A DNA stretch of 64,000 nucleotides from Cyclobacteriaceae bacterium (GTDB lineage Bacteria > Bacteroidota > Bacteroidia > Cytophagales > Cyclobacteriaceae): positions 372,001 through 436,000 of the forward strand of contig JAHBTX010000001.1 in assembly GCA_019638395.1 (NCBI GenBank). The letters run 5' to 3'. Positions 1 through 64,000 of this stretch are shown piece after piece (within the stretch, counting starts at the first letter, position 1; the number at the start of each line of letters is the position of its first letter). The notes beneath the pieces were generated by a model. The model did not search any database and was not told where the DNA came from. It worked only from the letters and a program-made list of their open reading frames with translations. The position numbers and the translations under genes were made by a program.

Positions 1-93
1 TGCAAGTGGATTATCTGAATCTTTACCCTCGTACTTTATGGCACGAATGCCTTTGAAATACTCTTGTTTTCCTTTGATTACTTTCATGGTCAT
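1..93 (-). CDS. xylA: Xylose isomerase, N-terminal fragment (cut by window edge)
   Basis: Only the first 31 codons lie in the window. The peptide begins MTMKVIKGKQEYF and continues through KYEGKDSDNPLA, which matches the conserved start of bacterial xylose isomerases (a KEYF..I..IKYEG..S.NPLAF pattern). The enzyme converts D-xylose to D-xylulose in the cytoplasm using divalent metal. Two in-frame ATGs exist (93 and 87); the second would give the usual MKVIKG start. It is the last visible gene of a leftward xylB-unknown-xylA group, so its product feeds the xylulokinase encoded just upstream. The catalytic part is outside the window, so the call rests on the N-terminus and the xylB neighbour. 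Confidence 0.85.
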   Translation of the reverse strand, partial: MTMKVIKGKQEYFKGIRAIKYEGKDSDNPLA

Positions 94-183
94 TTGTTTT
101 TTAAAAGTTCTGTTGGATTTTGTTTTGTATGAAATTTCTGATTGAATTATTCCAAGCTAAGGCGCAAAGACGCAAAGCAATAT

Positions 184-417
184 CTATAATAGAAAGTATT
201 TCCTTGCCTCTTCGTGTACAATAAGTTTATTAGTATGAATCGCCTCTCGAGATTTTACAATCCGGTCGAATAGCTCAGCAGCCGTAAAGACAACCAATTC
301 TTGTTTCTGTTTAGCAGAATCATGCAATCGCTTTGGCGACACAAATAATTTTTCATCGGTAACGCCATCAACATCTTGCTTAATCAGTGTCTTTTCCAAT
401 TCTATATTCATTGTCAA
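184..417 (-). CDS. Hypothetical 77-residue protein between xylB and xylA
   Basis: I do not recognise this family. The product is small, charged and soluble, with no signal peptide or membrane segment. Its middle (VVFTAAELFDRIVKSREAI) looks helical. It starts 12 nt after the xylB stop, so it is probably co-transcribed and perhaps translationally linked, and it is followed by 90 nt before xylA. The size and composition would allow an antitoxin-like or adaptor role, but nothing in the sequence proves this and no toxin gene is adjacent. A second in-frame ATG lies two codons downstream (MTMNIE). Confidence 0.55.
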   Translation of the reverse strand: MTMNIELEKTLIKQDVDGVTDEKLFVSPKRLHDSAKQKQELVVFTAAELFDRIVKSREAIHTNKLIVHEEARKYFLL

Positions 418-429
418 AGTTTTAATTCT

Positions 430-1929
430 CTAATTTACTAAATATGTATTCAAAATCTTTTTCCACTTCGAGTAATGATGTGTGTATTGCTCTTGTAATG
501 CATCAGTAGGATTTTCTTCATGAAGCATTTTCAATCCGCGGAATGCATCGCTGAAAGAATCAAATATTTTCGCCCCAACTCCTGCACCAAGTGCCGCGCC
601 CATTGCCCCATCGGTATCGTATAACTCAAGTCTGGCACCAATGGTGTTTACAAATGCATTTCTAAACACCGGACTCAAAAACATATTGGCATGACCGGCC
701 CGTATTACCTGCGATTTTAACCCCATTGATTGCAGAATATCGAAGCCGTATCGCAGCGCAAATACAATTCCTTCTTGCGCAGCCCGAAATACATGCGCTT
801 GCGAGTGTCGGTTAAAATCAAGTCCATGCCAAGATGCATTGATCACCTTGTTTTCCAGAATGCGCTCGGCACCATTACCGAAGGGCAACATCAGCAACCC
901 ATCGGCACCTACGGGCACACCCGAAGCCAAATCGTTAATTTTTGTATAGGGAAATGCATCTACACTTCTGATGTTCTTTCGCAGCCAGCTATTCAGAATA
1001 CCGGTACCATTTACGCAAAGTAAAATACCATTGCGTTTTTGTTCGGCTTTATTGTTTACATGTAAGAATGCATTTACCCGCGATTTTTTGTCAAACGCAT
1101 TATCTGCGGTTACACTATAAATTACCCCTGACGTTCCCGCAGTAGCGGCAGTTTCGCCTGGGTTCAATACATTTAAAGAGAATGCATTGTTGGGTTGATC
1201 GCCCGCGCGATATGAAACCGGAGTTCCTTTTTTCAATCCGGTGAGATCGGCTGCTTTGGCGTCTACTTCGGCCTGTATGGAAAATACAGGTTTAATCTCA
1301 GGCAGTAGATCAGTGCTTATGCCGTAATGATCCAGCAATGACTTTGCAACAGAACCTGTTTTGTAATCCCAGAAAATTCCTTCCGATAGTCCGGTATCAG
1401 TAGTTGTTATTTCGCCTGTAAGCTTATATGCAATGTAATCGCCCGGTAACATAACTTTATGGATGCGCTCATAAACGGCAGGTTCATTTTCTTTTACCCA
1501 CTTCAGCTTTGAGGCTGTGAAGTTACCGGGTGAGTTGAGAAAGTGCGACAAACAGTATGATTCACCCAATTTATGAAAAGCCTCATCGCCATACTTTACC
1601 GCACGGCTATCACACCAGATAATGGAAGGGCGAACGGGAACGCCCGCTTTATCAATACACACCAGCCCGTGCATCTGGTAGGCAATACCAATGGCTTTAA
1701 CCTGTTCGCCTTTGGCACCGGCTTGCGCCAGCGTTTGTTTGATACAATTAAGAACATGCTGCCACCAGGTTTCGGGTTCTTGCTCGGCCCAGCCCGGTTG
1801 TACGGCTAGCATTTCCATCTCTTCGGCAGGCGATTGAGCCGAGGCAATACGCTGCCCTGTGGCAACACTTACCAACGAAGCTTTTACGGAAGAACTGCCA
1901 ATGTCAAGGCCCAAAACATACTCCTGCAT
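430..1929 (-). CDS. xylB: Xylulokinase (FGGY family)
   Basis: This enzyme phosphorylates D-xylulose to xylulose 5-phosphate for the pentose phosphate pathway. The 499-residue length is typical for XylB. The N-terminus has the ATPase-fold phosphate-binding motif LGLDIGSSSVK (Asp9), the sugar-binding part contains AYQMHGLV and IIWCDSRA, and the catalytic base is probably Asp244 in YRAGDQPNNAF. The C-terminal half carries the adenosine-binding GTSG and the late glycine-rich DGAMGAALGAG. It is the first gene of the leftward xylose group and diverges from a NrtR-type regulator at 1997. A TACTTTTG promoter box and a palindromic operator lie directly upstream, so it is probably repressed by that regulator in the absence of xylose. 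Confidence 0.93.
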   Translation of the reverse strand: MQEYVLGLDIGSSSVKASLVSVATGQRIASAQSPAEEMEMLAVQPGWAEQEPETWWQHVLNCIKQTLAQAGAKGEQVKAIGIAYQMHGLVCIDKAGVPVRPSIIWCDSRAVKYGDEAFHKLGESYCLSHFLNSPGNFTASKLKWVKENEPAVYERIHKVMLPGDYIAYKLTGEITTTDTGLSEGIFWDYKTGSVAKSLLDHYGISTDLLPEIKPVFSIQAEVDAKAADLTGLKKGTPVSYRAGDQPNNAFSLNVLNPGETAATAGTSGVIYSVTADNAFDKKSRVNAFLHVNNKAEQKRNGILLCVNGTGILNSWLRKNIRSVDAFPYTKINDLASGVPVGADGLLMLPFGNGAERILENKVINASWHGLDFNRHSQAHVFRAAQEGIVFALRYGFDILQSMGLKSQVIRAGHANMFLSPVFRNAFVNTIGARLELYDTDGAMGAALGAGVGAKIFDSFSDAFRGLKMLHEENPTDALQEQYTHHYSKWKKILNTYLVN

Positions 1930-1945
1930 ACGATTGAATTATGTC

Positions 1946-1977
1946 CAAAAGTATTTACTTATAGTCAAAATGACCAT
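1946..1977 (-). promoter_or_regulatory. xylB promoter with XylR/NrtR-type operator
   Basis: On the minus strand a perfect Bacteroidota -7 box, TACTTTTG (1953-1946), lies 16 nt before the xylB ATG. Directly upstream is an interrupted palindrome, ATAGTCA-AAA-TGACCAT on the plus strand (1961-1977), with one mismatch between the 7-nt arms. It covers the place where the -33 element should be, so a bound regulator would block RNA polymerase. The divergent NrtR-type gene starts 20 nt away and is the natural candidate for the binding protein. Confidence 0.6.
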
Positions 1978-1996
1978 ATATTAGCCGGATAATTTT

Positions 1997-2692
1997 ATGG
2001 AAAGTATAAACCCGCCCGAAAGTATTATCGAGGCACTGTCTATTGACTGTGTAATCTTCGGTTTTAAGGATGGTCGGTTGGATATTCTGTTAGTAAAACA
2101 TGCCGAAGGTATAAGTGCCGGAAAATGGGCGCTGCCCGGTGGCTGGATTACGTATGGCGAAAGCGTGGATGAGGCCGCCAAACGATTGCTTAAATCCCTT
2201 ACGGGGATTAGTGATATTTACCTGGAGCAACTTAAAGCTTTTGGTGAGCCAAACCGATTTCCGACAAAGCGGGTTGTAACACTTGCATTCTATGCATTGG
2301 TGAATGAAGAGAGTTATTCGCTTATTCCCGGTTTTACGGCTTCGGATGCCCAGTGGTTTAATGTACACGATGTACCCCAACTCATATACGATCACAACCA
2401 GATCCTTGATTTTGGCTATAAGCATTTAAAACACAAAGTACGGCATGAACCTATTGGCTTTAACCTTTTGCCGGCCAAATTCACCTTGCTGCAACTTCAG
2501 GAGTTATATGAAGCCATTCTGGAAACGAAATTGGATAAGTCAAACTTCAGGCGTAAGCTGGCTAAAATGAAATTGCTTATCAACTGCAAAGAGAAGCAGA
2601 AAGACGTATCGCACCGGGCAGCAGCTTTGTACAAATTTGACAAGCGTATTTATGTTACCCTCCGCAAAAGTGGGATGGTGTTTGAATTATGA
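1997..2692 (+). CDS. NrtR-family transcriptional regulator of xylose genes (inactive Nudix domain plus winged helix)
   Basis: The 231-residue protein has an N-terminal Nudix fold (about residues 15-145) and a C-terminal winged-helix domain (about 155-231, with the FTLLQLQELYEAIL stretch typical of NrtR/AraR proteins). The Nudix box region starts at PGGWITYGES, but where catalysis needs REUXEEXGU the protein reads RLLKSLTGI, so all three catalytic glutamates are gone. It should therefore bind a ligand rather than hydrolyse a nucleotide. In Bacteroides the related AraR senses arabinose; here the divergent xylB suggests xylose or a xylose derivative. The palindrome at 1961-1977 is its probable operator and would also give autoregulation. 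Confidence 0.8.
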   Translation: MESINPPESIIEALSIDCVIFGFKDGRLDILLVKHAEGISAGKWALPGGWITYGESVDEAAKRLLKSLTGISDIYLEQLKAFGEPNRFPTKRVVTLAFYALVNEESYSLIPGFTASDAQWFNVHDVPQLIYDHNQILDFGYKHLKHKVRHEPIGFNLLPAKFTLLQLQELYEAILETKLDKSNFRRKLAKMKLLINCKEKQKDVSHRAAALYKFDKRIYVTLRKSGMVFEL

Positions 2693-2717
2693 ACATACTT
2701 TTTTTTCATTTTTATAT

Positions 2718-2727
2718 CAACCGTTTG
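2718..2727. promoter_or_regulatory. Possible LacI-family operator upstream of the MFS gene
   Basis: The sequence CAACCGTTTG, followed by CATCA, differs at one position from the perfect palindrome CAAACGTTTG found upstream of the lacI-type gene at 39902-39911, and both continue with CAT. Central CG within such a palindrome is typical for LacI/CcpA-type operators. It lies about 60 nt before the MFS start codon. This may link the transporter to the LacI regulon, but a 10-mer similarity alone is weak. Confidence 0.3.
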
Positions 2728-2788
2728 CATCAAATCGAATTTCCTCACATATTTCAAAACCTAAAATCAAAACTTAACACACACACGT

Positions 2789-4000
2789 ATGAGCGATAAA
2801 CCGAATATCAGGTTGTTTTATGCAAGTTGTTTTGCATTGATAACCACCGCATTTTCATTCAGTATCCGGGCCGGCATTTTACCCGAGCTGGGCAGAACCT
2901 TTAACCTTACCAACGAGCAACTGGGTTTTATAAACCAGATGTGGTTTTTAGGCTTTCCCATTTCGATGGTGCTTGGAGGAATTTTCTATAGTTCCATTGG
3001 CCCAAAAAAGATTATGATTTTTGCATTCATTGCCCACATCATTGGAATTGTGTTGACGATATTTTCGGGTGGTTATACCGGATTACTCATCTCAACCTTA
3101 TTTATTGGATTGGGTAATGGCTGTACAGAAGCTGCGTGTAATCCATTAATTGCAACCAGCTATAGCGGCAAACAAATGAATACGCTCATGAACCGTTTCC
3201 ACATGTGGTTCCCCGGTGGCATTGTATTGGGAAGTTTGATTTCGCTTGCCATGACAAAAATGGAATTAGGTTGGGAAGCTCAAATCTGGATAATTGTAAT
3301 ACCAACGCTTATTTATGCTTATCTGTTCTATGGCCAAACTTTTCCGGAAACAAAAGGCGAAGCTGGTTCGCTTGCTGCTAACCTGAAAGCCATGGCAACA
3401 CCACTATTCGTATTCATTTGTGCGTGCATGACGCTTACTGCGATTTCGGAATTTGGTCCACAACAATGGACTGGAATTATTATGGCAAAGAGTGGTGCTG
3501 AACCGATGGTAATCCTTGCGCTCGTTACCGGATTAATGGCTGTGGGTCGGTACTTTGGTGGTGAGTTTGTACATAAATTTGATCAAACGGGTGTGTTGTT
3601 AGGTTCGGCCATCTTTACTGCGCTTGGTATTTTCCTATTCAGCACACAAACTGGTTCGATGGTTTATGTAGCAGCCATTGTATTTGCGATTGGTGTTTGT
3701 TACTTCTGGCCAAACATGATTGGCTTTACGGCAGAGAAGATGCCGGCAACTGGAGCCATCGGCATGTCGGTAGTAGGTGCATTTGGTATGTTTTCTACAT
3801 CAATCTGGCAACCTATTATAGGCGGATGGATTGATAGTGCTAAAGAGAAAGCAGCCGCATCGGGTGTAACCGGTGACTTAATGGAGTTGGAAGCCGGTCA
3901 AGCTACCTTAAAAACCATGGTTACATTTCCCGCAATATTAATCGTGCTGTTTGCTATTCTCTTGTTCTGGATGCGTAGTCGCACAAAAACCGCGAGTTAA
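2789..4000 (+). CDS. MFS transporter, probable sugar permease
   Basis: A 403-residue polytopic inner-membrane protein with about 12 hydrophobic segments and the usual central loop near residues 185-200. The segment after the second helix (GGIFYSSIGPKKIMIF) corresponds to the MFS motif between helices 2 and 3. An aromatic, proline-rich segment (FAIGVCYFWPNMIGFTAEKMP) in the C-terminal half is common in sugar/oxidoreductase-linked MFS members of Bacteroidota. It follows the NrtR-type regulator by 96 nt and is ended by a strong terminator. The context suggests xylose or a related sugar, but a LacI-like site upstream leaves another sugar possible. The substrate cannot be read from the sequence. 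Confidence 0.75.
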   Translation: MSDKPNIRLFYASCFALITTAFSFSIRAGILPELGRTFNLTNEQLGFINQMWFLGFPISMVLGGIFYSSIGPKKIMIFAFIAHIIGIVLTIFSGGYTGLLISTLFIGLGNGCTEAACNPLIATSYSGKQMNTLMNRFHMWFPGGIVLGSLISLAMTKMELGWEAQIWIIVIPTLIYAYLFYGQTFPETKGEAGSLAANLKAMATPLFVFICACMTLTAISEFGPQQWTGIIMAKSGAEPMVILALVTGLMAVGRYFGGEFVHKFDQTGVLLGSAIFTALGIFLFSTQTGSMVYVAAIVFAIGVCYFWPNMIGFTAEKMPATGAIGMSVVGAFGMFSTSIWQPIIGGWIDSAKEKAAASGVTGDLMELEAGQATLKTMVTFPAILIVLFAILLFWMRSRTKTAS

Positions 4001-4025
4001 TCCAACTATAAATCATCAAACTTTG

Positions 4026-4059
4026 AGGCTGCTTTACTTTGTTAGAGCAGCCTTTTTTT
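4026..4059 (+). terminator. Rho-independent terminator after the MFS gene
   Basis: AGGCTGC (4026-4032) pairs perfectly with GCAGCCT (4047-4053) around a 14-nt loop and runs into seven T residues. There is no T-tract in the other direction, so it serves the rightward regulator/MFS transcripts only. Confidence 0.85.
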
Positions 4060-4060
4060 A

Positions 4061-4444
4061 TTAGCGTTCAATCAAATCCCACAGGTTGCCATAGATATCT
4101 TCAAATACAGCTACTGTGCCATAGGCTTCCTGTTTGGGTTCGCGCACAAACTTTACTCCGTTGCAAAGCATTGCCTCATAATCGCGTTGAAAATTATCCG
4201 TATAAAGAAATAGAAAAACACGTCCCCCGGTTTGATTGCCAATGTGTGCTTCCTGTTCTGCAGTTGCCGCCTTTGCCAGTAACAGGTTGCATGTTGATTG
4301 CTGATTAGGCGCAACTACTACCCATCGTTTGGTTTCAGACAAAACAGTATCCTCTGCCAAAACGAAACCTAACTTATTGACATAGAAATCCAGTGCTTCG
4401 TCATAATCGCGCACCACCACACTTACCAATCCAAGATTCTTCAT
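4061..4444 (-). CDS. VOC-family (glyoxalase/bleomycin-resistance fold) protein
   Basis: A 127-residue protein with the two beta-alpha-beta-beta-beta repeats of the vicinal oxygen chelate fold. It opens with VSVVVRDYDEALDFYVNKLG and closes with VAVFEDIYGNLWDLIE, where the glutamate in the final DLIE is the usual metal or substrate ligand of such proteins. The DYDEALDFY stretch is the classic start of this family. Members act as dioxygenases, glyoxalases or binding proteins, so the actual reaction is unknown. The gene stands alone, convergent with the MFS gene and divergent from the methyltransferase. Confidence 0.8.
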   Translation of the reverse strand: MKNLGLVSVVVRDYDEALDFYVNKLGFVLAEDTVLSETKRWVVVAPNQQSTCNLLLAKAATAEQEAHIGNQTGGRVFLFLYTDNFQRDYEAMLCNGVKFVREPKQEAYGTVAVFEDIYGNLWDLIER

Positions 4445-4513
4445 GCAAAATTTTTAACGCTAAAATTATGATTGATTTTTGGTTTAATTTGCCTCACCCT
4501 AAAATCTACCTCC

Positions 4514-5314
4514 ATGATCAAGACTCTGCTCTCGCCATTTAAACGTTTTGCCTGGTTTAAGCGCCTCAATGCCAAAATAACTTATGAGTGGCTGGCCAAA
4601 CATATTCCAGCCAATGATTGGCAGTTTATGAACTACGGCTATTCGCCTGATGCGAACGAACCTGCCTATCAACCAGAACCTAAGCCGTTGCAACTTTATC
4701 CGTTATTAATGTACCACTATCTGGGTTCGAAGGCTGAGCTGACTAACAAAACTGTAGTAGAAGTGGGCAGCGGACGCGGTGGCGGAGCAGCATATCTTGC
4801 TTCCTACTTTAAACCCGCACAATACACAGGTATGGATCTGGCCCAACATGCGGTTGATCTGGCCAATAAGATTCATGCAGTTCCAAATCTGAAATTTATT
4901 CAAGGCAGTGCTGAATCTATTCCTTTAGCCGACAACAGTATTGATGTAGTTATCAATGTAGAGTCATGTCACGCATACGGCTCGGTTAAACAATTTTTAA
5001 GCGAAGTAAAGCGGGTGTTAAAACCAGGCGGCTATTTCTTAATGGTAGATTTTCGGTATGCGCAAGATATGGAAGAGTTAAACCAACTGTTGGCAGAAAG
5101 TGGTTTAACCATGAAACAGGAAGAAAACATAACTGAGCGTGTGGTGATGGCCATTGAAGCAGAAGATGAGGCCAAACAAAAACGAATACGCGATCTGGTT
5201 CCACCCAAGTGGCAAAAACTGTTTGCTGAATTTGCAGGTGTAGTCGGTTCAAAATTCTATCGCAACCTGAAAGACGGAACAAGATTTTATTTCCGGTATG
5301 TGATGCAGAAGTAA
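4514..5314 (+). CDS. Class I SAM-dependent methyltransferase
   Basis: The ATG at 4514 (MIKTLLSPFKRF) gives 266 residues and is preferred over the more upstream start at 4472, which adds 14 unconserved residues. Motif I (VEVGSGRGGGAAYLA, about residues 82-96) binds S-adenosylmethionine, followed by the acidic YTGMDLA, the QGSAESIPLADNSID motif and the post-motif VLKPGGYFLMVDFR. This is the Methyltransf_11 arrangement and resembles lipid or natural-product O/C-methyltransferases such as the phthiotriolone dimycocerosate type. A basic N-terminus of about 70 residues precedes the domain. The substrate is unknown. The stop lies 3 nt from the stop of the next, convergent gene. Confidence 0.8.
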   Translation: MIKTLLSPFKRFAWFKRLNAKITYEWLAKHIPANDWQFMNYGYSPDANEPAYQPEPKPLQLYPLLMYHYLGSKAELTNKTVVEVGSGRGGGAAYLASYFKPAQYTGMDLAQHAVDLANKIHAVPNLKFIQGSAESIPLADNSIDVVINVESCHAYGSVKQFLSEVKRVLKPGGYFLMVDFRYAQDMEELNQLLAESGLTMKQEENITERVVMAIEAEDEAKQKRIRDLVPPKWQKLFAEFAGVVGSKFYRNLKDGTRFYFRYVMQK

Positions 5315-5317
5315 GAA

Positions 5318-5686
5318 TCAGTGTTTCCTTAGCAGCAAAACACTAAGTACACACATCAACGCAGTTAGTGGTGTAAATATCCAACGTTCAAGCGGATCAA
5401 CCGCCATTACATTTCCAATTGTGTTAAGTGCAAAGAGTATGGCCATTACAGCTAGCAGCCAGCGCACAACCACTGGCTTGAGTACCTGAATGAATCCGGC
5501 TGGATGGCTTACCACAAAAATCATAATCAGGTTGATCATAATGGATACAACTTCAAACTGCACCAATTCAGTACGTGTAGTAATTCTTCCACCCCACACT
5601 ATTTCCATTGGTACAACACCTGCCAATACCAGAATGTGAAATAGTACGATAGCTGTAAGCAGGGCTACAAAAAACCGCGCAATCAT
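5318..5686 (-). CDS. Small four-helix membrane protein of unknown function
   Basis: The 122-residue product is almost entirely hydrophobic, with about four predicted membrane helices (residues 4-27, 45-62, 74-95 and 103-118) and an R-K-H end. A WGGRI.T..E patch follows the first helix. I do not recognise a characterised family. It starts 3 nt after the stop of the zinc-ribbon membrane protein gene and is probably its operon partner. Confidence 0.65.
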   Translation of the reverse strand: MIARFFVALLTAIVLFHILVLAGVVPMEIVWGGRITTRTELVQFEVVSIMINLIMIFVVSHPAGFIQVLKPVVVRWLLAVMAILFALNTIGNVMAVDPLERWIFTPLTALMCVLSVLLLRKH

Positions 5687-5689
5687 TAA

Positions 5690-6448
5690 CTACGAAGCCG
5701 GGTTCTTTACATTAGAAGATAAGGCAGCTATTACAACTTCCCGTGCCTCGCGATGATTGCAATAACTGCATTGATAATGCTCCAGCAACAATCCATCTTC
5801 AGTTTGGGTTGGTTGCCTTACTATTTCTTCTGTATCAATCTTCATGGTATAAAATCCGCACTCGCTGCATTTTTCTGCGTGTTGGTAGGCCATGTATTTT
5901 TCAACCTTTTTCTCGCCCGTTTTTTCATCCAACCAAACATCGTATTCCACTGAATGAATTTCGCTGCGATGTTGGGCCAACTGTTCCGCTTCCAGGTGAA
6001 CGGCTCCTTCCGCATCTGATAATTTGCGCATTACATAGCCAGATGCCGACTTGCGTGGCTTATTGCGGATACGGTTTAACCTTCCTTCTAAAAATTTAGG
6101 GTACTGAATTTTAATAAGACTTGATAACAGTAAATACACAATGATGAATGAACCCGCCAGAAAGAATATACTCACATATAGCTTCAACGAATCATCTACC
6201 GGAAAGAGAGGCGTAACTTCTGCTGTTGCAAAAAGTGCCAGACCTATTATGAGGCTTAAAACGGAATACCAAAAAAATCTGATCTCGTGCAAATTCACAT
6301 AGTCATAGCGTTCTTTGTTATCTGAGATTGTGATAAGCTTGATCTCGTGATACACTAAAATCAATACAGCTATTCCAAAGAAAACATACGCTCCTGAAAT
6401 CAGGTAATGATCCCAGGTTTCGACAAACTGATGTGCTGAAGTTTCCAT
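5690..6448 (-). CDS. Membrane protein with C-terminal zinc-ribbon-like motif
   Basis: The 252-residue protein has three membrane helices in its N-terminal half (about residues 15-35, 55-76 and 90-112). A long cytoplasmic part follows. Near the C-terminus two cysteine pairs, CSECGFY and CSYCNHRE, are separated by about 30 residues and form a likely zinc ribbon. No enzyme motif is visible. Zinc ribbons of this kind mediate protein or nucleic-acid contacts. The gene is co-directional with, and 3 nt upstream of, the four-helix membrane protein, so the two may work together. The function is unknown. Confidence 0.65.
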   Translation of the reverse strand: METSAHQFVETWDHYLISGAYVFFGIAVLILVYHEIKLITISDNKERYDYVNLHEIRFFWYSVLSLIIGLALFATAEVTPLFPVDDSLKLYVSIFFLAGSFIIVYLLLSSLIKIQYPKFLEGRLNRIRNKPRKSASGYVMRKLSDAEGAVHLEAEQLAQHRSEIHSVEYDVWLDEKTGEKKVEKYMAYQHAEKCSECGFYTMKIDTEEIVRQPTQTEDGLLLEHYQCSYCNHREAREVVIAALSSNVKNPAS

Positions 6449-6570
6449 GGCAAAGGGGGTTAGGTTAAAGGCAGAAGAAATTTCCGAATATTCCAGGCCA
6501 GTTTCAATGGAAACCTTTTTAATTTTAGCCGGATAATAAAATTATTGCATAAAACTGTCGTTTAGCCATC

Positions 6571-6966
6571 ATGTTCAATAGTTTCTTTCAGACAGCTATA
6601 AAACAAGCCTCGCGCCTGGCAGAAAAGCCAGGGCGAATAGGCCGTGTGCTTGCGGAGTTAGCGGCTAAAATCACGCGCGTAGATTGGTCGGCAGAAGGTC
6701 GTTTAAAATTGAAACAACAATTATTGCTGGCCGGCCGCCTGCTTCGGGCAAACGTAAGTGGGGTTTATTCTCTTAAATCAAAACGCGTACTGGTAGGGCT
6801 GCTGACAGCCTGTATATATTTCATTAATCCGTTCGATCTGATTCCGGACTTACTTATTGTGGGACTTGCCGATGATATGGCCATCCTGGCATGGGTGTTC
6901 AGCGCGGCTGCTTCCGAATTAACAGCGTTTGAAGAGTGGGAAAAGACTACTTCCGCTTCGCTTTAA
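6571..6966 (+). CDS. YkvA family (DUF1232) membrane protein
   Basis: The 131-residue protein carries the DUF1232 signature near residues 75-115: a hydrophobic helix leading into YFINPFDLIPDLL and then GLADDMAILAWV. The N-terminus is a basic amphipathic region. Members are small membrane-associated proteins without an established activity. The 3' end overlaps the 3' end of the convergent serine hydrolase gene by 20 bp (6947-6966). Confidence 0.85.
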   Translation: MFNSFFQTAIKQASRLAEKPGRIGRVLAELAAKITRVDWSAEGRLKLKQQLLLAGRLLRANVSGVYSLKSKRVLVGLLTACIYFINPFDLIPDLLIVGLADDMAILAWVFSAAASELTAFEEWEKTTSASL

Positions 6967-8752
6967 AAACTCCATTGGGCTGATTAAATACTGCTTCGGC
7001 AAAAGAGCCGTTCGTGCCAACAAAATCAATCCTAAAGCCTTCCAAACCCTTTATCATAAATTTGTGTTTACCTGTTGGTACCAATTCATATTCGGGCTGC
7101 CCAGGTACGGTAAGATGCAACGTTGTATTCTTTACAAAAAACTTCACCACAATACCGCCCAGTTCAAATTCGCCTGCATACAATGCCAAGGCTTCTTTGC
7201 TGATATCAACTTTGATAGGTGTGCGCTTAAATTCAAGCGCGGCCAACGTGGGCTCAATCTTTATAGCAACTTTACTTATCTCTCCTACCTCATTACCAAA
7301 AAACTGAAACTGAGTTGAATTTTCATTGGTAGTTGTATCGGCCTTTCCATTTTCAATTGCATACGAATCAAACACATCATAATGATGATGAGCCAACCAC
7401 AACTTCATTCTTTTAAAATTAGCGATCAGGGAATCGCGATCGTAGGTTATCGTGAACTCGCCATAAGCAGGGTGAGAATACTTTCCTGTAAACTCAGCCA
7501 ATATGCGCGAAGGCTTTGTTCCTTTTACCTTATTGGAAGATCGTGTGGCCGCGGCTTTCTTCTGTTCTGCCAAGGCTTTATCGCGTCTGTCTTTTAACTC
7601 TTTATTCCAATCGGTTGCCTTTACTTTCAGTATTCTATCGGAAATAATATTCCGTACCACCGATGGCACTGCTGAACCATTCTGATTAACCAATACTACA
7701 ATGCCCACACTATCGCTCGGAAAGAAAGAAGTATTAGCTGAAAAGCCATCAATGTTTCCGCCATGTTCAACACGGTAATGGCCTTTGTAAGAAGATAGAA
7801 ACCAACCATAACCATAATTGGAGAGGTGAACATCTGGATTGGTTTTATCTGGCAGACCCGCACCAATTACCATTTGCGAACTCATGGCTTCCGATACATA
7901 ACTTGCCGGAATAATTTCTTTGCCTTTAAACTTACCACCGTTGATCCAGGTAATAACCCAACTAGCCATTTCAGTTACACTGCTGTTAATACTTCCGGCA
8001 GGAGCCATTCCGGCAATATGATAGTAATCCATTTTTTCAATGATGGATTCATCTTTTAAACCATAACCCACTGCTATGTCGGTAGCCTTTTGCATTTCTG
8101 CAATTGACAGATTACTGCGTTCCATGCCGAGTGGTTTAAAAATTCGTTCGCGCACATTCTCTTCCCACGATTTGCCGGTAATTTTTTCTGCCACTACACC
8201 CTGTGCCAGAAACATAAAATTATTGTAATACCATTTCTCGCGCACACCGGCAAAAGGTTCTTGATAGGCGATGCGTTGTATTAAACTATCTTTTGAATCG
8301 GATGGAAACAAATACCAGGAAAAATCATGGCGTGGTAAGCCTGTGCGGTGACTCATTAAATCACGAATCTGAATAGTATTATTCATCTGATCGTTGAAGA
8401 ACTTCAGATCAGGAATGTATTTGGAAGGTTTATCTTCAAAAGCCAGTTTACTTTCACTTCGCAACTGACCCAGTACTGCCGATGTAAAAGCCTTGCTACA
8501 ACTGCCAATGGCAAACAGGGTATTGGGCGTTACCGCGATTTTCTTTTCATAGTCGCTGTAACCAAAACCTTTCGCATAGATAATTTTGTTCTTCTCAACC
8601 ACCGCTACTGCAAACCCCGGAGCTTTCCAGGTTTCTAACACTTTTTGCAACTCGGCATCGAGGCCTGCCAGGCGTGTATCAACTGTGGGTTTCTTTTGCG
8701 TGTATGCTACAATTGACAACGTGAAACTCAGAAGTAAGAAACCTGCTTTCAT
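6947..8752 (-). CDS. Exported serine hydrolase, class C beta-lactamase fold, with DUF3471-like tail
   Basis: A 601-residue precursor with a signal peptide (first 18-19 residues, ending AYTQ), so it acts in the periplasm or outside. The beta-lactamase/transpeptidase-like domain has the nucleophile motif SCSK (Ser84, Lys87), the YNN tyrosine motif (Tyr176, Asn178) and HGG (330-332) in place of KTG. The C-terminal part (about residues 420-600) resembles the DUF3471 domain often attached to these hydrolases. Substrates in this family range from peptides to esters and cannot be told from sequence. It starts 3 nt after the GH65 phosphorylase stop, so it is the last gene of the alpha-glucan operon. 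Confidence 0.85.
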   Translation of the reverse strand: MKAGFLLLSFTLSIVAYTQKKPTVDTRLAGLDAELQKVLETWKAPGFAVAVVEKNKIIYAKGFGYSDYEKKIAVTPNTLFAIGSCSKAFTSAVLGQLRSESKLAFEDKPSKYIPDLKFFNDQMNNTIQIRDLMSHRTGLPRHDFSWYLFPSDSKDSLIQRIAYQEPFAGVREKWYYNNFMFLAQGVVAEKITGKSWEENVRERIFKPLGMERSNLSIAEMQKATDIAVGYGLKDESIIEKMDYYHIAGMAPAGSINSSVTEMASWVITWINGGKFKGKEIIPASYVSEAMSSQMVIGAGLPDKTNPDVHLSNYGYGWFLSSYKGHYRVEHGGNIDGFSANTSFFPSDSVGIVVLVNQNGSAVPSVVRNIISDRILKVKATDWNKELKDRRDKALAEQKKAAATRSSNKVKGTKPSRILAEFTGKYSHPAYGEFTITYDRDSLIANFKRMKLWLAHHHYDVFDSYAIENGKADTTTNENSTQFQFFGNEVGEISKVAIKIEPTLAALEFKRTPIKVDISKEALALYAGEFELGGIVVKFFVKNTTLHLTVPGQPEYELVPTGKHKFMIKGLEGFRIDFVGTNGSFAEAVFNQPNGVFKAKRK

Positions 8753-8755
8753 GTT

Positions 8756-11044
8756 TTAGTTATTTAGTGTGATCGATTTTCCATTCATAATAATTTCCAA
8801 AGGCTCACCTTGCTCCAACACGGTATCTACCTTTCCACCCGCTCCCACTTTAACTTTGATTACCCGATCGCGAAACTCCAACCGGAATGAATAAGATTTC
8901 CATTGATCGGGAATAAACGGAGTGAAGTGCAGTTTGCCATCGCGCACACGCATACCACCAAAACCTTTTACCACACTCATCCACGTACCCGCCATAGAGG
9001 TAATGTGGCAACCTTCTTCGGTATCGTTATTATAATCATCTAAATCTAAACGGGCTGTGCGCAGATAAAACTCGTAAGCCTGTTCTTTATAGCCAATCTT
9101 ACTGGCTAAAATAACGTGTACACAAGGTGATAGCGATGATTCATGCACGGTCATCGGCTCGTAGAAATCAAAATTCTTTTTGATTGTAGCCAAATCAAAG
9201 TCATCTTCAAAAAGAAAAATACCCTGCAACACATCGGCTTGCTTGATAAAGCAAGAGCGTAAAATCCGATCCCACGACCATTTTTGATTAAGCGGCCGTT
9301 CGCTGGCCGGTAAATCTTTTACATTCATTAGCTCCTTATCCAAAAATCCATCTTGCTGCAGTATAACACCGCGCTTTTCATCCTTCGGGTAATACATCTT
9401 TTCGGTAATGTCCTTCCACTTTGCAGTTTCTTCTGATTCCTTGAAAGCGGTTTTAGAAGCAATTTCTGAATAGCGTTGGGCGTGATTCTGCTTTACAAAA
9501 TCAAGAGCCTGCAACGTAAAGCGGAGCGTCCATGCACCGAGGTAATTGGTGTACCAATTGTTGTTTACATTGTTTTCATATTCGTTGGGTCCCGTTACAC
9601 CGAGTATCACATACTTACTTTTTTCGTTCGACCAGTTAACGCGCTGCGCCCAAAAGCGAGAAATACCGATCAACACTTCCAAACCGTATTCCGCCAGGTA
9701 ATTCTTATCGCCTGTGTAGTCGATGTAATCGCGCATGGCATAGGCCATTGCACTGGTGCGATGAATTTCTTCAAACGTAATTTCCCATTCGTTGTGGCAC
9801 TCTTCCCCATTCATGGTAACGAAAGGATAAAAGGCCGCACCGTCTTTAAACCCTAGCTTCTCAGCATTCTCAATGGCTTTGCCTAAGTGCTTGTATCGGT
9901 AAACCAACAAATTGCGGGCTACTTTGGGCTCGGCCGTACTTAAGAAGAATGGTAAGCAATAGGCTTCGGTATCCCAATAGGTACTTCCACCATATTTCTC
10001 GCCTGTAAATCCTTTCGGGCCGATGTTCAATCGTTCATCTTCACCCGTATAGGTTTGCGTGAGTTGAAATATATTAAAGCGAATTCCTTGTTGAGCAGCA
10101 ACATCACCATCGATAGTTATATCACACTCTTCCCACTTGTGAGCCCATACGTTAGCATGGCCTGCAAATAGTTTTTCAAAACCTGTAGCAACAGCTGCTG
10201 CTAATTTTGATTTTGCATTCGCAGCCAGTTTGTCCTTAGCATGATTTTCGGATGACAAAACAACTGCGTATTTATAAACTGTTAATGTACTTCCTTCTTT
10301 AATGTCTGTTTCGATTACATTGTCAGCATACTTTTCCCGTTGGTTGGTTGTAACCTTTGCTGTAACATCTTTTCCATCATCTTGCAACTTAAACTGCATG
10401 GCTGTGCAAACATGAAAGTGCGTCTTTTTGGTTTGCGCGGTTACCAATGCCAGCCCGGGTGCTGCTTCTTTGTAAACTTCTTCCCAGAATTTTTCATCGT
10501 AATTCGAATCCTTGTTCACCACATCCGCATCCACCGGAAGTGTAAGTGTAATGGGTGCTGAAAAATTCAACGCTTTAATTTCATATCGGACTGCACCAAT
10601 CTCGCCATCGGCCATGGAGCAAAAACGTTTGGAATCAATCCTCAGCTTTTTACCATCGGGAAGTATGGCTGTAACCGTACGATGCAACAAGCCTTGCTTC
10701 ATATCGAGCACGCGTGTAAATGATTCAACTTTGCATTTAGCCAAGTCGAGAACCTGATCGCCAATCTTAACTTTGATTTCAATCCAACTGGGTGCATTCA
10801 ATACTTTGGCGAAGTATTCGGGGTAACCATTTTTCCACCAGCCCACGCGGGTTTTGTCGGGATAATAAACACCGGCCACGTAACTTCCCTGATGCGTTTC
10901 GCCTGAATAATCTTCTTCGAATGTAGCACGCTGCCCCATGCGGCCATTACCCAAGCTGAAAACACTTTCTGAAACTTTATTGTAGTGTGGGTTTAAACCT
11001 TCTTCAATGATGTGCCATTCGTGGTGTTTGAGGTATTGCTTCAT
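8756..11044 (-). CDS. mapA: GH65 disaccharide phosphorylase, probably maltose phosphorylase
   Basis: The 762-residue protein is full length for GH65. It has an N-terminal beta-sandwich, an (alpha/alpha)6 barrel from about residue 320 and a C-terminal beta-domain. The general acid is probably Glu488 in GVTGPNEYENNV, aligned with Glu487 of the Lactobacillus brevis enzyme. The late HESSLSPCVH segment matches the phosphate-binding loop. The reaction would be maltose plus phosphate to glucose plus beta-glucose 1-phosphate. The upstream pgmB gene supplies the mutase that consumes beta-glucose 1-phosphate, which supports phosphorolysis. Trehalose, kojibiose or nigerose specificity cannot be excluded. 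No signal peptide is present, so it is cytoplasmic. A 7-bp tandem repeat fills the spacer before its ATG. Confidence 0.88.
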   Translation of the reverse strand: MKQYLKHHEWHIIEEGLNPHYNKVSESVFSLGNGRMGQRATFEEDYSGETHQGSYVAGVYYPDKTRVGWWKNGYPEYFAKVLNAPSWIEIKVKIGDQVLDLAKCKVESFTRVLDMKQGLLHRTVTAILPDGKKLRIDSKRFCSMADGEIGAVRYEIKALNFSAPITLTLPVDADVVNKDSNYDEKFWEEVYKEAAPGLALVTAQTKKTHFHVCTAMQFKLQDDGKDVTAKVTTNQREKYADNVIETDIKEGSTLTVYKYAVVLSSENHAKDKLAANAKSKLAAAVATGFEKLFAGHANVWAHKWEECDITIDGDVAAQQGIRFNIFQLTQTYTGEDERLNIGPKGFTGEKYGGSTYWDTEAYCLPFFLSTAEPKVARNLLVYRYKHLGKAIENAEKLGFKDGAAFYPFVTMNGEECHNEWEITFEEIHRTSAMAYAMRDYIDYTGDKNYLAEYGLEVLIGISRFWAQRVNWSNEKSKYVILGVTGPNEYENNVNNNWYTNYLGAWTLRFTLQALDFVKQNHAQRYSEIASKTAFKESEETAKWKDITEKMYYPKDEKRGVILQQDGFLDKELMNVKDLPASERPLNQKWSWDRILRSCFIKQADVLQGIFLFEDDFDLATIKKNFDFYEPMTVHESSLSPCVHVILASKIGYKEQAYEFYLRTARLDLDDYNNDTEEGCHITSMAGTWMSVVKGFGGMRVRDGKLHFTPFIPDQWKSYSFRLEFRDRVIKVKVGAGGKVDTVLEQGEPLEIIMNGKSITLNN

Positions 11045-11058
11045 AGCTGAGGGAGTTA

Positions 11059-11142
11059 GTATTCGGTATTCGGTATTCGGTATTCGGTATTCAGTATTCA
11101 GTATTCAGTATTCAGTATTCGGTATTCGGTATTCGGTATTCA
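11059..11142. repeat. Heptanucleotide tandem repeat between pgmB and mapA
   Basis: Twelve perfect 7-bp units lie head to tail: four GTATTCG, four GTATTCA, three GTATTCG and one GTATTCA. The array fills most of the 95-bp spacer, ends 14 nt before the mapA start, and its last unit supplies the TGA stop of pgmB. The blocks of identical variants indicate growth by slippage. A change of copy number alters the pgmB-mapA spacing without touching either reading frame. Confidence 0.95.
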
Positions 11143-11784
11143 AAGTTTATCTAGGTTGCTTAAGTTGAAATCTGCGGTTTGTTTTACAATTGCATTTGCC
11201 TTTCCCAGTTGCTCTGGTGAACCAACGCCAACGCATTTCATACCGGCAGCCAGGGCCGCTTCTACCCCAGCCTCTGCATCTTCAAATACCACACACTTAT
11301 CGGGCGAAATACCCAGACGTTTTGCTGCCAGTAAAAATATTTCGGGATCGGGTTTGGTATGTTTGATCATGGTACCATCCACCATTGTGTCGAACAGGTT
11401 TGCTACACCCAGCAATTCAATTACGCGAGGTGCGTTTTTGCTGCTGGATGCCAATGCAACTTTCAGATTTTTCTTCCGGCAATCAACCAACATTTCCTTT
11501 ACACCAGAAAATATTTCTTCCGGACGTATTGATTCGATGTATTCAATAAACCATTTATTTTTTTTATCAGCCAAAGCTTCCTTTTCGGAATCAGATAGTT
11601 GCATGTTACCCAATGCCAACACGATTTCGAGCGAGCGCATGCGGCTTACACCCTTTAACAACTCATTGTGTTGAAGCGTTAATGTAATACCAAACTCGCT
11701 TGCCAATCGCTTCCATGCGATGTAATGATAATGTGCTGTATCTACAATTACCCCGTCCAAATCAAAAATTACGGCTTGAATCAT
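11140..11784 (-). CDS. pgmB: Beta-phosphoglucomutase (HAD superfamily)
   Basis: This enzyme converts beta-glucose 1-phosphate, the product of the neighbouring GH65 phosphorylase, to glucose 6-phosphate. The 214-residue protein opens with the HAD nucleophile motif AVIFDLDGVIVDTAHYH (Asp8 and Asp10). The helical cap contains KGVSRMRSLE, whose basic residue contacts phosphate in PgmB. Motif II is ALASSSKNA, the lysine motif is TKPDPEIFLLAAKRLG and motif III is CVVFEDAEAGVEAA. It lies 12 nt after the PfkB-kinase gene. Its TGA stop falls inside the heptamer repeat. Confidence 0.93.
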   Translation of the reverse strand: MIQAVIFDLDGVIVDTAHYHYIAWKRLASEFGITLTLQHNELLKGVSRMRSLEIVLALGNMQLSDSEKEALADKKNKWFIEYIESIRPEEIFSGVKEMLVDCRKKNLKVALASSSKNAPRVIELLGVANLFDTMVDGTMIKHTKPDPEIFLLAAKRLGISPDKCVVFEDAEAGVEAALAAGMKCVGVGSPEQLGKANAIVKQTADFNLSNLDKL

Positions 11785-11796
11785 GAATGTTATAAA

Positions 11797-12765
11797 CTAA
11801 ACATGCCCGCGGGCAATAATGGTATTGGTTTCTTCCAACGACTTAAATACCTCGAACGTTTTGCCCTGGGTGCGCAGGGCACCCAGCGCATTGGCATATT
11901 GGGCTGCGCCTACATAATCACCCGGACTCTGCACCAGGCCATACGAAAGGCCACCGGCAAACGAATCGCCACAGCCGGTAGTATCAATTACCCTATCAAC
12001 CTTTATAGAAGGAACTAATTCTTCTACAACTTTACCGCGCTTTTTAAAGTAAGTAAGACAACCGCGCGAGTCGAGAGTTACATATACACACTTTACACCA
12101 AGCAAAAGACAATGCTCTGCAAACGCCCGGATTTCCGCCCGGTCTAATTCTTCGGCATTAAAATCCTGGCTTTCATATTCTTTCTTAAACCAACTTGCAT
12201 GCGCTTCTTCGAGGTTCATTTTTAGCACATCGATAAACGGCAGCCATTGATCGCGATCAATCCAAAATTTGCGTTGGCGTTCGCCACTTACCAGGCACGC
12301 AGTGGTAGGGCCATGTGCATCGAAAATAATTTTACCCTTGCTTTTCTTTTTAAGGTACTTTAAAGTGTCTAACGAAATCTCATAATCGCTGATAGGAATA
12401 AAAACAAAAGCATCGCAATCCAACAGGTTGGTCACATCGGCTGGCAAAATCGGATCCATAAAGCCGGTTTGGCGCTCCAACCGATTATTCTGATCAATAA
12501 AACGCAAACTGATAATATCGCCCTGATCGTTGGCAGTGGTAATGTGTTTTAGATTAATACCCTTGTATCCTTCAAACACTTCTTCCACGTTATCATGATC
12601 TACTGCGCGTACGTGGCACACCGGTATAATTTCGAGATGATCGCCTGCCAACACCGACAAGGCAATTACCGGGTGTGTAACACAGCCCCACTTTTGAATC
12701 AGATCACCGTTATGAGTTACAATATGATCGCGGGGTATCGGGCCAATTACTGCAATGCGTTTCAT
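11797..12765 (-). CDS. PfkB-family carbohydrate kinase
   Basis: The 322-residue protein has the ribokinase/PfkB fold. The C-terminal signature DTTGCGDSFAGGLSYG (from about residue 265) holds the catalytic Asp and the anion hole, and FIPISDYEIS and KMNLEEA are in the middle. The N-terminus (KRIAVIGPIPRDHIVTHNGD) is the usual entry to the fold. Length is normal for this family. The phosphate acceptor is not evident; a sugar or nucleoside is possible. It lies between the ROK kinase and pgmB genes in the alpha-glucan operon with 23- and 12-nt gaps, so a role in the same sugar pathway is likely. Confidence 0.8.
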   Translation of the reverse strand: MKRIAVIGPIPRDHIVTHNGDLIQKWGCVTHPVIALSVLAGDHLEIIPVCHVRAVDHDNVEEVFEGYKGINLKHITTANDQGDIISLRFIDQNNRLERQTGFMDPILPADVTNLLDCDAFVFIPISDYEISLDTLKYLKKKSKGKIIFDAHGPTTACLVSGERQRKFWIDRDQWLPFIDVLKMNLEEAHASWFKKEYESQDFNAEELDRAEIRAFAEHCLLLGVKCVYVTLDSRGCLTYFKKRGKVVEELVPSIKVDRVIDTTGCGDSFAGGLSYGLVQSPGDYVGAAQYANALGALRTQGKTFEVFKSLEETNTIIARGHV

Positions 12766-12788
12766 ATCAGGCAGATTTTATGTTTGCA

Positions 12789-13703
12789 TTAGTTGTTTAC
12801 CAGAAATGCTGCGCCAAAGACTCCGGCACTATCACCCAACTTAGGTTTTAGAATTGGAGTCTCCAACCGTTTGTTATTAAAAATATGTTGGCGTAACGAT
12901 TTGAGTCCTTCCGTATAAATTGTATCAATGTTACCCACGCCCCCGCCAATTACCACCACATCCGGATCGAGAATATTCAGCACCACACTTAATGCAACGC
13001 CAAAGAAATGATGCAGGCGTTCCATGGTTTGAATAGCAAATGGATCGGTTCCGGATTTGTAGTCATCGTAAACTTCTTTCAGGTTTTTGGAAGCCCCGCT
13101 TATAGTGGCGTAATATTTTTCCAATGCCGGGCCAGCCAACACTTTTTCCACACAACCACTTTTACCACAATAACACGGTCCACCTGAAGCATCGAGAAAG
13201 TTATGTCCCCACTCCCCACCAATGCCGTGTAGTCCATTTATCACTTTGCCATCAACTACTACACCACCGCCTACACCTGTACCGAGAATAACTCCAAATA
13301 CAACTTTTGCGTGCGGATATTTTTCATGTGCAATACCCATATTGGCTTCGGCTAAGGCAAAACAATTAGCATCGTTGGCCATTGCTAATTCAATGCCCAA
13401 TAATTTTTCGAGATCAGCCTTAATAGGTTTGCCATTCAGGCTGGTGGAGTTACTATTTTTCATTAAGCCTGTTGCCGGATCAATGGTGCCCGGTGTGGCT
13501 ATTCCAAGGCGCTTGGGTTTATAACCTTGCGCAGCCTCCATCATTTCAACCACTTTTTTGATTTGACCTAAAATGTGCTCATACCCTTTATGACCTTCGG
13601 TGGGCACGCGGTCGCGAAACAGAACCTGGGTATCGGCAGCTGATTTAAGAACGGCACCTTCTACTTTAGTGCCACCCAGATCAATGCCCCATAAATTATT
13701 CAT
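12789..13703 (-). CDS. ROK-family sugar kinase, probable glucokinase
   Basis: The 304-residue protein starts with the phosphate-binding motif WGIDLGGTKVEGAV. Later come MANDANCFALAE (catalytic Asp), LGTGVGGGVVVDG and the ROK zinc site: a histidine in GGEWGHNF and three cysteines in CYCGKSGCVE. No DNA-binding domain is attached, so it is a kinase rather than a ROK repressor. In this operon the natural substrate is the free glucose released by GH65 and GH13, giving glucose 6-phosphate. Fructose or another hexose remains possible. It is 15 nt downstream of the GH13 gene. Confidence 0.85.
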   Translation of the reverse strand: MNNLWGIDLGGTKVEGAVLKSAADTQVLFRDRVPTEGHKGYEHILGQIKKVVEMMEAAQGYKPKRLGIATPGTIDPATGLMKNSNSTSLNGKPIKADLEKLLGIELAMANDANCFALAEANMGIAHEKYPHAKVVFGVILGTGVGGGVVVDGKVINGLHGIGGEWGHNFLDASGGPCYCGKSGCVEKVLAGPALEKYYATISGASKNLKEVYDDYKSGTDPFAIQTMERLHHFFGVALSVVLNILDPDVVVIGGGVGNIDTIYTEGLKSLRQHIFNNKRLETPILKPKLGDSAGVFGAAFLVNN

Positions 13704-13718
13704 CGGTAGATTATGAAT

Positions 13719-15356
13719 TTAGTTGCGCTTATACACCACTGCTTCCCAAGGCCTCAGCATTTGTAAAGCATCATCGGTATAGTTACCAATTACTTTAACC
13801 TTTTGGGCAGCGTGTACTTCTTCGGGTAAGTTAGTAACCTGATCAGAAAAATTAAGAACAATCAGCATTTTTTCTTGAGCCCGCTCGCGGTAGTAAGCGA
13901 AAATGTTGGGAGCGGTTTCAATGGGATGGTACGTACCATGCGAAAAGACGTTATTCGCCTTACGGAGGGTAGTTAATAACCTGAAATAGTTTAGTATCGA
14001 TGTCTCCCGCTGGTCTTGCTCTTCCACGTTTAACCATTGGTAGTTTTTGTTTACCGGCATCCAGGGCACACCGGAAGTATAGCCTGCGTGTTTACTGGTA
14101 TTCCACTGCATAGGCGTGCGGGCATTATCGCGGCCGGCATAGTTAGCGGCCTTCAGAAAAGTGGCCTCTGAAGTACCTTGCGCAGATGCTACAGCCCAAC
14201 CGTTTAATGTTTCAATATCTTTTGATTGCGAAACGGAATCCAATATGGTATTTGTCATGCCGATTTCATCGCCCATGTAAATGAACGGTGTGCCGCGCAT
14301 GGTTAGCAATAAAGTTAACAACAGCTTGGCGGATTGCTCCCGGTATTGTCCATCGTTACCCCACCGTGAGACCATCCGCGGAAAATCGTGGTTACCCAGA
14401 AATACACTTCCCCACCCACGATCGGCAAAAGTATCGTTCCATGTTTTGAAAACCTGTTTAAAATCTTTCATCGTCCAGGGCACAGGATCGAAGCGACCAC
14501 CCGGCCCTTGGTCCATAAACATGTGGCCAAAATGAAAGATCATGTTCAGGCCACGTTTCTCATCCAGGTAATCAAGCGCATTAGCTGGAGTTATTCCGGG
14601 CCCTTCGCCTACGGTTACAACATCGTATTTGTTCCAAAGCTTTTCGCGGGCTTCGCTAATAAATTCGCGCAAGCGCGGACCATTGGAATAGTACTTGCGA
14701 ATGGTCTCGTTAAAATCGTTGGTGTCGGTATCCGGAAAGCTGGTGCGCTTAGAGATTGCAGAGATAACATCCAGGCGCAAACCATCTACACCTTTATCCA
14801 GCCAGAACTTCATCAGCTTGTGTACTTCATCCCGAAGTTTCGGATTCTCCCAGTTAAGGTCGGGTTGCTTGCGCGAAAACAGGTGCAGGTAATATTCATC
14901 TGTTGCCGCATCTTTTTCCCACGCACTGCCACTAAAAAATGAAGGCCAGTTGTTGGGTGGCTGATCACCCTTGCCCGGTTTCCAAAAGTAATAGTCGCGG
15001 TAAGGATTTGTTTTGGATTGCCGCGATTGCTGAAACCATTCGTGCTCATCGGATGAATGATTCAATACTAAATCAATAATCAACTTCAGGTTACGCTGAT
15101 GCAGCCCAGTGAGCAGCTCATCAAAATCGGCCATTGTACCAAACTCGGGTTGGATAGCATAATAGTCGCTTATATCATAGCCACCATCATCGTTGGGTGA
15201 TTTGAAGATCGGGTTTAGCCAAACGGCATCAACACCTAAGCTTTTAATATAATCTAACTTTTGAATTATCCCGCGTATGTCACCCACGCCATCATCATCG
15301 GAGTCTTTAAAACTACTCGGGTAAATCTGATATACGATGGCTTCTTTCCACCACAT
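13719..15356 (-). CDS. GH13 alpha-glucosidase (oligo-1,6-glucosidase type)
   Basis: The 545-residue protein has the (beta/alpha)8 barrel and C-terminal beta-domain of GH13 alpha-glucosidases. It begins MWWKEAIVYQIYPSSFKDSD. The four conserved regions are visible: DLVLNH (95-100), GLRLDV with the nucleophile Asp196, VGEGPG with the acid/base Glu251, and FLGNHD with Asp324. A DSDDDGVGD calcium-type loop follows the first strand. There is no signal peptide, so it acts in the cytoplasm on imported malto- or isomalto-oligosaccharides. It starts 2 nt after the stop of the PIN-domain gene, so the vapBC-like pair and this gene share a transcript. Confidence 0.92.
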   Translation of the reverse strand: MWWKEAIVYQIYPSSFKDSDDDGVGDIRGIIQKLDYIKSLGVDAVWLNPIFKSPNDDGGYDISDYYAIQPEFGTMADFDELLTGLHQRNLKLIIDLVLNHSSDEHEWFQQSRQSKTNPYRDYYFWKPGKGDQPPNNWPSFFSGSAWEKDAATDEYYLHLFSRKQPDLNWENPKLRDEVHKLMKFWLDKGVDGLRLDVISAISKRTSFPDTDTNDFNETIRKYYSNGPRLREFISEAREKLWNKYDVVTVGEGPGITPANALDYLDEKRGLNMIFHFGHMFMDQGPGGRFDPVPWTMKDFKQVFKTWNDTFADRGWGSVFLGNHDFPRMVSRWGNDGQYREQSAKLLLTLLLTMRGTPFIYMGDEIGMTNTILDSVSQSKDIETLNGWAVASAQGTSEATFLKAANYAGRDNARTPMQWNTSKHAGYTSGVPWMPVNKNYQWLNVEEQDQRETSILNYFRLLTTLRKANNVFSHGTYHPIETAPNIFAYYRERAQEKMLIVLNFSDQVTNLPEEVHAAQKVKVIGNYTDDALQMLRPWEAVVYKRN

Positions 15357-15358
15357 AT

Positions 15359-15727
15359 TTAGACTAGCTTGATTCCTGGAATATATTGAAAGTCATTCTT
15401 GTTCAATGTATAAACAGGACTCTCATAGTAAAGTGCAGTGGGCGCAATTAGTATATCACTAATATAGGGATGATGTGACAGGCAATAGCGCTCCATCAGG
15501 TTAAGACTGATTTCAGAAATATGATTATTGATATGAATTACGGGAAAATTCTGAAGGTGCTTTTTTACCAAGGTTAACTCGCGTTTGTTAAGAACGCCTG
15601 AATAAAATTCAGCAGCTACAACGGCATTTATATAAAGATTCTCTTCACCAATCCCTTCACATTTTTCCCGAACTTTGAGATTTCCCTTATAAAGTTCAAT
15701 AATTATGTTGGTGCCCAGAATTACCAT
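15359..15727 (-). CDS. VapC-like PIN-domain protein lacking the first catalytic aspartate
   Basis: The 122-residue protein is a typical Bacteroidota PIN-domain toxin in length and pattern. VapC-type RNases need four acidic residues. Here Glu40 (VAAEFYSG), Asp91 (ISDILIA) and Asp112 (NKNDFQYIPG) are kept, but the first one is lost: the N-terminus reads MVILGTN where the family has DTN. The codon is GGC, one base from GAC. The enzyme is therefore probably inactive or strongly weakened. Its ATG overlaps the end of the antitoxin gene (ATGGTAA), showing translational coupling. It is followed after 2 nt by the GH13 gene. Confidence 0.8.
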   Translation of the reverse strand: MVILGTNIIIELYKGNLKVREKCEGIGEENLYINAVVAAEFYSGVLNKRELTLVKKHLQNFPVIHINNHISEISLNLMERYCLSHHPYISDILIAPTALYYESPVYTLNKNDFQYIPGIKLV

Positions 15728-15951
15728 TGAACTTTTCTCCAGGTGGACTTACGAATTTTATCAATTGATATCTTTGAATTTTTACCGCTTCCAAACGTCT
15801 TCCAGAATTTCTTTTTGTCCACAATACGTTTGCCTACTTTTTCAGGATCGACTACTTCAAATGCCAATACCTCTACAGTTTTTCCTACCAATTCTTTGGG
15901 TAATTGAAGCGAAAATATCTTTTTGGCCGGCTTGAGTATTTCCCTATACAT
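15721..15951 (-). CDS. Putative antitoxin partner of the PIN-domain protein
   Basis: The 76-residue protein has a beta-strand-rich N-terminus (FSLQLPKELVGKTVEVLAFEV) like AbrB/SpoVT-type antitoxins, then a lysine-rich, probably disordered tail ending WRKVQW that could wrap around the toxin. Identification rests on the 7-nt overlap with the PIN-domain gene downstream and on its size. A near-ideal promoter lies 15 nt upstream. Antitoxins of this type usually repress their own promoter, which here would also control the sugar genes behind it. Confidence 0.65.
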   Translation of the reverse strand: MYREILKPAKKIFSLQLPKELVGKTVEVLAFEVVDPEKVGKRIVDKKKFWKTFGSGKNSKISIDKIRKSTWRKVQW

Positions 15952-15966
15952 AAAAATTCTTTAGTT

Positions 15967-15996
15967 CAAAGTTATCACTTCATTTCATTGTTTCAA
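15967..15996 (-). promoter_or_regulatory. Promoter of the vapBC-like/alpha-glucan operon
   Basis: On the minus strand, TTG (15996-15994), a 19-nt spacer and TAACTTTG (15974-15967) match the Bacteroidota consensus TTG-N19-TAnnTTTG exactly. The -33 part lies inside the last codons of the DUF3179 gene. The antitoxin ATG is 15 nt downstream. Confidence 0.65.
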
Positions 15997-17172
15997 GTCA
16001 TATCTAATGGTTTCCGGATGGAAAGTCAACCACGAGTGCCAGAACTCCTGATACCCCTGAACAGACTTTAATTGTGAACCTTGCAATTGGCCTTCCACGC
16101 ACCTACCCTGCCAATTCCACGTTGAAGAGGTCTGCACATCTTTCAATTCATTGTTATGAATTTTAAAGCTAAGACTATCCCGATTCCATACGTTAAAAGA
16201 AATGCTGTCGGGTTGCAGCGCAATTAAAACATGCGTTTCGCCAACAGCATCGTTGATTACTTTTTGTTGAAGCAGATCATTCCAATCGTAGGCTTTCGAA
16301 ATTTCGCCTTGCTGTATTCCTACCACCCACGACTTTTCCTGCCATGATAAACTATCGCGTTTCTCAAGGCTGCTCTCCATTGTGCCTTCATCGTATTTAT
16401 CAAGCACAGCATAAGCATCTTTAAAGATACTATCTGGTTGCAGCACTAATGTATTAGGATGTTGATCAAGCCAGGCGCGCAAACTCATTTGCTCCGAAGG
16501 TAATTCTTCCAGCATTGTTCCTTTAAGTGGCCCAACAATAGCTTCACCATTTGCCTGACGCCACCAGCTTTTTGTTCGGGCATCTTCAAACATGGCATTG
16601 AAATGGTCCATTCCTACCAGTCTGAAATTTTCCAGCTCACCGTTGACCTGTGGTTTAAAAGCCCGACCTGTACGACACACGGTGCAATAGGTAATCATCA
16701 CGGGCTCACCCCCAATTGTATCGCGCACCTGGTGGTGGTAGCCGATAACTTCAATGGGATATGCGCGCGCTTGTTGGTTTACCACCACGCCCAACACCAG
16801 TTTATCATTTTCAACCTTGTTTTCAGTTGCATTCAGAAAAGTGATGGTACGTGGTTGCTTAAACATGGCATCGGCCCGCATGCGGTGATTAACCTGATAA
16901 TACACCATGAGGTATAAAAGAAACAAAGCAATCAACGTAACCCGTTGACTGGTGGTGCCAAAAAAAATAAATTTATAAACCGGATACGCTACCAACAGTA
17001 ACCCTATAAGCCGTAGGTAAACAAGATTATTTACAAGCCAATATGCAAAGTTAACAGATTCCTCGCGCTGACTTCCCGGAAACGGCATGATGTAATAAAT
17101 ACTAGCTACCTCGAACCCAATGAGCACGAGAACTCCTGAAATTAAAAGTGCGTATGGTATAAAATTTTTCAT
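15985..17172 (-). CDS. DUF3179 membrane-anchored protein
   Basis: The 395-residue protein has three or four N-terminal membrane helices (within residues 1-92) and then a DUF3179 domain. The domain shows its typical pattern: LGVVVNQQARAYPIEVIGYH, then GGEPVMITYCTVCRTGRAF, whose two cysteines three apart could bind metal or heme, and LVGMDHFNAMFEDARTKSWW. The activity of DUF3179 is not established. Its ATG directly abuts the glpD stop (TAG then ATG), so it is co-translated with the glycerol operon. A link to respiratory electron transfer from GlpD is conceivable but unproven. Confidence 0.8.
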   Translation of the reverse strand: MKNFIPYALLISGVLVLIGFEVASIYYIMPFPGSQREESVNFAYWLVNNLVYLRLIGLLLVAYPVYKFIFFGTTSQRVTLIALFLLYLMVYYQVNHRMRADAMFKQPRTITFLNATENKVENDKLVLGVVVNQQARAYPIEVIGYHHQVRDTIGGEPVMITYCTVCRTGRAFKPQVNGELENFRLVGMDHFNAMFEDARTKSWWRQANGEAIVGPLKGTMLEELPSEQMSLRAWLDQHPNTLVLQPDSIFKDAYAVLDKYDEGTMESSLEKRDSLSWQEKSWVVGIQQGEISKAYDWNDLLQQKVINDAVGETHVLIALQPDSISFNVWNRDSLSFKIHNNELKDVQTSSTWNWQGRCVEGQLQGSQLKSVQGYQEFWHSWLTFHPETIRYDLKQ

Positions 17173-18795
17173 CTATTCAAATCTGATTACTTCGGCCAAA
17201 GCTTGTTCTGCTATTTGTGTTTGTTTGGCTTTTTCTTCGTTACTCCAATTAAATTCAGATGCAAAGTACGCGATTACAGCCTGTAAATTGCGCATCATTT
17301 TAGGATGATTAAAATACAAAAGTCCGCTTCTGCGATTAATAAAATCCAGCGGTGTAATGGCCATTTCGTTTTGAACGGCATACCAGGCTTTGGCTAACAC
17401 TAAATCTTGTTCAGGCTCACTGGTTTGATGTTGCTCCAAATACGCAACAATTGCCTTCGACTGTGTTCCATATAAGTGAACCAGGTTGGTTGCTTCATTA
17501 CCACGCTGATTAAGTGTTCCTAATTTACCAGCTAACTCAGTCTCTAATTTTCTTACTTCTGAGTACTCGGTAAAATCACCACCGGGTAAAATCATTTTAT
17601 CGGTAGTGCAAGATTTCAGGTCACGATCTTCAAACTGTTGATCTATTACTTTATCAACAACCCGTTCGGCCATTTTACGATAGCCGGTAAGTTTACCGCC
17701 CGCTATAGAAATTAAACCTGTGGACGATTCGAAAATCTCATCCTTGCGGGATAACTCCGAAGCCGACTTTCCTTCCTCATGAATCAAGGGGCGTAAACCA
17801 GCCCAACTGGACTCTACATCGGCAAGTGTAAGCAAAACCGAAGGAAAAGTTTCATTCACGGCATGTAGAATATAATTCACATCATCGCGGGTAGCCAACA
17901 CCACATTCTTATCACCCTGATAGTCGGTATCGGTTGTACCGATATAGGTAACACGACCACGCGGAATTGCAAAAATCATTCGGCCATCTGGCACATCGAA
18001 GTAAATGGCTTGCCGTACGGGCAACCGGTGAAACGGCACTACAATGTGTACACCCTTAGTAAGGTGTAACTGTTTACCTTGCCGCGATTGATTGATAACC
18101 CGAAGCTCATCTACCCAGGGGCCGGTAGCATTTACAATTACTTTAGCATCTACAGAAAATGTGCTTCCGGTAACACGATCAACCAACATGGCTCCGGAAA
18201 CTTTATTGTTTGTGTAAACAAATTCTGTTACTTCAGTATAATTCGAAACACATGCACCCTTCTGCGAAGCCAGTTTGATTATTTCAATGGTAAGTCTGGC
18301 ATCGTCCGTTCTATATTCTGCATAAACAGCACCGCCCTTTACATCATCATTTTTTAGCAGCGGTTCATGATTTAATGTTTGCAATCGCGTAAGCATTTTA
18401 CGTTGATCTTCAGGCTTAACACCTGCCAGCCAATCGTAAATTTTTAATCCGATAGACGTAAGCCAGTAGCCAAGTCCGCGCTTCTCGTAAAGTGGCAACA
18501 ACATCTTTTCAGGAACCACCAGATGTGGCGCGAGTTTATGAACAATGGCTCGTTCGCTGCCCACTTCTTTTACCAATGCAAACTCCAATTGCTTGAGGTA
18601 GCGAAGACCACCATGAATTAATTTGGTAGATCGGCTACTCGTGCCGGATGCAAAATCTTCTTTCTCTACAAGAGCAGTTTTAAGACCCCGTGCTGCAGCA
18701 TCCAGGGCAATACCAGCACCGGTTATTCCACCACCAATTACCAACAGATCGAATTGATTGGACTGAAGTGCAATAAGGTTTGCTGCGCGGTTCAT
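17173..18795 (-). CDS. glpD: FAD-dependent glycerol-3-phosphate dehydrogenase
   Basis: GlpD oxidises glycerol 3-phosphate to dihydroxyacetone phosphate and passes electrons to quinone at the inner membrane. The 540-residue protein has the FAD-binding Rossmann motif VIGGGITGAGIALDAAARG near residue 20, followed by the family stretch FASGTSSRSTKLIHGGLRYL. The second FAD motif, SIAGGKLTGYRKMAE, occurs around residues 365-380, and a C-terminal helical domain follows. Length is normal for the aerobic enzyme. The gene starts 2 nt after glpK and its stop directly abuts the DUF3179 start. Confidence 0.93.
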   Translation of the reverse strand: MNRAANLIALQSNQFDLLVIGGGITGAGIALDAAARGLKTALVEKEDFASGTSSRSTKLIHGGLRYLKQLEFALVKEVGSERAIVHKLAPHLVVPEKMLLPLYEKRGLGYWLTSIGLKIYDWLAGVKPEDQRKMLTRLQTLNHEPLLKNDDVKGGAVYAEYRTDDARLTIEIIKLASQKGACVSNYTEVTEFVYTNNKVSGAMLVDRVTGSTFSVDAKVIVNATGPWVDELRVINQSRQGKQLHLTKGVHIVVPFHRLPVRQAIYFDVPDGRMIFAIPRGRVTYIGTTDTDYQGDKNVVLATRDDVNYILHAVNETFPSVLLTLADVESSWAGLRPLIHEEGKSASELSRKDEIFESSTGLISIAGGKLTGYRKMAERVVDKVIDQQFEDRDLKSCTTDKMILPGGDFTEYSEVRKLETELAGKLGTLNQRGNEATNLVHLYGTQSKAIVAYLEQHQTSEPEQDLVLAKAWYAVQNEMAITPLDFINRRSGLLYFNHPKMMRNLQAVIAYFASEFNWSNEEKAKQTQIAEQALAEVIRFE

Positions 18796-18797
18796 AT

Positions 18798-20699
<1,902 letters not shown>

Positions 20700-20700
<1 letters not shown>

Positions 20701-21110
20701 TAGCCGTACACTTTACCCGATGTAACAATTTCGTTCAAAATATCTTTACGTTCCTCCTGCAACCTTTGATACATTGAAAGTATCAGTGCTTCATATTCCA
20801 AAATATCGGTATTGCTCCTCCCGTAAATCGGAATTCCGGTGGTGGTAATTTGAAATTGTAATACTAGTGTAGCCTGATTTAAATGAATTAAATCAGCATC
20901 CTTATTTAAAGCTATTTCTATTTTTGATTTTAAATTATATAGCTCCAAATTACTTAGTTTGACTTCGTAGGGAGTTAAGAATGCAATATCCACATCGCTG
21001 TTTAACGAGTGCGATCCTTCAGCCTGGCTCCCGAAAAGATAGATAGCCCGTACGGGTGGCACATGATCCACGATTAACTGGATTATTTTATTGATTTCAA
21101 TTTTTTTCAT
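20700..21110 (-). CDS. mntA: MntA-like nucleotidyltransferase antitoxin
   Basis: The 136-residue protein has the minimal nucleotidyltransferase motif GSX10DXD (Gly27-Ser28 to Asp39 and Asp41, in LFGSQAEGSHSLNSDVD) and the third acidic residue in NKDADLIHL. MntA proteins transfer AMP to the partner HepT. The pair sits inside the glycerol operon between glpF and glpK. A TATCTTTA box shortly upstream (21115-21122) may be its own promoter, one base from the -7 consensus. Confidence 0.9.
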
Positions 21111-21151
21111 CTTTTAAAGATACCAAACAAATTAAAATATAGCCCAATTCA

Positions 21152-21856
21152 TCAAAACACCATCAAATAAATCAGAGCACCCATCACTCCACCCACTATC
21201 GGGCCTACTACCGGAATCCAGGCATATCCCCAATCGGAAGAACCCTTGCCAGCAATTGGTAACAATGCATGTGCGATGCGGGGACCTAAATCGCGAGCCG
21301 GATTGATAGCAAAGCCTGTTGTACCACCTAATCCTAACCCAATTAGTGAAATTAGTAATCCAACCACTAAAGGCTTTAAGCCTTGCGTAAATTCATTCAC
21401 ACCGATATAAAGTATTCCGAATATCAAAACTGCTGTGGCTATTACTTCACTTATCAAATTAAAAGTAGTATTTCTAATAGCAGGGCCGGTAGCGAAAACA
21501 GCCAGCTTTGCACCAGAATCAGAAGTTGTTTTCCAATGTGGAAAATAATGTAGCCACACCAAAATTGCACCAGCAAATGCGCCAGCCAATTGAGATAAGA
21601 TATAGCCGAATACCATACTCCATTCAAAATCGCCATGCATGGCTAACCCAATCGTAACAGCAGGGTTTAAATGAGCACCACTAATATCACCCACTGCATA
21701 AATGGCAAACGTAACCGCCAAGCCCCATGTAAGACATATGGTAAGCCAGCCTGCATTTTCAGCTTTGGTACCCTTTAATACCACACCGGCTACTACACCT
21801 TCGCCTAATAAAATGAGTAACAGGGTTCCTAAAAATTCTCCGAGGTAGGGATTCAT
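21152..21856 (-). CDS. glpF: Aquaglyceroporin, glycerol uptake facilitator
   Basis: A 234-residue MIP-family channel with six membrane helices and both pore motifs, HLNPAVTIG (NPA at 64-66) and FAINPARDLGPR (NPA at 185-187). The aspartate directly after the second NPAR marks glycerol facilitators rather than strict water channels. It lets glycerol diffuse across the inner membrane, where glycerol kinase traps it. It precedes mntA by 41 nt and follows an MFS gene by 54 nt. Confidence 0.92.
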   Translation of the reverse strand: MNPYLGEFLGTLLLILLGEGVVAGVVLKGTKAENAGWLTICLTWGLAVTFAIYAVGDISGAHLNPAVTIGLAMHGDFEWSMVFGYILSQLAGAFAGAILVWLHYFPHWKTTSDSGAKLAVFATGPAIRNTTFNLISEVIATAVLIFGILYIGVNEFTQGLKPLVVGLLISLIGLGLGGTTGFAINPARDLGPRIAHALLPIAGKGSSDWGYAWIPVVGPIVGGVMGALIYLMVF

Positions 21857-21910
21857 AATTTCAATTTGATAAGTTGAAAATTCGACAATTTGAAAATCTA
21901 AAACAATGGC

Positions 21911-23236
21911 TTAATGACCACCGGATTGTGTGATTGAAATCTCTCCGGAAGGTTTTTCAGATTTTATAAATAAGGTTGCGAGTGCAGCTAAGATCAACAG
22001 CACACCCGCAAATACAATCGCATTACCCGCATTGTTACCCAGAAAGTTTTGAAGTATATAACCAAAGGTTACATTTTGAAGAATCATGGGTATAACGATC
22101 ATCATGTTTACAATACCCATGTAAACCCCATAGCGCTCTTTGGGTATTGCATTTACCACCAGTAAGTATGGAATACCCATCATGCTGGCCCAACCTATAC
22201 CAAAACCAGTGATAGCCGGAAACAATAAGTATTTGTTTTCAATGAAAGGAAAAATTAAAAAGCCGACCGATGCTAACACCAGGCAAACAAAGTGTACCAC
22301 TTTAGGAGATGATTTTTTCACAAACCAAACCAGTGTAAAGGCACTTAAGAATGTGATAATGTTATACCAACCATTCACCAAGCCCGTCCAGCTAACAGCT
22401 TGTTCGTAAATCTCGCTTTTGGTATCGGTTGTATTCCAAACAGAAAGCGCGATACTTTTGGATGCATTCTGCCAATAACAAAATAAAGCATACCATTGAA
22501 ATAAATACACCAAAGCCAGTTGCCACATTACTTTGGGCATGCTTGTTATTGCTTTCGCGATTTCGATAAACGGAGTAAGCACATTGAGTTTGTTAGCCTT
22601 CATGTGTGCTAACTCTTGCGCTGACGGTGGTATTTCAGGAGTAGTATGCATGCTCCACCAAATAGAAGCGATGGAACAAAACGCACCAAAAAAGAATGAG
22701 GCATACACCCACGTAGGTAACGCACCTGTTTTTCCCACTATCAACAATGGAAATATAAAAAGTGAAATATTTGCTAATGTTTGTCCAAACCCGGTAAAAA
22801 AACTTTGCGCCTGAAACCCAACCGGCTGTTGCTCATCATTCAACTTATCGGCAACAAATGCCCGATAAGGCTCCATAGCGGTGTTGTTACCTACATCCAG
22901 AATCCAAAGCAACCCTACTGCCATCCACAAGGCACTGCTAAAGGGATAAAAAAACAAGGCAATGCTGCACAGCAACGCACCAATAAAGAAGTAAGGCTTC
23001 CTCCGGCCAAAGCGCGGACTCCACGTTTTATCACTCATCGCACCAATTATAGGCTGCACAATCAAACCGGTTACCGGACCGGCCAGATTGAGGATAGGAA
23101 TCTCGTGCGGTTGCGCTCCCAACATATCATAAATCGGGTTAACCGCACTTTGTTGTAATCCAAAGCTATATTGAATCCCAAAGAAGCCAAGATTCATATT
23201 GATGATCTGGGCAAAGGTTAGGTTGGGTTTTTGCAT
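21911..23236 (-). CDS. MFS transporter of the GPH/SLC45-like sugar type
   Basis: The 441-residue protein has 12 predicted helices. The loop after the second helix reads GAMSDKTWSPRFGRRKPYFFIG, where GRRKPY is characteristic of disaccharide/H+ symporters related to SLC45. It is a clear paralogue of the MFS gene at 43490: both share the pattern MxxGFxGIQxxFxLQ, the TGxIxQPIIGxxSD loop and the late GWASMMGIPYLL/MAWASILAMPYAI stretch. Maltose or another glucoside is a likely substrate because of the neighbouring enzymes, but it also stands first in front of the glycerol genes. A candidate promoter (TTG-N20-TATCTTTC, 23284-23254) lies 17 nt upstream. Confidence 0.82.
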   Translation of the reverse strand: MQKPNLTFAQIINMNLGFFGIQYSFGLQQSAVNPIYDMLGAQPHEIPILNLAGPVTGLIVQPIIGAMSDKTWSPRFGRRKPYFFIGALLCSIALFFYPFSSALWMAVGLLWILDVGNNTAMEPYRAFVADKLNDEQQPVGFQAQSFFTGFGQTLANISLFIFPLLIVGKTGALPTWVYASFFFGAFCSIASIWWSMHTTPEIPPSAQELAHMKANKLNVLTPFIEIAKAITSMPKVMWQLALVYLFQWYALFCYWQNASKSIALSVWNTTDTKSEIYEQAVSWTGLVNGWYNIITFLSAFTLVWFVKKSSPKVVHFVCLVLASVGFLIFPFIENKYLLFPAITGFGIGWASMMGIPYLLVVNAIPKERYGVYMGIVNMMIVIPMILQNVTFGYILQNFLGNNAGNAIVFAGVLLILAALATLFIKSEKPSGEISITQSGGH

Positions 23237-23253
23237 GGCTGGTAGATTCTCTT

Positions 23254-23284
23254 GAAAGATAATCCACTCGCCTCATCAAAGCAA
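23254..23284 (-). promoter_or_regulatory. Candidate promoter of the MFS/glp run
   Basis: On the minus strand, TTG (23284-23282), a 20-nt spacer and TATCTTTC (23261-23254), one mismatch from TAnnTTTG. It lies 17 nt before the MFS start codon. Confidence 0.35.
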
Positions 23285-23308
23285 TTCTTGTATAGCAGTT
23301 GACCTACC

Positions 23309-24628
23309 CTATTTTTTTGTTTGAATTTTCTTTCTAATAAACGCGCCTAATGCAGCCCCCTCTACTTTTCCAACTTCACATGCAGGTGTATAATGAATTC
23401 CACCATAAAAACGACTTACTGCAGCCTCATCAGCAGCATGTTTAAAAGATGTAAACGACCGAGGCTTCAGCCCAAATTCAATCTCTGTTGAATCGGTAAA
23501 AGCAAACGAATCTCCAAAAACTCCGGTAAGTGCATCTGCTGCGGCTGCAGAAATTACACTGTGTCCACTGGTATATTCAGGAAATGGCGGAGTTTGCAGC
23601 GTGGGTACCCAGTTCTCGTCAATATATTGATTGATGTACGTTTCAGGACGAATTAAAAGACTTCTATACTTTTCGTCCCAGCAACTAATAAAGCCATCCA
23701 CCAATGACAATGCAACGCGCACATAAGCCTCAGCAGATTTTACAACACCTGCATTTGATTTACGGCATGCGGTTGCAGTGATATTAATCCAATGGCCACC
23801 GGGTGATATTTTTTTTGTAGCAAACATCACATGTCCTTTTACATTCATCATAAAAGGGTTGCAGTCCCAGAAGAAGGCTATTTCGCGTTGCTCATCAGTT
23901 AGCTTATTACCAGCTTCATAAACAGCATAAGCTTCCTTATAAAAATCACTTCCTTTAACAGAAGAGAACGGTGTAGGTGGCGGGGGTGCGAACTGAGCCG
24001 CTGAGTCAATCACAAAAGTTCTGATTTTATTCCAGTGGGGCTCTACAGCATCCATGTATGCCGGTGGCGTTGGCTTCCAGGTTGCCGGATTGTTAGAGAT
24101 AGAATATTTCGGAAATGACCGTGATTGTTTATAGTTGTCTTTTGAAGACCATGCCAGTACATGGTCGGCCACCTTATTGCCATACTCGATGGAGCGATGC
24201 AGTACATCTGGTGGCACCTCAGCCTCTTTAATTTCTTGCATTAGTTGCGCATAGTATGCATCCATTTTATCCTCAGAAAATACCAAGGTACGACCTACTT
24301 TAAACATAGCTTGCATAGAGGCTATTGGATAGCAATATTCAAGACCAGCCTCAGGCTTAGGTACCTCAGTTAGTCCATTAAGCTGACCAGCCAGTGAAAT
24401 ATAGGAGCTATCCTGATGGATACCGGCTTCGTAGGCCGCAATTGTAGAATAGGCATAAATACGACTGGCAACAGGCGGAGAAAAGATATCGTGAACAATT
24501 ACATCTGTGATTTGCTTGAGCGTGCGGTGGAGGAATTCGGGTTGTTGAACCTTGTACTTATATTCGCTGGAAATGTTATTGCAAGAGATAAGTATGAAAA
24601 TAACAACTAAATACCGAACTGATTTCAT
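23309..24628 (-). CDS. Vanadium-dependent haloperoxidase-like lipoprotein (PAP2 fold)
   Basis: The 439-residue protein has a lipobox (FILISC, Cys16), so it is a lipoprotein. The acid-phosphatase/haloperoxidase motifs are KYRSLLIRPETY (K-x6-RP), YTSGHSVISAAA (the PSGH motif with Thr for Pro, His356) and SRFYGGIHYTP (SRxxxGxH, His412). The aspartate that normally follows four residues after the last His is replaced (H-Y-T-P-A), so the vanadate or phosphate pocket may differ. Either a haloperoxidase or a phosphatase is possible. It is downstream of, and co-directional with, the CRTAC1-like trio, from which a hairpin and a promoter box separate it. Confidence 0.8.
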   Translation of the reverse strand: MKSVRYLVVIFILISCNNISSEYKYKVQQPEFLHRTLKQITDVIVHDIFSPPVASRIYAYSTIAAYEAGIHQDSSYISLAGQLNGLTEVPKPEAGLEYCYPIASMQAMFKVGRTLVFSEDKMDAYYAQLMQEIKEAEVPPDVLHRSIEYGNKVADHVLAWSSKDNYKQSRSFPKYSISNNPATWKPTPPAYMDAVEPHWNKIRTFVIDSAAQFAPPPPTPFSSVKGSDFYKEAYAVYEAGNKLTDEQREIAFFWDCNPFMMNVKGHVMFATKKISPGGHWINITATACRKSNAGVVKSAEAYVRVALSLVDGFISCWDEKYRSLLIRPETYINQYIDENWVPTLQTPPFPEYTSGHSVISAAAADALTGVFGDSFAFTDSTEIEFGLKPRSFTSFKHAADEAAVSRFYGGIHYTPACEVGKVEGAALGAFIRKKIQTKK

Positions 24629-24656
24629 TTTACTAAAATTTATATATGCGTTATAA

Positions 24657-24677
24657 AATTAGAACGAAGTTCTAATT
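24657..24677 (-). terminator. Hairpin between the CRTAC1-like operon and the haloperoxidase-like gene
   Basis: AATTAGAAC and GTTCTAATT pair perfectly (9 bp) around a 3-nt loop and, on the minus strand, run into TTTTATAA. It may be a weak terminator for the CRTAC1-like genes. It also falls about 10 nt downstream of the start expected from the box at 24692-24699, so it could instead be a leader hairpin. Confidence 0.5.
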
Positions 24678-24691
24678 ATGGTATAGAAAGT

Positions 24692-24699
24692 CAAAATTA
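24692..24699 (-). promoter_or_regulatory. Candidate -7 box of the haloperoxidase-like gene
   Basis: On the minus strand TAATTTTG is a perfect TAnnTTTG. CTG, one base from TTG, lies 18 nt upstream. The gene starts 63 nt downstream. Confidence 0.4.
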
Positions 24700-24724
24700 T
24701 TATATAAGTCTATGGAACAGAAAG

Positions 24725-27700
24725 TTAGTTATTTTTAAATGCTAAGATTGAATCATTATTGCGCGCCACCAAGTACAATTTACCATTCATAGTCTTCAAT
24801 GATTTAATTTGGCGTCCTTCCCCCATAGTAACAAAACCCGACTTTAATGGCGGAATTGAATTAAAATTACCTTGTCCGTCTCCTATCAACATTAAACCAA
24901 CACCTGCGTCATAAGATCCAAAATCAGGTTGGGTTGCACTAAAGTTTCCAGATAAGAGTAAATCTTCATATCCATCATGATTTAAATCCGAAATCTCAAT
25001 AGCAAATACAGGAAAATATTGAGCCTCCATTGGTAACGGATTAACTTTATAAGAATCTCCATCCGAAAGGAGTAAAACAGACCTTAATTCTTCAATACTC
25101 ATTCTGGCTGAGTTTCCCTTTTGATTTGGGCTGATAATATCTTCAAGTTTTACATCACGGTACGATTTATAATTAGGAAATTTTTTCTTTAACATAGGTA
25201 TCTGCTTTATCAGTTGATCTCGTGATGCGAAAGGATAGTTTCGATCGTTATTGTAGTAAACCAAAATATGATCCGATCCTCCATTTGAATCAAAATCACC
25301 TACATACATAAGAAGTGGCTTTACCAAACTGGCTCTCACTCTTGAATTAAGTCCTAGGTTTCCAATAACAAAATCAGGTTTACCATCTTTATTAAAATCG
25401 GAAGATTGTATAACGTTCCAGAACCCATTTGTTTTCTCAAAACCAAACTCATTAGTTATATTCAAAAAGCTATGGTCAGGGTTCTGAATTAGAATTGTAA
25501 TGGGCATCCACTCACCTACCAGTATCAAGTCGGGTAGTTCATCTAAATTGATATCCTTCCAAATTGCATCCTTTACCATACCAGGCCGAATTCGGGTTGG
25601 ATTATTAAATACGCTAGTACCGAGCCAATTGATTGCGGGTTCATATATACCCTTTCCATTATTAACCATAAGATAGCTAACTGGGCTCATTCCATAAAGA
25701 AAGGGCATTACAGATGCCCCAATAAACAAATCAATATCACCATCTAAATCATAGTCCTGTGGTTTCACGCAGGAGGCGTTTATAAAAATATTTGTAAATG
25801 CATGAGGCGAATATTGAAAATATCCCTTCCCGTTATTTAGATAAAGTCTTGGTGCAATTCTGTCGCGTTCATCCTTTGCTTCGTGTCCGCCAGCTACTAT
25901 GATCAAATCCAAATCATGATCACCATCTGCATCAAAAAAAGCGGCATCCACATCTTCTGAATCCTTATGTAGCGTAAAATCTGAAGATGTTAACAGTCTG
26001 AAAGTTTCATTTTTTTCTTGAACATAAATTGAACCAGCTTGCCCTTTCGCACCACCGACAAAAAAATCATCGAGTCCATCGCCATTAATATCACCCACTG
26101 CTAAACATGGGCCTTCTTTCGTTAGCATATGTGGAATAAGAGATTCACGATTAAAAGCATTAAAATCATCTTCATAATGAAGAATTGGCAGGATTGAAAA
26201 AGGTTGCAGTATTACTCCTTGATTATGAATTGCCGAGTAAATTTTATCGGGATTGTATTGGATAGATACGGTACCCGGTCGAACAACTGTATCTTGTTGA
26301 AATCCACCCGGCCATACTACTTTAATAAGCACAGAATCTACATTTGCACCCAGTCCAAAGGAAAGTGAATAGTCGGATGAAGAATACCACCCACGTGTTG
26401 GATATAGTTCTTGAACCTGTTCAATATCATTGGCTTTTACGATAACTTTTGTACCGATACCGAATTTATTAGCCTCTAGAGAATTCGCCAGTAATTTCAC
26501 TTTTACGAATTTATTTACATTTGAATTATTTCTATAGACAAGTGCTTCCTCATTAATTTGATTTACAACTAAATCAAGATCACCATCATTGTCTAAATCG
26601 CTATAGGCAGCACCTGTAGAAAACCCAGGTAGTTCCAAACCCCATTCGAAAGTTTCGTCTATAAAAGTGAGGTTTCGGTTATTTTTAAAAATAAAATTAC
26701 TCACTTTTCCTGGAGGCATTAAACTTAAGAGATGGTTAGCATCCAGTTGTGAATTTTGGGACGAATCATTATTTATAAAATTGATATAATCTAGGTCATT
26801 AGGCCTTCTAACAATTCCATTTGATATAAATAGATCTTTAAAGCCATCTCCATCAAAATCTGCTACCAAAGGGCACCAACTCCAATCTGTAGCTTCAATT
26901 CCAGCCACCTGTGCTATGTCGGAGAAAACCAACCTACCAGAGTCAATTGTACCACGATTTAACTGAAAAGTATTTCTTGATACTTGTTTACCATAGCCAA
27001 AACTTAATTTGAATTTATATACTTCATAGCTATCTTCACCGGCTGAAGTTTTAATTACTGCTTCATCTCGTGGTAGCATATCTGTTGTAATTATATCCGG
27101 CCATAAATCATTATTGACATCTGCAATTTCGTTACCCATACTAAATCTGCTTGTATGCGCTAAACTCAAAATACTTGTTTCCTTAAAGGATCCATCTCGT
27201 TGATTTATATATAGATAGTCATTTTCATGAAAGTCGTTTGAAACATAGATGTCAGGAAATCCATCGCGATTTAAGTCAGAAATTCCAATACCTAAGCCAT
27301 AACCAATTTGGCTCGATAGAATCCCTGATGATTGAGTAACATCAATAAATTTTGTGATGCCGGTTTCAATAAGTTGATTTTTAAACAATTTATCACCGGC
27401 TAAGGAGTCTTCTTGGTAACGAAGTTTAGCCTGACCATATGAACGAGCTGAATGAACTGAATGGTTAAGCAAATACATATCAAGATCACCATCGAGGTCA
27501 TAGTCAAAAAAAGCAGCTTGAGTTGAAAAACCTTTAAAGTAAATTCCTAATTCAACGCTACTTTCTGTAAAGGTTAGGTCGCCATTATTAATAAAGAGTT
27601 GATTGTATCCATTAAACTTTTTGTAATTTCCAACCCCACAAACATAGATATCCAACCAACCATCGGCATTTACATCAGCCATTGTCACTCCAGTTGTCCA

Positions 27701-28051
27701 GTTTCCCTCACCTTCAACTCCGGCTTGCCTTGCTATATTCCTAAACTTGAAATTTCCTTCATTCAAGTATAATGCATTTTTTCCCTGGTTGCTAGTAAAG
27801 TAAACATCAGGCAGACCATCATTATTAATATCGCCAATAGAAACCCCACCACCATTGAAGAAATATAAATATTCAATAATGTTGAAATCATCGTTTTCAA
27901 GTAAAGTATTACTAAAATTAATGGCTGTTTGATCAGACGTAAGTAAAGAGAATAGTTTGTCTTTATTTTCATTCGTTACATTAGTGCAACTCTTTGCCAG
28001 TAAGCCCAAGGCTATAACTAAAATATTCAGACAACTCGCTTTAGAGCCCAT
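24725..28051 (-). CDS. CRTAC1-like lipoprotein with FG-GAP/VCBS repeats and ASPIC/UnbV domain (third paralogue)
   Basis: A 1108-residue protein with a lipobox (LLAKSC, Cys22). It is built from beta-propeller-type FG-GAP/VCBS repeats, each with a calcium loop such as DINNDGLPD (from residue 74), DVNADGWLD, DLDNDGDLD or DLNHDGYED. The repeats form two blocks separated by an ASPIC/UnbV domain at about residues 530-600, recognisable by RGWYSSSDYSLSFGLG and VVWPGG. The family-specific MYVGDFDSNGGSDH is in the second block. Such domains suggest extracellular binding of ligands or protein partners; no enzymatic motif is visible. Its start overlaps the end of the second paralogue by 11 bp. Its function is unknown. 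Confidence 0.85.
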   Translation of the reverse strand: MGSKASCLNILVIALGLLAKSCTNVTNENKDKLFSLLTSDQTAINFSNTLLENDDFNIIEYLYFFNGGGVSIGDINNDGLPDVYFTSNQGKNALYLNEGNFKFRNIARQAGVEGEGNWTTGVTMADVNADGWLDIYVCGVGNYKKFNGYNQLFINNGDLTFTESSVELGIYFKGFSTQAAFFDYDLDGDLDMYLLNHSVHSARSYGQAKLRYQEDSLAGDKLFKNQLIETGITKFIDVTQSSGILSSQIGYGLGIGISDLNRDGFPDIYVSNDFHENDYLYINQRDGSFKETSILSLAHTSRFSMGNEIADVNNDLWPDIITTDMLPRDEAVIKTSAGEDSYEVYKFKLSFGYGKQVSRNTFQLNRGTIDSGRLVFSDIAQVAGIEATDWSWCPLVADFDGDGFKDLFISNGIVRRPNDLDYINFINNDSSQNSQLDANHLLSLMPPGKVSNFIFKNNRNLTFIDETFEWGLELPGFSTGAAYSDLDNDGDLDLVVNQINEEALVYRNNSNVNKFVKVKLLANSLEANKFGIGTKVIVKANDIEQVQELYPTRGWYSSSDYSLSFGLGANVDSVLIKVVWPGGFQQDTVVRPGTVSIQYNPDKIYSAIHNQGVILQPFSILPILHYEDDFNAFNRESLIPHMLTKEGPCLAVGDINGDGLDDFFVGGAKGQAGSIYVQEKNETFRLLTSSDFTLHKDSEDVDAAFFDADGDHDLDLIIVAGGHEAKDERDRIAPRLYLNNGKGYFQYSPHAFTNIFINASCVKPQDYDLDGDIDLFIGASVMPFLYGMSPVSYLMVNNGKGIYEPAINWLGTSVFNNPTRIRPGMVKDAIWKDINLDELPDLILVGEWMPITILIQNPDHSFLNITNEFGFEKTNGFWNVIQSSDFNKDGKPDFVIGNLGLNSRVRASLVKPLLMYVGDFDSNGGSDHILVYYNNDRNYPFASRDQLIKQIPMLKKKFPNYKSYRDVKLEDIISPNQKGNSARMSIEELRSVLLLSDGDSYKVNPLPMEAQYFPVFAIEISDLNHDGYEDLLLSGNFSATQPDFGSYDAGVGLMLIGDGQGNFNSIPPLKSGFVTMGEGRQIKSLKTMNGKLYLVARNNDSILAFKNN

Positions 28052-31000
28052 TACTTAATTTAAAAAATAAGGGTGAATCATTATTGCGTGCAACCATTAC
28101 ATAAATAGTATCATTAATTTTAATTTTTTTTAAATCTCGAATTTGCCCGTCAACAAAAAATCCACTTTCATTAGCGCCCTTTGTTACGAATGTACCATCA
28201 CCTCTACCCGACAAAAATAAACCATAACTTGCATCGTATCTACCAACTTCTGGTTTGGCTTCATATAGATTACCACCCAAGAGTACATCCAGATTCCCAT
28301 CCCCATTGAAGTCATCAACAAGCAATGCATATATGGGTGAAAATTGAGCTTCTATTGGAAAAGGGTTGAATAAAAATGAACCATTATTATTTATAAATAC
28401 ACCAGACCTTAATTCAACTACATTCAATTTTATTGCAGCGTTCAAAGACTCCTTTTCAAAAATCTTATCTATTGATTCGTTTTTAAAATCCTCGTACTTC
28501 AGATATTTCTTCTTAAGCATTGGCATTTGACTGGTTATATCATGCCGTAGTGCAATGGGGTAATCTTTACCCAGTATGCTTAAACAAACAACTTGCTCCG
28601 TTGTACCGTTTTTATCAAAATCATTTACATACATTGATAAAGGTGAGTTTAAAGTAGCACGAAATCTAGAATTTAAACCATGATTTCCAACAACTAAATC
28701 TACATCCCCATCATTATCAATGTCTGCTATACTAAGTGTGGACCACCAGCCAGTGGTTTTTTCAAGACCTAATTCTTTGGTTGAATTTTCAAATTCGCCA
28801 TTAATATTTAAAAAAACCATTACACTTAAATATTCACCAACAACAATCAAGTCCATTTTTTTATCTCCATTAATGTCGGCCCAGGCTGCATCGGTAATCA
28901 TACCAATGTTAAGTAGTTCTGGAGCAACTACGCTAGTAACATCAACAAACTCTCCTTTGCCATTATTTTGTAAAATATAACCATTAACAGGAAAACCGTA
29001 TCTAAAAGATTGGGATCTAACACCAACAAATAAATCCTGATCGCCATCATTATCATAATCTGCATTTATAACAACAGATGTGTTTTCAAATTTATATGTG
29101 GGTAGGGTCTGATCAGACTTAGTGAATTGACCATTCCCTTGATTTAAATAAAGTCTGTCAGCTAGCGTACCTGACACTTCCGTAAACTCGTTACTTCCGC
29201 TACAAACATAGAGGTCCACATCCCCATCACCATCAGCATCGAAGAAAATACTCTTTAAATCTTCTGAAGGTGCATCTAATATAAAAGGAATAGTATCAAA
29301 AGAAAAATTCTTTTCTGATTGATAAAATAATGATCCACTTTGTCCCTTTGCTCCACCTATAAAAACATCTTCAAGTCCGTCATTGTTAACATCTGCAACT
29401 GACAATGACGGACCCATCGTACTCATCATATGAAATATAAGCTTATCCCTATCAAAATCGACAAATTCACTTTCACGATGAATGTAATCAAATTTTATGG
29501 GCGTTAAGGTAAACAACTTGATTTGATTTTTTGGTTTGGGCTGTACCTTATCAACTGCTTTGTCTTGTTCAAGCACCAGCGTTTGATTTGTTTGTACATC
29601 AACCAACCTGGTTATTTTTCCATCCGGCCAGCTTACGAGTATTGAATCCACTTTTTGTAATTTTCCTAAACCCAGGAAAGGCCTAAGGTCAACAGAAGAT
29701 TCAAAGCCTCTATTGGGCATTTGTTCAACTATAAATTGGTTACTACCTTCAAAAACCTCTATAGAAGTTCCGACTGCATTTATATTCTTCTTAGTACCTT
29801 TAAGGACAAACGAAAGATATCTATTAAATGGTAACTGCTTATTGCTTTTATTTCGATAGATTGAAGCAACCTGATTTACATGACTCACTATTAAATCCAA
29901 GTCACCGTCATTATCAAGGTCTGCATAAGCAGAGCCATTTGAAAAGTTAGGAGTACCAAGCCCCCACTCCAGAGCCTTATCTGCAAAACTAAAATTACCA
30001 TTGTTCTTAAAAGCAAAATTTGGAATTGGATTGGAGGGAATTATTTCAACAAGTTTTTTATAGTTTACACGATCTCCAGATACTATAGATTTTACAACCT
30101 CTTCATTTGATACATACTGAAGGTAATCCTGATTGGTAAGGTCCTGGTAAATTCCATTGGCAACAAAAATATCCTTAAACCCATCGTTATCCATATCAAA
30201 CAGAAGTGCACCCCAACTCCAATCTGTAGCTTCTGTATTGGTAAGCCTGCCAATTTCACTAAATGTATTGTTGTGGTTATTCAATTGAAGCATGTTGCGC
30301 GTAAACTGATGGTAATAGTCATTTGATATGTTGTATTGATACCGATCCCAACTTTCAAATGTTGTTACTGTTTTAAGTCTGGAATAATCATGGGGGAGCA
30401 TCTCTGTTACAAATATGTCAAGCCAACCATCATTATTTATATCGGCCAAATCTGCGCCCATGGAAGCCCCACTTATGGACTTCATTTGCTTGGTAAGGCA
30501 TTCGGTAAACGTCCCGTTCTTATTATTTAGGTACAAATAGTCACGTTCAAAAAAATCGTTTGAAACATAAATGTCTGGCCAGCCATCTTTATTTATATCG
30601 CCAACCGTTGCGCCTAAACCGAATCCAATTATACTTCCATAAATCCCTGCTTCTTCGCTCACATCTGTAAACACATTTCCATCATTTCGCATCAATTTAT
30701 CACCTCCCAACTTATCCCTGTTGGGTCGTTCATTTTTCATTAAATTAAATGAGCCGATAGCCTGGTAAGAATTATTTAAGATATAAACATCTAAATCGCC
30801 ATCTCGATCATAATCAAAAAAAACAGCATGTGTGGTGAATCCACTATCAGCAAGACCAAATTCACTCGCTCTTTCTGTAAATGTTAAATCTCCATTATTG
30901 ATATACAACTCATTTTCCTTATCATCACCCATAATATCGCCTGAGTTGCAAACATAAATATCTAACCATCCATCACCATTCACATCAGCAATTGCTACCC

Positions 31001-31346
31001 CTGTGGACCATGCTTTTCCGCCAGCAACTCCAGCGCTTTCTGTTATATCTGTAAACTTTAAATCCCCTTCATTAAGGTATAATCTATTTTTTTCTTGATT
31101 ACCTGTAAAATAAATATCAGCCAGATTATCATTATTAAAATCACCAATACCAACACCACCACCATTGTAAAAATTACGATATGTGTAGATATTAAATTCT
31201 TGACTAAAGGAAAGGTCGTTTCTGAAAAAAATTCCGGTCGAATCAGGATTTAATAACTGGAACAAAGTTTGAGGTTTTTCTTTATAAGTACAAGAAACCC
31301 ATGCAGTACTTAAACAGAAAAGAAGAAGCCTAAAAATTAAACGCAT
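28041..31346 (-). CDS. CRTAC1-like lipoprotein with FG-GAP/VCBS repeats and ASPIC/UnbV domain (second paralogue)
   Basis: The 1101-residue protein has the same plan as its neighbours: lipobox (TAWVSC, Cys19), first repeat block starting at YNGGGVGIGDFNNDNLADIY, ASPIC/UnbV domain near residues 535-605 (RGFESSVDLRPFLGLG, VSWPDG), and a second repeat block. Many repeats carry Ca-binding DxDxDG-type loops (DINKDGWPD, DMDNDGFKD, DADGDGDVD, DYDNDGDQD). The MYVNDFDKNG motif is conserved. It follows the small lipoprotein gene by 8 nt and overlaps the next paralogue. I infer surface or periplasmic location from the lipid anchor. Confidence 0.85.
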   Translation of the reverse strand: MRLIFRLLLFCLSTAWVSCTYKEKPQTLFQLLNPDSTGIFFRNDLSFSQEFNIYTYRNFYNGGGVGIGDFNNDNLADIYFTGNQEKNRLYLNEGDLKFTDITESAGVAGGKAWSTGVAIADVNGDGWLDIYVCNSGDIMGDDKENELYINNGDLTFTERASEFGLADSGFTTHAVFFDYDRDGDLDVYILNNSYQAIGSFNLMKNERPNRDKLGGDKLMRNDGNVFTDVSEEAGIYGSIIGFGLGATVGDINKDGWPDIYVSNDFFERDYLYLNNKNGTFTECLTKQMKSISGASMGADLADINNDGWLDIFVTEMLPHDYSRLKTVTTFESWDRYQYNISNDYYHQFTRNMLQLNNHNNTFSEIGRLTNTEATDWSWGALLFDMDNDGFKDIFVANGIYQDLTNQDYLQYVSNEEVVKSIVSGDRVNYKKLVEIIPSNPIPNFAFKNNGNFSFADKALEWGLGTPNFSNGSAYADLDNDGDLDLIVSHVNQVASIYRNKSNKQLPFNRYLSFVLKGTKKNINAVGTSIEVFEGSNQFIVEQMPNRGFESSVDLRPFLGLGKLQKVDSILVSWPDGKITRLVDVQTNQTLVLEQDKAVDKVQPKPKNQIKLFTLTPIKFDYIHRESEFVDFDRDKLIFHMMSTMGPSLSVADVNNDGLEDVFIGGAKGQSGSLFYQSEKNFSFDTIPFILDAPSEDLKSIFFDADGDGDVDLYVCSGSNEFTEVSGTLADRLYLNQGNGQFTKSDQTLPTYKFENTSVVINADYDNDGDQDLFVGVRSQSFRYGFPVNGYILQNNGKGEFVDVTSVVAPELLNIGMITDAAWADINGDKKMDLIVVGEYLSVMVFLNINGEFENSTKELGLEKTTGWWSTLSIADIDNDGDVDLVVGNHGLNSRFRATLNSPLSMYVNDFDKNGTTEQVVCLSILGKDYPIALRHDITSQMPMLKKKYLKYEDFKNESIDKIFEKESLNAAIKLNVVELRSGVFINNNGSFLFNPFPIEAQFSPIYALLVDDFNGDGNLDVLLGGNLYEAKPEVGRYDASYGLFLSGRGDGTFVTKGANESGFFVDGQIRDLKKIKINDTIYVMVARNNDSPLFFKLSNGL

Positions 31347-31354
31347 AGCACCAA

Positions 31355-31966
31355 TTACTTTGTTATTGAATGCTTATAGGCTGGATGAAGTATATCCTGA
31401 ACTTTAACAACCACATTCTGCTCATCTTTTATATACACTATAAGCCTTCTGTTCCCATCGAGCTTTACTGGTAAAATCCGATCATCAAGCTTAACACTAA
31501 CAAAGGAATTACCCTTGTACCATACCATCAGTATATCTTGTACTTTCTTAATTAATTGATCAGACTGATATACGGTATTCCAAGGGGCCCATGCTGCATA
31601 ACTAAATTCAAGATTTACCTCTTTGATTACATCATTTTCATCAAAAGCAGGTATAAAAAGTAATCTAATAGATGTTGGCTGCTCGTGAAACAGAGAATCA
31701 GAAAAAAAATATTGAACTGTAGCTCCGTTGGGACCTTGTGTAACCAGTTGTTGTTTATTTAACTCAAAACATCGCCCATAAAATTCATCACGAGTATCTC
31801 CAAGGTTGATTCCCAATATGACAGAATCTATCCTGATGTTTTTGCTTAGTTCTGCTTTTACTAATCTTGTGTAGTCAGATTGAGTGCAAGCATTAATTAA
31901 AATAATTAAGCAACAAAACTTAATTGCATAATTTAAATATTTCGAGATTGTCATCATGTTTTGCAA
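31355..31966 (-). CDS. Small lipoprotein of unknown function between CRTAC1-like genes
   Basis: A 203-residue protein with a hydrophobic N-terminus and lipobox (LIINAC-type, Cys27). The mature part shows alternating strands and ends with short beta segments (VKLDDRILPVKLDGNRRLIVYI). I do not recognise the family. Its 5' end overlaps the 3' end of the first paralogue by 47 bp if the first ATG is used; in-frame ATGs at 31957 and 31954 shorten the overlap. The overlap implies translational coupling and a shared role with the large lipoproteins. Confidence 0.65.
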   Translation of the reverse strand: MQNMMTISKYLNYAIKFCCLIILINACTQSDYTRLVKAELSKNIRIDSVILGINLGDTRDEFYGRCFELNKQQLVTQGPNGATVQYFFSDSLFHEQPTSIRLLFIPAFDENDVIKEVNLEFSYAAWAPWNTVYQSDQLIKKVQDILMVWYKGNSFVSVKLDDRILPVKLDGNRRLIVYIKDEQNVVVKVQDILHPAYKHSITK

Positions 31967-34900
31967 ATAAAATTAATTTTTCATTTTTACATTCAATGTA
32001 CTGAATATCTCTAACCTGCCCCTTAATACCTAAAGACCTGCCCTCGTCAAATTTAAAGGTATTATCAACCAATCTACCTTTAAAGAAAAAGCAATCAGAC
32101 GCATCGTAGCGCCCAAACTGAGGTTTTACCTGATATTGATTACCCCCGGTAATCATATCTAGCACACCATCGTTATCCAAATCTTGTAATAGTATTGCAT
32201 ACACAGGTGAGTATTGGGCTTGTTGTGGTAGTTCAAAAATTTTATAACCTGCCGGGCTTGAAATAATAAAAATGGAAGCCAATATCCTTGTTTCAAATTT
32301 GGTTGATTCTACTAGAACTGTACTTCCGAAAATCTGGTCCATCGATTTATCTTTGTAATCTTTATAATAAATCAATGATTTCTTCAGAGATGGTATTTGT
32401 GATAGCAACTCGTCCTTATCAAGTATCGGGTAATATTTATCATTTATTTCTGTACAAAAGATATGCTCAACAGAGCCATTGGAATCAAAGTCATTTACAT
32501 ACATCCTGTCTCCCGGCTTAAAAAAGCTATTCAAACCATGGTTTCCTAATACAAAATCCGGATACCCATCTTGATTCAAATCGGCTGTTTCAATTGTATT
32601 CCACCAACCTTCTGTATCGTTAAAGGTCAGTTTACTGGAATCATTAATAAAATAACCTACGTTATTCTTCAAAGCTGTCACAGCCATCCAATCACCTACC
32701 ATTACTAAATCGTCCCATCCATCTCCGTCATAATCAACGATCACACCATCCGTAATCATTCCAGCGTTGATTAAATCAGGAGCATATTTTATTGTTACAT
32801 CCGCGAACCTACCTCTACCATCGTTCTGTAATAGATAAGCTCTGCCACCATAACCATAGTTAAACGGGTCAAACCGAACAGCCACTATCAAATCCTGGTC
32901 ACCATCTTTGTCAAAATCAAAAGCCTTAACAAAACTTGTGGCTATATTTGGAATCGGTAGCGGAATATCAGATTCTTGGAATTTATCCGCACCGGTATTT
33001 ATCATCAACCTGTCTGTTTGGGCGGAAGAAATTAGTGGGAAGAACCGACCCCCGGTCGCAAAATAATAGTCCAAATCTCCATCACCGTCTGCATCAAAAA
33101 AACTACCTTGTGTCTCTTCTGGTAACCCGAAAACATTCCTTTCAAATGGTTTGCTTTTCATTATTCGTCCATTGTCGAATGTGATCAGCGTACCGGCCTG
33201 ATCTTTACCGCCACCCAAATAAATCTCATCAATTCCATCTCCGTCTATATCCGCTTTCATCAACGAGGGCATTTCGTTACTATACATAAATGGCAGAAGT
33301 CGATCACGATTAAAATCAGAAAAACCTGAACCGGCATGTTTGGTCGTTGAATCAATTTTCTGAATACAAAAAGAACTTGACAACTTTTCTGCTTTGACAG
33401 ATTTCAGAAAACGTTTTTCAGACTCATATTCCACAACATAGTTTCTATTTGCATTTAGATTATAAGATACTGTTTGGGAACCATCTGGCCAGACTATTAT
33501 AGCAGAATCAATCAGCACTAACTTTCCCAACCCCAAAGTTATCCAAGGTTGTACTGAACTTTGATATCCTCTTACTGTATAATTATCTCCTGAAATTAAG
33601 CGTCCACCTGCGTAAGCATATAGACTTGTGCCAACCATGTTAACATTGAGGGTTTTAGAAGTAAATATAAATCTAACACTTTTAAAGGTAGCGGTGTCTG
33701 TATTATTTCTGTAAACAATTGCCGGAGCATTGATATTGCTTAAAATCAAATCAAGGTCTCCATCGTTATCGAGATCACCATATGCAGCACCACTGGAATA
33801 CATGTGAGTATTAAAGCCCCATAAGTTCGATACATTTCTAAATTTAAAATTTCCTTCATTATGGAAGGCATAATTGGAGAAATGGGATCTTGGCATTGAT
33901 TCAATTAATTTAATAATTCCATTCTCCCTATCCTTAAGTAATTCTCTCATCACTTCATAATTTCCGGAATAACTTAAGTAATCTCTATCCAATAAGTCTT
34001 TATATATTCCATTTGCAATGAATACATCGCGTAATCCATCATTATCTGCATCAAAAAGTAATGCCCCCCAACTCCACTCCGATGCAGCCAAACCTGCTAG
34101 CCTACCAAGTTCTTTGTAGTTCCCGTCTATAGATTTTTTTTGCAGTGTATTTCGGATAAATTGGAAATGATATCCATTATTAACTGCTTCCTTATACTTA
34201 TCCCAACTATCAAAGTGAATTTTCGATTTTCTTCTTGCTAATGAATCTGGAAGCATCTCTGTAACGAATAATTCATTAAGTCCGTCACCATCAAGATCAG
34301 CAAAATCAGCTCCCATTGAGCCTGCACTTATAGATTCAAAATATTCCGGGAGCGCCTCAATGAATCCGCCATTTGTATTGTTGATATACAGGTAATCGCG
34401 TTCAAAAAAATCGTTAGAGATGAAAATATCTACCCACAAGTCATCATTAAAATCACCCAAAGTTATTCCAAGTCCAAAACCAATATCACTCCTATATATT
34501 CCAGCTTGTTCGGTATAATCTTCATATTTACCATTGTTATTAATAAAGAATTTGTTCCCACCATTTTCCTGGTCAGGAATATTTCTTCTACCTTCAATTA
34601 AATCAAAATTACCTACCGATTTGAAAGAGTTTGTTAGAAGATAGCAATCTAAATCTCCATCGCGATCATAATCAAAAAAAGCCGCCTGCACCGACAATCC
34701 GATTATATCTAATCCAAACTCTGCTGAGCGTTCAGTAAAAGTTAAATCGCCATTATTGATAAATAGTTCATTGTGCCGCTTAGATGTAACAGGAGGCCCT
34801 GATTTACACACATAAATATCTAAAAAACCATCAGCATTAATATCAACCATGGTAACTCCGGTTGACCACGCTCCATCGCTCGCAACGCCAGCTTCAATTG

Positions 34901-35195
34901 TTATATCCTTGAATTGCAAGTTACCTTGATTGAGATACAGTTTGTTTTCAACTTGGTTACCCGTAAAAAACACATCTAATAAACCGTCATTATTAATATC
35001 ACCAATAGCAACTCCAGCACCATTGAAAAAGTTACGATACGTGTAAGGATTTAACTCAGGAGTATAATTGAGCTCGTTTATAAATCTTATCCCGGTTTGA
35101 TGGGTTACATCATTAAACAGTGGAACCTCACGGATATTTGTAGAACACCCTGTTAATAGTATATATAAGAGTAACCCTAACAACCAAGTTCTCAT
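31920..35195 (-). CDS. CRTAC1-like lipoprotein with FG-GAP/VCBS repeats and ASPIC/UnbV domain (first paralogue)
   Basis: The 1091-residue protein has a short signal with lipobox (ILLTGC, Cys17). The first repeat block begins at FNGAGVAIGDINNDGLLD. Further calcium loops are DINADGFLD, DYDRDGDLD, DFNDDLWVD and DADNDGLRD. The ASPIC/UnbV domain is near residues 535-600 (RGYQSSVQPWITLGLG, IVWPDG), and MYVNDFDSNG is in the second block. It is the first gene after susD. A terminator lies between them, and a TATGTTTG box ends only 4 nt before this ATG, so it may have its own leaderless transcript. Ligand and role are unknown. Confidence 0.85.
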   Translation of the reverse strand: MRTWLLGLLLYILLTGCSTNIREVPLFNDVTHQTGIRFINELNYTPELNPYTYRNFFNGAGVAIGDINNDGLLDVFFTGNQVENKLYLNQGNLQFKDITIEAGVASDGAWSTGVTMVDINADGFLDIYVCKSGPPVTSKRHNELFINNGDLTFTERSAEFGLDIIGLSVQAAFFDYDRDGDLDCYLLTNSFKSVGNFDLIEGRRNIPDQENGGNKFFINNNGKYEDYTEQAGIYRSDIGFGLGITLGDFNDDLWVDIFISNDFFERDYLYINNTNGGFIEALPEYFESISAGSMGADFADLDGDGLNELFVTEMLPDSLARRKSKIHFDSWDKYKEAVNNGYHFQFIRNTLQKKSIDGNYKELGRLAGLAASEWSWGALLFDADNDGLRDVFIANGIYKDLLDRDYLSYSGNYEVMRELLKDRENGIIKLIESMPRSHFSNYAFHNEGNFKFRNVSNLWGFNTHMYSSGAAYGDLDNDGDLDLILSNINAPAIVYRNNTDTATFKSVRFIFTSKTLNVNMVGTSLYAYAGGRLISGDNYTVRGYQSSVQPWITLGLGKLVLIDSAIIVWPDGSQTVSYNLNANRNYVVEYESEKRFLKSVKAEKLSSSFCIQKIDSTTKHAGSGFSDFNRDRLLPFMYSNEMPSLMKADIDGDGIDEIYLGGGKDQAGTLITFDNGRIMKSKPFERNVFGLPEETQGSFFDADGDGDLDYYFATGGRFFPLISSAQTDRLMINTGADKFQESDIPLPIPNIATSFVKAFDFDKDGDQDLIVAVRFDPFNYGYGGRAYLLQNDGRGRFADVTIKYAPDLINAGMITDGVIVDYDGDGWDDLVMVGDWMAVTALKNNVGYFINDSSKLTFNDTEGWWNTIETADLNQDGYPDFVLGNHGLNSFFKPGDRMYVNDFDSNGSVEHIFCTEINDKYYPILDKDELLSQIPSLKKSLIYYKDYKDKSMDQIFGSTVLVESTKFETRILASIFIISSPAGYKIFELPQQAQYSPVYAILLQDLDNDGVLDMITGGNQYQVKPQFGRYDASDCFFFKGRLVDNTFKFDEGRSLGIKGQVRDIQYIECKNEKLILFAKHDDNLEIFKLCN

Positions 35196-35199
35196 TCTT

Positions 35200-35207
35200 C
35201 AAACATA
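35200..35207 (-). promoter_or_regulatory. -7 box fused to terminator T-tract, leaderless start of the first CRTAC1-like gene
   Basis: On the minus strand TATGTTTG is a perfect TAnnTTTG. Its first T is the last T of the susD terminator tail, and only AAGA separates it from the ATG at 35195. No TTG is present at the -33 distance, which here falls in the hairpin stem. Confidence 0.4.
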
Positions 35208-35236
35208 AAAAAAGCGCCTGAATGTATCAGGCGCTT
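35206..35236 (-). terminator. Rho-independent terminator after susD
   Basis: AAGCGCCTGA and TCAGGCGCTT pair perfectly (10 bp) around a 5-nt loop, followed on the minus strand by seven T residues. It lies 21 nt after the susD stop and 11 nt before the first CRTAC1-like ATG. Confidence 0.85.
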
Positions 35237-35257
35237 CGATAAGATTTTGAAACTAAT

Positions 35258-36796
35258 TTAGTAACCAGGGTTTTGCGTTAATGGATTTGGTGTACCGGCA
35301 GTTGCATTTATTTGCTCAATTGGAATTGGCATCAAAATCTGATGCGGCTTACCACTTGTGTTAGGTTTTTCCCACCATGCATTTGACCAAGCACCGAAGC
35401 GTATTAAATCCGTTCTCCTAAGTGCCTCTTGAAATAACTCACGACCACGTTCAGCCAAAATAACACCTTCGTCTAAAGATGGAAGATTGGCAACACCAGC
35501 TCGAGCCCGCAACAAATTAATTGTAGTTAGACCACCACCATTTTTTCTAAATTCTGCTTCTGCTTTATTAAGAAGTACCTCACCAAGACGCAGCAACGGG
35601 AAATCATTATCAGCATCATTGAGTTGGCCTCTCTTAAAGTTGAACTTACCTAATCTTGCTCCAGCCTGCCTTGAACCACTTGGTGCCAATTGATTAATTC
35701 TTGGTGTGTAGTTGATAGGAGCGCCATCTTCATCGTCTGGATCAAACGCCAAATCAAGAATCGGTAAACCATTAAGGTCAAACTGTGGACCCACTATGAA
35801 GTTCTGAGCTCTACGCTTATCGGTAGCGTCATACGAATTGTAAAATTCTTCCAATGTCGAGTAACCATTCCAAGGTTGCTCTCTTAAATCATAAGTCAAT
35901 TGACTTGGATAATGAAGGGTCATCATTGCGAAGTTCATACCTCCACCTGTAACCTCATCGAAAGGAGCTACAAAAATATGCTCTGCTGCTTCTACGTTAT
36001 CCGGATCAAAGACATCTTTATATTCAGGATCTAAAGAATAGAGGCCGGAATTAATAACCTCATCGGCTGCTGCAATTGCCGCATCTAAATCGGCAACATC
36101 ATGATTGGCCAGGCCCTTATAAACTTTGGCATTCAAGTATAATCTGGATAGCAGGGCATATGCAGCAAATTTGTTAGCCCTTCCATACTCTTGTTTTCCA
36201 GAAGGTAAATCTGGTATTGCAGCCAGCAACTCAGTCCTTACGAAATTATAAACATCAATGCGTGAGGACTGTGGCACATCTACTAACGGTTGAGTAGTAA
36301 TTTTTACTCGTCCGAAAGTATCTAACAATCTCCAGTAAAAAAAGGCTCGTAGAAATCGCAACTGAGCTTTCGCTGCAGGTGTTGAAACTAAAGGATCCGT
36401 GCTGGCAAGTAATACATTACATTGTGTAATTCCTCCGTAACTATCATTCCAAGCACCATTTATTCCCCCAACTTGTGGATCGAATTCATGCCTATGCATC
36501 CGTAACCAAATTCCACCATCAAACCAGTCACCTCCTTTTTGGGTAATCACGGCCTCATCACTAGATACCTCCTGAACAGAGAAATACCCACCATGGTTGG
36601 CAGTACCATTTAATACTCGATTAAAAGCAGCTCCTAAACCATCATTAGGAGTAGGCTTATTAGTATTAACTGTACCAAATTGAGTAGTTGGAAAATTTGC
36701 ATTAAAATCACCCTTTAACTCTTCATCTAAATCTGTACATGCTGTAACAAACATCACTATTGCAAGTACACTTAGTAATCTCCATATCTTTTTCAT
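35258..36796 (-). CDS. SusD/RagB-family nutrient-binding lipoprotein
   Basis: The 512-residue protein has a lipobox (MFVTAC, Cys20) and the SusD layout of an N-terminal TPR-like helical domain and a C-terminal ligand-binding part. Family landmarks are the RFLRAFFYWRLLDTFG stretch, the RANKFAAYALLSRLYLNAKVY helix and the C-terminal FPLLRLGEVLLNKAEAEFRK with ELFQEALRRTDLIRFGAW. It sits on the cell surface as the lid of the partner SusC transporter, encoded 18 nt upstream. The ligand cannot be read; the neighbouring LacI, GH31 and GH65 genes suggest an alpha-glucan oligosaccharide. Confidence 0.92.
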   Translation of the reverse strand: MKKIWRLLSVLAIVMFVTACTDLDEELKGDFNANFPTTQFGTVNTNKPTPNDGLGAAFNRVLNGTANHGGYFSVQEVSSDEAVITQKGGDWFDGGIWLRMHRHEFDPQVGGINGAWNDSYGGITQCNVLLASTDPLVSTPAAKAQLRFLRAFFYWRLLDTFGRVKITTQPLVDVPQSSRIDVYNFVRTELLAAIPDLPSGKQEYGRANKFAAYALLSRLYLNAKVYKGLANHDVADLDAAIAAADEVINSGLYSLDPEYKDVFDPDNVEAAEHIFVAPFDEVTGGGMNFAMMTLHYPSQLTYDLREQPWNGYSTLEEFYNSYDATDKRRAQNFIVGPQFDLNGLPILDLAFDPDDEDGAPINYTPRINQLAPSGSRQAGARLGKFNFKRGQLNDADNDFPLLRLGEVLLNKAEAEFRKNGGGLTTINLLRARAGVANLPSLDEGVILAERGRELFQEALRRTDLIRFGAWSNAWWEKPNTSGKPHQILMPIPIEQINATAGTPNPLTQNPGY

Positions 36797-36814
36797 AGAA
36801 TCTTAATTTATAAG

Positions 36815-39730
36815 TTAAAATCCAACGTTAACTCCAATCGTAAATGTACGTGCAAAGAAATAGGTATTTCTTCTATCGACACCCGTTATCAAAGGATTGT
36901 TATTATCCTCCGGATCGCCAAAAACAGGCTCAGGATCAATTCCAGTATATTTGGTAAGTACAAATGCATTCTGAACAGTTGTATAAAACCTAACGTTTCT
37001 GAAACTATTGGAATTAGGTAGATTAAGTCTATACCCTAGTGTTATATTATCCAACTTTAAGAAATCAGCTTTTTCTACATACAGAGAGCTGTACTTTGCC
37101 TCTGTTAATCCAGCAACTGCCTTGCTTGTAATAACACGATTGTATGAATTGATCGCACCAGGGTCCAGTGGCTCATAAAAACCTCGGAATTGATTAATCA
37201 AGCTATGACCAAATGCACCTCTGAAAAACACATTCAAATCCCAGTTTTTATAATTCAACTGGTTAGTCCAACCTATTTCCATAGTTGGAAAAGCCTTACC
37301 AAGTTCTTTAAAGTCAGCATCGGCAAGCAGGGCCTGACTGGCATCACCTTTAATAACACCATCTCCGTTTAAGTCTTTAAATACTACCTTTCCATTGATT
37401 CCATCTACCTGAACTCGGTCAAATACAGGCCCCCAAATTGTTCCTAATTTCTTTCCAACCTCAACTAAGTTAAAGGGTGTTCCATTTTGACCTGGTGAAC
37501 CAAAGTTTCCAGTAATAAACCGGGTATTGAAAAATTCAGTCAATTCGGTTGAGTTGGTACTTAAGACAACACCAGGATTCCATTTCACCTGACCTATGTT
37601 AACTGCACTGTAGTTCAATGCTACTTCAAGTCCTTTGGCACGCAATGCTCCAACATTCTCAAACCTCCTACCCGAAACGAATACCGCTACGTCCACGTCT
37701 CGTTCTAGAATAAAATCTTTGATGTTCCGAACAAAGAAATCGACTGAACCTGTAAGCTTACCTCCAATACCAAAGTCGATTCCTATATTAGTTTCTTCTT
37801 TTTGTTCCCACTTCAAATCTGGGTTTGCATTTCTTGCAAAATTGGTGGTATAGTTGTTTCGATTAAATGTGTATAAATCCTGGGCAAGACCTGACGCTGT
37901 TGGAAGCGATCCTGTAACACCAAAACCTGCACGGAATTTTAATAAATCTACTTTGGGAATATCAACATACTTGGATATATCAACCCCTAAACCAAATGCA
38001 GGAAAAACACCCCATTGGTTATTTTCTCCCAATTTAGTTGAACCTTCCCGTCTTACAGAAGCATTAAAGTATATGCCTTTGTCAAAGGTTAAATTAGCTC
38101 GACCAAAAAAGGCAATAATTCTATTGTCAGGACTTTGAATGCTACTGACATTCGGCCGAGTACCACCTAAGGTAAAGTCCGATGCCTGCTCAAGTTGGTT
38201 GTATCCAAGTTGATCATTTTGAAAGCCTCCAGCCTCTATAAATATTTCTTCGTAATTATCTTGTTGAAAGGAGTAACCAGCTGTTACATCTAAATTAATT
38301 TTTCCAAACTCTTTCTGATAAGTACCCCAACCCTCAAATAATGTAAAATCAGATTCAGATGTGAATCTGCGCGCCAAGCCTTTTCTATTCAAACCTACAA
38401 AGAACGAATTCCTTGAAAAGTAAGTACCGTTGAAATTATTTTCGAATTGTCTAGCAAAGTTTGCCGTTAAAGTTAGATTCTCCAGAACGCTGTAATCAAC
38501 TCTCGCACTGTAATTAATTGTTTTGCGTTTTCCGTCTGCTATATTCTGTTCTAGAATTGCAACTGGATTAAAGTTATCAAACAATATGGCTTGATAAAAA
38601 TCTCCATTAGGAAAACGAATCGGGGCAGTTGGATTGAACAAAACCGCATAACGAAGTGCTTCGTTAAACGAAAAATCGCTCCTTCTATCAGTAGAGGAAA
38701 AGCCGAAATCAAATTTCAATTTATTATCGAATGCACTATGTGATATATTAGTACGAACATTCACCTGATCAAATCCGGACTTTCTGAGAATTCCATTTAC
38801 ATTCCTGTAATTGATTGAGGCTCGGAATGATGTATTTTGTGTACCAGAAGCTATTGCAAGATTGTGAACATTTGAAATGCCTGTCTGCGTAACTTCATCC
38901 TGCCAATCTGTTTGTGACCCTAAATCATTACCTCCTGCTGCAACATATTCACTTGCTGTCATAACAGGTTGTCTCCTTGATACCTGATCAGCGGCAACAT
39001 AACCGTTATAATCAACAGTCGCTTTTCCTTTTGAACCTCGTTTGGTGGTTACAAGGATAACACCTGCTGACCCCCTACTTCCATAAATAGCAGCAGCCGA
39101 TCCGTCCTTTAAAACATTGATTGACTCAATGTCATTAGGATCTACGTTGTCCAATGAAGCTCCAAGAACTCCATCTATAACAATTAAAGGTTGCGAGTTT
39201 GACCCTATTGTAGAAATACCTCGAAGCCTGAAAGTTGCTGATGAATTGGGGTTTCCACCTCTGTTATAGATACTGAGACCAGGTACTTTACCTTGCAGAA
39301 GTTGCCTTGGATCGTTCACGTTTCCGCGGTTGAATTGATCTGCCGAAAGCGCAACCACAGAACCAGTTATTTCCTTTTTGTCTTGACTTCCGTAACCTAC
39401 AACCACAACCTCACTTAACGATGTAACATCAGACTGAAGTGTTACATTAAGAACACTTTGACCACCCACTGATACTTCCTGAGCTGCATACCCCACAAAT
39501 GAAAATACCAAGGTAGCGTTTGCTCCTACGTTGATTCTAAAATTTCCGTCTGAATCAGTAACGGTTCCATTGGATGTACCCTTTTCAAGCACATTCACGC
39601 CTGGAATTCCCGAGCCATCATCGGCAGCGGTTACCTTACCTGTTACGGCTTGTTGAGCGAAACTTGTTAAAGCTCCGAAAATCAACGCAACCGTAAGGCA
39701 CCTGCGAACTAACAGATACAATTTAATCAT
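36815..39730 (-). CDS. SusC/RagA-family TonB-dependent transporter
   Basis: The 971-residue outer-membrane protein starts with a signal peptide ending TSFAQ. A carboxypeptidase-regulatory-like domain follows (VTGKVTAADDGSGIPGVNVL, about residues 28-105), then the TonB-box-like SEVVVVGYGSQDKKEITGSV, the plug with ISTIGSNSQPLIVIDGVLG and GSAAAIYGSRGSAGVILVTT, and a 22-strand barrel ending in ARTFTIGVNVGF. It imports ligands bound by SusD using TonB energy. It is divergent from a LacI-type gene with two palindromes in the shared 227-bp region. A candidate promoter is at 39826-39855. Confidence 0.93.
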   Translation of the reverse strand: MIKLYLLVRRCLTVALIFGALTSFAQQAVTGKVTAADDGSGIPGVNVLEKGTSNGTVTDSDGNFRINVGANATLVFSFVGYAAQEVSVGGQSVLNVTLQSDVTSLSEVVVVGYGSQDKKEITGSVVALSADQFNRGNVNDPRQLLQGKVPGLSIYNRGGNPNSSATFRLRGISTIGSNSQPLIVIDGVLGASLDNVDPNDIESINVLKDGSAAAIYGSRGSAGVILVTTKRGSKGKATVDYNGYVAADQVSRRQPVMTASEYVAAGGNDLGSQTDWQDEVTQTGISNVHNLAIASGTQNTSFRASINYRNVNGILRKSGFDQVNVRTNISHSAFDNKLKFDFGFSSTDRRSDFSFNEALRYAVLFNPTAPIRFPNGDFYQAILFDNFNPVAILEQNIADGKRKTINYSARVDYSVLENLTLTANFARQFENNFNGTYFSRNSFFVGLNRKGLARRFTSESDFTLFEGWGTYQKEFGKINLDVTAGYSFQQDNYEEIFIEAGGFQNDQLGYNQLEQASDFTLGGTRPNVSSIQSPDNRIIAFFGRANLTFDKGIYFNASVRREGSTKLGENNQWGVFPAFGLGVDISKYVDIPKVDLLKFRAGFGVTGSLPTASGLAQDLYTFNRNNYTTNFARNANPDLKWEQKEETNIGIDFGIGGKLTGSVDFFVRNIKDFILERDVDVAVFVSGRRFENVGALRAKGLEVALNYSAVNIGQVKWNPGVVLSTNSTELTEFFNTRFITGNFGSPGQNGTPFNLVEVGKKLGTIWGPVFDRVQVDGINGKVVFKDLNGDGVIKGDASQALLADADFKELGKAFPTMEIGWTNQLNYKNWDLNVFFRGAFGHSLINQFRGFYEPLDPGAINSYNRVITSKAVAGLTEAKYSSLYVEKADFLKLDNITLGYRLNLPNSNSFRNVRFYTTVQNAFVLTKYTGIDPEPVFGDPEDNNNPLITGVDRRNTYFFARTFTIGVNVGF

Positions 39731-39790
39731 GATTAATTGTTTTAGGGTTTTTAATTGTTGTTTAAGAGTTCTTTTTAAAAATCTAATTTG

Positions 39791-39808
39791 TTAATTGCAT
39801 GCAATTAA
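39791..39808. promoter_or_regulatory. Perfect 18-bp palindrome in the susC leader
   Basis: TTAATTGCATGCAATTAA is a perfect palindrome. It lies between the candidate susC promoter and its ATG, where a bound protein would act as a roadblock. Its symmetry fits a dimeric regulator. It differs from the CG-centred site near lacI, so a different protein or a second binding mode is possible. Confidence 0.45.
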
Positions 39809-39825
39809 AAAACTCGATTTTCATT

Positions 39826-39855
39826 CAATATTACCGTGTTTTTAACAGTAATCAA
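39826..39855 (-). promoter_or_regulatory. Candidate susC promoter
   Basis: On the minus strand, TTG (39855-39853), a 19-nt spacer and TAATATTG (39833-39826), one mismatch from TAnnTTTG. The start point would leave a leader of about 90 nt containing the 18-bp palindrome. Confidence 0.5.
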
Positions 39856-39901
39856 GCAACAACGTTCAAAAACAAGAAAGAATTTGTCGGAAACGAGTGC
39901 A

Positions 39902-39911
39902 CAAACGTTTG
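39902..39911. promoter_or_regulatory. LacI-type operator upstream of the lacI-family gene
   Basis: CAAACGTTTG is a perfect CG-centred palindrome flanked by GCA and CAT (TGCACAAACGTTTGCATTA). It lies 46 nt before the lacI-family start codon and upstream of the divergent susC promoter. This form is typical of LacI/GalR-family operators, so autoregulation and control of susCD are likely. Confidence 0.55.
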
Positions 39912-39957
39912 CATTAATCTAAATTGTTTGAAATTTTTCTAAAAACGAAGATGTCCT

Positions 39958-41007
39958 ATGAAATTTAACCAGGTAACCATTAAAGACATTGCCCGCGAAT
40001 TGGGTATCTCACCATCAACCGTTTCAAGGGCACTTAAAGACCATCCAGACATCAGCGTGCAAACCAAAAAAGCGGTTAACGAACTGGCCGATAAACTCAA
40101 TTACCAACCCAACATTGTAGCACTTAACCTTCGCCAGAAAAAAACCAATACAATAGGCGTAATCATTCCGGAAATTGTACACTTTTTCTTTTCCACAGTT
40201 ATTAGCGGAATTGAAGATGTGGCCTACACGGCCGGCTACAACGTAATCCTGGCCCAATCCAATGAATCGTACCAGCGTGAACTTACTGATATGAAAGCTC
40301 TTTTCAACAGTCGGGTGGATGGTATGCTCATCTCTATTTCGCGCGAAACCACCAACTTCGATCACATTGAAAGCATTATTTCCAAAGGCGTGCCTATTGT
40401 TTTTTACGACCGCATGTATAACAGCCCCTCCAGTAGCAAAGTAATTGTAGACGACTATGCCGGTGCGAAAGAAGGCGTAATGCACCTGATTGAACAAGGA
40501 TGTAAACGCATCGCCCACCTCAACGGATCGCCCAACTTGATGATCAGCATCGACCGCTTGCGCGGATATAAAGAAGCCTTGGAAGAAAATGGCCTGAAGT
40601 ATGACGAAAGCCTGGTGATAACAGTACCTTCCGGAACCTTTGAAGAAGGCAAACGGGGTATGAGCAAACTTCTCAACCTCAATCATTTACCCGATGCCGT
40701 ATTTGCAGGCAACGACCCAATGGCCATGGGTGCCATGATGGCGATTAAAGAGAAAGGTTTGAAAATACCACAAGACATTGCGTTGGTAGGATTTAGTAAC
40801 TGGTTCTTTGGCGAACTGATGGAACCTTCCCTTACATCAATCGATCAACCCGGTTTTGAAATGGGCCAGGAAGCAGCGCGTTTGCTTATCCGCCAGATCG
40901 AAATGAAAGACAAAGAGGATTTTGAACCCGAACCTGAAACAAAAATCCTTAAAACCAAACTGGTTATTCGCAATTCTTCGCTAAAGAAACAAGGCAAGAA
41001 AAAATAA
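39958..41007 (+). CDS. LacI-family transcriptional regulator
   Basis: The 349-residue protein has the N-terminal LacI helix-turn-helix and hinge (VTIKDIARELGISPSTVSRALKDHPDIS, then NYQPNIVALNLR) and a periplasmic-binding-protein-like sensor domain from about residue 62 (TIGVIIPEIVHFFFSTVISGIE). The C-terminal half has VFAGNDPMAMGAM and DIALVGFSNW, as in sugar-responsive members. It diverges from susCD and is followed by GH31, MFS and esterase genes, so it is the obvious local regulator. The inducer is probably a glucoside such as maltose or a derivative. A strong terminator follows the gene. Confidence 0.92.
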   Translation: MKFNQVTIKDIARELGISPSTVSRALKDHPDISVQTKKAVNELADKLNYQPNIVALNLRQKKTNTIGVIIPEIVHFFFSTVISGIEDVAYTAGYNVILAQSNESYQRELTDMKALFNSRVDGMLISISRETTNFDHIESIISKGVPIVFYDRMYNSPSSSKVIVDDYAGAKEGVMHLIEQGCKRIAHLNGSPNLMISIDRLRGYKEALEENGLKYDESLVITVPSGTFEEGKRGMSKLLNLNHLPDAVFAGNDPMAMGAMMAIKEKGLKIPQDIALVGFSNWFFGELMEPSLTSIDQPGFEMGQEAARLLIRQIEMKDKEDFEPEPETKILKTKLVIRNSSLKKQGKKK

Positions 41008-41015
41008 TCTGTTTT

Positions 41016-41075
41016 AAGAGTAAGCGTTAAAAGCCAATATTTTTAATTTCAGGCTTCTAACGTTTACTCTTTTTT
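41016..41075 (+). terminator. Long hairpin terminator between the LacI-family gene and GH31
   Basis: Two 20-nt arms (41016-41035 and 41052-41071) pair with two non-Watson-Crick positions around a 16-nt loop, then six T residues follow. The T-tract ends 2 nt before the GH31 ATG, so the hairpin both ends the regulator transcript and would bury the GH31 start in any read-through RNA. Confidence 0.8.
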
Positions 41076-41077
41076 AG

Positions 41078-43477
41078 ATGACTCCTACCCTTCACGCAAG
41101 CACGAGCCAAAGTATTGGAACATTAGTTTCTTTTAACCGAACCAACACCGGTATAATCGGCACTACATCAAGTGGCAATTTTCAGATTTCGGTTTACAAC
41201 AATTCCATTTTTAGAATCAGTATTTCAAAAGTCGCATTTGAAGACTTTTCATACGCTATGGTTGGCACACCTCAACCTACAAACTTCACAATTGATGAAG
41301 TTGATACCGCCATCATCATAACAACCGCATTAGCCCGCTTAGTCATATCCAAAAATCCAGTCCGCTTTTCATTACAAACACGCGATGGCCGAACTATTAA
41401 CGAAGACGATCCCTTTGGTACCGCCTGGAATGGTGAACAAGTAACAACCTATAAAAAATTACAACCCGGTGAACGTTTCATAGGCCTTGGAGAAAAAACG
41501 GGTGGCCTCGATCGTAAAGGTAATGCATACCAAAACTGGAACTCCGATGCGTACGGTTATCATTCCGGCTCCGATCCATTGTATTGCTCCACACCATTTT
41601 ATATAGGTGTACACAATAACCTTGTGTATGGAGTATTCTTTGATAACAGCTATAAAAGTTTCTTCAACTTTGGCGCTTCCAACAATCGCTTTGCTTCATT
41701 CTCGGCCGATGCCGGAGAAATGACCTACTATCTGATCCATGCAGCAACTGTATCCGAAATCATTCAACACTATACCTTCCTTACGGGAAGAATGGAACTC
41801 CCTCCGCTATGGAGCATTGGTTATCAACAATGTCGTTACAGTTATTATCCCGATAAGGAAGTAATGACTGTTGCCAAAACTTTTCGCGATAAAGATATTC
41901 CGGCCGATGCCATTGTATTTGACATCCACTACATGGATAAGTACAAAATTTTTACCTGGGATTCCAAAAACTTCTCCAATCCAAAAGCTTTAATTGATTA
42001 CCTGAAACAACAGGGTTTTAATGTAGTAGTTATGTGCGATCCGGGTATTAAAGTTGAGCCCGGTTACAACACGTATGATAACGGTGTAAAGGAAGATGTA
42101 TTCATCAAATATCCTGATGGCGAAAACTATCAGGGCCAGGTGTGGCCCGGTTGGTGTCACTTCCCTGACTTTACCAAACCTGCAACCCGCACCTGGTGGG
42201 CAGAGCAATTCAAAGATTACGTAGCACTTGGCGTGGAAGGTTTTTGGAACGATATGAATGAGATTGCTACCTGGGGCCATTCGTTACCCGAAAACCTGGA
42301 ATTTGATTTTGAAGGTGCAAAAGCTACAACCCGAAGAGGCAGGAATATCTATGGCTTTCAAATGGCACGCAGCACGTACGAAGGCACCAAAAAATTATTA
42401 AAAGGTAAACGACCGTTTAACCTTACCCGCTCTGGTTTTTCAGGTGTGCAACGCTACGCAGCCGTATGGACAGGCGATAACGTAAGCTATGATGAGCATA
42501 TGTTACTGGGTGTACGGTTGGTTAATAGCATGGGCTTAACCGGAATTGCTTTTGCAGGTTACGATGCCGGTGGTTTTGTGGGCGATGCCAACACCAAACT
42601 TTTTGCACGGTGGATTTCCATTGCAGCCCTCTCCCCTTTCTTCCGTGCGCACACCATGATTAACACACGCGATAGCGAGCCGTGGAGTTATGGTGAAGAA
42701 GTTGAAAACATTTGTCGCAACTATATCAAGTTCCGGTATCAGTTAATGCCTTATATCTATTCATTATTTTATGATGCCTCACAAACGGGTATGCCGGTGC
42801 AAAGATCGCTTGCTATTAATTACACGCACGATCCTCTTATCTACAACGGATTATATCATAACCAATACTTGTTTGGTCCATCTATTCTGGTTGCCCCTGT
42901 TGAGAGCAATAAGGAGCTTTTAAAGATTTACTTCCCCGAAGGCACCTGGTACGACTTATATACCGGTAAACAATGGAACGGAAATCAAGAAGCAATAATT
43001 GAGTCGCCTATTCATAAACTTCCGGTGTTTGTAAAAGCAGGAAGTGTATTACCTATGCGCCCCGCCCAGGCTCATGCAGGCATTATTGCTACAGAATTAG
43101 CGCTTCATATTTATTGCGGAAGCGAGTCAAGTGAATTTTTGCTGTATAGCGATGATGGTTCAACGTTTCAATATCAGCAAGGTGAATTCTCAACACGCTT
43201 GATTCAAAGTTTTGGATCACAAAACAAAGTCATCTTCGCGAAAGCAGCAGGCGCATATAAAACATCGTATCAAAAACTGAAGCTTGTTTTACATGGTTCA
43301 CATGCTGATACAATTTCTATTAATGGAAATAGGATTGCACTTACGCAAAGTCAGCATTCATTCTTTGCCCCGTTAGAAAAGTACGATCCAATAAACGAAC
43401 CCGACTCGATGGGCGAAGAAACGATTCGTTTTGTTGAAATTGATTATACCGATGACCAGTTAGAAATACGTTGGTAA
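41078..43477 (+). CDS. GH31 alpha-glucosidase
   Basis: The 799-residue protein has an N-terminal beta-sandwich, the (beta/alpha)8 catalytic domain and C-terminal beta-domains of GH31. The nucleophile is Asp392 in GFWNDMNEIATWG and the acid/base Asp467 in WTGDNVSYDEHM. Other landmarks are RFIGLGEKTGGLDRKG, PLYCSTPFYIGVH and RAHTMINTRDSEPW. No signal peptide is visible, so it probably cleaves imported alpha-glucosides in the cytoplasm, releasing glucose from the non-reducing end. It precedes an MFS gene by 12 nt. The preceding hairpin leaves its own promoter unclear. Confidence 0.92.
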   Translation: MTPTLHASTSQSIGTLVSFNRTNTGIIGTTSSGNFQISVYNNSIFRISISKVAFEDFSYAMVGTPQPTNFTIDEVDTAIIITTALARLVISKNPVRFSLQTRDGRTINEDDPFGTAWNGEQVTTYKKLQPGERFIGLGEKTGGLDRKGNAYQNWNSDAYGYHSGSDPLYCSTPFYIGVHNNLVYGVFFDNSYKSFFNFGASNNRFASFSADAGEMTYYLIHAATVSEIIQHYTFLTGRMELPPLWSIGYQQCRYSYYPDKEVMTVAKTFRDKDIPADAIVFDIHYMDKYKIFTWDSKNFSNPKALIDYLKQQGFNVVVMCDPGIKVEPGYNTYDNGVKEDVFIKYPDGENYQGQVWPGWCHFPDFTKPATRTWWAEQFKDYVALGVEGFWNDMNEIATWGHSLPENLEFDFEGAKATTRRGRNIYGFQMARSTYEGTKKLLKGKRPFNLTRSGFSGVQRYAAVWTGDNVSYDEHMLLGVRLVNSMGLTGIAFAGYDAGGFVGDANTKLFARWISIAALSPFFRAHTMINTRDSEPWSYGEEVENICRNYIKFRYQLMPYIYSLFYDASQTGMPVQRSLAINYTHDPLIYNGLYHNQYLFGPSILVAPVESNKELLKIYFPEGTWYDLYTGKQWNGNQEAIIESPIHKLPVFVKAGSVLPMRPAQAHAGIIATELALHIYCGSESSEFLLYSDDGSTFQYQQGEFSTRLIQSFGSQNKVIFAKAAGAYKTSYQKLKLVLHGSHADTISINGNRIALTQSQHSFFAPLEKYDPINEPDSMGEETIRFVEIDYTDDQLEIRW

Positions 43478-43489
43478 AAAACTACTCAC

Positions 43490-44830
43490 ATGACACAACA
43501 AAAACCGCGTTTATCATTCTGGCAAATCTGGAACATGAGTTTCGGATTTTTAGGAATACAGTTTGGGTTTGCATTACAAAACGGAAATGCCTCACGGATT
43601 CTCACTACCTTCGGTGCAGATGTAGAACACTTATCCTGGTTCTGGTTGGCTGCTCCTTTAACCGGGATGATTATTCAGCCGATTATTGGCTATTATAGTG
43701 ACAGAACCTGGACTTCGTTAGGAAGAAGAAGACCCTATTTTCTTGCGGGATCTATATTGGCAGCCTCTGCCTTAATGATGATGCCCAATTCAGCTGTTCT
43801 CGCAAGTTTGTTACCACCTCTTTACATAGGCGCGGGCATCCTTATGATTATGGACGCTTCATTCAATGTTGCAATGGAACCCTTTCGTGCTTTGGTAGCA
43901 GACCTATTACCAACCGATCAGCGCACACTTGGCTTTTCAATTCAAACGTGTTTGATTGGCCTTGGCGCAGTAGTAGGTTCGTGGCTACCTTATGTATTCG
44001 CAGAATTTTTTAGCATCGAAAAGTCAACAACAGACGGTAGTGTGCCCTATAGCGTTACTTTATCTTTCTATATAGGGGCCGTTGTATTTTTGATTGCAAT
44101 TTTATGGACGGTGGTAACTACCAAAGAATTTCCACCCGACCAGGAATATCTGAAAGGCGAACAAAAATCCGGCAAGAAAGGAATTAGTCAAATTATATCG
44201 GACTTTGCCGGTATGCCAGCCACCATGAAGCAACTTGGATTGGTACAATTCTTTTCCTGGTTTGCTTTATTTTCGATGTGGGTGTTTACAACATCGGCAG
44301 TTGCCACGCATGTTTATGGATTGCCTCAGGAAGATCGCTCATCCGCTATGTTTAATGATGCCGCTAATTGGGTCGGAATTATTTTTGGTGTTTACAATGG
44401 AGTGTCTGCCATATATGCACTACTGTTACCGGTAATTGCAGCCAAACTTGGTCGTAAAACAACTCATGCTATCTCATTAACAGTCGGTGGAATTGGTTTG
44501 ATTTCGATTTACTTTATACACGATCCAGTTCTGCTGCTTTATTCGATGATTGGTGTAGGCATGGCCTGGGCCAGCATTCTGGCAATGCCCTATGCAATTT
44601 TGGCTGGAGCCATTCCCCCACACAAAATGGGTATATATATGGGCGTGTTCAATTTCTTCATTACGCTTCCGCAGATTATTAATGGTATTGTGGGTGGCCC
44701 GATTGTAAAATACTTTTATAACTCGCAGGCGATCTATGCAATTGTTATGGCAGGTGTATTCCTGATACTGGCAGCATTTTGTGTTCGTTTTGTAAACGAT
44801 CAGGACGATCCTGTAAACTCGCAGAGATGA
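43490..44830 (+). CDS. MFS transporter of the GPH/SLC45-like sugar type (second copy)
   Basis: The 446-residue, 12-helix protein carries the SLC45-like signature GYYSDRTWTSLGRRRPYFLAG and FNVAMEPFRALVADLLP. It is paralogous to the transporter at 21911 but clearly diverged. The position between GH31 and an esterase, under a LacI-type regulator, points to uptake of maltose or malto-oligosaccharides across the inner membrane after SusCD has brought them into the periplasm. The substrate is inferred from context. Its TGA overlaps the ATG of the esterase gene (ATGA at 44827-44830), so the two are translationally coupled. Confidence 0.85.
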   Translation: MTQQKPRLSFWQIWNMSFGFLGIQFGFALQNGNASRILTTFGADVEHLSWFWLAAPLTGMIIQPIIGYYSDRTWTSLGRRRPYFLAGSILAASALMMMPNSAVLASLLPPLYIGAGILMIMDASFNVAMEPFRALVADLLPTDQRTLGFSIQTCLIGLGAVVGSWLPYVFAEFFSIEKSTTDGSVPYSVTLSFYIGAVVFLIAILWTVVTTKEFPPDQEYLKGEQKSGKKGISQIISDFAGMPATMKQLGLVQFFSWFALFSMWVFTTSAVATHVYGLPQEDRSSAMFNDAANWVGIIFGVYNGVSAIYALLLPVIAAKLGRKTTHAISLTVGGIGLISIYFIHDPVLLLYSMIGVGMAWASILAMPYAILAGAIPPHKMGIYMGVFNFFITLPQIINGIVGGPIVKYFYNSQAIYAIVMAGVFLILAAFCVRFVNDQDDPVNSQR

Positions 44831-46014
44831 AGCTAACCTGTACCATACTATTCATTGTAATTCCACACATAACTTTCTCACAAAACAATTGGGCTGATGC
44901 GAACTATGTGATCAATAAAAAGGAAATTCAGATTGAACACATAGATAGTTGGTGGAGTAACCTACAAAGCAATAATTCAATTCCACTTGTTTTTAACGAT
45001 TCCGTTCTCTTTCTCTATCGCGGTAACGCAATAACAGTAGAATGGATGGGCGATTTTAATGGTTGGGGTTACGTAAAAGATTTTTCCAACAAAGGAAAAA
45101 AAATTGCCAACACCGACATCTGGTATCTGAAATGCAAATTTCCGGTAGATGCCCGCCTCGATTATAAAATTCTGATTGATGGTGTTAACTGGCTGATTGA
45201 TCCGGCCAATAAATTTCAACAATGGTCGGGGGTTGGCGGTGGTAGCCCTAATTCAGAATTGCGCATGCCCCACTGGCAGGAAGATTTTCTTACCGTTACG
45301 CAAACAGAAGTACCCAAAGGCGAACTCATTCGCGATGTATTGATCAACAGCAAATCGTTAGGGTACCAGGTAACGTATTCGGTTTATCTGCCGCATAACT
45401 ACAAACAATATGGAGCCATGCCTGTAGCGTATGTTACCGATGGCTACGAATACATGCATCAGCAATTGGGCAATATGCCCGCCACACTCGACAACCTGAT
45501 TCATCAAAAGAAAATACAACCCATCGTTACTGTGTTTGTAGATAATCGCGAGCCCGTTAACAGGGCCAACAACAGGCGCATGAATGAGCTTGCCATGAAC
45601 AATAAATACCTGGATTTCTTTGCTCATGAACTTATTCCGGCCATACAAGCACAATACCCTGCTAAAACCGATGCAAAAAACCGAGCTATAATTGGTACTT
45701 CTATGGGTGGACTTACCGCCACGTACTTTGCTTTTACCCGCCCCGATGTGTTTGGCCTTGCCGGAATTCAATCGCCCGCATTTTATACCCGGCCACAGAT
45801 TTACAAACTGTGCGAAGGCAATGCTGATGTACAATTAAAAATATCGATGACTACCGGGTTGATAAACGATACCAGCTCTGACAGTCGCAAGATGAGCGAG
45901 ATACTGAAAGCGAGTAGTTGTACATTTCAATATCACGAAGTAAATGAGGGACACTCTTGGGGTAACTGGCGCAGGCTTATAGATAATGTTCTGCTCGACT
46001 TGTTTGGCAAGTAA
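44827..46014 (+). CDS. Exported esterase of the enterochelin-esterase (Fes) type with N-terminal E-set domain
   Basis: The ATG at 44827 overlaps the MFS stop and gives a signal peptide (MKLTCTILFIVIPHITFSQ), so I prefer it to an upstream in-frame ATG inside the MFS gene. The 395-residue protein has an immunoglobulin-like/CBM48-like N-terminus (VEWMGDFNGWG, about residues 60-135) and an alpha/beta-hydrolase domain. The nucleophile is Ser292 in IIGTSMGGLTA and the catalytic His is probably His376 in NEGHSWGNW. Related proteins act on siderophores or on acetyl or feruloyl esters of glycans. Here a glycan-linked ester is more likely than a siderophore. Confidence 0.82.
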   Translation: MKLTCTILFIVIPHITFSQNNWADANYVINKKEIQIEHIDSWWSNLQSNNSIPLVFNDSVLFLYRGNAITVEWMGDFNGWGYVKDFSNKGKKIANTDIWYLKCKFPVDARLDYKILIDGVNWLIDPANKFQQWSGVGGGSPNSELRMPHWQEDFLTVTQTEVPKGELIRDVLINSKSLGYQVTYSVYLPHNYKQYGAMPVAYVTDGYEYMHQQLGNMPATLDNLIHQKKIQPIVTVFVDNREPVNRANNRRMNELAMNNKYLDFFAHELIPAIQAQYPAKTDAKNRAIIGTSMGGLTATYFAFTRPDVFGLAGIQSPAFYTRPQIYKLCEGNADVQLKISMTTGLINDTSSDSRKMSEILKASSCTFQYHEVNEGHSWGNWRRLIDNVLLDLFGK

Positions 46015-46088
46015 CGCCTTCGGCACTATTGTTGCCTTAGGCTTTATTAGCTAACTTCAACCCTTCAAAAAATAAGTTGGCTTACCCC

Positions 46089-47201
46089 ATGAAACGGACA
46101 TCGGTTATTATTCTTTTGCTTGGTATAGCAGCCATATTTCAATACTGCACCTCAGGTAAAAATGCACTAAAGCAAGGCGATTATTATCAGGCTGTTTCGC
46201 TGGCCGTTAACCGGTTGCGGCAAAATCCTGATCATAAAAAATCGAAAGAAGTACTTAAAACAAGTTATCAGTTAGCCATTAATTACCTTGAGCAAAATGC
46301 ACAAAATCAGATAACTTCTAACGCAAACTTCAAATGGAAAAATGCAGTGCAAAGCTATGAGCAGATTAACTCGTTGTATGAGCAAATCCGCACCTCACCG
46401 GGGGCGTTAAAAATTATCCCCAACCCTGTTAACAAATACAAAGAGTTAACAGAACTAAAAGGGAAAGCCGCAGAAGAATCGTATGAAGCCGGCATTCAAT
46501 CCATGTTAAAAAACACACGCGAAGATGCCAAGCGGGCTTACTTTTTGTTTGTAGATGCCAACGCATTGTCGCCAGGGTATCGCGAATCAATTGAAATGAT
46601 GGAGCAGGCAAAATTTAATGCCACTATTAAGGTGGTGGTAGAACCTACATTCAGCAATTATCACAATTGGAATTTTGAACCCGTTGTATTCGGAGTCAAT
46701 CCAAGTCAGTTTGTTAAGTTTTATACCCCACGCGAAGCTGAGGATGCAAAGCTTCACCGGATTGATCACTTTGTTAAGGTTTCTGTAAACGGATATAATG
46801 AAAGCAGGCCCTCAACCAGCAATCGTACCGATAACTTTACGGATAGCGTAAAAGTAAGCGAGAAAACAGTTAATGGCCAAAAAGTACCTGTATATGAAAA
46901 GGTGACAGCAAAAATGACTACTTACGAAAAGGTAATTACTGCCAGGGGGTCTATTGTACTTTACATTCGCGATGCAAATAGTGGTGCCGATCTGCGTAAT
47001 GCTGATATCGTGGCCGATCAACGCTGGAGCGATAAATGGGCAACCTGCACAGGCGATACACGCGCCATACCTGAGGCAACCCGCAAATTATGTGGTACTA
47101 AAGAACCATTTATGAACCGGGATTTCCTCATAATACAAACAAAGCGCGATCTGGATAGCAGGTTAGCCAATGCACTCTCCGGTTTTTACGGTGGCTATTA
47201 G
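46089..47201 (+). CDS. Lipoprotein of unknown function with TPR-like N-terminal half
   Basis: The ATG at 46089 (MKRTSVIILLLGIA) gives a proper lipoprotein signal with Cys20 (IFQYC); an ATG four codons earlier is less likely. Residues 25-160 are helical and repetitive (ALKQGDYYQAVSLAVNRLRQNPDH, then AGIQSMLKNTREDAKRAYFLF), like TPR units. The C-terminal half is mixed strand (VVVEPTFSNYHNWNF) and contains a stretch rich in Lys/Val before VITARGSIVLYIRDAN. I do not recognise a named family. It stands alone, after the esterase and before msrA. Confidence 0.6.
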   Translation: MKRTSVIILLLGIAAIFQYCTSGKNALKQGDYYQAVSLAVNRLRQNPDHKKSKEVLKTSYQLAINYLEQNAQNQITSNANFKWKNAVQSYEQINSLYEQIRTSPGALKIIPNPVNKYKELTELKGKAAEESYEAGIQSMLKNTREDAKRAYFLFVDANALSPGYRESIEMMEQAKFNATIKVVVEPTFSNYHNWNFEPVVFGVNPSQFVKFYTPREAEDAKLHRIDHFVKVSVNGYNESRPSTSNRTDNFTDSVKVSEKTVNGQKVPVYEKVTAKMTTYEKVITARGSIVLYIRDANSGADLRNADIVADQRWSDKWATCTGDTRAIPEATRKLCGTKEPFMNRDFLIIQTKRDLDSRLANALSGFYGGY

Positions 47202-47270
47202 TTTGGTCGGCTGCGCGACTTTGAAATAGATAGTTAAAACTATTTTAAGGTAAACACGGTTATAAACAAT

Positions 47271-47888
47271 ATGAAAAGTATTGCATTAATCTTGAGCAGT
47301 ATACTTGGCATAACAAGCATACAGGCTCAAACAAATTCTCAGAATAAGATGAAAGAATTGGAAACAGCCACCCTTGGCTCAGGGTGCTTCTGGTGTACCG
47401 AAGCATTTTTTTTGCGTGTAAAAGGAATTGAATCCGTTGTATCCGGTTACTCGGGGGGTAAAGTAAAAAATCCAACGTATCGTGAAGTAACTACCGGCTT
47501 AACCGGTCATGCCGAAGTGGTTCAGATTAAATTCGACCCATCTGTAATTACCTATGCTGAAGTACTGGAAATTTTCTGGAACACACACGACCCCACCACG
47601 CTAAACAAACAAGGTGCTGATGAAGGTACTCAATACCGTTCTGTGGTATTTTACCACACTGAAGATCAGAAAAAAACAGCCGAAGCCTACAAAATACAGT
47701 TAGATAAATCGGGGGTTTATAAAAATCCGATTGTAACAGAAATCACTGCATTTAAAGAGTTTTATGTGGCGGAAGACTACCACCAGAATTACTACGCGCT
47801 GAATCCCAACCAGGGTTATTGCCAGTATGTTATCAGGCCAAAAGTTGAAAAATTCAATAAACAATTTGCTGCCAAGCTTAAAAAATAG
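47271..47888 (+). CDS. msrA: Peptide-methionine (S)-S-oxide reductase, exported form
   Basis: MsrA reduces methionine S-sulfoxide in proteins. The core starts at residue 33 with LGSGCFWCTEAFF; Cys39 is the catalytic cysteine in the GCFWC motif. GYSGGKVKNPTYREV, GHAEVVQIKFDP, FWNTHDPTTLNKQGAD and EDYHQNYY follow as in the family. An N-terminal signal peptide (ending SIQAQ) sends it to the periplasm. Two lysine-rich tail segments end the protein. The transcript probably ends at the hairpin at 47995-48031. Confidence 0.93.
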   Translation: MKSIALILSSILGITSIQAQTNSQNKMKELETATLGSGCFWCTEAFFLRVKGIESVVSGYSGGKVKNPTYREVTTGLTGHAEVVQIKFDPSVITYAEVLEIFWNTHDPTTLNKQGADEGTQYRSVVFYHTEDQKKTAEAYKIQLDKSGVYKNPIVTEITAFKEFYVAEDYHQNYYALNPNQGYCQYVIRPKVEKFNKQFAAKLKK

Positions 47889-47994
47889 CGTTTAAAAAGT
47901 GTTAATTCTTTTTAACAAATGTAACATTATACCAGACCTACCGTTTTAAAACCAAGAGCAGATAAAATCTTCTCATAGGTTTAGGTTTAGGTAG

Positions 47995-48031
47995 CAAAGA
48001 CCCCTTCAGACGGAAGGGGTCTTTGTGTTTT
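47995..48031 (+). terminator. Perfect 13-bp hairpin terminator downstream of msrA
   Basis: CAAAGACCCCTTC (47995-48007) pairs without mismatch with GAAGGGGTCTTTG (48013-48025) around AGACG, then TGTTTT. It lies 107 nt after the msrA stop, so it ends either a long msrA 3' UTR or a separate small RNA. Confidence 0.85.
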
Positions 48032-48085
48032 ACTGAGGAATTAAAAATCTAAATCAATTGCTGTAGTTTCGCAAAAAAAATTCCT

Positions 48086-49276
48086 GTGGACATTATCGTA
48101 ATCGGTGGCGGCATTGTTGGGCTTGCAACGGCTTTACAAATTCAGTCGGCCAACCCTAAACTTAAAATTGTTGTATTAGAGAAAGAGTCATCGCTTGCGC
48201 GGCATCAAACCGGAAACAACAGCGGGGTAATTCATAGTGGGTTGTATTATAAACCTGGCAGCCTAAAGGCAACCAACTGCATCAAGGGCTATAATATGCT
48301 ATTGGATTTTTGCAGATCAAACGAAATCCCATTCGAGCTTTGCGGAAAAATTGTAGTGGCTACCCAACAACAGGAATTGCCACTGCTCGAAAACCTGTAC
48401 AATCGTGGGCAGCAAAACGGACTTACTAATCTTAAAAAACTTCAAGCCGAAGAATTAAAAGAATACGAGCCCCACGTTGCTGGAATTGCCGGAATCTTTG
48501 TTCCCCAAACCGGCATTGTAGATTACACATTGGTGGCCAATAAGTATGGCCAAGTGTTTCAGAAAAACGGAGGCACTATCCATGTAAATGAAAAAGTGCT
48601 GGACATACAGCATACCAATACCCACAGTGTGGTAATTACACAAACCACCAGCTACACCAGTAAACTGGTTATTAACTGTGCTGGTTTGTATTCCGATAAG
48701 GTTGCTCGTATGACAGTGCCTGATCTCAATGTAAAAATCATTCCTTTTCGGGGAGAATATTTTAAACTAAAAAAAGAAAAAGAATACTTAGTTAAGAATC
48801 TGATTTACCCAGTTCCCGATCCTAACTTTCCGTTTCTGGGTGTTCACTTTACACGCATGGCGAAAGGCGGAGTTGAAGCCGGGCCGAATGCCGTGTTGGC
48901 CTTCAGTCGCGAGGGCTATAAAAAATCCAATATCAATGTAAGTGAACTTGCTGAAAGTTTAGCCTGGCCCGGCTTTCAAAAGGTAGCAGCTAAATACTGG
49001 CGCACCGGTATGGGCGAAATGTATCGGTCGTTTTCAAAAGCGGCATTCACCAAAGCATTACAAAAACTGATACCCGAAATTCAGGAAAGTGATTTGGTAG
49101 AAGGTGGTGCCGGTGTGCGCGCCCAAGCATGCGATCGCAATGGAGGATTGGTTGATGATTTTTTAATACTGGAAGATACTGGAGTTATTAACGTATGCAA
49201 TGCACCATCGCCAGCAGCCACATCATCATTGGCCATTGGCGAAACTGTATCGAAGCTGGCTTTAAACCGGTTTTAA
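48086..49276 (+). CDS. lhgO: L-2-hydroxyglutarate oxidase
   Basis: The 396-residue flavoprotein opens with DIIVIGGGIVGLATALQIQ (FAD Rossmann motif) and has the family-typical RHQTGNNSGVIHSGLYYKPGSLKA (residues 38-60). Near the end come GGAGVRAQACDRNGGLVDDF and the second FAD contact NVCNAPSPAATSSLAIG. It oxidises L-2-hydroxyglutarate to 2-oxoglutarate and feeds electrons to the quinone pool; related proteins were earlier annotated as YgaF. The start codon is GTG at 48086 (GTGGACATTATC); no ATG fits before the glycine-rich motif. Confidence 0.88.
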   Translation: MDIIVIGGGIVGLATALQIQSANPKLKIVVLEKESSLARHQTGNNSGVIHSGLYYKPGSLKATNCIKGYNMLLDFCRSNEIPFELCGKIVVATQQQELPLLENLYNRGQQNGLTNLKKLQAEELKEYEPHVAGIAGIFVPQTGIVDYTLVANKYGQVFQKNGGTIHVNEKVLDIQHTNTHSVVITQTTSYTSKLVINCAGLYSDKVARMTVPDLNVKIIPFRGEYFKLKKEKEYLVKNLIYPVPDPNFPFLGVHFTRMAKGGVEAGPNAVLAFSREGYKKSNINVSELAESLAWPGFQKVAAKYWRTGMGEMYRSFSKAAFTKALQKLIPEIQESDLVEGGAGVRAQACDRNGGLVDDFLILEDTGVINVCNAPSPAATSSLAIGETVSKLALNRF

Positions 49277-49290
49277 CCTTTAACTATGCA

Positions 49291-49453
49291 GCAAGAACAT
49301 TCGATCCCTACGGGATCGTCTTTGAACTTTGGGTTCTTGCTACTTACATCAAATCCCTACCGGGATTTTTAGGAATAACTTGGACTCCGTTAGGAGTCCA
49401 ATATTGGTAGTGTATCCTAATAATGAAAAACGACCCCGTAGGGGTCGAATGTT
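49291..49453. repeat. Composite palindromic repeat element (REPIN/MITE-like)
   Basis: Four short hairpins share a CC-TA-GG type core: 49302-49318 (7-bp arms), 49351-49368 (7 bp), 49380-49401 (9 bp) and 49431-49447 (7 bp). The ends form an outer inverted repeat: AACATTCGATCCC (49296-49308) against GGGGTCGAATGTT (49441-49453), 12 of 13 matching. GCAAGAAC (49291-49298) and GTTCTTGC (49333-49340) make a further stem around the first hairpin. There is no reading frame of note. Such elements are usually mobilised in trans by REP-associated transposases. Confidence 0.8.
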
Positions 49454-49517
49454 TTAGTGCGCCAATTTAAAAATGTACCCCTTAGCTTCTTCAGCCAATA
49501 TTTTTTTACAATCTGGG

Positions 49518-49901
49518 TTAAGAAATCTTAACAGCCGTTGCCTCAATCTCCACCAGGTACTCGGGAGCAATTAATGCACTTACTTCAACCATAGAAGTAA
49601 CGGGCTTTATGTCTTTGAAAAATTCGCCATGCGCCTTACCTACTGCTTCCCAGTTTGTAATGTCGGTAACAAAAATGCGGGTGCGAACAACATCTTTTAA
49701 ATCGAAGCCCGCCTGCTTCAATACGCCTTCAATCTTTTCGATAATATACTTTGTCTGACCGTAAAAGTCGTCTTTGGCAATAACCTGGTTGCCATCAGAC
49801 GCTACCGTTCCGGAAATCTCTACTGTATTTCCAATCTGAACAGCCCGGCAATAACCTACAATATCTTCCCATTTAGCACCTGTAGAATAGTTGATTCGCA
49901 T
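49518..49901 (-). CDS. RidA/YjgF-family protein
   Basis: The 127-residue protein matches the RidA fold. It has VQIGNTVEISGTVASDG, QTKYIIEKIEGVLKQAGFDLKDVVRTRIFV and, at the end, PVTSMVEVSALIAPEYLVEIEATAV. RidA proteins hydrolyse reactive enamine/imine intermediates such as 2-aminoacrylate. The arginine that binds the substrate carboxylate in true RidA is normally in RxxV/I-x-xx near the end of the fourth strand; here the end is EVSALIAPEYLVEIEA without it, so this is probably another YjgF subgroup with unknown substrate. It is divergent from the ThiF/MoeB-type gene. Confidence 0.82.
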   Translation of the reverse strand: MRINYSTGAKWEDIVGYCRAVQIGNTVEISGTVASDGNQVIAKDDFYGQTKYIIEKIEGVLKQAGFDLKDVVRTRIFVTDITNWEAVGKAHGEFFKDIKPVTSMVEVSALIAPEYLVEIEATAVKIS

Positions 49902-49938
49902 CGGTTTTGTTTTTGTTTTATGGTTGTAAATTTAGCGA

Positions 49939-51057
49939 ATGGCATCACACGAACAATTTTCAGCAGCAGAAAGCAATCGTTATAGTCGTCATTTTGTATT
50001 GCCACAATTTGGCCCCACAGCGCAGCAAAAGTTAAAAGCTGCCCGCGTAACCGTTGTAGGTGCGGGTGGTTTGGGCTGCCCGGTGTTACAATACCTGGCT
50101 GCTGCCGGTGTAGGTCATTTACAAATTATTGATTTCGATACCATCAGCATGTCGAACCTGCAACGGCAAGTGTTGTTTCAAACTACTGATTTGAATAAAC
50201 CAAAGGCCGTAGTAGCAGCTGAGAGATTAAGGGCACTTAACCCATTGCTTAGCTTTGAACCAGTTCAGCAACCGATAACGGCAATCAATGCTCTTCCCTT
50301 GTTAAAGTCAAGCGATGTCGTTGTGGATTGTACCGATAACTTCCCTACCCGCTATTTATTAAACGATGCGTGTGTGCTATTAAATGTTCCTTATGTGTTT
50401 GGATCAGTGTTTCGCTACGAAGGGCAAGTAGCTGTGTTTAATTATGAACAAGGTGCCAACTACCGCGACTTCTACCCTGCTCCACCAGCCGCTGGTTCAG
50501 TACCCAACTGCGAAGCTGGTGGCGTGCTGGGTGTATTGACCGGAATTATTGGTTGCCTGCAGGCAAATGAAGTATTAAAAATTATCACCGGCTTTGCCAA
50601 ACCCCTTGCCGGGGAAGTGCTTTTGATAGACTCAGGCACATTGGAGTTCAATCGTTTGAAAGTACCGAAGCGAAATTCGCGACAATACATTAAAAGTTTA
50701 ATAGATTATGATGAATTTTGTGGAATTAAAACTAAAGCCATGAAAGAAGTAACCGTACAGGAGTTAAAAGCATTGTTAGATAGCAAGGCAGATTTTCAAT
50801 TGATAGATGTGCGCGAGCCGCACGAGTTTGACATCTGCAATTTGAATGGTGAATTAATTCCGCAAGGCGACATTCCGGACTCGGTAGATAAGATTGCAAA
50901 AGACAAGCAAGTGGTTATACATTGCCGCAGTGGTGCCCGTAGCGGTAACATGGTGCAATGGCTCGAAAAAAATCATGGCTTTACAAATCTTTACAACCTG
51001 AAAGGTGGAATACTAGCCTGGGCAAAGGAAATTGATACAAGTATGCCGACTTATTGA
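49939..51057 (+). CDS. MoeB/ThiF-type adenylyltransferase fused to a rhodanese domain
   Basis: The 372-residue protein has an E1-like adenylation domain (residues 1-240) with the nucleotide motif VVGAGGLGCPVLQYLAAAGVG, then FDTISMSNLQRQVLF and VVDCTDNFPTRYLLNDAC. A rhodanese domain (about 265-372) ends the protein with HCRSGARSG, Cys329 being the sulfur carrier. It would adenylate the C-terminal glycine of a small sulfur-carrier protein and supply sulfur, for molybdopterin, thiamine or thiolation. The CxxC pairs that bind zinc in MoeB and ThiF are missing: the first pair region reads NYRDFYPAPPAAGS. No carrier protein gene is adjacent. Confidence 0.85.
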   Translation: MASHEQFSAAESNRYSRHFVLPQFGPTAQQKLKAARVTVVGAGGLGCPVLQYLAAAGVGHLQIIDFDTISMSNLQRQVLFQTTDLNKPKAVVAAERLRALNPLLSFEPVQQPITAINALPLLKSSDVVVDCTDNFPTRYLLNDACVLLNVPYVFGSVFRYEGQVAVFNYEQGANYRDFYPAPPAAGSVPNCEAGGVLGVLTGIIGCLQANEVLKIITGFAKPLAGEVLLIDSGTLEFNRLKVPKRNSRQYIKSLIDYDEFCGIKTKAMKEVTVQELKALLDSKADFQLIDVREPHEFDICNLNGELIPQGDIPDSVDKIAKDKQVVIHCRSGARSGNMVQWLEKNHGFTNLYNLKGGILAWAKEIDTSMPTY

Positions 51058-51100
51058 TGCCACTACTAAAATGGTTACAATTAAGATCGTAAATCAAAAC

Positions 51101-51165
51101 TCACTAATCACCAGTCGCAAATCAAAAGATTTAAGATTAGAGACTTGTGATAATGATTGGTGATT
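51101..51165. repeat. Inverted repeat with degenerate heptamers between the ThiF-like gene and metZ
   Basis: AATCACCA (51106-51113) and TGGTGATT (51158-51165) form an 8-bp inverted repeat around an inner hairpin AAATC-AAAA-GATTT (51119-51132). Both arms contain degenerate copies of a 7-nt unit (AATCACC and its complement). It may serve as a weak bidirectional transcription barrier between convergent genes; no clear T-tract is present. Confidence 0.5.
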
Positions 51166-51177
51166 GGGTCTGCCGCA

Positions 51178-52356
51178 CTAATTCAATCTACTTGCTTCAA
51201 TCGCCTGCGCAACATCGGCCTGTATATCGGCATAGGTTTCGAGGCCTACCGAAATACGAACAAGTCCAGGCGTAATACCTACAGCCAAACGCTCGGCTTC
51301 CGAAAGTTTGGAATGGGTAGTGGATGCCGGGTGTGTAGCTATACTTCGGGTATCGCCCAGATTAGCCGAGTGCGAAAGCATTTTAAGTGAGTTCAGAAAC
51401 TTACGGCCACATTCCAACCCACCTTTAATTTCGAACGTAACCACACCGCCACCCAATCGCATTTGCTTTTTCGCAAGTGCGTGTTGTGGATGCGATTCGA
51501 GGAAAGGATACTTTACACGTTCTACATCCGGATGTTGCTCCAGAAATTTTGCCAACTCATGTGCTTGTGCACAATGGCGATCCATTCTTACCGCAAGTGT
51601 TTCTAAACTTTTGGAAAGTACCCATGCATTAAAAGGTGAAAGCGCGGGCCCGGTATGTCGCGCGAAGAAACGTACTTCTTTAATCAATTCTTTTTTACCA
51701 AGCACCGCTCCGGCTATTACCCTTCCCTGGCCATCAATAAACTTGGTTGCCGAATGTGTTACTAAATGCGCACCCCATTGTGCGGGGTTTTGTAAATACG
51801 GAGTAGCAAAACAATTATCCACATTCAGAATAAGATTGTGCTTGTTGGCCAACTTACCCAACCACTCCAGATCAATGATGTCAAGTGCCGGATTGGAGGG
51901 TGTCTCTACAAAAATCATTTTTGTGTTCGGTTGTATCTTACTTTCCCACGAAGCCGGATCAGCAATATCGGCATAGGTAGAACTGATATTGAATCGTGGA
52001 AACAACGTATTTAAAATCTGGTGTGTAGAACCAAACACCGAACGCGAAGCCAATACATGATCACCCGCTTTCAACAATGCAGCCATACTGCTATACATAG
52101 CCGCCATACCCGATGCGGTAGCAATGCCATCTTCAGTGCCTTCCAGCAGACAAAGTTTTTCAATCAGCTCGTTATTGTTGGGATTAGAGAAACGGGTATA
52201 GATGTTACCGGAAATTTCATCGGCAAACAAGGCCCGTGCTTGCTCGGCATCTTCAAATACGAAACTGGAAGTAAGGTATAGTGGAACGGAATGTTCGCGA
52301 TTGGATGTACGCGACTGCGTACGAATGGCACTGGTTTCGAAGTTCTTTTTTTTCAT
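51178..52356 (-). CDS. metZ: O-succinylhomoserine sulfhydrylase or related Cys/Met PLP enzyme
   Basis: The 392-residue protein is a cystathionine-gamma-synthase-type PLP enzyme. The PLP lysine is Lys205 in VTHSATKFIDGQG, with the preceding LILNVDNCFATPYLQ and the N-terminal YTRFSNPN. The sequence pattern fits O-succinylhomoserine sulfhydrylase (MetZ), which makes homocysteine from activated homoserine and sulfide. Cystathionine gamma-synthase or gamma-lyase activity cannot be excluded from sequence alone. The start overlaps the OsmC stop (TGATG), so the two genes are translationally coupled. Confidence 0.82.
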   Translation of the reverse strand: MKKKNFETSAIRTQSRTSNREHSVPLYLTSSFVFEDAEQARALFADEISGNIYTRFSNPNNNELIEKLCLLEGTEDGIATASGMAAMYSSMAALLKAGDHVLASRSVFGSTHQILNTLFPRFNISSTYADIADPASWESKIQPNTKMIFVETPSNPALDIIDLEWLGKLANKHNLILNVDNCFATPYLQNPAQWGAHLVTHSATKFIDGQGRVIAGAVLGKKELIKEVRFFARHTGPALSPFNAWVLSKSLETLAVRMDRHCAQAHELAKFLEQHPDVERVKYPFLESHPQHALAKKQMRLGGGVVTFEIKGGLECGRKFLNSLKMLSHSANLGDTRSIATHPASTTHSKLSEAERLAVGITPGLVRISVGLETYADIQADVAQAIEASRLN

Positions 52357-52775
52357 CAGGCAATTATTTCAAAACTATGCGTAACGGTTGCAGATTTCTC
52401 CAACGTTTTAGCTACTGAACAATATTTTTCTACTGATAACGCCACGGCTCTTTCTGCTTTCTCGCGATTGATGGCTCCAAATAATTTAAAGTGAATGTGT
52501 GCTGCCGTGTAGAGTGCAGGCACTACACCTGTCTCGCGTTCACCGGTAACAGTAATTTTGAGATCGTTTAACGGTTCGCGTTGCTTGCGCAGAATGGCGA
52601 TCAGGTCAATGGCACTGCATCCGCCTAACGCAGCTAATAACAACTGCATCGGACGAAAGCCTGAATCATGTCCGCCATCGGCCTCGCCAGCATCCATAAT
52701 TATTCCATTGCCTTTGTCGTTTACCGCCTCCATCCGGAAATCAGCATCTACCCTGTTTATTTCAACTTTTATCAT
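52356..52775 (-). CDS. OsmC-family peroxide-reductase-like protein
   Basis: The 139-residue protein has the two redox cysteines of OsmC/Ohr: Cys53 in LLAALGGCSAIDL and Cys119 in VEKYCSVAKTL. OsmC-type proteins reduce organic hydroperoxides with a dithiol cofactor, while some relatives handle sulfur compounds. The gene overlaps the transporter gene upstream by 14 bp and metZ downstream by 1 bp, so all three are coupled. The metZ context suggests a thiol or sulfur-related role. Confidence 0.85.
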   Translation of the reverse strand: MIKVEINRVDADFRMEAVNDKGNGIIMDAGEADGGHDSGFRPMQLLLAALGGCSAIDLIAILRKQREPLNDLKITVTGERETGVVPALYTAAHIHFKLFGAINREKAERAVALSVEKYCSVAKTLEKSATVTHSFEIIA

Positions 52776-54162
52776 CTGTTTCTAAATTTTTATTGTCTTT
52801 CCAAATCAAACTTCCGGCAATCATACTTAGCATGCTTACCACCAATGCCGGTACCAATTCCGGCCAAGGTAACTCAAACTGTTTGGCAATTAACCAGGTA
52901 ATTATTCCGGTAACCATTGCCAGTAATGCACCCATAGCCGAGGCGTGCTTCCAATACAAGCCCAGCACCATGGGCGCAAACAAAGATACCAGACTAAGTA
53001 TAGACGATTCGCCCACCAGCTCGTAAATATTTGATCGTAAACATCCCATAACCGTAGCTACCGTAGCAAATCCTAAAACGGCAAGACGGGTGATTGCCAG
53101 AAAGTGTTTATCAGTAAGGCGGTGTCTTGCCAATGGCTTTACAAAATTCTCTGAAAATATTGCAGCCGGAGCAAGAATGGCCGAACTGGTCGTACTCATA
53201 ATAGCTGAAAGTAATGAACCAAAGAATAAAATCTGAACCGGCATAGAAGCGTGCGCCAACACCATACTCGGTAGTGCTAATTGCGTATCGCCTTGTGTAA
53301 ACTCCGGATACAAGTGCCGAACACATAAACTGATGAACAGTGGCAACATGGCTATTGTCAAATACAAGCCTGCAGCAATGAAACATGAACGCACGGCAGT
53401 ATTAACCGAATTGGATGACATCACGCGTTGAAAAACATCTTGCGAAGGAATAGAACCGAGGCCGAGTACCGACCAGGCCGCAATCCATGTAATGATTTCA
53501 GTACCGGAAGCGTGTGGTAAGAATCGAAAAGTATTCGGTTGCACATTATTTAAAACCGTTGCTACCCCTCCTGCTTTGTTGGAAAGAATAATCGCCAGCA
53601 CTAGTAACCCACCAATGATAATGACACTTTGAACAAAGTCGGTAATGGAAATTGCCCACATGCCACCGATGTACGTATAAAACGTAACAACAATTGCAGA
53701 GGCAACCACACCTTGCCATACGGCCATGCCGGTAACTACATTTAGAATTAAACCCATGGCCACAAGTTGTGCTGCAATGTAGCCCACGTACGAAGGCACA
53801 ATGAATACTCCGGCTACAAGTTCAATACGTTTACCGTAGCGTACTTTGAAAAAATCGCCAAGCGTTAGCAGGTTCATATTGTAAAGCTTTCGCGCAAAGA
53901 ATAATCCGAACAACACCAGGCAGAGCGCTGCGCCAAACGGATCTTCAATTACAGCATATAAGCCACCTTTCAGAAATTCAGACGAAGCTCCAAAAACGGT
54001 TTCAGAACCAAACCAGGTTGCAAACAATGCAGATGAACTAAGAAACAACGGTAGGCTTCTGCCCGCCAACATAAAATCGCCCGAAGTGCGAACCTTGCGC
54101 GAAGCCCAATACCCGATGAGGACGGTAAGTAGCAGGTAAACAAGTATGGACGCCAGCAGCAA
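52762..54162 (-). CDS. Sodium:solute symporter (SSS/SLC5 family)
   Basis: A 466-residue protein with 13 or so membrane helices and SSS landmarks: GYWASRKVRTSGDFMLAGRSLP at the N-terminus, LGLGSIPSQDVFQRVMSS in the middle and ASILVY/LSAIMSTTSSAILAPA where Na+ is bound. It takes up a small solute with sodium; the substrate is not clear. The start codon is TTG (54162), since no ATG exists before the first helix. A promoter of near-consensus form lies 25 nt upstream. Downstream it overlaps the OsmC gene. Confidence 0.85.
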   Translation of the reverse strand: MLLASILVYLLLTVLIGYWASRKVRTSGDFMLAGRSLPLFLSSSALFATWFGSETVFGASSEFLKGGLYAVIEDPFGAALCLVLFGLFFARKLYNMNLLTLGDFFKVRYGKRIELVAGVFIVPSYVGYIAAQLVAMGLILNVVTGMAVWQGVVASAIVVTFYTYIGGMWAISITDFVQSVIIIGGLLVLAIILSNKAGGVATVLNNVQPNTFRFLPHASGTEIITWIAAWSVLGLGSIPSQDVFQRVMSSNSVNTAVRSCFIAAGLYLTIAMLPLFISLCVRHLYPEFTQGDTQLALPSMVLAHASMPVQILFFGSLLSAIMSTTSSAILAPAAIFSENFVKPLARHRLTDKHFLAITRLAVLGFATVATVMGCLRSNIYELVGESSILSLVSLFAPMVLGLYWKHASAMGALLAMVTGIITWLIAKQFELPWPELVPALVVSMLSMIAGSLIWKDNKNLETDDKS

Positions 54163-54187
54163 CTTGAGCGGGTTAATTTTTAAACCG

Positions 54188-54217
54188 CAAAGCTAAAAAA
54201 GTGAAGAGGCAATTCAA
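54188..54217 (-). promoter_or_regulatory. Promoter of the SSS-OsmC-metZ operon
   Basis: On the minus strand, TTG (54217-54215), a 19-nt spacer and TAGCTTTG (54195-54188) fit the Bacteroidota consensus TTG-N19-TAnnTTTG exactly. The TTG start codon of the transporter is 25 nt downstream. Confidence 0.65.
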
Positions 54218-54355
54218 GGCCGAATCATTTTGAGGAACAGCCAATAAACTAACTTACCGGGGTGCTTAATGGTAATATGCAGGATGAGCAACTCAATAAT
54301 CCGATCAACCTTATATCAGCAGGTGTTTAAAGACCTTGAAGGTTTAAAACAGGAC

Positions 54356-54395
54356 TAAAAAAGAAAATCCCCCAAAGTCCTAGACCCCGGGGGAT
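54356..54395 (-). terminator. GC-rich hairpin terminator, possibly ending a short RNA
   Basis: ATCCCCC (54395-54389 on the minus strand: complement of GGGGGAT) and its partner at 54373-54367 pair over 7 bp with a 15-nt loop that itself begins with GGGG. The minus-strand tail is TTTTCTTTTTT. It ends transcripts from the 63-residue protein gene or from a start near 54420. Confidence 0.7.
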
Positions 54396-54501
54396 AATCT
54401 TGTCTATAGTTGGCTTTAATCTGATGCTAAAGTACAGCGAGGCTTAAACCTGCAAAATCCCTAACCGATTGAAAGTACTTAAACCTGATTAATTGCCGGA
54501 T

Positions 54502-54693
54502 TTACCGTTGAACGGCATTGGCAGTATCTATTTTGATAGAATCCGTTTTCAAAAACTGGTCTTCAATCCGTTCCTTTAGCTGTGGTTTGGAGCCCGGAAA
54601 AGTTGTTCGGGTGCTAATGTCATAACTCGCATACAAGAGCAAGATTACAAACACCACGGCAAGTCCGGCAAATACTTTCTTGGATCGGGACAT
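54502..54693 (-). CDS. Small single-helix membrane protein
   Basis: The 63-residue protein has a basic start (MSRSKK), one hydrophobic helix (about residues 7-24: VFAGLAVVFVILLLYAS) and a charged outer tail (KERIEDQFLKTDSIKID). This is the layout of a type II membrane anchor; no family is recognised. It starts right after the rplT terminator. A TATTTTTG box ends 4 nt before the ATG, implying a leaderless transcript of its own. A GC-rich terminator lies about 105 nt downstream. Confidence 0.6.
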   Translation of the reverse strand: MSRSKKVFAGLAVVFVILLLYASYDISTRTTFPGSKPQLKERIEDQFLKTDSIKIDTANAVQR

Positions 54694-54697
54694 GGCT

Positions 54698-54705
54698 CAA
54701 AAATA
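54698..54705 (-). promoter_or_regulatory. -7 box fused to the rplT terminator tail
   Basis: On the minus strand TATTTTTG is a perfect TAnnTTTG. Its first T is the last T of the rplT terminator tail, and AGCC alone separates it from the ATG at 54693. No TTG is found at the -33 distance. Confidence 0.4.
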
Positions 54706-54732
54706 AAAAAGCCACGCGGTTTGCGTGGCTTT
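54699..54732 (-). terminator. Rho-independent terminator of the thrS-infC-rpmI-rplT operon
   Basis: AAAGCCACGC and GCGTGGCTTT pair perfectly (10 bp) around a 5-nt loop; on the minus strand six T residues, an A and five more T follow. It lies 19 nt after the rplT stop. Confidence 0.9.
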
Positions 54733-54751
54733 AGAATCTGGAAAAATCAAA

Positions 54752-55096
54752 TTACTTCAACTTCTTAATTACTGCTTCAAATGCTGAAGGATGGTTCAAA
54801 GCCAAATCGGCCAAAACCTTACGGTTAAGATCGATACCAGCTGTTTTAAGCTTACCCATTAGAACGGAGTAAGACATTCCATGCATGCGGGCACCGGCAT
54901 TGATACGGGCAATCCACAAGGTACGGAAATCGCGCTTCTTGGCTTTGCGATCGCGGTAGGCATATACCAAACCTTTTTCAACTGCATTCTTCGCTACTGT
55001 CCATACATTTTTCTTGCGACCAAAGTACCCTTTGGCCAATTCCAACACGCGCTTGCGTTTGGCTCTTGATGCGACACTGTTTACTGAACGTGGCAT
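54752..55096 (-). CDS. rplT: 50S ribosomal protein L20
   Basis: The 114-residue basic protein is full length. It begins [25 protein letters not shown] (shown in part: [18 protein letters not shown]) and has the RNA-binding [20 protein letters not shown] stretch and the C-terminal globular part with [16 protein letters not shown]. It binds 23S rRNA early in 50S assembly. It is the last gene of the classic thrS-infC-rpmI-rplT order and is separated from rpmI by 116 nt, where L20-mediated feedback would be expected by analogy with other bacteria, although I see no clear leader structure. Confidence 0.97.
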
Positions 55097-55212
55097 AAAT
55101 TTTAATTTTTTGGCATTGGCGTCTCGAGTTAAGCGTGATCTTTTGTGCCAGTAGCCGGGTTAAACATTCCTCCTGTTTTTCAGAGGATTAAACACATATC
55201 CGACTGTACGGA

Positions 55213-55413
55213 TTAAACCAGGTACGGAAGCATTGGCTTCACATTGCCTTCGTCAACTTTCTTAACGGTGGCAGCATTACCCAATCTTCTTTTCTGTTTA
55301 GTTTCTTTCTTTGTCAGGATGTGGCGCTTGTACGCCCGCTTACGCTTAATCTTACCGGTACCGGTAACTTTAAATCGCTTTTTTGCGCCTGACTTGGTCT
55401 TTAACTTAGGCAT
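55213..55413 (-). CDS. rpmI: 50S ribosomal protein L35
   Basis: The 66-residue lysine/arginine-rich protein starts [20 protein letters not shown] and ends with KPMLPYLV, both typical of L35. The middle [15 protein letters not shown] is the conserved rRNA-contact stretch. It starts 19 nt after infC and precedes rplT in the usual order. Confidence 0.97.
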
Positions 55414-55432
55414 CTACTTATTTATTTAAAAC

Positions 55433-56005
55433 TTACTTCTTTCCTTTTGGGGCCACCATCATATACATCCGTTTACCTTCCAATTTGGGCATTTGTTCTA
55501 CTTTACCCAATTCCTCCAGCGCCTGTGCAAACTTGAGCAACAGAATTTCACCACGCTCTTTATATACAATCGAACGACCTGCAAAATGTACGTAGGCTTT
55601 TACCTTGGCACCTTCTTTCAGGAAGTTTTCGGCATGCTTCACTTTGAAGTTGAAGTCGTGATCATCGGTGTTGGGCCCAAATCGAATCTCTTTCAGGATT
55701 GTTTTTTGGGCGTTGGCCTTGATCTCCTTCTGCTTTTTCTTCTGCTCGTATTTAAACTTAGAGTAGTCGATAATTTTGCAAACCGGAGGATCTGCGTTGG
55801 GCGAAATCTCCACCAGATCAAGACCTTGCTCCTGTGCCATTTTAATAGCAACAGATGTAGGATATACATCTACTTTAATGTTTTCGCCTACCACTCTTAC
55901 TCGTTGAGCAAGAATGCGTTCGTTAACACGATACGGTTCTTCTACTACTCTCCGCGGGCCTCTTACAAAAGGCCTCGGCCGGTCACTTCCTGGAAATCCT
56001 GCCAC
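55433..56005 (-). CDS. infC: Translation initiation factor IF-3
   Basis: IF-3 binds the 30S subunit and checks initiator tRNA and start codon. The 190-residue protein has an N-terminal extension rich in Arg/Pro, the N-domain from [13 protein letters not shown] and [24 protein letters not shown] (quoted in parts: [18 protein letters not shown]), and a C-domain with [20 protein letters not shown] and [15 protein letters not shown]. The start codon is GTG at 56005; only three codons separate it from an in-frame stop, so no ATG is available. Unusual infC start codons are common, because IF-3 discriminates against them and so controls its own level. Confidence 0.95.
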
Positions 56006-56082
56006 TCGTTGGGTTTAAATTCTTACTTTTAAAAAACAGGCTGCAAATATCGCCCTTTTTTCCGTTTATCAAAATGCTAAGA

Positions 56083-58020
56083 TCAGGCTGGTAATGCAAA
56101 ATCGGCAGCAAATTGAGCTACAAACTCTTTCAAATCCATTACTCCCTGGTCGCCCTGGCCATGTTTACGAACCGCCACTTTGCCCTCGGCAGCTTCTTTT
56201 TCGCCAACCAATAGCATAAAAGGCACTTTGGTTACTTCAGCATCGCGGATTTTACGCCCGATTTTTTCGTTGCGATCGTCCAGAAAACCCCTGATATCCA
56301 TGTTTTTTAGAGTATCCAAAACTTGTTGCCCGTAATCGTTAAACCGCTCGGAAATAGGTAGTACCGCTAATTGCTCGGGTGCCAGCCACAGTGGGAAGTT
56401 ACCCGCACAATGTTCAATCAACACTGCTACAAACCGCTCCATTGAGCCAAAAGGTGCGCGGTGAATCATTACTGGCCGGTGCTTTTGATTATCCGAACCA
56501 ATGTACTCCAACTCAAAACGCTGGGGCAACTGGTAATCTACCTGAATGGTACCCAACTGCCAACTTCTGCCCAAGGCATCTTTCACCATAAAATCCAGCT
56601 TCGGTCCGTAGAAAGCAGCTTCACCTTTTACGGCCACTGTTTTTAAACCGCGCTCATCAGCAGCCTCCTGAATTTCGCGCTCGGCTCTTTCCCAAAGTGC
56701 ATCTTCACCAATATATTTGGCTTTGTTCTCCGGATCGCGTAACGAAACCTGCGCAGTATAATTTTCGAAGCCTAGCGACTTAAATACAAATAGAACTAAG
56801 TCAATCACTTTAATGAATTCGGCTTTTACCTGATCCGGGCGACAGAAAATATGCGCATCGTCTTGCGTAAATCCGCGCACGCGGGTTAAGCCATGCAATT
56901 CACCACTTTGCTCGTAGCGATATACGGTTCCAAACTCCGCCAGGCGAATAGGAAGATCTTTATACGAACGCGGTTTTACTTTATATATCTCGCAATGATG
57001 CGGACAGTTCATTGGCTTTAGAAGGAACTCTTCGTTTTCATCAGGAGTGTGAATAGGTTGAAACGAATCTTTACCATACTTTTCGTAGTGGCCCGATGTT
57101 ACATACAACTGCTTGCTACCAATGTGGGGTGTTACAACCGGATCGTACCCGGCCCGAATCTGAGCCCTGCGCATAAACTGCTCTAGGCGTTCGCGCAGAA
57201 TGGTTCCTTTTGGCAACCACAATGGCAAACCCATCCCAACTTTTTCTGAGAAGGCAAATAACTCAAGCTCTTTACCCAACTTGCGATGGTCGCGCTTCTT
57301 CGCTTCCTCCAGCATGTGCAGGTATTCTTCCAGTTCTTTCTGCTTAGGGAAAGTAATTCCGTAAATGCGCTTGAGCATTTTGTTCTTTTCATCGCCACGC
57401 CAATACGCACCAGCTACACTCAACAATTTGATTGCTTTAATTGGCCCTGTGCTTGGAATGTGCGGCCCGCGACATAAATCAACAAAATTACCTTGCTGAT
57501 AAAATGTGATGGAGCCATCGGCTAACCCTTCAATCAACTCCAGCTTATATTCGTCACCTTTTTTGGTGAAGTATTCAATCGCTTCTTTTTTGGAAACATC
57601 GCTGCGCACAAATGCATTGTTTGCTTTCGCGAGTTCGGTCATTTTCTTTTCAACGGCCGCAAGTTCTTCATCTCCGAAAGGACGATCGCCCAGATCCACA
57701 TCGTAATAAAAACCATTTTCGATGGGTGGACCGATTCCAAATTTTACACCGGGATACAATGCTTCCAATGCTTCGGCAAACAAGTGTGCCGATGAATGCC
57801 AGAAAGCATACTTGCCACCCTTATCGTTCCACGTAAATATTTTTATGGCTGCATCGGTTGTGATTGGCCTGCTCAAATCCCAGATTTCGCCATTTACTTC
57901 AATAGAGAGCGCATTGCGGGCCAAACCTTCGCTTATGCTTTGCGCGATTTCTATTCCTTTAACGCCTGCCGGATATTGACTGGCCGACCCATCGGGCAGG
58001 GTAATATTAACTAAGCTCAT
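56083..58020 (-). CDS. thrS: Threonyl-tRNA synthetase
   Basis: The 645-residue class II synthetase has an N-terminal TGS domain ([21 protein letters not shown], in part), a second editing domain with [11 protein letters not shown] and HxxxC-type residues, and the catalytic core. The core zinc ligands are in [10 protein letters not shown] (Cys) and [13 protein letters not shown] (His). Motif 2 is [26 protein letters not shown] ([11 protein letters not shown]), and the C-terminal anticodon-binding domain starts at [21 protein letters not shown] box lies 25 nt before the ATG. It leads the translation operon with infC 77 nt downstream. Confidence 0.97.
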
Positions 58021-58045
58021 GTACGCAGTACGTTTTTAAGAGGTG

Positions 58046-58053
58046 CAAATTTA
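58046..58053 (-). promoter_or_regulatory. Candidate thrS operon -7 box
   Basis: On the minus strand TAAATTTG matches TAnnTTTG. CTG, one base from TTG, is 19 nt upstream (58075-58073). The ATG is 25 nt downstream, after a short palindromic stretch GTACGCAGTAC. Confidence 0.5.
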
Positions 58054-58131
58054 GAGGTTAGAAGTTAGATTACAGAATGTGGCAAAGTTAGAAGATTGGG
58101 TATTACAATCAGGCAATGGAAAAGCGAATTA

Positions 58132-60651
58132 TTAAAGTTGGAAATGAGCGCTGAATAGAATGCCAAACTTGCGGGCATTTTCGTTTTCGAGGTAGGATAC
58201 CCGGTGAATGAAATCTACACGCAGAAATTTAAAGATGTTTTCAACGCCATAACCCAACTCAATGTAAGGCTTACCGTTTTTGAAATAACCGGCTGTTAAA
58301 GTTTCGGCTCCGGTTGGCGAATATTGCGAAATAAGATCGCGATTGGACTGACGCATACCACCCACAATTACATTAGAGGTTGCCAGCAATCGCCACTTTA
58401 GTTTATTAAGTAACGGAATTCGATTAAGTAAGAAGCCTTCGAGGTATTGCCGGTACTGAACAGAAGCGTACCGATCGCTTACAAACTCGCCAAAGTTCAT
58501 CAGATTATAGGTAATGGATGAATAGATTGGCGACTGATTACCCAAGTGCAACGTAAGTAACGGATAGGGCAAGGCATTGAAAACATATTCCCCGGTAAGG
58601 GTAACATAACCAACGCCCAACGGTCCGGTTTTAATTCGTTTGGTAAGATTAAACCGAAGTTTATCGTAATCGAAATCGCTGCCAATTACTCCGTTAAAGC
58701 CGTGCGTGTATTTAAGTGTTATTACCGGCCATTGGCTTGTACCCAAACTAATACGGTCGTTATCGTTTTGCAGAAAAACTTCATCGCGGGCATAGCGAGA
58801 CTCGATGCTAACCTCTGATGTATTGAACCGATTAAATACCTGCGCTCCTGCTTCGGCCGGAGGTTTAAAGAAGCCGAAATCATAAGTAGGTTCGAAGTTC
58901 CAATTGCGGAATGAGATTCGTTGTGTGTAGCCTTTAAAAATTTCGCGTTGTAAGGAGACCCGGTATTCATCGGAATAATATCCTCTTCGGAAATAACCCC
59001 AGCGTGTAGCAGCAAGGAATATTGGATTATCGGCCAGGTTTTCATCATCCACACCCAGCCGGCCTAAGTCGCGCCTGGCGCGAAACGTTAATGTGGTCCA
59101 TCGCTGGCGCGAAAGTATTCGTTGTACCGATGCCAGGTACTTTACACGATCGTCATTAAACCCATAAGCCAGTTGCCCCTGGAAAACCCATTTTTTGCTA
59201 AACTGATAATTGGTTTTGAAACCACCCTGCACGCGCCAGCCTTCAATGTTGTTCCACGTAATAAAGCTAAGGTATGGACCAACATCTACCTTATTAACCG
59301 AGTAGTATCCGTTCACCAGCACTTTAATTATATCGGTATAGGTTTTAACAATAGGTATGTTGCGCAGCGTGTCAATCATTTTATATACGTTACGCTCCGT
59401 TTCTGAAAGTGGTTCGTGACGTAGCGAGTCCCAGCTTTTTTCAGGTTCTAATTGAGCATCTTCTGCCATTTCGATAGAACGTTCGTAAAACACAACATCA
59501 AGGGGTTTATTGGTAACTATATTTTTATTGCTTGTATAAAACTTAGCCAGCATACCTGGACTGTATTTACCTACCTGCTCCACATCTATCAGTACCCGGT
59601 TTTTAATTGGCACCCACGCACCTAAATCGGTTTTAGTTAACTCTTGTTGAATGCGGATTTTATCTATGAAGTTGAGATTAGCTTGCTTACCCATGGTGGC
59701 ATCAATCTGTTTCAGGGCATAATCTTCTTTGGTAATCCAAATCGTTCCACTAAAGGCAAGATCTTGAGGACTGCGTGGAAAAAAATCCAGCCGGTAGCAA
59801 TAGTCGTTGCCCACATACAAGCTATCGGTTAAATCATAATCGTAATAAATGCGCCAACCATCGGCAATGGGCGAAACAAATTCTTTTGTTAAAATATTTA
59901 ACCAGTTTTGATAGAAGTTATATTCCTGAAAAGAAGAACCTATCATTTGCGTAACGGTGGTGCCATCTTCCACACCTACCCCACTTATTTTAGTTTTAAG
60001 AATGTGTTCTTTCTTAAGCGAGGGGTTATCGCGGTAATACACTTTAGAAATACTTTCAGTAATAAATAGCGGTAAAATCGGTTTACCATCTTCGCCTGCA
60101 ATGCGCTCTACACTATCCAATACCTGCGTAATTTTTTTCACGATCTTTCGCTCCCGAAATTTCTCCGAAAGATTATCCACATCAATTTCAATTTTGGTGT
60201 AGGTGTCGTATTCGTAGGCAGTAAGTTTACGCTTATCGTTGCTGTTTTTGTTACGAACAACTTTCCGAAGAATTTCGAAAGCCGGATTTTCTCCGGCTTT
60301 TACCACCACCTCTTGCAGGTTGGTAACATCTTCCATTAACTGAAAGTTGATGGTTTGTTGCACACCGCGCTTTACAACTTTGCTACGCGATTTGTAGCCG
60401 ATATACGAAGCCACAACAGTATCGGTAGGGTTTTGTGTTTTAATCAAAAAGTTACCATCAAAATCGGTAGTTGCCCCGATGGATGTTCCTTTAAAAACCA
60501 CATTTGCAAACGGTATGGGATCGCCCGAAGCAGCATCTGTAACTTTTCCCTGCACGATCGTTTCCTGGGCTAAGGTCGGAAAAATATTAGCCCACAAGGC
60601 CGCAAGCATAATCAGCAATGCTTTAAACCGGTCTATTCTGCCCACACGCAA
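58132..60651 (-). CDS. DUF5686 outer-membrane protein with carboxypeptidase-like regulatory domain
   Basis: The 839-residue protein has a signal peptide (ending PTLAQ), a beta-sandwich carboxypeptidase-regulatory-like domain (QGKVTDAASGDPIPFANVVF to VNFQLMEDV-like end, about residues 33-112) and a large C-terminal part of the DUF5686 family, which ends in alternating beta-strands that look like an outer-membrane barrel (last residues LFSAHFQL). The role is unknown, but such proteins are common in Bacteroidota. The start is not ATG: TTG at 60651 or GTG at 60645 are the choices; the first ATG inside would remove the charged part of the signal. Confidence 0.82.
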   Translation of the reverse strand: MRVGRIDRFKALLIMLAALWANIFPTLAQETIVQGKVTDAASGDPIPFANVVFKGTSIGATTDFDGNFLIKTQNPTDTVVASYIGYKSRSKVVKRGVQQTINFQLMEDVTNLQEVVVKAGENPAFEILRKVVRNKNSNDKRKLTAYEYDTYTKIEIDVDNLSEKFRERKIVKKITQVLDSVERIAGEDGKPILPLFITESISKVYYRDNPSLKKEHILKTKISGVGVEDGTTVTQMIGSSFQEYNFYQNWLNILTKEFVSPIADGWRIYYDYDLTDSLYVGNDYCYRLDFFPRSPQDLAFSGTIWITKEDYALKQIDATMGKQANLNFIDKIRIQQELTKTDLGAWVPIKNRVLIDVEQVGKYSPGMLAKFYTSNKNIVTNKPLDVVFYERSIEMAEDAQLEPEKSWDSLRHEPLSETERNVYKMIDTLRNIPIVKTYTDIIKVLVNGYYSVNKVDVGPYLSFITWNNIEGWRVQGGFKTNYQFSKKWVFQGQLAYGFNDDRVKYLASVQRILSRQRWTTLTFRARRDLGRLGVDDENLADNPIFLAATRWGYFRRGYYSDEYRVSLQREIFKGYTQRISFRNWNFEPTYDFGFFKPPAEAGAQVFNRFNTSEVSIESRYARDEVFLQNDNDRISLGTSQWPVITLKYTHGFNGVIGSDFDYDKLRFNLTKRIKTGPLGVGYVTLTGEYVFNALPYPLLTLHLGNQSPIYSSITYNLMNFGEFVSDRYASVQYRQYLEGFLLNRIPLLNKLKWRLLATSNVIVGGMRQSNRDLISQYSPTGAETLTAGYFKNGKPYIELGYGVENIFKFLRVDFIHRVSYLENENARKFGILFSAHFQL

Positions 60652-60727
60652 CTTTTAGAATTTTAAAATTAGCCATTTATACGAAGGAGGTGCCTGCCGG
60701 TGTTCACCATATAACGATAATAATTTT

Positions 60728-61375
60728 TTATATCTGTATGGGCTCTTTTTCGCCCAAATGCCGCGGAGCAGTGCCCAGTAAATATAAATCTAATACCGCC
60801 TTGGCACGGGCCAGGTATTCGCGGGCATATACGCGGCCTGCTTCAAGATCGGGTTCGCTGGCCACCAGGGCCACGGCATTTACTTTGTAAAAATCACTTA
60901 TAAATAAAGCCCGGTAGCTGTGAAAAGGCTGTGTAATAATTGTAATGTTACTTTGCCCGAAAATTTCTTTGCATCGCACAATTGAGTCCAACGTTCGTAG
61001 CCCGGCATAATCTAATGTAATAGCTGAAACCGGTACACCCAACTTCACCAATGCTTTTTGCATTTCGAGCGGTTCGTTATAGTACTTGGTGCGGTTATCG
61101 CCACTAACAATAAAGTGAACTATTTTTCCTTGCTGGTAAAGCAAGGCTGCAGTATTTATTCTATTCTGGAAGAAAGGGTTTGGCTCACCACTGGTTAATT
61201 TATGGCTTGTGCCCAATACCAACGCAACACCGCTATCGGGTAAGTGCCGGTAGTCTGAAAGAACCCTGCTTTGAGTACTGGTAACTACCCATAGGTTGGT
61301 AATACAAATTATTAAAACAGAAATGATTGATAAAGTTAAACTGATTCGAATAGCCTTCCTCCAGCGCATTGTCAT
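60728..61375 (-). CDS. SanA/ElyC-like DUF218 membrane protein
   Basis: The 215-residue protein has one N-terminal helix (residues 10-32) and a DUF218 domain: VALVLGTSHKLTSGEPNPFF, HFIVSGDNRTKYYNEP, the conserved TLDYAGLRTLDSIVRCKEIF and ITQPFHSYRALFIS. SanA and ElyC in Escherichia coli affect envelope barrier function and carrier-lipid metabolism. The domain is probably periplasmic. A TACCTTTG box (61406-61399) lies 23 nt before the ATG. Confidence 0.85.
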   Translation of the reverse strand: MTMRWRKAIRISLTLSIISVLIICITNLWVVTSTQSRVLSDYRHLPDSGVALVLGTSHKLTSGEPNPFFQNRINTAALLYQQGKIVHFIVSGDNRTKYYNEPLEMQKALVKLGVPVSAITLDYAGLRTLDSIVRCKEIFGQSNITIITQPFHSYRALFISDFYKVNAVALVASEPDLEAGRVYAREYLARAKAVLDLYLLGTAPRHLGEKEPIQI

Positions 61376-61398
61376 AACAGATTGATAAAAGCCACACC

Positions 61399-61406
61399 AA
61401 AGGTAA
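61399..61406 (-). promoter_or_regulatory. Candidate -7 box of the SanA-like gene
   Basis: TACCTTTG on the minus strand is a perfect TAnnTTTG; TTA stands where TTG is expected 19 nt upstream. Confidence 0.4.
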
Positions 61407-61433
61407 CGAAAACCGACAACTAAATAATATTGC

Positions 61434-62123
61434 TTACACTGGCAAAGCTTTTAGAAATTCGCGTTCAATGATTTCGCTACGCCTAATCATTTTGCGATAC
61501 CATTGCAACCGAATGAAATCCTTTTCTTCCTCAGTAAGCTGCCAGGGAACATCTGATTCCCGCACACGTGGAAGCACAGCCTGCAAGCACAAAGCTGCAC
61601 TAACCGAAATGTTCAGGCTTTCGGTAAATCCATACATGGGAATATGCACCTTCGCATCGGCATGAGCCAACGCATAGGCAGAAGTTCCATGCAATTCGTT
61701 GCCCATTACAATTGCTATTTTTTTATCTACCGGGACATCGAAAATCGATTTACCATCGGGCGCTGGATCGGTAACTAAAATTGTGTAGCCTCTGCGCCTA
61801 AGTTCTGCAAAGCAAAGTTCGGTACCGGATTTTTCGCGCGTGCGATATTTGATCAAATCAACCCATTTGTAAGAACCTTTTAAAACACGTTTGTTGATTG
61901 CGTACTTCACTTCATTCTCGATGATGTGAATATCCTGCAGGCCCATACACTCACAGGTACGAATTACGGCACTTGCATTTTGCGATTGAAAAATTTCTTC
62001 CAACACCAGGGTAACATGCCGGGTACGCAAATTCAACACCTGGTTCACAAATGTTTTTTTGTGTTCGGTAATGTAATTGGCCAGATGTGCCGTTAACAAG
62101 TGGTTACGTAGTAGATCGTTCAT
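61434..62123 (-). CDS. SPOUT RNA 2'-O-methyltransferase, TrmH type
   Basis: I chose the ATG at 62123 (MNDLLRNHLLTAHL), giving 229 residues, because the longer frame up to 62165 would leave only 11 nt to the divergent SDR gene. The SPOUT motifs are QSQNASAVIRTCECMGLQD (motif 1, Asn and Arg), KKIAIVMGNELHGTS (motif 2) and IPMYGFTESLNISVSAAL (motif 3, knot with SAM). These match TrmH, which methylates the 2'-O of G18 in tRNA; an rRNA target is also possible. The C-terminal tail (KDFIRLQWYRKMIRRSE) is basic. Confidence 0.88.
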   Translation of the reverse strand: MNDLLRNHLLTAHLANYITEHKKTFVNQVLNLRTRHVTLVLEEIFQSQNASAVIRTCECMGLQDIHIIENEVKYAINKRVLKGSYKWVDLIKYRTREKSGTELCFAELRRRGYTILVTDPAPDGKSIFDVPVDKKIAIVMGNELHGTSAYALAHADAKVHIPMYGFTESLNISVSAALCLQAVLPRVRESDVPWQLTEEEKDFIRLQWYRKMIRRSEIIEREFLKALPV

Positions 62124-62176
62124 CAAAAAAAACAATACGCCTGATGAGCTGTTATTGATGATCAAAGTACGGAAAC

Positions 62177-62857
62177 ATGAGCGACACTAAAAACTATTTG
62201 ATTGTAGGAGGCACATCGGGCATTGGTCTTGCATTGGTAAATTTATTGGAAGGAGCCGGTCATACCGTTGTTCATGCATCGCGGTCAGCTCCACATATAA
62301 CATTCAATGCCTTGCATGATCAATTGGAACTGAACAGTCTGCCCGAAGTGCTGGATGGAGTTGCGTATTGTCCGGGATCGATAAACCTGAAACCCTTTCA
62401 TCGGTTAACTGAAAATGATTTTGTCGAAGACTTTCGCATAAATGTAGTAGGAGCCATTCGCACTTTGCAACAAGTATTGCCATTGTTAAAAAAAGCAGAG
62501 CAAGCTTCGGTAGTATTATTTTCCACGGTAGCAGTTCAACAAGGCATGGCTTTTCATGCTTCGGTGGCAGCGGCCAAAGGTGCGGTGGAAGGATTAACCC
62601 GGTCGCTTGCTGCAGAATGGGCGCCCAAGATCAGAGTTAATGCAATTGCTCCATCGCTTACACAAACTCCTTTAGCTGAGAAATTGCTTGCCACAGAAGA
62701 CAAGAAAAAAGCCGCTGCAGAACGCCATCCGCTCAAGCACATTGGTTCAGCCGATGGAATAGCCCGAATGGCTTCCTTCCTGCTAACGGAACAGGCAGAC
62801 TGGATAACTGGCCAGGTTTTGCATGTTGATGGTGGGTTGTCAAGTATTCGTACCTAA
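62177..62857 (+). CDS. SDR-family oxidoreductase-like protein lacking the catalytic tyrosine
   Basis: The 226-residue protein has the SDR nucleotide motif LIVGGTSGIGLALVNLLEGAG and a serine in LFSTVAVQQG (Ser116). The usual YxxxK is VAAAK (Val130, Lys134 in FHASVAAAKGAVEGLTRSLA), so the catalytic tyrosine is missing. The end (WITGQVLHVDGGLSS) is standard. Dehydrogenase activity by the normal mechanism is unlikely, though binding of NAD(P) remains. It is divergent from the TrmH-type gene and upstream of the M15 peptidase. Confidence 0.8.
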   Translation: MSDTKNYLIVGGTSGIGLALVNLLEGAGHTVVHASRSAPHITFNALHDQLELNSLPEVLDGVAYCPGSINLKPFHRLTENDFVEDFRINVVGAIRTLQQVLPLLKKAEQASVVLFSTVAVQQGMAFHASVAAAKGAVEGLTRSLAAEWAPKIRVNAIAPSLTQTPLAEKLLATEDKKKAAAERHPLKHIGSADGIARMASFLLTEQADWITGQVLHVDGGLSSIRT

Positions 62858-62899
62858 TAATTTTAACACTCTGATAAAGAGCTATTCAGAAGCATTATA

Positions 62900-62907
62900 T
62901 AAATTTG
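62900..62907 (+). promoter_or_regulatory. Candidate -7 box of the M15 peptidase gene
   Basis: TAAATTTG matches TAnnTTTG and lies 18 nt before the ATG at 62926. No TTG is present at the -33 distance. Confidence 0.4.
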
Positions 62908-62925
62908 CAGTTTAACTTTTTAAAA

Positions 62926-63681
62926 ATGCTTCGTAAGGCACCATTTTTTAGTCTCTTGGTTATTAGTTTCCTGGGGCAAGCACAGATTCTCCCTGAATCC
63001 AAACCTTACTCTACCGAAGAACACCGGCAACTTGTATCGGAATTAATTCAATCGCTGGCACCAAAAATTGAATCGCCTGATGTGAATCAAGTGGAAGATT
63101 GGCAAGCGTGGCGAACAGTTGACAATTATACCTTCGGTAAAAACCGTGGCAGCCTGCCTATGATTGCCGACCTGGATGCTCTGCATCCCTACTTTCGTGA
63201 AAAGGTTGAACAGCTAATTTCTATTTGTAAAGCAAAAGGAATTGAATTGGCATTGGTAGAAACCTATCGCACCCATGCCAAACAAAACGAATACAAAGCT
63301 ATGGGTAAAAAATATACCCGTTCAGTTGGCGGCCACTCCAAACATCAATATGGTTTGGCTGTTGATGTGGTGCCTATTAAAGACTCAGTTGCCCGGTGGG
63401 ACGATGTTAAACTTTGGAAGAAGGTTGGTACCGTTGGCGAACAACTTGGCTTGCGCTGGGGCGGACGCTGGCGCAACCCGTATGACCCCGGACATTTTGA
63501 ATGGACAGGTGGGTTAACGAGTTACCATTTGGCAACCGGACTGCAACCACAATTGCCTAAAACCTACCGCAACCCGTGTTTGGAAGAAGAACTTGCTTCT
63601 TTGTATGAGGGCTGGCAGGCATGGGAAGCCGAACAAGCTACCCTCGCGAGCAAACCACTGGCTTCAGCAAATACAAACTGA
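62926..63681 (+). CDS. Exported M15-family D-Ala-D-Ala carboxypeptidase / endopeptidase-like protein
   Basis: The ATG at 62926 (MLRKAPFFSLLVISFLGQAQ) gives a proper signal peptide; an upstream in-frame TTG overlaps the promoter box. The 251-residue protein has the M15 zinc-site pattern SKHQYGLAVDV (His140, Asp147) and DPGHFEWTG (His190). The preceding ALVETYRTHAKQNEYKAMGKK is the typical entry of this VanY/endolysin-like family. It would cut peptidoglycan stem peptides or cross-links in the periplasm. Its TGA overlaps the start of the next gene (TGATG), indicating coupling. Confidence 0.88.
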   Translation: MLRKAPFFSLLVISFLGQAQILPESKPYSTEEHRQLVSELIQSLAPKIESPDVNQVEDWQAWRTVDNYTFGKNRGSLPMIADLDALHPYFREKVEQLISICKAKGIELALVETYRTHAKQNEYKAMGKKYTRSVGGHSKHQYGLAVDVVPIKDSVARWDDVKLWKKVGTVGEQLGLRWGGRWRNPYDPGHFEWTGGLTSYHLATGLQPQLPKTYRNPCLEEELASLYEGWQAWEAEQATLASKPLASANTN

Positions 63682-64000
63682 TGCAGTACGTTTTTCCCAA
63701 AGACTTTATGTTTGGTACCAGCACCGCTGCTGCACAAATTGAGACTGCCTATGACCATGATTGGCAAGGCGTAGTTGCCAACGATGGACATGTTTTTGAT
63801 CGCACGACCGATCATGAACTACGGTTTGCCGAAGATGCTGAGTTGATTGCCTCGCTTGCACCGTATTACCGAATGGGTTTGCTGTGGAGTAAGTTGCAAC
63901 GCGCCCCCCTCGCAGCATTCGATGCGGATACCCTGCATCAGTACAAAACTTTTATTACCGATTTGCGCCATCGGGGTGTAAAAATTATGATGGTGTTGCA
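63681..64000 (+). CDS. GH1-family glycoside hydrolase, N-terminal fragment (cut by window edge)
   Basis: The frame opens with ATG at 63681, overlapping the peptidase stop, and runs to the window end (about 106 codons). The start YVFPKDFMFGTSTAAAQIETAYDH (in part: FPKDFMFGTSTAAAQIETA) fits GH1 beta-glycosidases (FPxxFLFGTxTxAxQIEG), and FAEDAELIASLAPYYRMGLLWSKLQ matches the conserved second-helix region with R and W. The catalytic glutamates lie beyond the window, so activity cannot be judged. Beta-glucosidase or a close relative is likely. Confidence 0.8.
   Translation, partial: MQYVFPKDFMFGTSTAAAQIETAYDHDWQGVVANDGHVFDRTTDHELRFAEDAELIASLAPYYRMGLLWSKLQRAPLAAFDADTLHQYKTFITDLRHRGVKIMMVL

Follow-up and report, generated by a model that had tools for sequence, protein, structure and literature searches.

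The block at positions 23309-39730 (minus strand) of the window, which is the whole analysed stretch of 64,000 nucleotides from a Cyclobacteriaceae bacterium, is tentatively interpreted as the outer-membrane half of a LacI-controlled locus for alpha-glucosides, most likely malto-oligosaccharides, in which three CRTAC1-like lipoproteins (CRTa-c, collectively CRTs) and a small lipoprotein (smLP) would be periplasm-facing accessories of the SusCD pair. For the lineage of the window, the gene content best supports a role as an alpha-glucoside PUL; in some other lineages the place is taken by GH127 or xylose genes.

Gene order and its conservation

An ORF check of the window placed all seven genes as listed below. 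Their coordinates, strand and domain matches confirm the preliminary description of a SusCD pair accompanied by three CRTAC1-like lipoproteins of about 1,100 residues, a small lipoprotein and a haloperoxidase-like lipoprotein (VHPO).

36815..39730, minus strand: susC, TonB-dependent transporter, 971 aa; TIGR04056 at 653.9 bits (over cut-off), Plug and barrel domains
35258..36796, minus strand: susD, lid lipoprotein, 512 aa; PF07980 and PF14322, acidic export signal after the Cys (CTDLDEE)
31920..35195, minus strand: CRTa, CRTAC1-like lipoprotein, 1091 aa, position 1; FG-GAP_3 and UnbV_ASPIC, clusters with position-1 proteins
31355..31957, minus strand: smLP, small lipoprotein, 200 aa from the ATG; invariant Cys in 59 aligned rows
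28041..31346, minus strand: CRTb, CRTAC1-like lipoprotein, 1101 aa, position 2; FG-GAP repeats and UnbV_ASPIC
24725..28051, minus strand: CRTc, CRTAC1-like lipoprotein, 1108 aa, position 3; clusters with position-3 proteins
23309..24628, minus strand: VHPO, lipoprotein of the vanadium haloperoxidase family, 439 aa; matches 4cit/4usz at E 2e-148

Among solved structures, the SusD protein is best matched by SusD 3ck7 (103.8 bits), followed by 3jys (100.1 bits). The coding overlaps of 11 and 47 bp reported earlier do exist, but do not both flank the small ORF: the 11-bp overlap (28041-28051) is that of CRTb and CRTc, whereas the 47-bp overlap of CRTa with the small ORF requires a TTG start at 31966 and shrinks to 38 bp with the ATG at 31957. 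Between this ORF and CRTb there is no overlap but a gap of 8 bp.

A neighbourhood search over Bacteroidota showed that the susCD-CRT order is kept beyond the genus, the arrangement susC-susD-CRTa-smLP-CRTb-CRTc(-VHPO) recurring in scattered lineages of several families. Among the loci having an smLP, this gene is directly flanked by a CRT on both sides in 15/18 from the genus and order, 64/71 named loci and 23/28 loci of the phylum draw. An smLP profile found one match each in 30 of the 392 Bacteroidota genomes drawn, that of the window included, and in seven chosen genomes 22 of 29 CRT clusters lie within 12 kb of SusD, compared with 2.75 expected. In the CRT tree, the position label changes 7 times (minimum 3; mean of shuffled labels 90.0), indicating that the CRTs mostly cluster with the same-position CRTs of other loci. 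Since the CRTs group by position, neither of the outcomes that were to speak against the proposal, a lack of conservation or paralogues closer to unrelated singletons, was obtained, and the grouping fits the suggestion that the three copies are different subunits rather than simply redundant. No description of the combination of susCD, CRT trio, smLP and VHPO was found in the open-licence literature searched. It is conceivable, albeit rather doubtful, that such loci represent an undescribed second Sus architecture in Bacteroidota, usually occurring once per genome, in which SusCD, a periplasmic-side trio of two-propeller calcium lipoproteins, an smLP lacking a close structural match and often a vanadium peroxidase form an outer-membrane platform for cargo handling.

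The lipoproteins and the membrane side they may face

Each CRT contains one UnbV_ASPIC domain (residues 521-586 in CRTa, 524-590 in CRTb and 531-587 in CRTc) in addition to FG-GAP_3/FG-GAP repeats, and the calcium loops previously noted around this domain were recovered as DxDxDG-type loops on both sides of UnbV in all three proteins. The succession of an FG-GAP/VCBS propeller and ASPIC/UnbV is that of the CRTAC1 family, and the best PDB match of the CRTb model (pLDDT 91.7, pTM 0.91) is indeed CRTAC1 (9etn; Foldseek E 3e-27, TM 0.71 over the target). Alignments of 21 and of 53 CRTs show no variation at the lipidation Cys (Cys19 of CRTb), and further invariant positions occur beyond the DxDxDG loops, e.g., N263-D264, E267, D269, R350-N351, W376-S377-W378, and H623. 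Searches of Pfam/NCBIfam and of structures yielded no enzyme family over cut-off for CRTa-c, and smLP (model pLDDT 94.5) has no Pfam or NCBIfam match at E 0.01.

VHPO, the last lipoprotein of the block, carries a PAP2 domain and aligns over nearly its full length (498 bits, E 2e-148) with 4cit/4usz, which we take to be the vanadium iodoperoxidase of Zobellia galactanivorans. K320, R327, S354-G355-H356, R406, and H412, presumably the vanadate-binding positions of the pocket, are invariant in 15/15 aligned sequences, suggesting a vanadium haloperoxidase of the Zobellia type. Its previously noted link to the block is real: no other labelled gene is as frequent as VHPO within four genes past the CRT block (11/18 genus-and-order, 26/71 named and 5/28 phylum-draw loci), although it occurs on the same strand within the fetched stretch in only 29/71 named and 6/28 phylum-draw loci.

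The export signal of Bacteroidota was defined in genera other than those counted here (PMC5080379); with this reservation, a net charge of -2 or lower after the Cys was found in 76/87 SusD, compared with 37/283 CRTs, 4/106 smLPs, 15/59 VHPOs and 7/83 unlabelled lipobox ORFs. Two adjacent acidic residues after the Cys occur in 56/283 CRTs and 8/59 VHPOs, which is above the background of 4/83 unlabelled ORFs, and C-X-K-(D/E)2 in 13/283 CRTs. CRTb and CRTc of the window, which lie outside the counted set, read CTYKEKP and CTNVTNE by eye. The CRTs thus lack, except for a minority with signal-like residues, the surface export signal after the lipidated Cys that would be expected of SusE/F-like surface glycan-binding proteins. 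At a further locus of the window's own genome (L266), a SusE protein (PF14292, 82.7 bits) with the sequence CEDDS adjoins a CRT with CQPKPD. As read by eye, CRT and VHPO of locus L274 and VHPO of L125 have signal peptides seemingly without a lipidated Cys. The surface exposure assumed for the large lipoproteins is weakened by the export signal of SusD being mostly missing from CRTs, smLP and VHPO, and because a CRT adjoins SusE in the same genome, the CRTs do not simply replace the usual surface glycan-binding proteins. On sequence grounds, we favour CRTs, smLP and VHPO being periplasm-facing partners of SusCD at the outer membrane.

Sugar genes and regulatory region

The block is surrounded by the following features.

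39901..39912, minus strand: putative LacI-type operator-like palindrome GCAAACGTTTGT between lacI and susC, kept in related loci
39958..41007, plus strand: LacI-family regulator, divergent from susC; Pfam/NCBIfam matches
41078..43477, plus strand: GH31 alpha-glucosidase; PF01055 at 383.9 bits, matches to maltase-glucoamylase and alpha-glucosidase structures
43490..44830, plus strand: MFS2, MFS sugar symporter; PF07690, GPH_sucrose match far below cut-off
21911..23236, minus strand: MFS1, MFS sugar symporter; near VHPO in some relatives too
21152..21856, minus strand: MIP channel, GlpF-like; TIGR00861 over cut-off
18798..20282, minus strand: glycerol kinase GlpK; TIGR01311 over cut-off
17173..18795, minus strand: glycerol-3-phosphate oxidase/dehydrogenase; DAO and DAO_C, NF008899 just over cut-off
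13719..15356, minus strand: GH13 alpha-glucosidase, oligo-1,6-glucosidase-like; PF00128, best solved matches oligo-1,6-glucosidases
12789..13703, minus strand: ROK-family sugar kinase; PF00480
11140..11784, minus strand: beta-phosphoglucomutase; TIGR01990 over cut-off
8756..11044, minus strand: GH65 maltose phosphorylase; 1h54 at 787.8 bits, next kojibiose phosphorylase at 434.2 bits

The earlier statement that no glycan enzyme is encoded in the block is literally true of its inside, but misleading in view of the GH31, GH13, maltose phosphorylase and beta-phosphoglucomutase genes around it. A single operator-like palindrome separates the divergent lacI-GH31-MFS operon from susC, while maltose phosphorylase, beta-phosphoglucomutase, sugar kinase and GH13 follow downstream on the strand of the block; the adjacent susC and susD genes and the co-located regulator and glycan enzymes (lacI-GH31 divergent, GH13 and GH65 downstream) correspond to a Sus-like PUL. 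The closest solved GH65 type is maltose phosphorylase, the score to 4ktp, which we take to be a glucosylglycerol enzyme, being 266.1 bits. The GH13 protein also exceeds the cut-off of the phosphotrehalase subfamily NF008183. The sequence GCAAACGTTTGY occurs once in the whole genome, at the lacI-susC palindrome. Of the 25 distinct lacI-susC regions compared, 16 have a best operator-like site with at most one mismatch, and reversed controls have at least three in 25/25; note that the consensus was derived from the same regions and that 4/25 are no better than the control.

In relatives, GH65 genes of the kojibiose-hydrolase type or trehalase genes are located within or beside the operon. GH65 is located in or near it in 10/38 genomes searched and is absent altogether from 16/38. 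The three GH65 genes tested, those between CRTc and VHPO in L093, L095, and L097, all match the kojibiose-hydrolase equivalog NF053734 with 1122-1145 bits (cut-off 800), and in an alignment read by eye, where residue numbers are shifted by 3, that of L093 retains Glu472, Glu616, Trp391, Glu392, and Thr407 of FjGH65A; the same shift agrees with Pro575, Ala576, and Phe625 as numbered in the FjGH65A paper. By score, and for L093 also by catalytic/binding residues, these relatives' enzymes appear to be kojibiose hydrolases, a gene not present in the window. The downstream series of L283 is identical in kind to that of the window; other neighbours are GH127 (L137), FGGY kinase plus xylose isomerase (L163), amidase (L156), and DUF5695 (L138), and the stretch fetched for many loci is without a labelled enzyme. 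The recurrent kind among labelled or Pfam-scanned neighbours is sugar genes. Because the neighbouring enzymes vary and 16/38 genomes lack GH65, alpha-glucoside use may hold for the lineage of the window and others, rather than for the whole family.

Past VHPO/MFS1 come GlpF/GlpK/GlpO homologues in the window and L283, GlpK/GlpO follow VHPO in L143, and GlpF occurs in L133, while MIP, glpK and glpO are each labelled in 1/71 named loci within four genes past the CRT block. The glycerol genes beside VHPO in the window, L143 and L283 are not accounted for by a maltose pathway.

In the proposed pathway, the sugar would cross the outer membrane via SusC under the SusD lid and the inner membrane via the MFS symporters, and would be cleaved in the cytoplasm, because the GH31 enzyme of the window has no evident signal peptide as read by eye. 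The three CRTs and smLP would form a fixed accessory set of SusCD, tethered to the outer membrane and for the most part oriented towards the periplasm, and may there take over or organize the sugar that has been imported. The periplasm would also be where, in relatives, a signal-peptide-bearing GH65 or a trehalase lipoprotein works. VHPO may reside on the same side as the CRTs, acting as haloperoxidase or phosphatase.

Alternative readings and known systems

The most serious alternative, still unlikely in our judgement, regards the CRTs as surface glycan-binding proteins in the place of SusE/SusF, presenting a calcium-dependent ligand to SusCD in the manner of BtuG/BtuB. They are lipidated, propeller-rich and encoded beside SusCD, propeller lipoproteins serving as lids of TonB transporters exist, as described for BtuG (PMC10404256), and adjacent acids (56/283) and C-X-K-(D/E)2 (13/283) exceed the unlabelled set; the charge counts (37/283 vs 76/87 for SusD), the SusE protein beside a CRT at L266 and the seemingly non-lipidated proteins of L274 and L125 argue against this reading. 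It is less probable still that the CRTs constitute an undescribed two-propeller family of carbohydrate-active enzymes, with three copies cutting different linkages. Such a family would agree with the invariant residues outside the DxDxDG loops and with the many loci without labelled enzyme, but the nearest structure is CRTAC1, for which we know of no enzyme activity, and CRTa-c match no enzyme family over cut-off.

Two further proposals concern the substrate. Glucosylated glycerol, from a compatible solute or from the head group of a glycolipid, would yield glucose and glycerol on cleavage; such a substrate would explain the Glp homologues near VHPO in the window, L283 and L143 and the GlpF of L133, and GH65 includes glucosylglycerol phosphorylase. 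We consider it improbable, as the window GH65 scores far higher with maltose phosphorylase (787.8 vs 266.1 bits for 4ktp), MIP, glpK and glpO are rare among the named loci (1/71 each), and glycerol use may be a neighbouring function of its own. The slightest chance is given to VHPO as the central enzyme, halogenating or dephosphorylating the true ligand (phenolic, phosphorylated or sulfated matter) for import of the product by SusCD: its frequency past the CRT block and its invariant vanadate ligands (15/15) fit this, but a same-strand VHPO is found in only 29/71 and 6/28 loci, and the recurrent neighbours are sugar genes. Nothing in the analysis points to the sulfated, phosphorylated or polyphenolic ligand suggested initially.

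Like other Sus-like PULs, the block combines a SusC/SusD pair with a local regulator and nearby glycoside hydrolases and sugar transporters, but it differs by the LacI control, the three CRTAC1-like proteins plus smLP, the VHPO and the lack of a SusE/F-type protein inside. The branched-dextran locus FjDexUL of Flavobacterium johnsoniae is likewise an alpha-glucan PUL, with the series SusR-SusC-SusD-SusE/F-GH66-GH31-GH97-GH65 (PMC10316084); among solved enzymes, its kojibiose hydrolase FjGH65A comes closest to the GH65 in relatives of our locus, and the words haloperoxidase and VCBS are absent from the main text. The BtuBG vitamin B12 system also pairs a propeller lipoprotein with a TonB-dependent transporter, but there a single surface propeller is the lid itself and the ligand is a different one (PMC10404256). 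A CRTAC1-family annotation is also given to an FG-GAP protein encoded between genes for hydrazine-synthase-like subunits (PMC12758564), a different genetic setting, and SusD is absent from the main text of that paper. VHPO shares vanadate-pocket residues with the Zobellia iodoperoxidase in a nearly full-length match; the main text of one Zobellia paper contains neither SusD nor ASPIC and that of another neither FG-GAP nor ASPIC. CRTAC1 itself (cartilage acidic protein 1; 9etn is murine by its entry title) shares the FG-GAP propeller and ASPIC/UnbV with the CRTs, but is about half their size, the second FG-GAP half and the lipidation Cys being confined to the bacterial proteins.

In a large bacterial phylum, SusCD systems rank among the major importers of sugar, and what is known of their accessory proteins comes mostly from a few species of the gut. 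A set of such subunits whose order persists across lineages from the environment, together with a candidate operator and a predicted sugar, makes the roles of CRTAC1-like proteins and of vanadium haloperoxidase relatives in bacteria directly testable, and if the CRTs do face the periplasm, models of SusCD transport would need a receiving side.

Gene order of the block and its relatives

The block (23309..39730) reads susC-susD-CRTa-smLP-CRTb-CRTc-VHPO, and the positions and identities of its genes agree with the preliminary description: susC, susD, three CRTAC1-like lipoproteins (CRTs; CRTa with 1091 aa, CRTb with 1101 aa, and CRTc with 1108 aa), a small lipoprotein (smLP), and a PAP2-superfamily lipoprotein of the vanadium-haloperoxidase family (VHPO), all on the minus strand. 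The UnbV_ASPIC domain described for each of the three CRTs is indeed flanked on both sides by FG-GAP repeats and DxDxDG loops, and the block CRTs account for three of the five UnbV_ASPIC matches in the source genome (27 contigs, 4.78 Mb).

Conservation was followed in three sets of related loci (L numbers; genomes carry G numbers), which were labelled by BLAST best hits against proteins of the window and its relatives on simply called ORFs, with misses entered as "?". Within the genus and order, smLP occurs in 20 of 58 genomes, at a single place in each (broken into three pieces in G023). The surroundings of CRT, smLP, or VHPO matches were retrieved as 40 stretches, of which 18 contain smLP, with susC at most four genes upstream in 14 of these 18. 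The named set, a scan of GTDB species genomes, comprises 79 loci, including Flavobacteriaceae, Saprospiraceae, Cytophagales, and Bacteroidales, 71 of them with smLP; it was taken from the best 80 of 563 confirmed candidates and is biased towards CRTb orthologues. A phylum draw of 392 Bacteroidota genomes with a completeness of at least 90% gave one smLP match each in 30 genomes (counting the source genome) that represent 16 of the 178 genera; the remaining 29 places were fetched and labelled, and the smLP label was obtained in 28. The single-copy pattern is contradicted by L138 and L167, two loci of one genome.

Direct flanking of smLP by CRTs on both sides is found in 15/18 loci of the genus and order, 64/71 of the named set, and 23/28 of the phylum draw, with susD at most four genes upstream in 15/18, 60/71, and 17/28, and a VHPO gene of the same orientation within the retrieved stretch in 12/18, 29/71, and 6/28, respectively. 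Cultured relatives that carry the full operon include Maribacter polysaccharolyticus (L144) and Fulvivirga lutimaris (L133). The flanking exceptions are due to the end of a stretch or contig in L095 and L114; the further ones (L119, L145, L148, L157, L171, L174, L183, L185, L246, L251, L257, L259, and L260) are partly altered gene orders and partly unlabelled or cut ORFs. A variant without smLP (L087, L088, L089, and L099) consists of susC-susD and two or three CRTs, followed by a GH65-like ORF and VHPO. In L257 (G373), smLP directly follows a GH65 gene and precedes a CRT, on the strand opposite to susC-susD-CRT; this GH65 is 59% identical to the kojibiose-hydrolase type. In L105 (G023), smLP and CRTc are broken into several reading frames while the remaining operon genes are intact; the translations contain X, and an assembly error is possible.

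The association of CRTs with SusCD extends beyond this operon, as 22 of 29 CRT clusters in seven hand-chosen genomes (G030, which has no CRT, was left out) are no more than 12 kb away from a SusD match, with 2.75 expected, as counted from 39 of the 45 CRT genes and with SusD recognized by PF14322 alone. All three CRT clusters of the source genome lie within this distance.

Relatedness and folds of the lipoproteins

A quick tree of 78 CRTs from the genus and order places the position-1 copies in one group (17 rows) and the position-2 copies in another (18 rows), the support values being modest in either case (82 and 86). The position-3 copies are also grouped (16 rows, support 100), except for the third CRTs of G007 and G035, which fall outside. 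In a FastTree of 182 phylum-wide CRTs, the labels position 1, 2, 3, and other require 7 changes (minimum 3), compared to a mean of 90.0 after label shuffling, and a value this low was reached in 0 of 200 shuffles. Note that position labels were set by counting neighbours only: the "position 3" copies of L138 and L145 and the "position 1" copy of L167 all fall with position 2, VHPO following smLP in L145 and smLP-CRTb being doubled in L167. The singleton L017 sits inside the position-3 group, and position 1 is not one clade, with the CRTa of the window in a group of 18 and the remaining rows elsewhere. An origin of the CRTs as three unrelated singletons is rejected in view of the grouping by position in both trees; the copies are thus old or move jointly as a unit. 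Since the neighbourhood is kept in other genomes and the CRTs group by position, the preliminary description stands on the two points on which it had made its reading of the locus depend.

The distances among susC, susD, the CRTs, and smLP in 40 loci are all positively correlated (0.57 to 0.84), which is expected for co-inherited genes; the correlations were not used to name contacts.

A PDB search with a profile of 21 CRTs led to CRTAC1 (9etn, E 8.5e-24), and the confidently predicted structure of CRTb (pLDDT 91.7, pTM 0.91) has murine CRTAC1 as its top Foldseek match (E 3e-27, TM 0.71 over the target and 0.37 over the query), the part beyond this match being predicted as a second run of FG-GAP strands. 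The smLP model, which is of high confidence (pLDDT 94.5), gave no match at E 0.001 in a PDB structure search; its closest fold, DUF4309 (4ygt; E 0.0033, probability 0.99, TM 0.31-0.40), is matched so weakly that the smLP fold is left unnamed. VHPO matches 4cit/4usz over nearly its full length (E 2e-148), and the residues that hold vanadate in the superfamily show no exchange in any of the 15 aligned relatives; haloperoxidase and phosphatase activity are not told apart by this homology.

Membrane side of the lipoproteins

The preliminary description had considered the CRTs as surface proteins that may replace the usual glycan-binding proteins or enzymes. In surface lipoproteins of Bacteroidota, the lipidated Cys is followed by a short acidic signal, and a periplasmic outer-membrane lipoprotein reaches the surface once this signal is added, as stated in one study (PMC5080379). 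Scored as a net charge of -2 or lower in positions +2 to +7 after the Cys, the signal is present in most SusD proteins of these loci (76/87), whereas most CRTs (positive in 37/283), smLP (4/106), and VHPO (15/59) lack it; unlabelled lipobox ORFs have it in 7/83. Two adjacent acids occur in 56/283 CRTs, 8/59 VHPO, and 4/83 unlabelled lipobox ORFs. CRTs and VHPO thus lie somewhat above the unlabelled background, and part of them may be exported. Note that 53 of 323 CRTs escaped the lipobox rule, as do CRTb and CRTc of the window, which are outside those 323.

The source genome contains a second, starch-type SusCD locus with a CRT (L266, C24:150000-169900), in which susC, susD, and SusE (CEDDS) are followed by one CRT (CQPKPD) and by a pair of GH13 enzymes. 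CRT and SusE therefore coexist, and a role of the CRTs as plain SusE stand-ins is rejected. The scarcity of the export signal and this coexistence speak against surface-exposed CRTs, and the sequences suggest that the CRTs may face the periplasm, contrary to the preliminary description.

Two further loci, L125 and L274, contain a related susC-susD-CRT-VHPO cluster, followed by a common protein of about 480 aa (70% identical). The VHPO of both loci and the CRT of L274 seemingly start with a signal peptide without a lipid Cys; the start of the L125 CRT can also be read as a lipobox.

Regulator, sugar enzymes, and reading of the module

The following features lie around the block:
39958..41007, plus strand, lacI, divergent from susC
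39901..39912, minus strand, 12-bp LacI-type palindrome between lacI and susC, putative operator
20287-21110, minus strand, HepT/MntA-type toxin-antitoxin pair, each member scoring above its NCBIfam cut-off, flanked by the GlpF-like channel and GlpK
15985-17172, minus strand, DUF3179 protein between GlpO and GH13, conserved in position in L283 (56% identity)

In 25 distinct lacI-susC regions, taken with longer flanks than in the initial listing, the best copy of the palindrome shows no more than one mismatch in 16. Two mismatches are seen in 5 regions, which hold a related palindrome, and three in the remaining 4, compared to three or more in 25/25 for reversed-control palindromes; as the operator consensus was drawn from such regions, this count is a description and no independent test. 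The only genomic occurrence of GCAAACGTTTGY is the lacI-susC site. Exact GCAAACGNTTGY shows no clear genomic excess (7 copies vs 6 for the reversed control), and the window is no richer than shuffles in the pattern at 2 or 3 mismatches. With the loose pattern and exact GCAAACGNTTGY at control level, the conserved lacI-susC palindrome would be the sole operator copy that counts.

The lacI gene heads an operon with a GH31 alpha-glucosidase, which has no evident signal peptide, and a sugar symporter. On the strand of the block, VHPO is followed by MFS1, GlpF, the HepT/MntA pair, GlpK, GlpO, DUF3179, a PIN protein, and GH13, and then by two sugar kinases, beta-phosphoglucomutase, and a GH65 nearest to maltose phosphorylase. 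L283 keeps the order MFS1-GlpF-GlpK-GlpO-DUF3179-GH13-ROK-PfkB-betaPGM-GH65, separated from VHPO by four opposite-strand genes and with no HepT/MntA pair labelled at the equivalent place.

Relatives carry a GH65 with a signal-peptide-like start between CRTc and VHPO; that of L093 matches the Flavobacterium johnsoniae kojibiose hydrolase (E 1.3e-233), and 3/3 tested enzymes from this position, all from genomes of one genus, pass the kojibiose-hydrolase equivalog. Elsewhere, L091 has a trehalase after VHPO, and L169 a GH97 plus a kojibiose-type GH65 upstream. GH65 is encoded in 22 of the 38 genomes behind the named loci and lies in or near the operon in 10 (chance about 0.3 by hand estimate): within the stretch in L153 and L155, about 5 kb or less upstream of susC or the divergent lacI in L163, L165, L169, L177, L188, and L205, about 15 kb off past a susC-susD-SusE-GH13 cluster in L144, and about 18 kb downstream in L127; in the other 12 it is distant or on a contig not tied to the operon. 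The enzymes nearby and in relatives rule out an enzyme-free locus, and the sugar assignment for the lineage of the window, alpha-glucosides, is good but indirect.

Other relatives encode GH127 (L137), an amidase (L156), DUF5695 (L138), a 3-keto-disaccharide hydrolase (L135), or an FGGY kinase and xylose isomerase (L163, over the cut-off), all of which count against a single sugar. In L163 and L165 (Flavobacteriaceae), CRTc and VHPO are separated by the genes for the FGGY kinase and xylose isomerase, although a maltose phosphorylase is found at the lacI side.

A protein annotated as CRTAC1 family appears in a paper on anammox enzymes (PMC12758564), and a paper naming both vanadium-dependent haloperoxidases and polysaccharide utilization does so in unrelated passages. 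A search of the open-licence PMC literature found no description of the SusD-CRT (ASPIC/UnbV, VCBS)-haloperoxidase combination, and the module as such appears not to have been described there earlier. The block is a real, conserved module within a known kind, the Sus-like polysaccharide utilization loci, and may serve several sugars.
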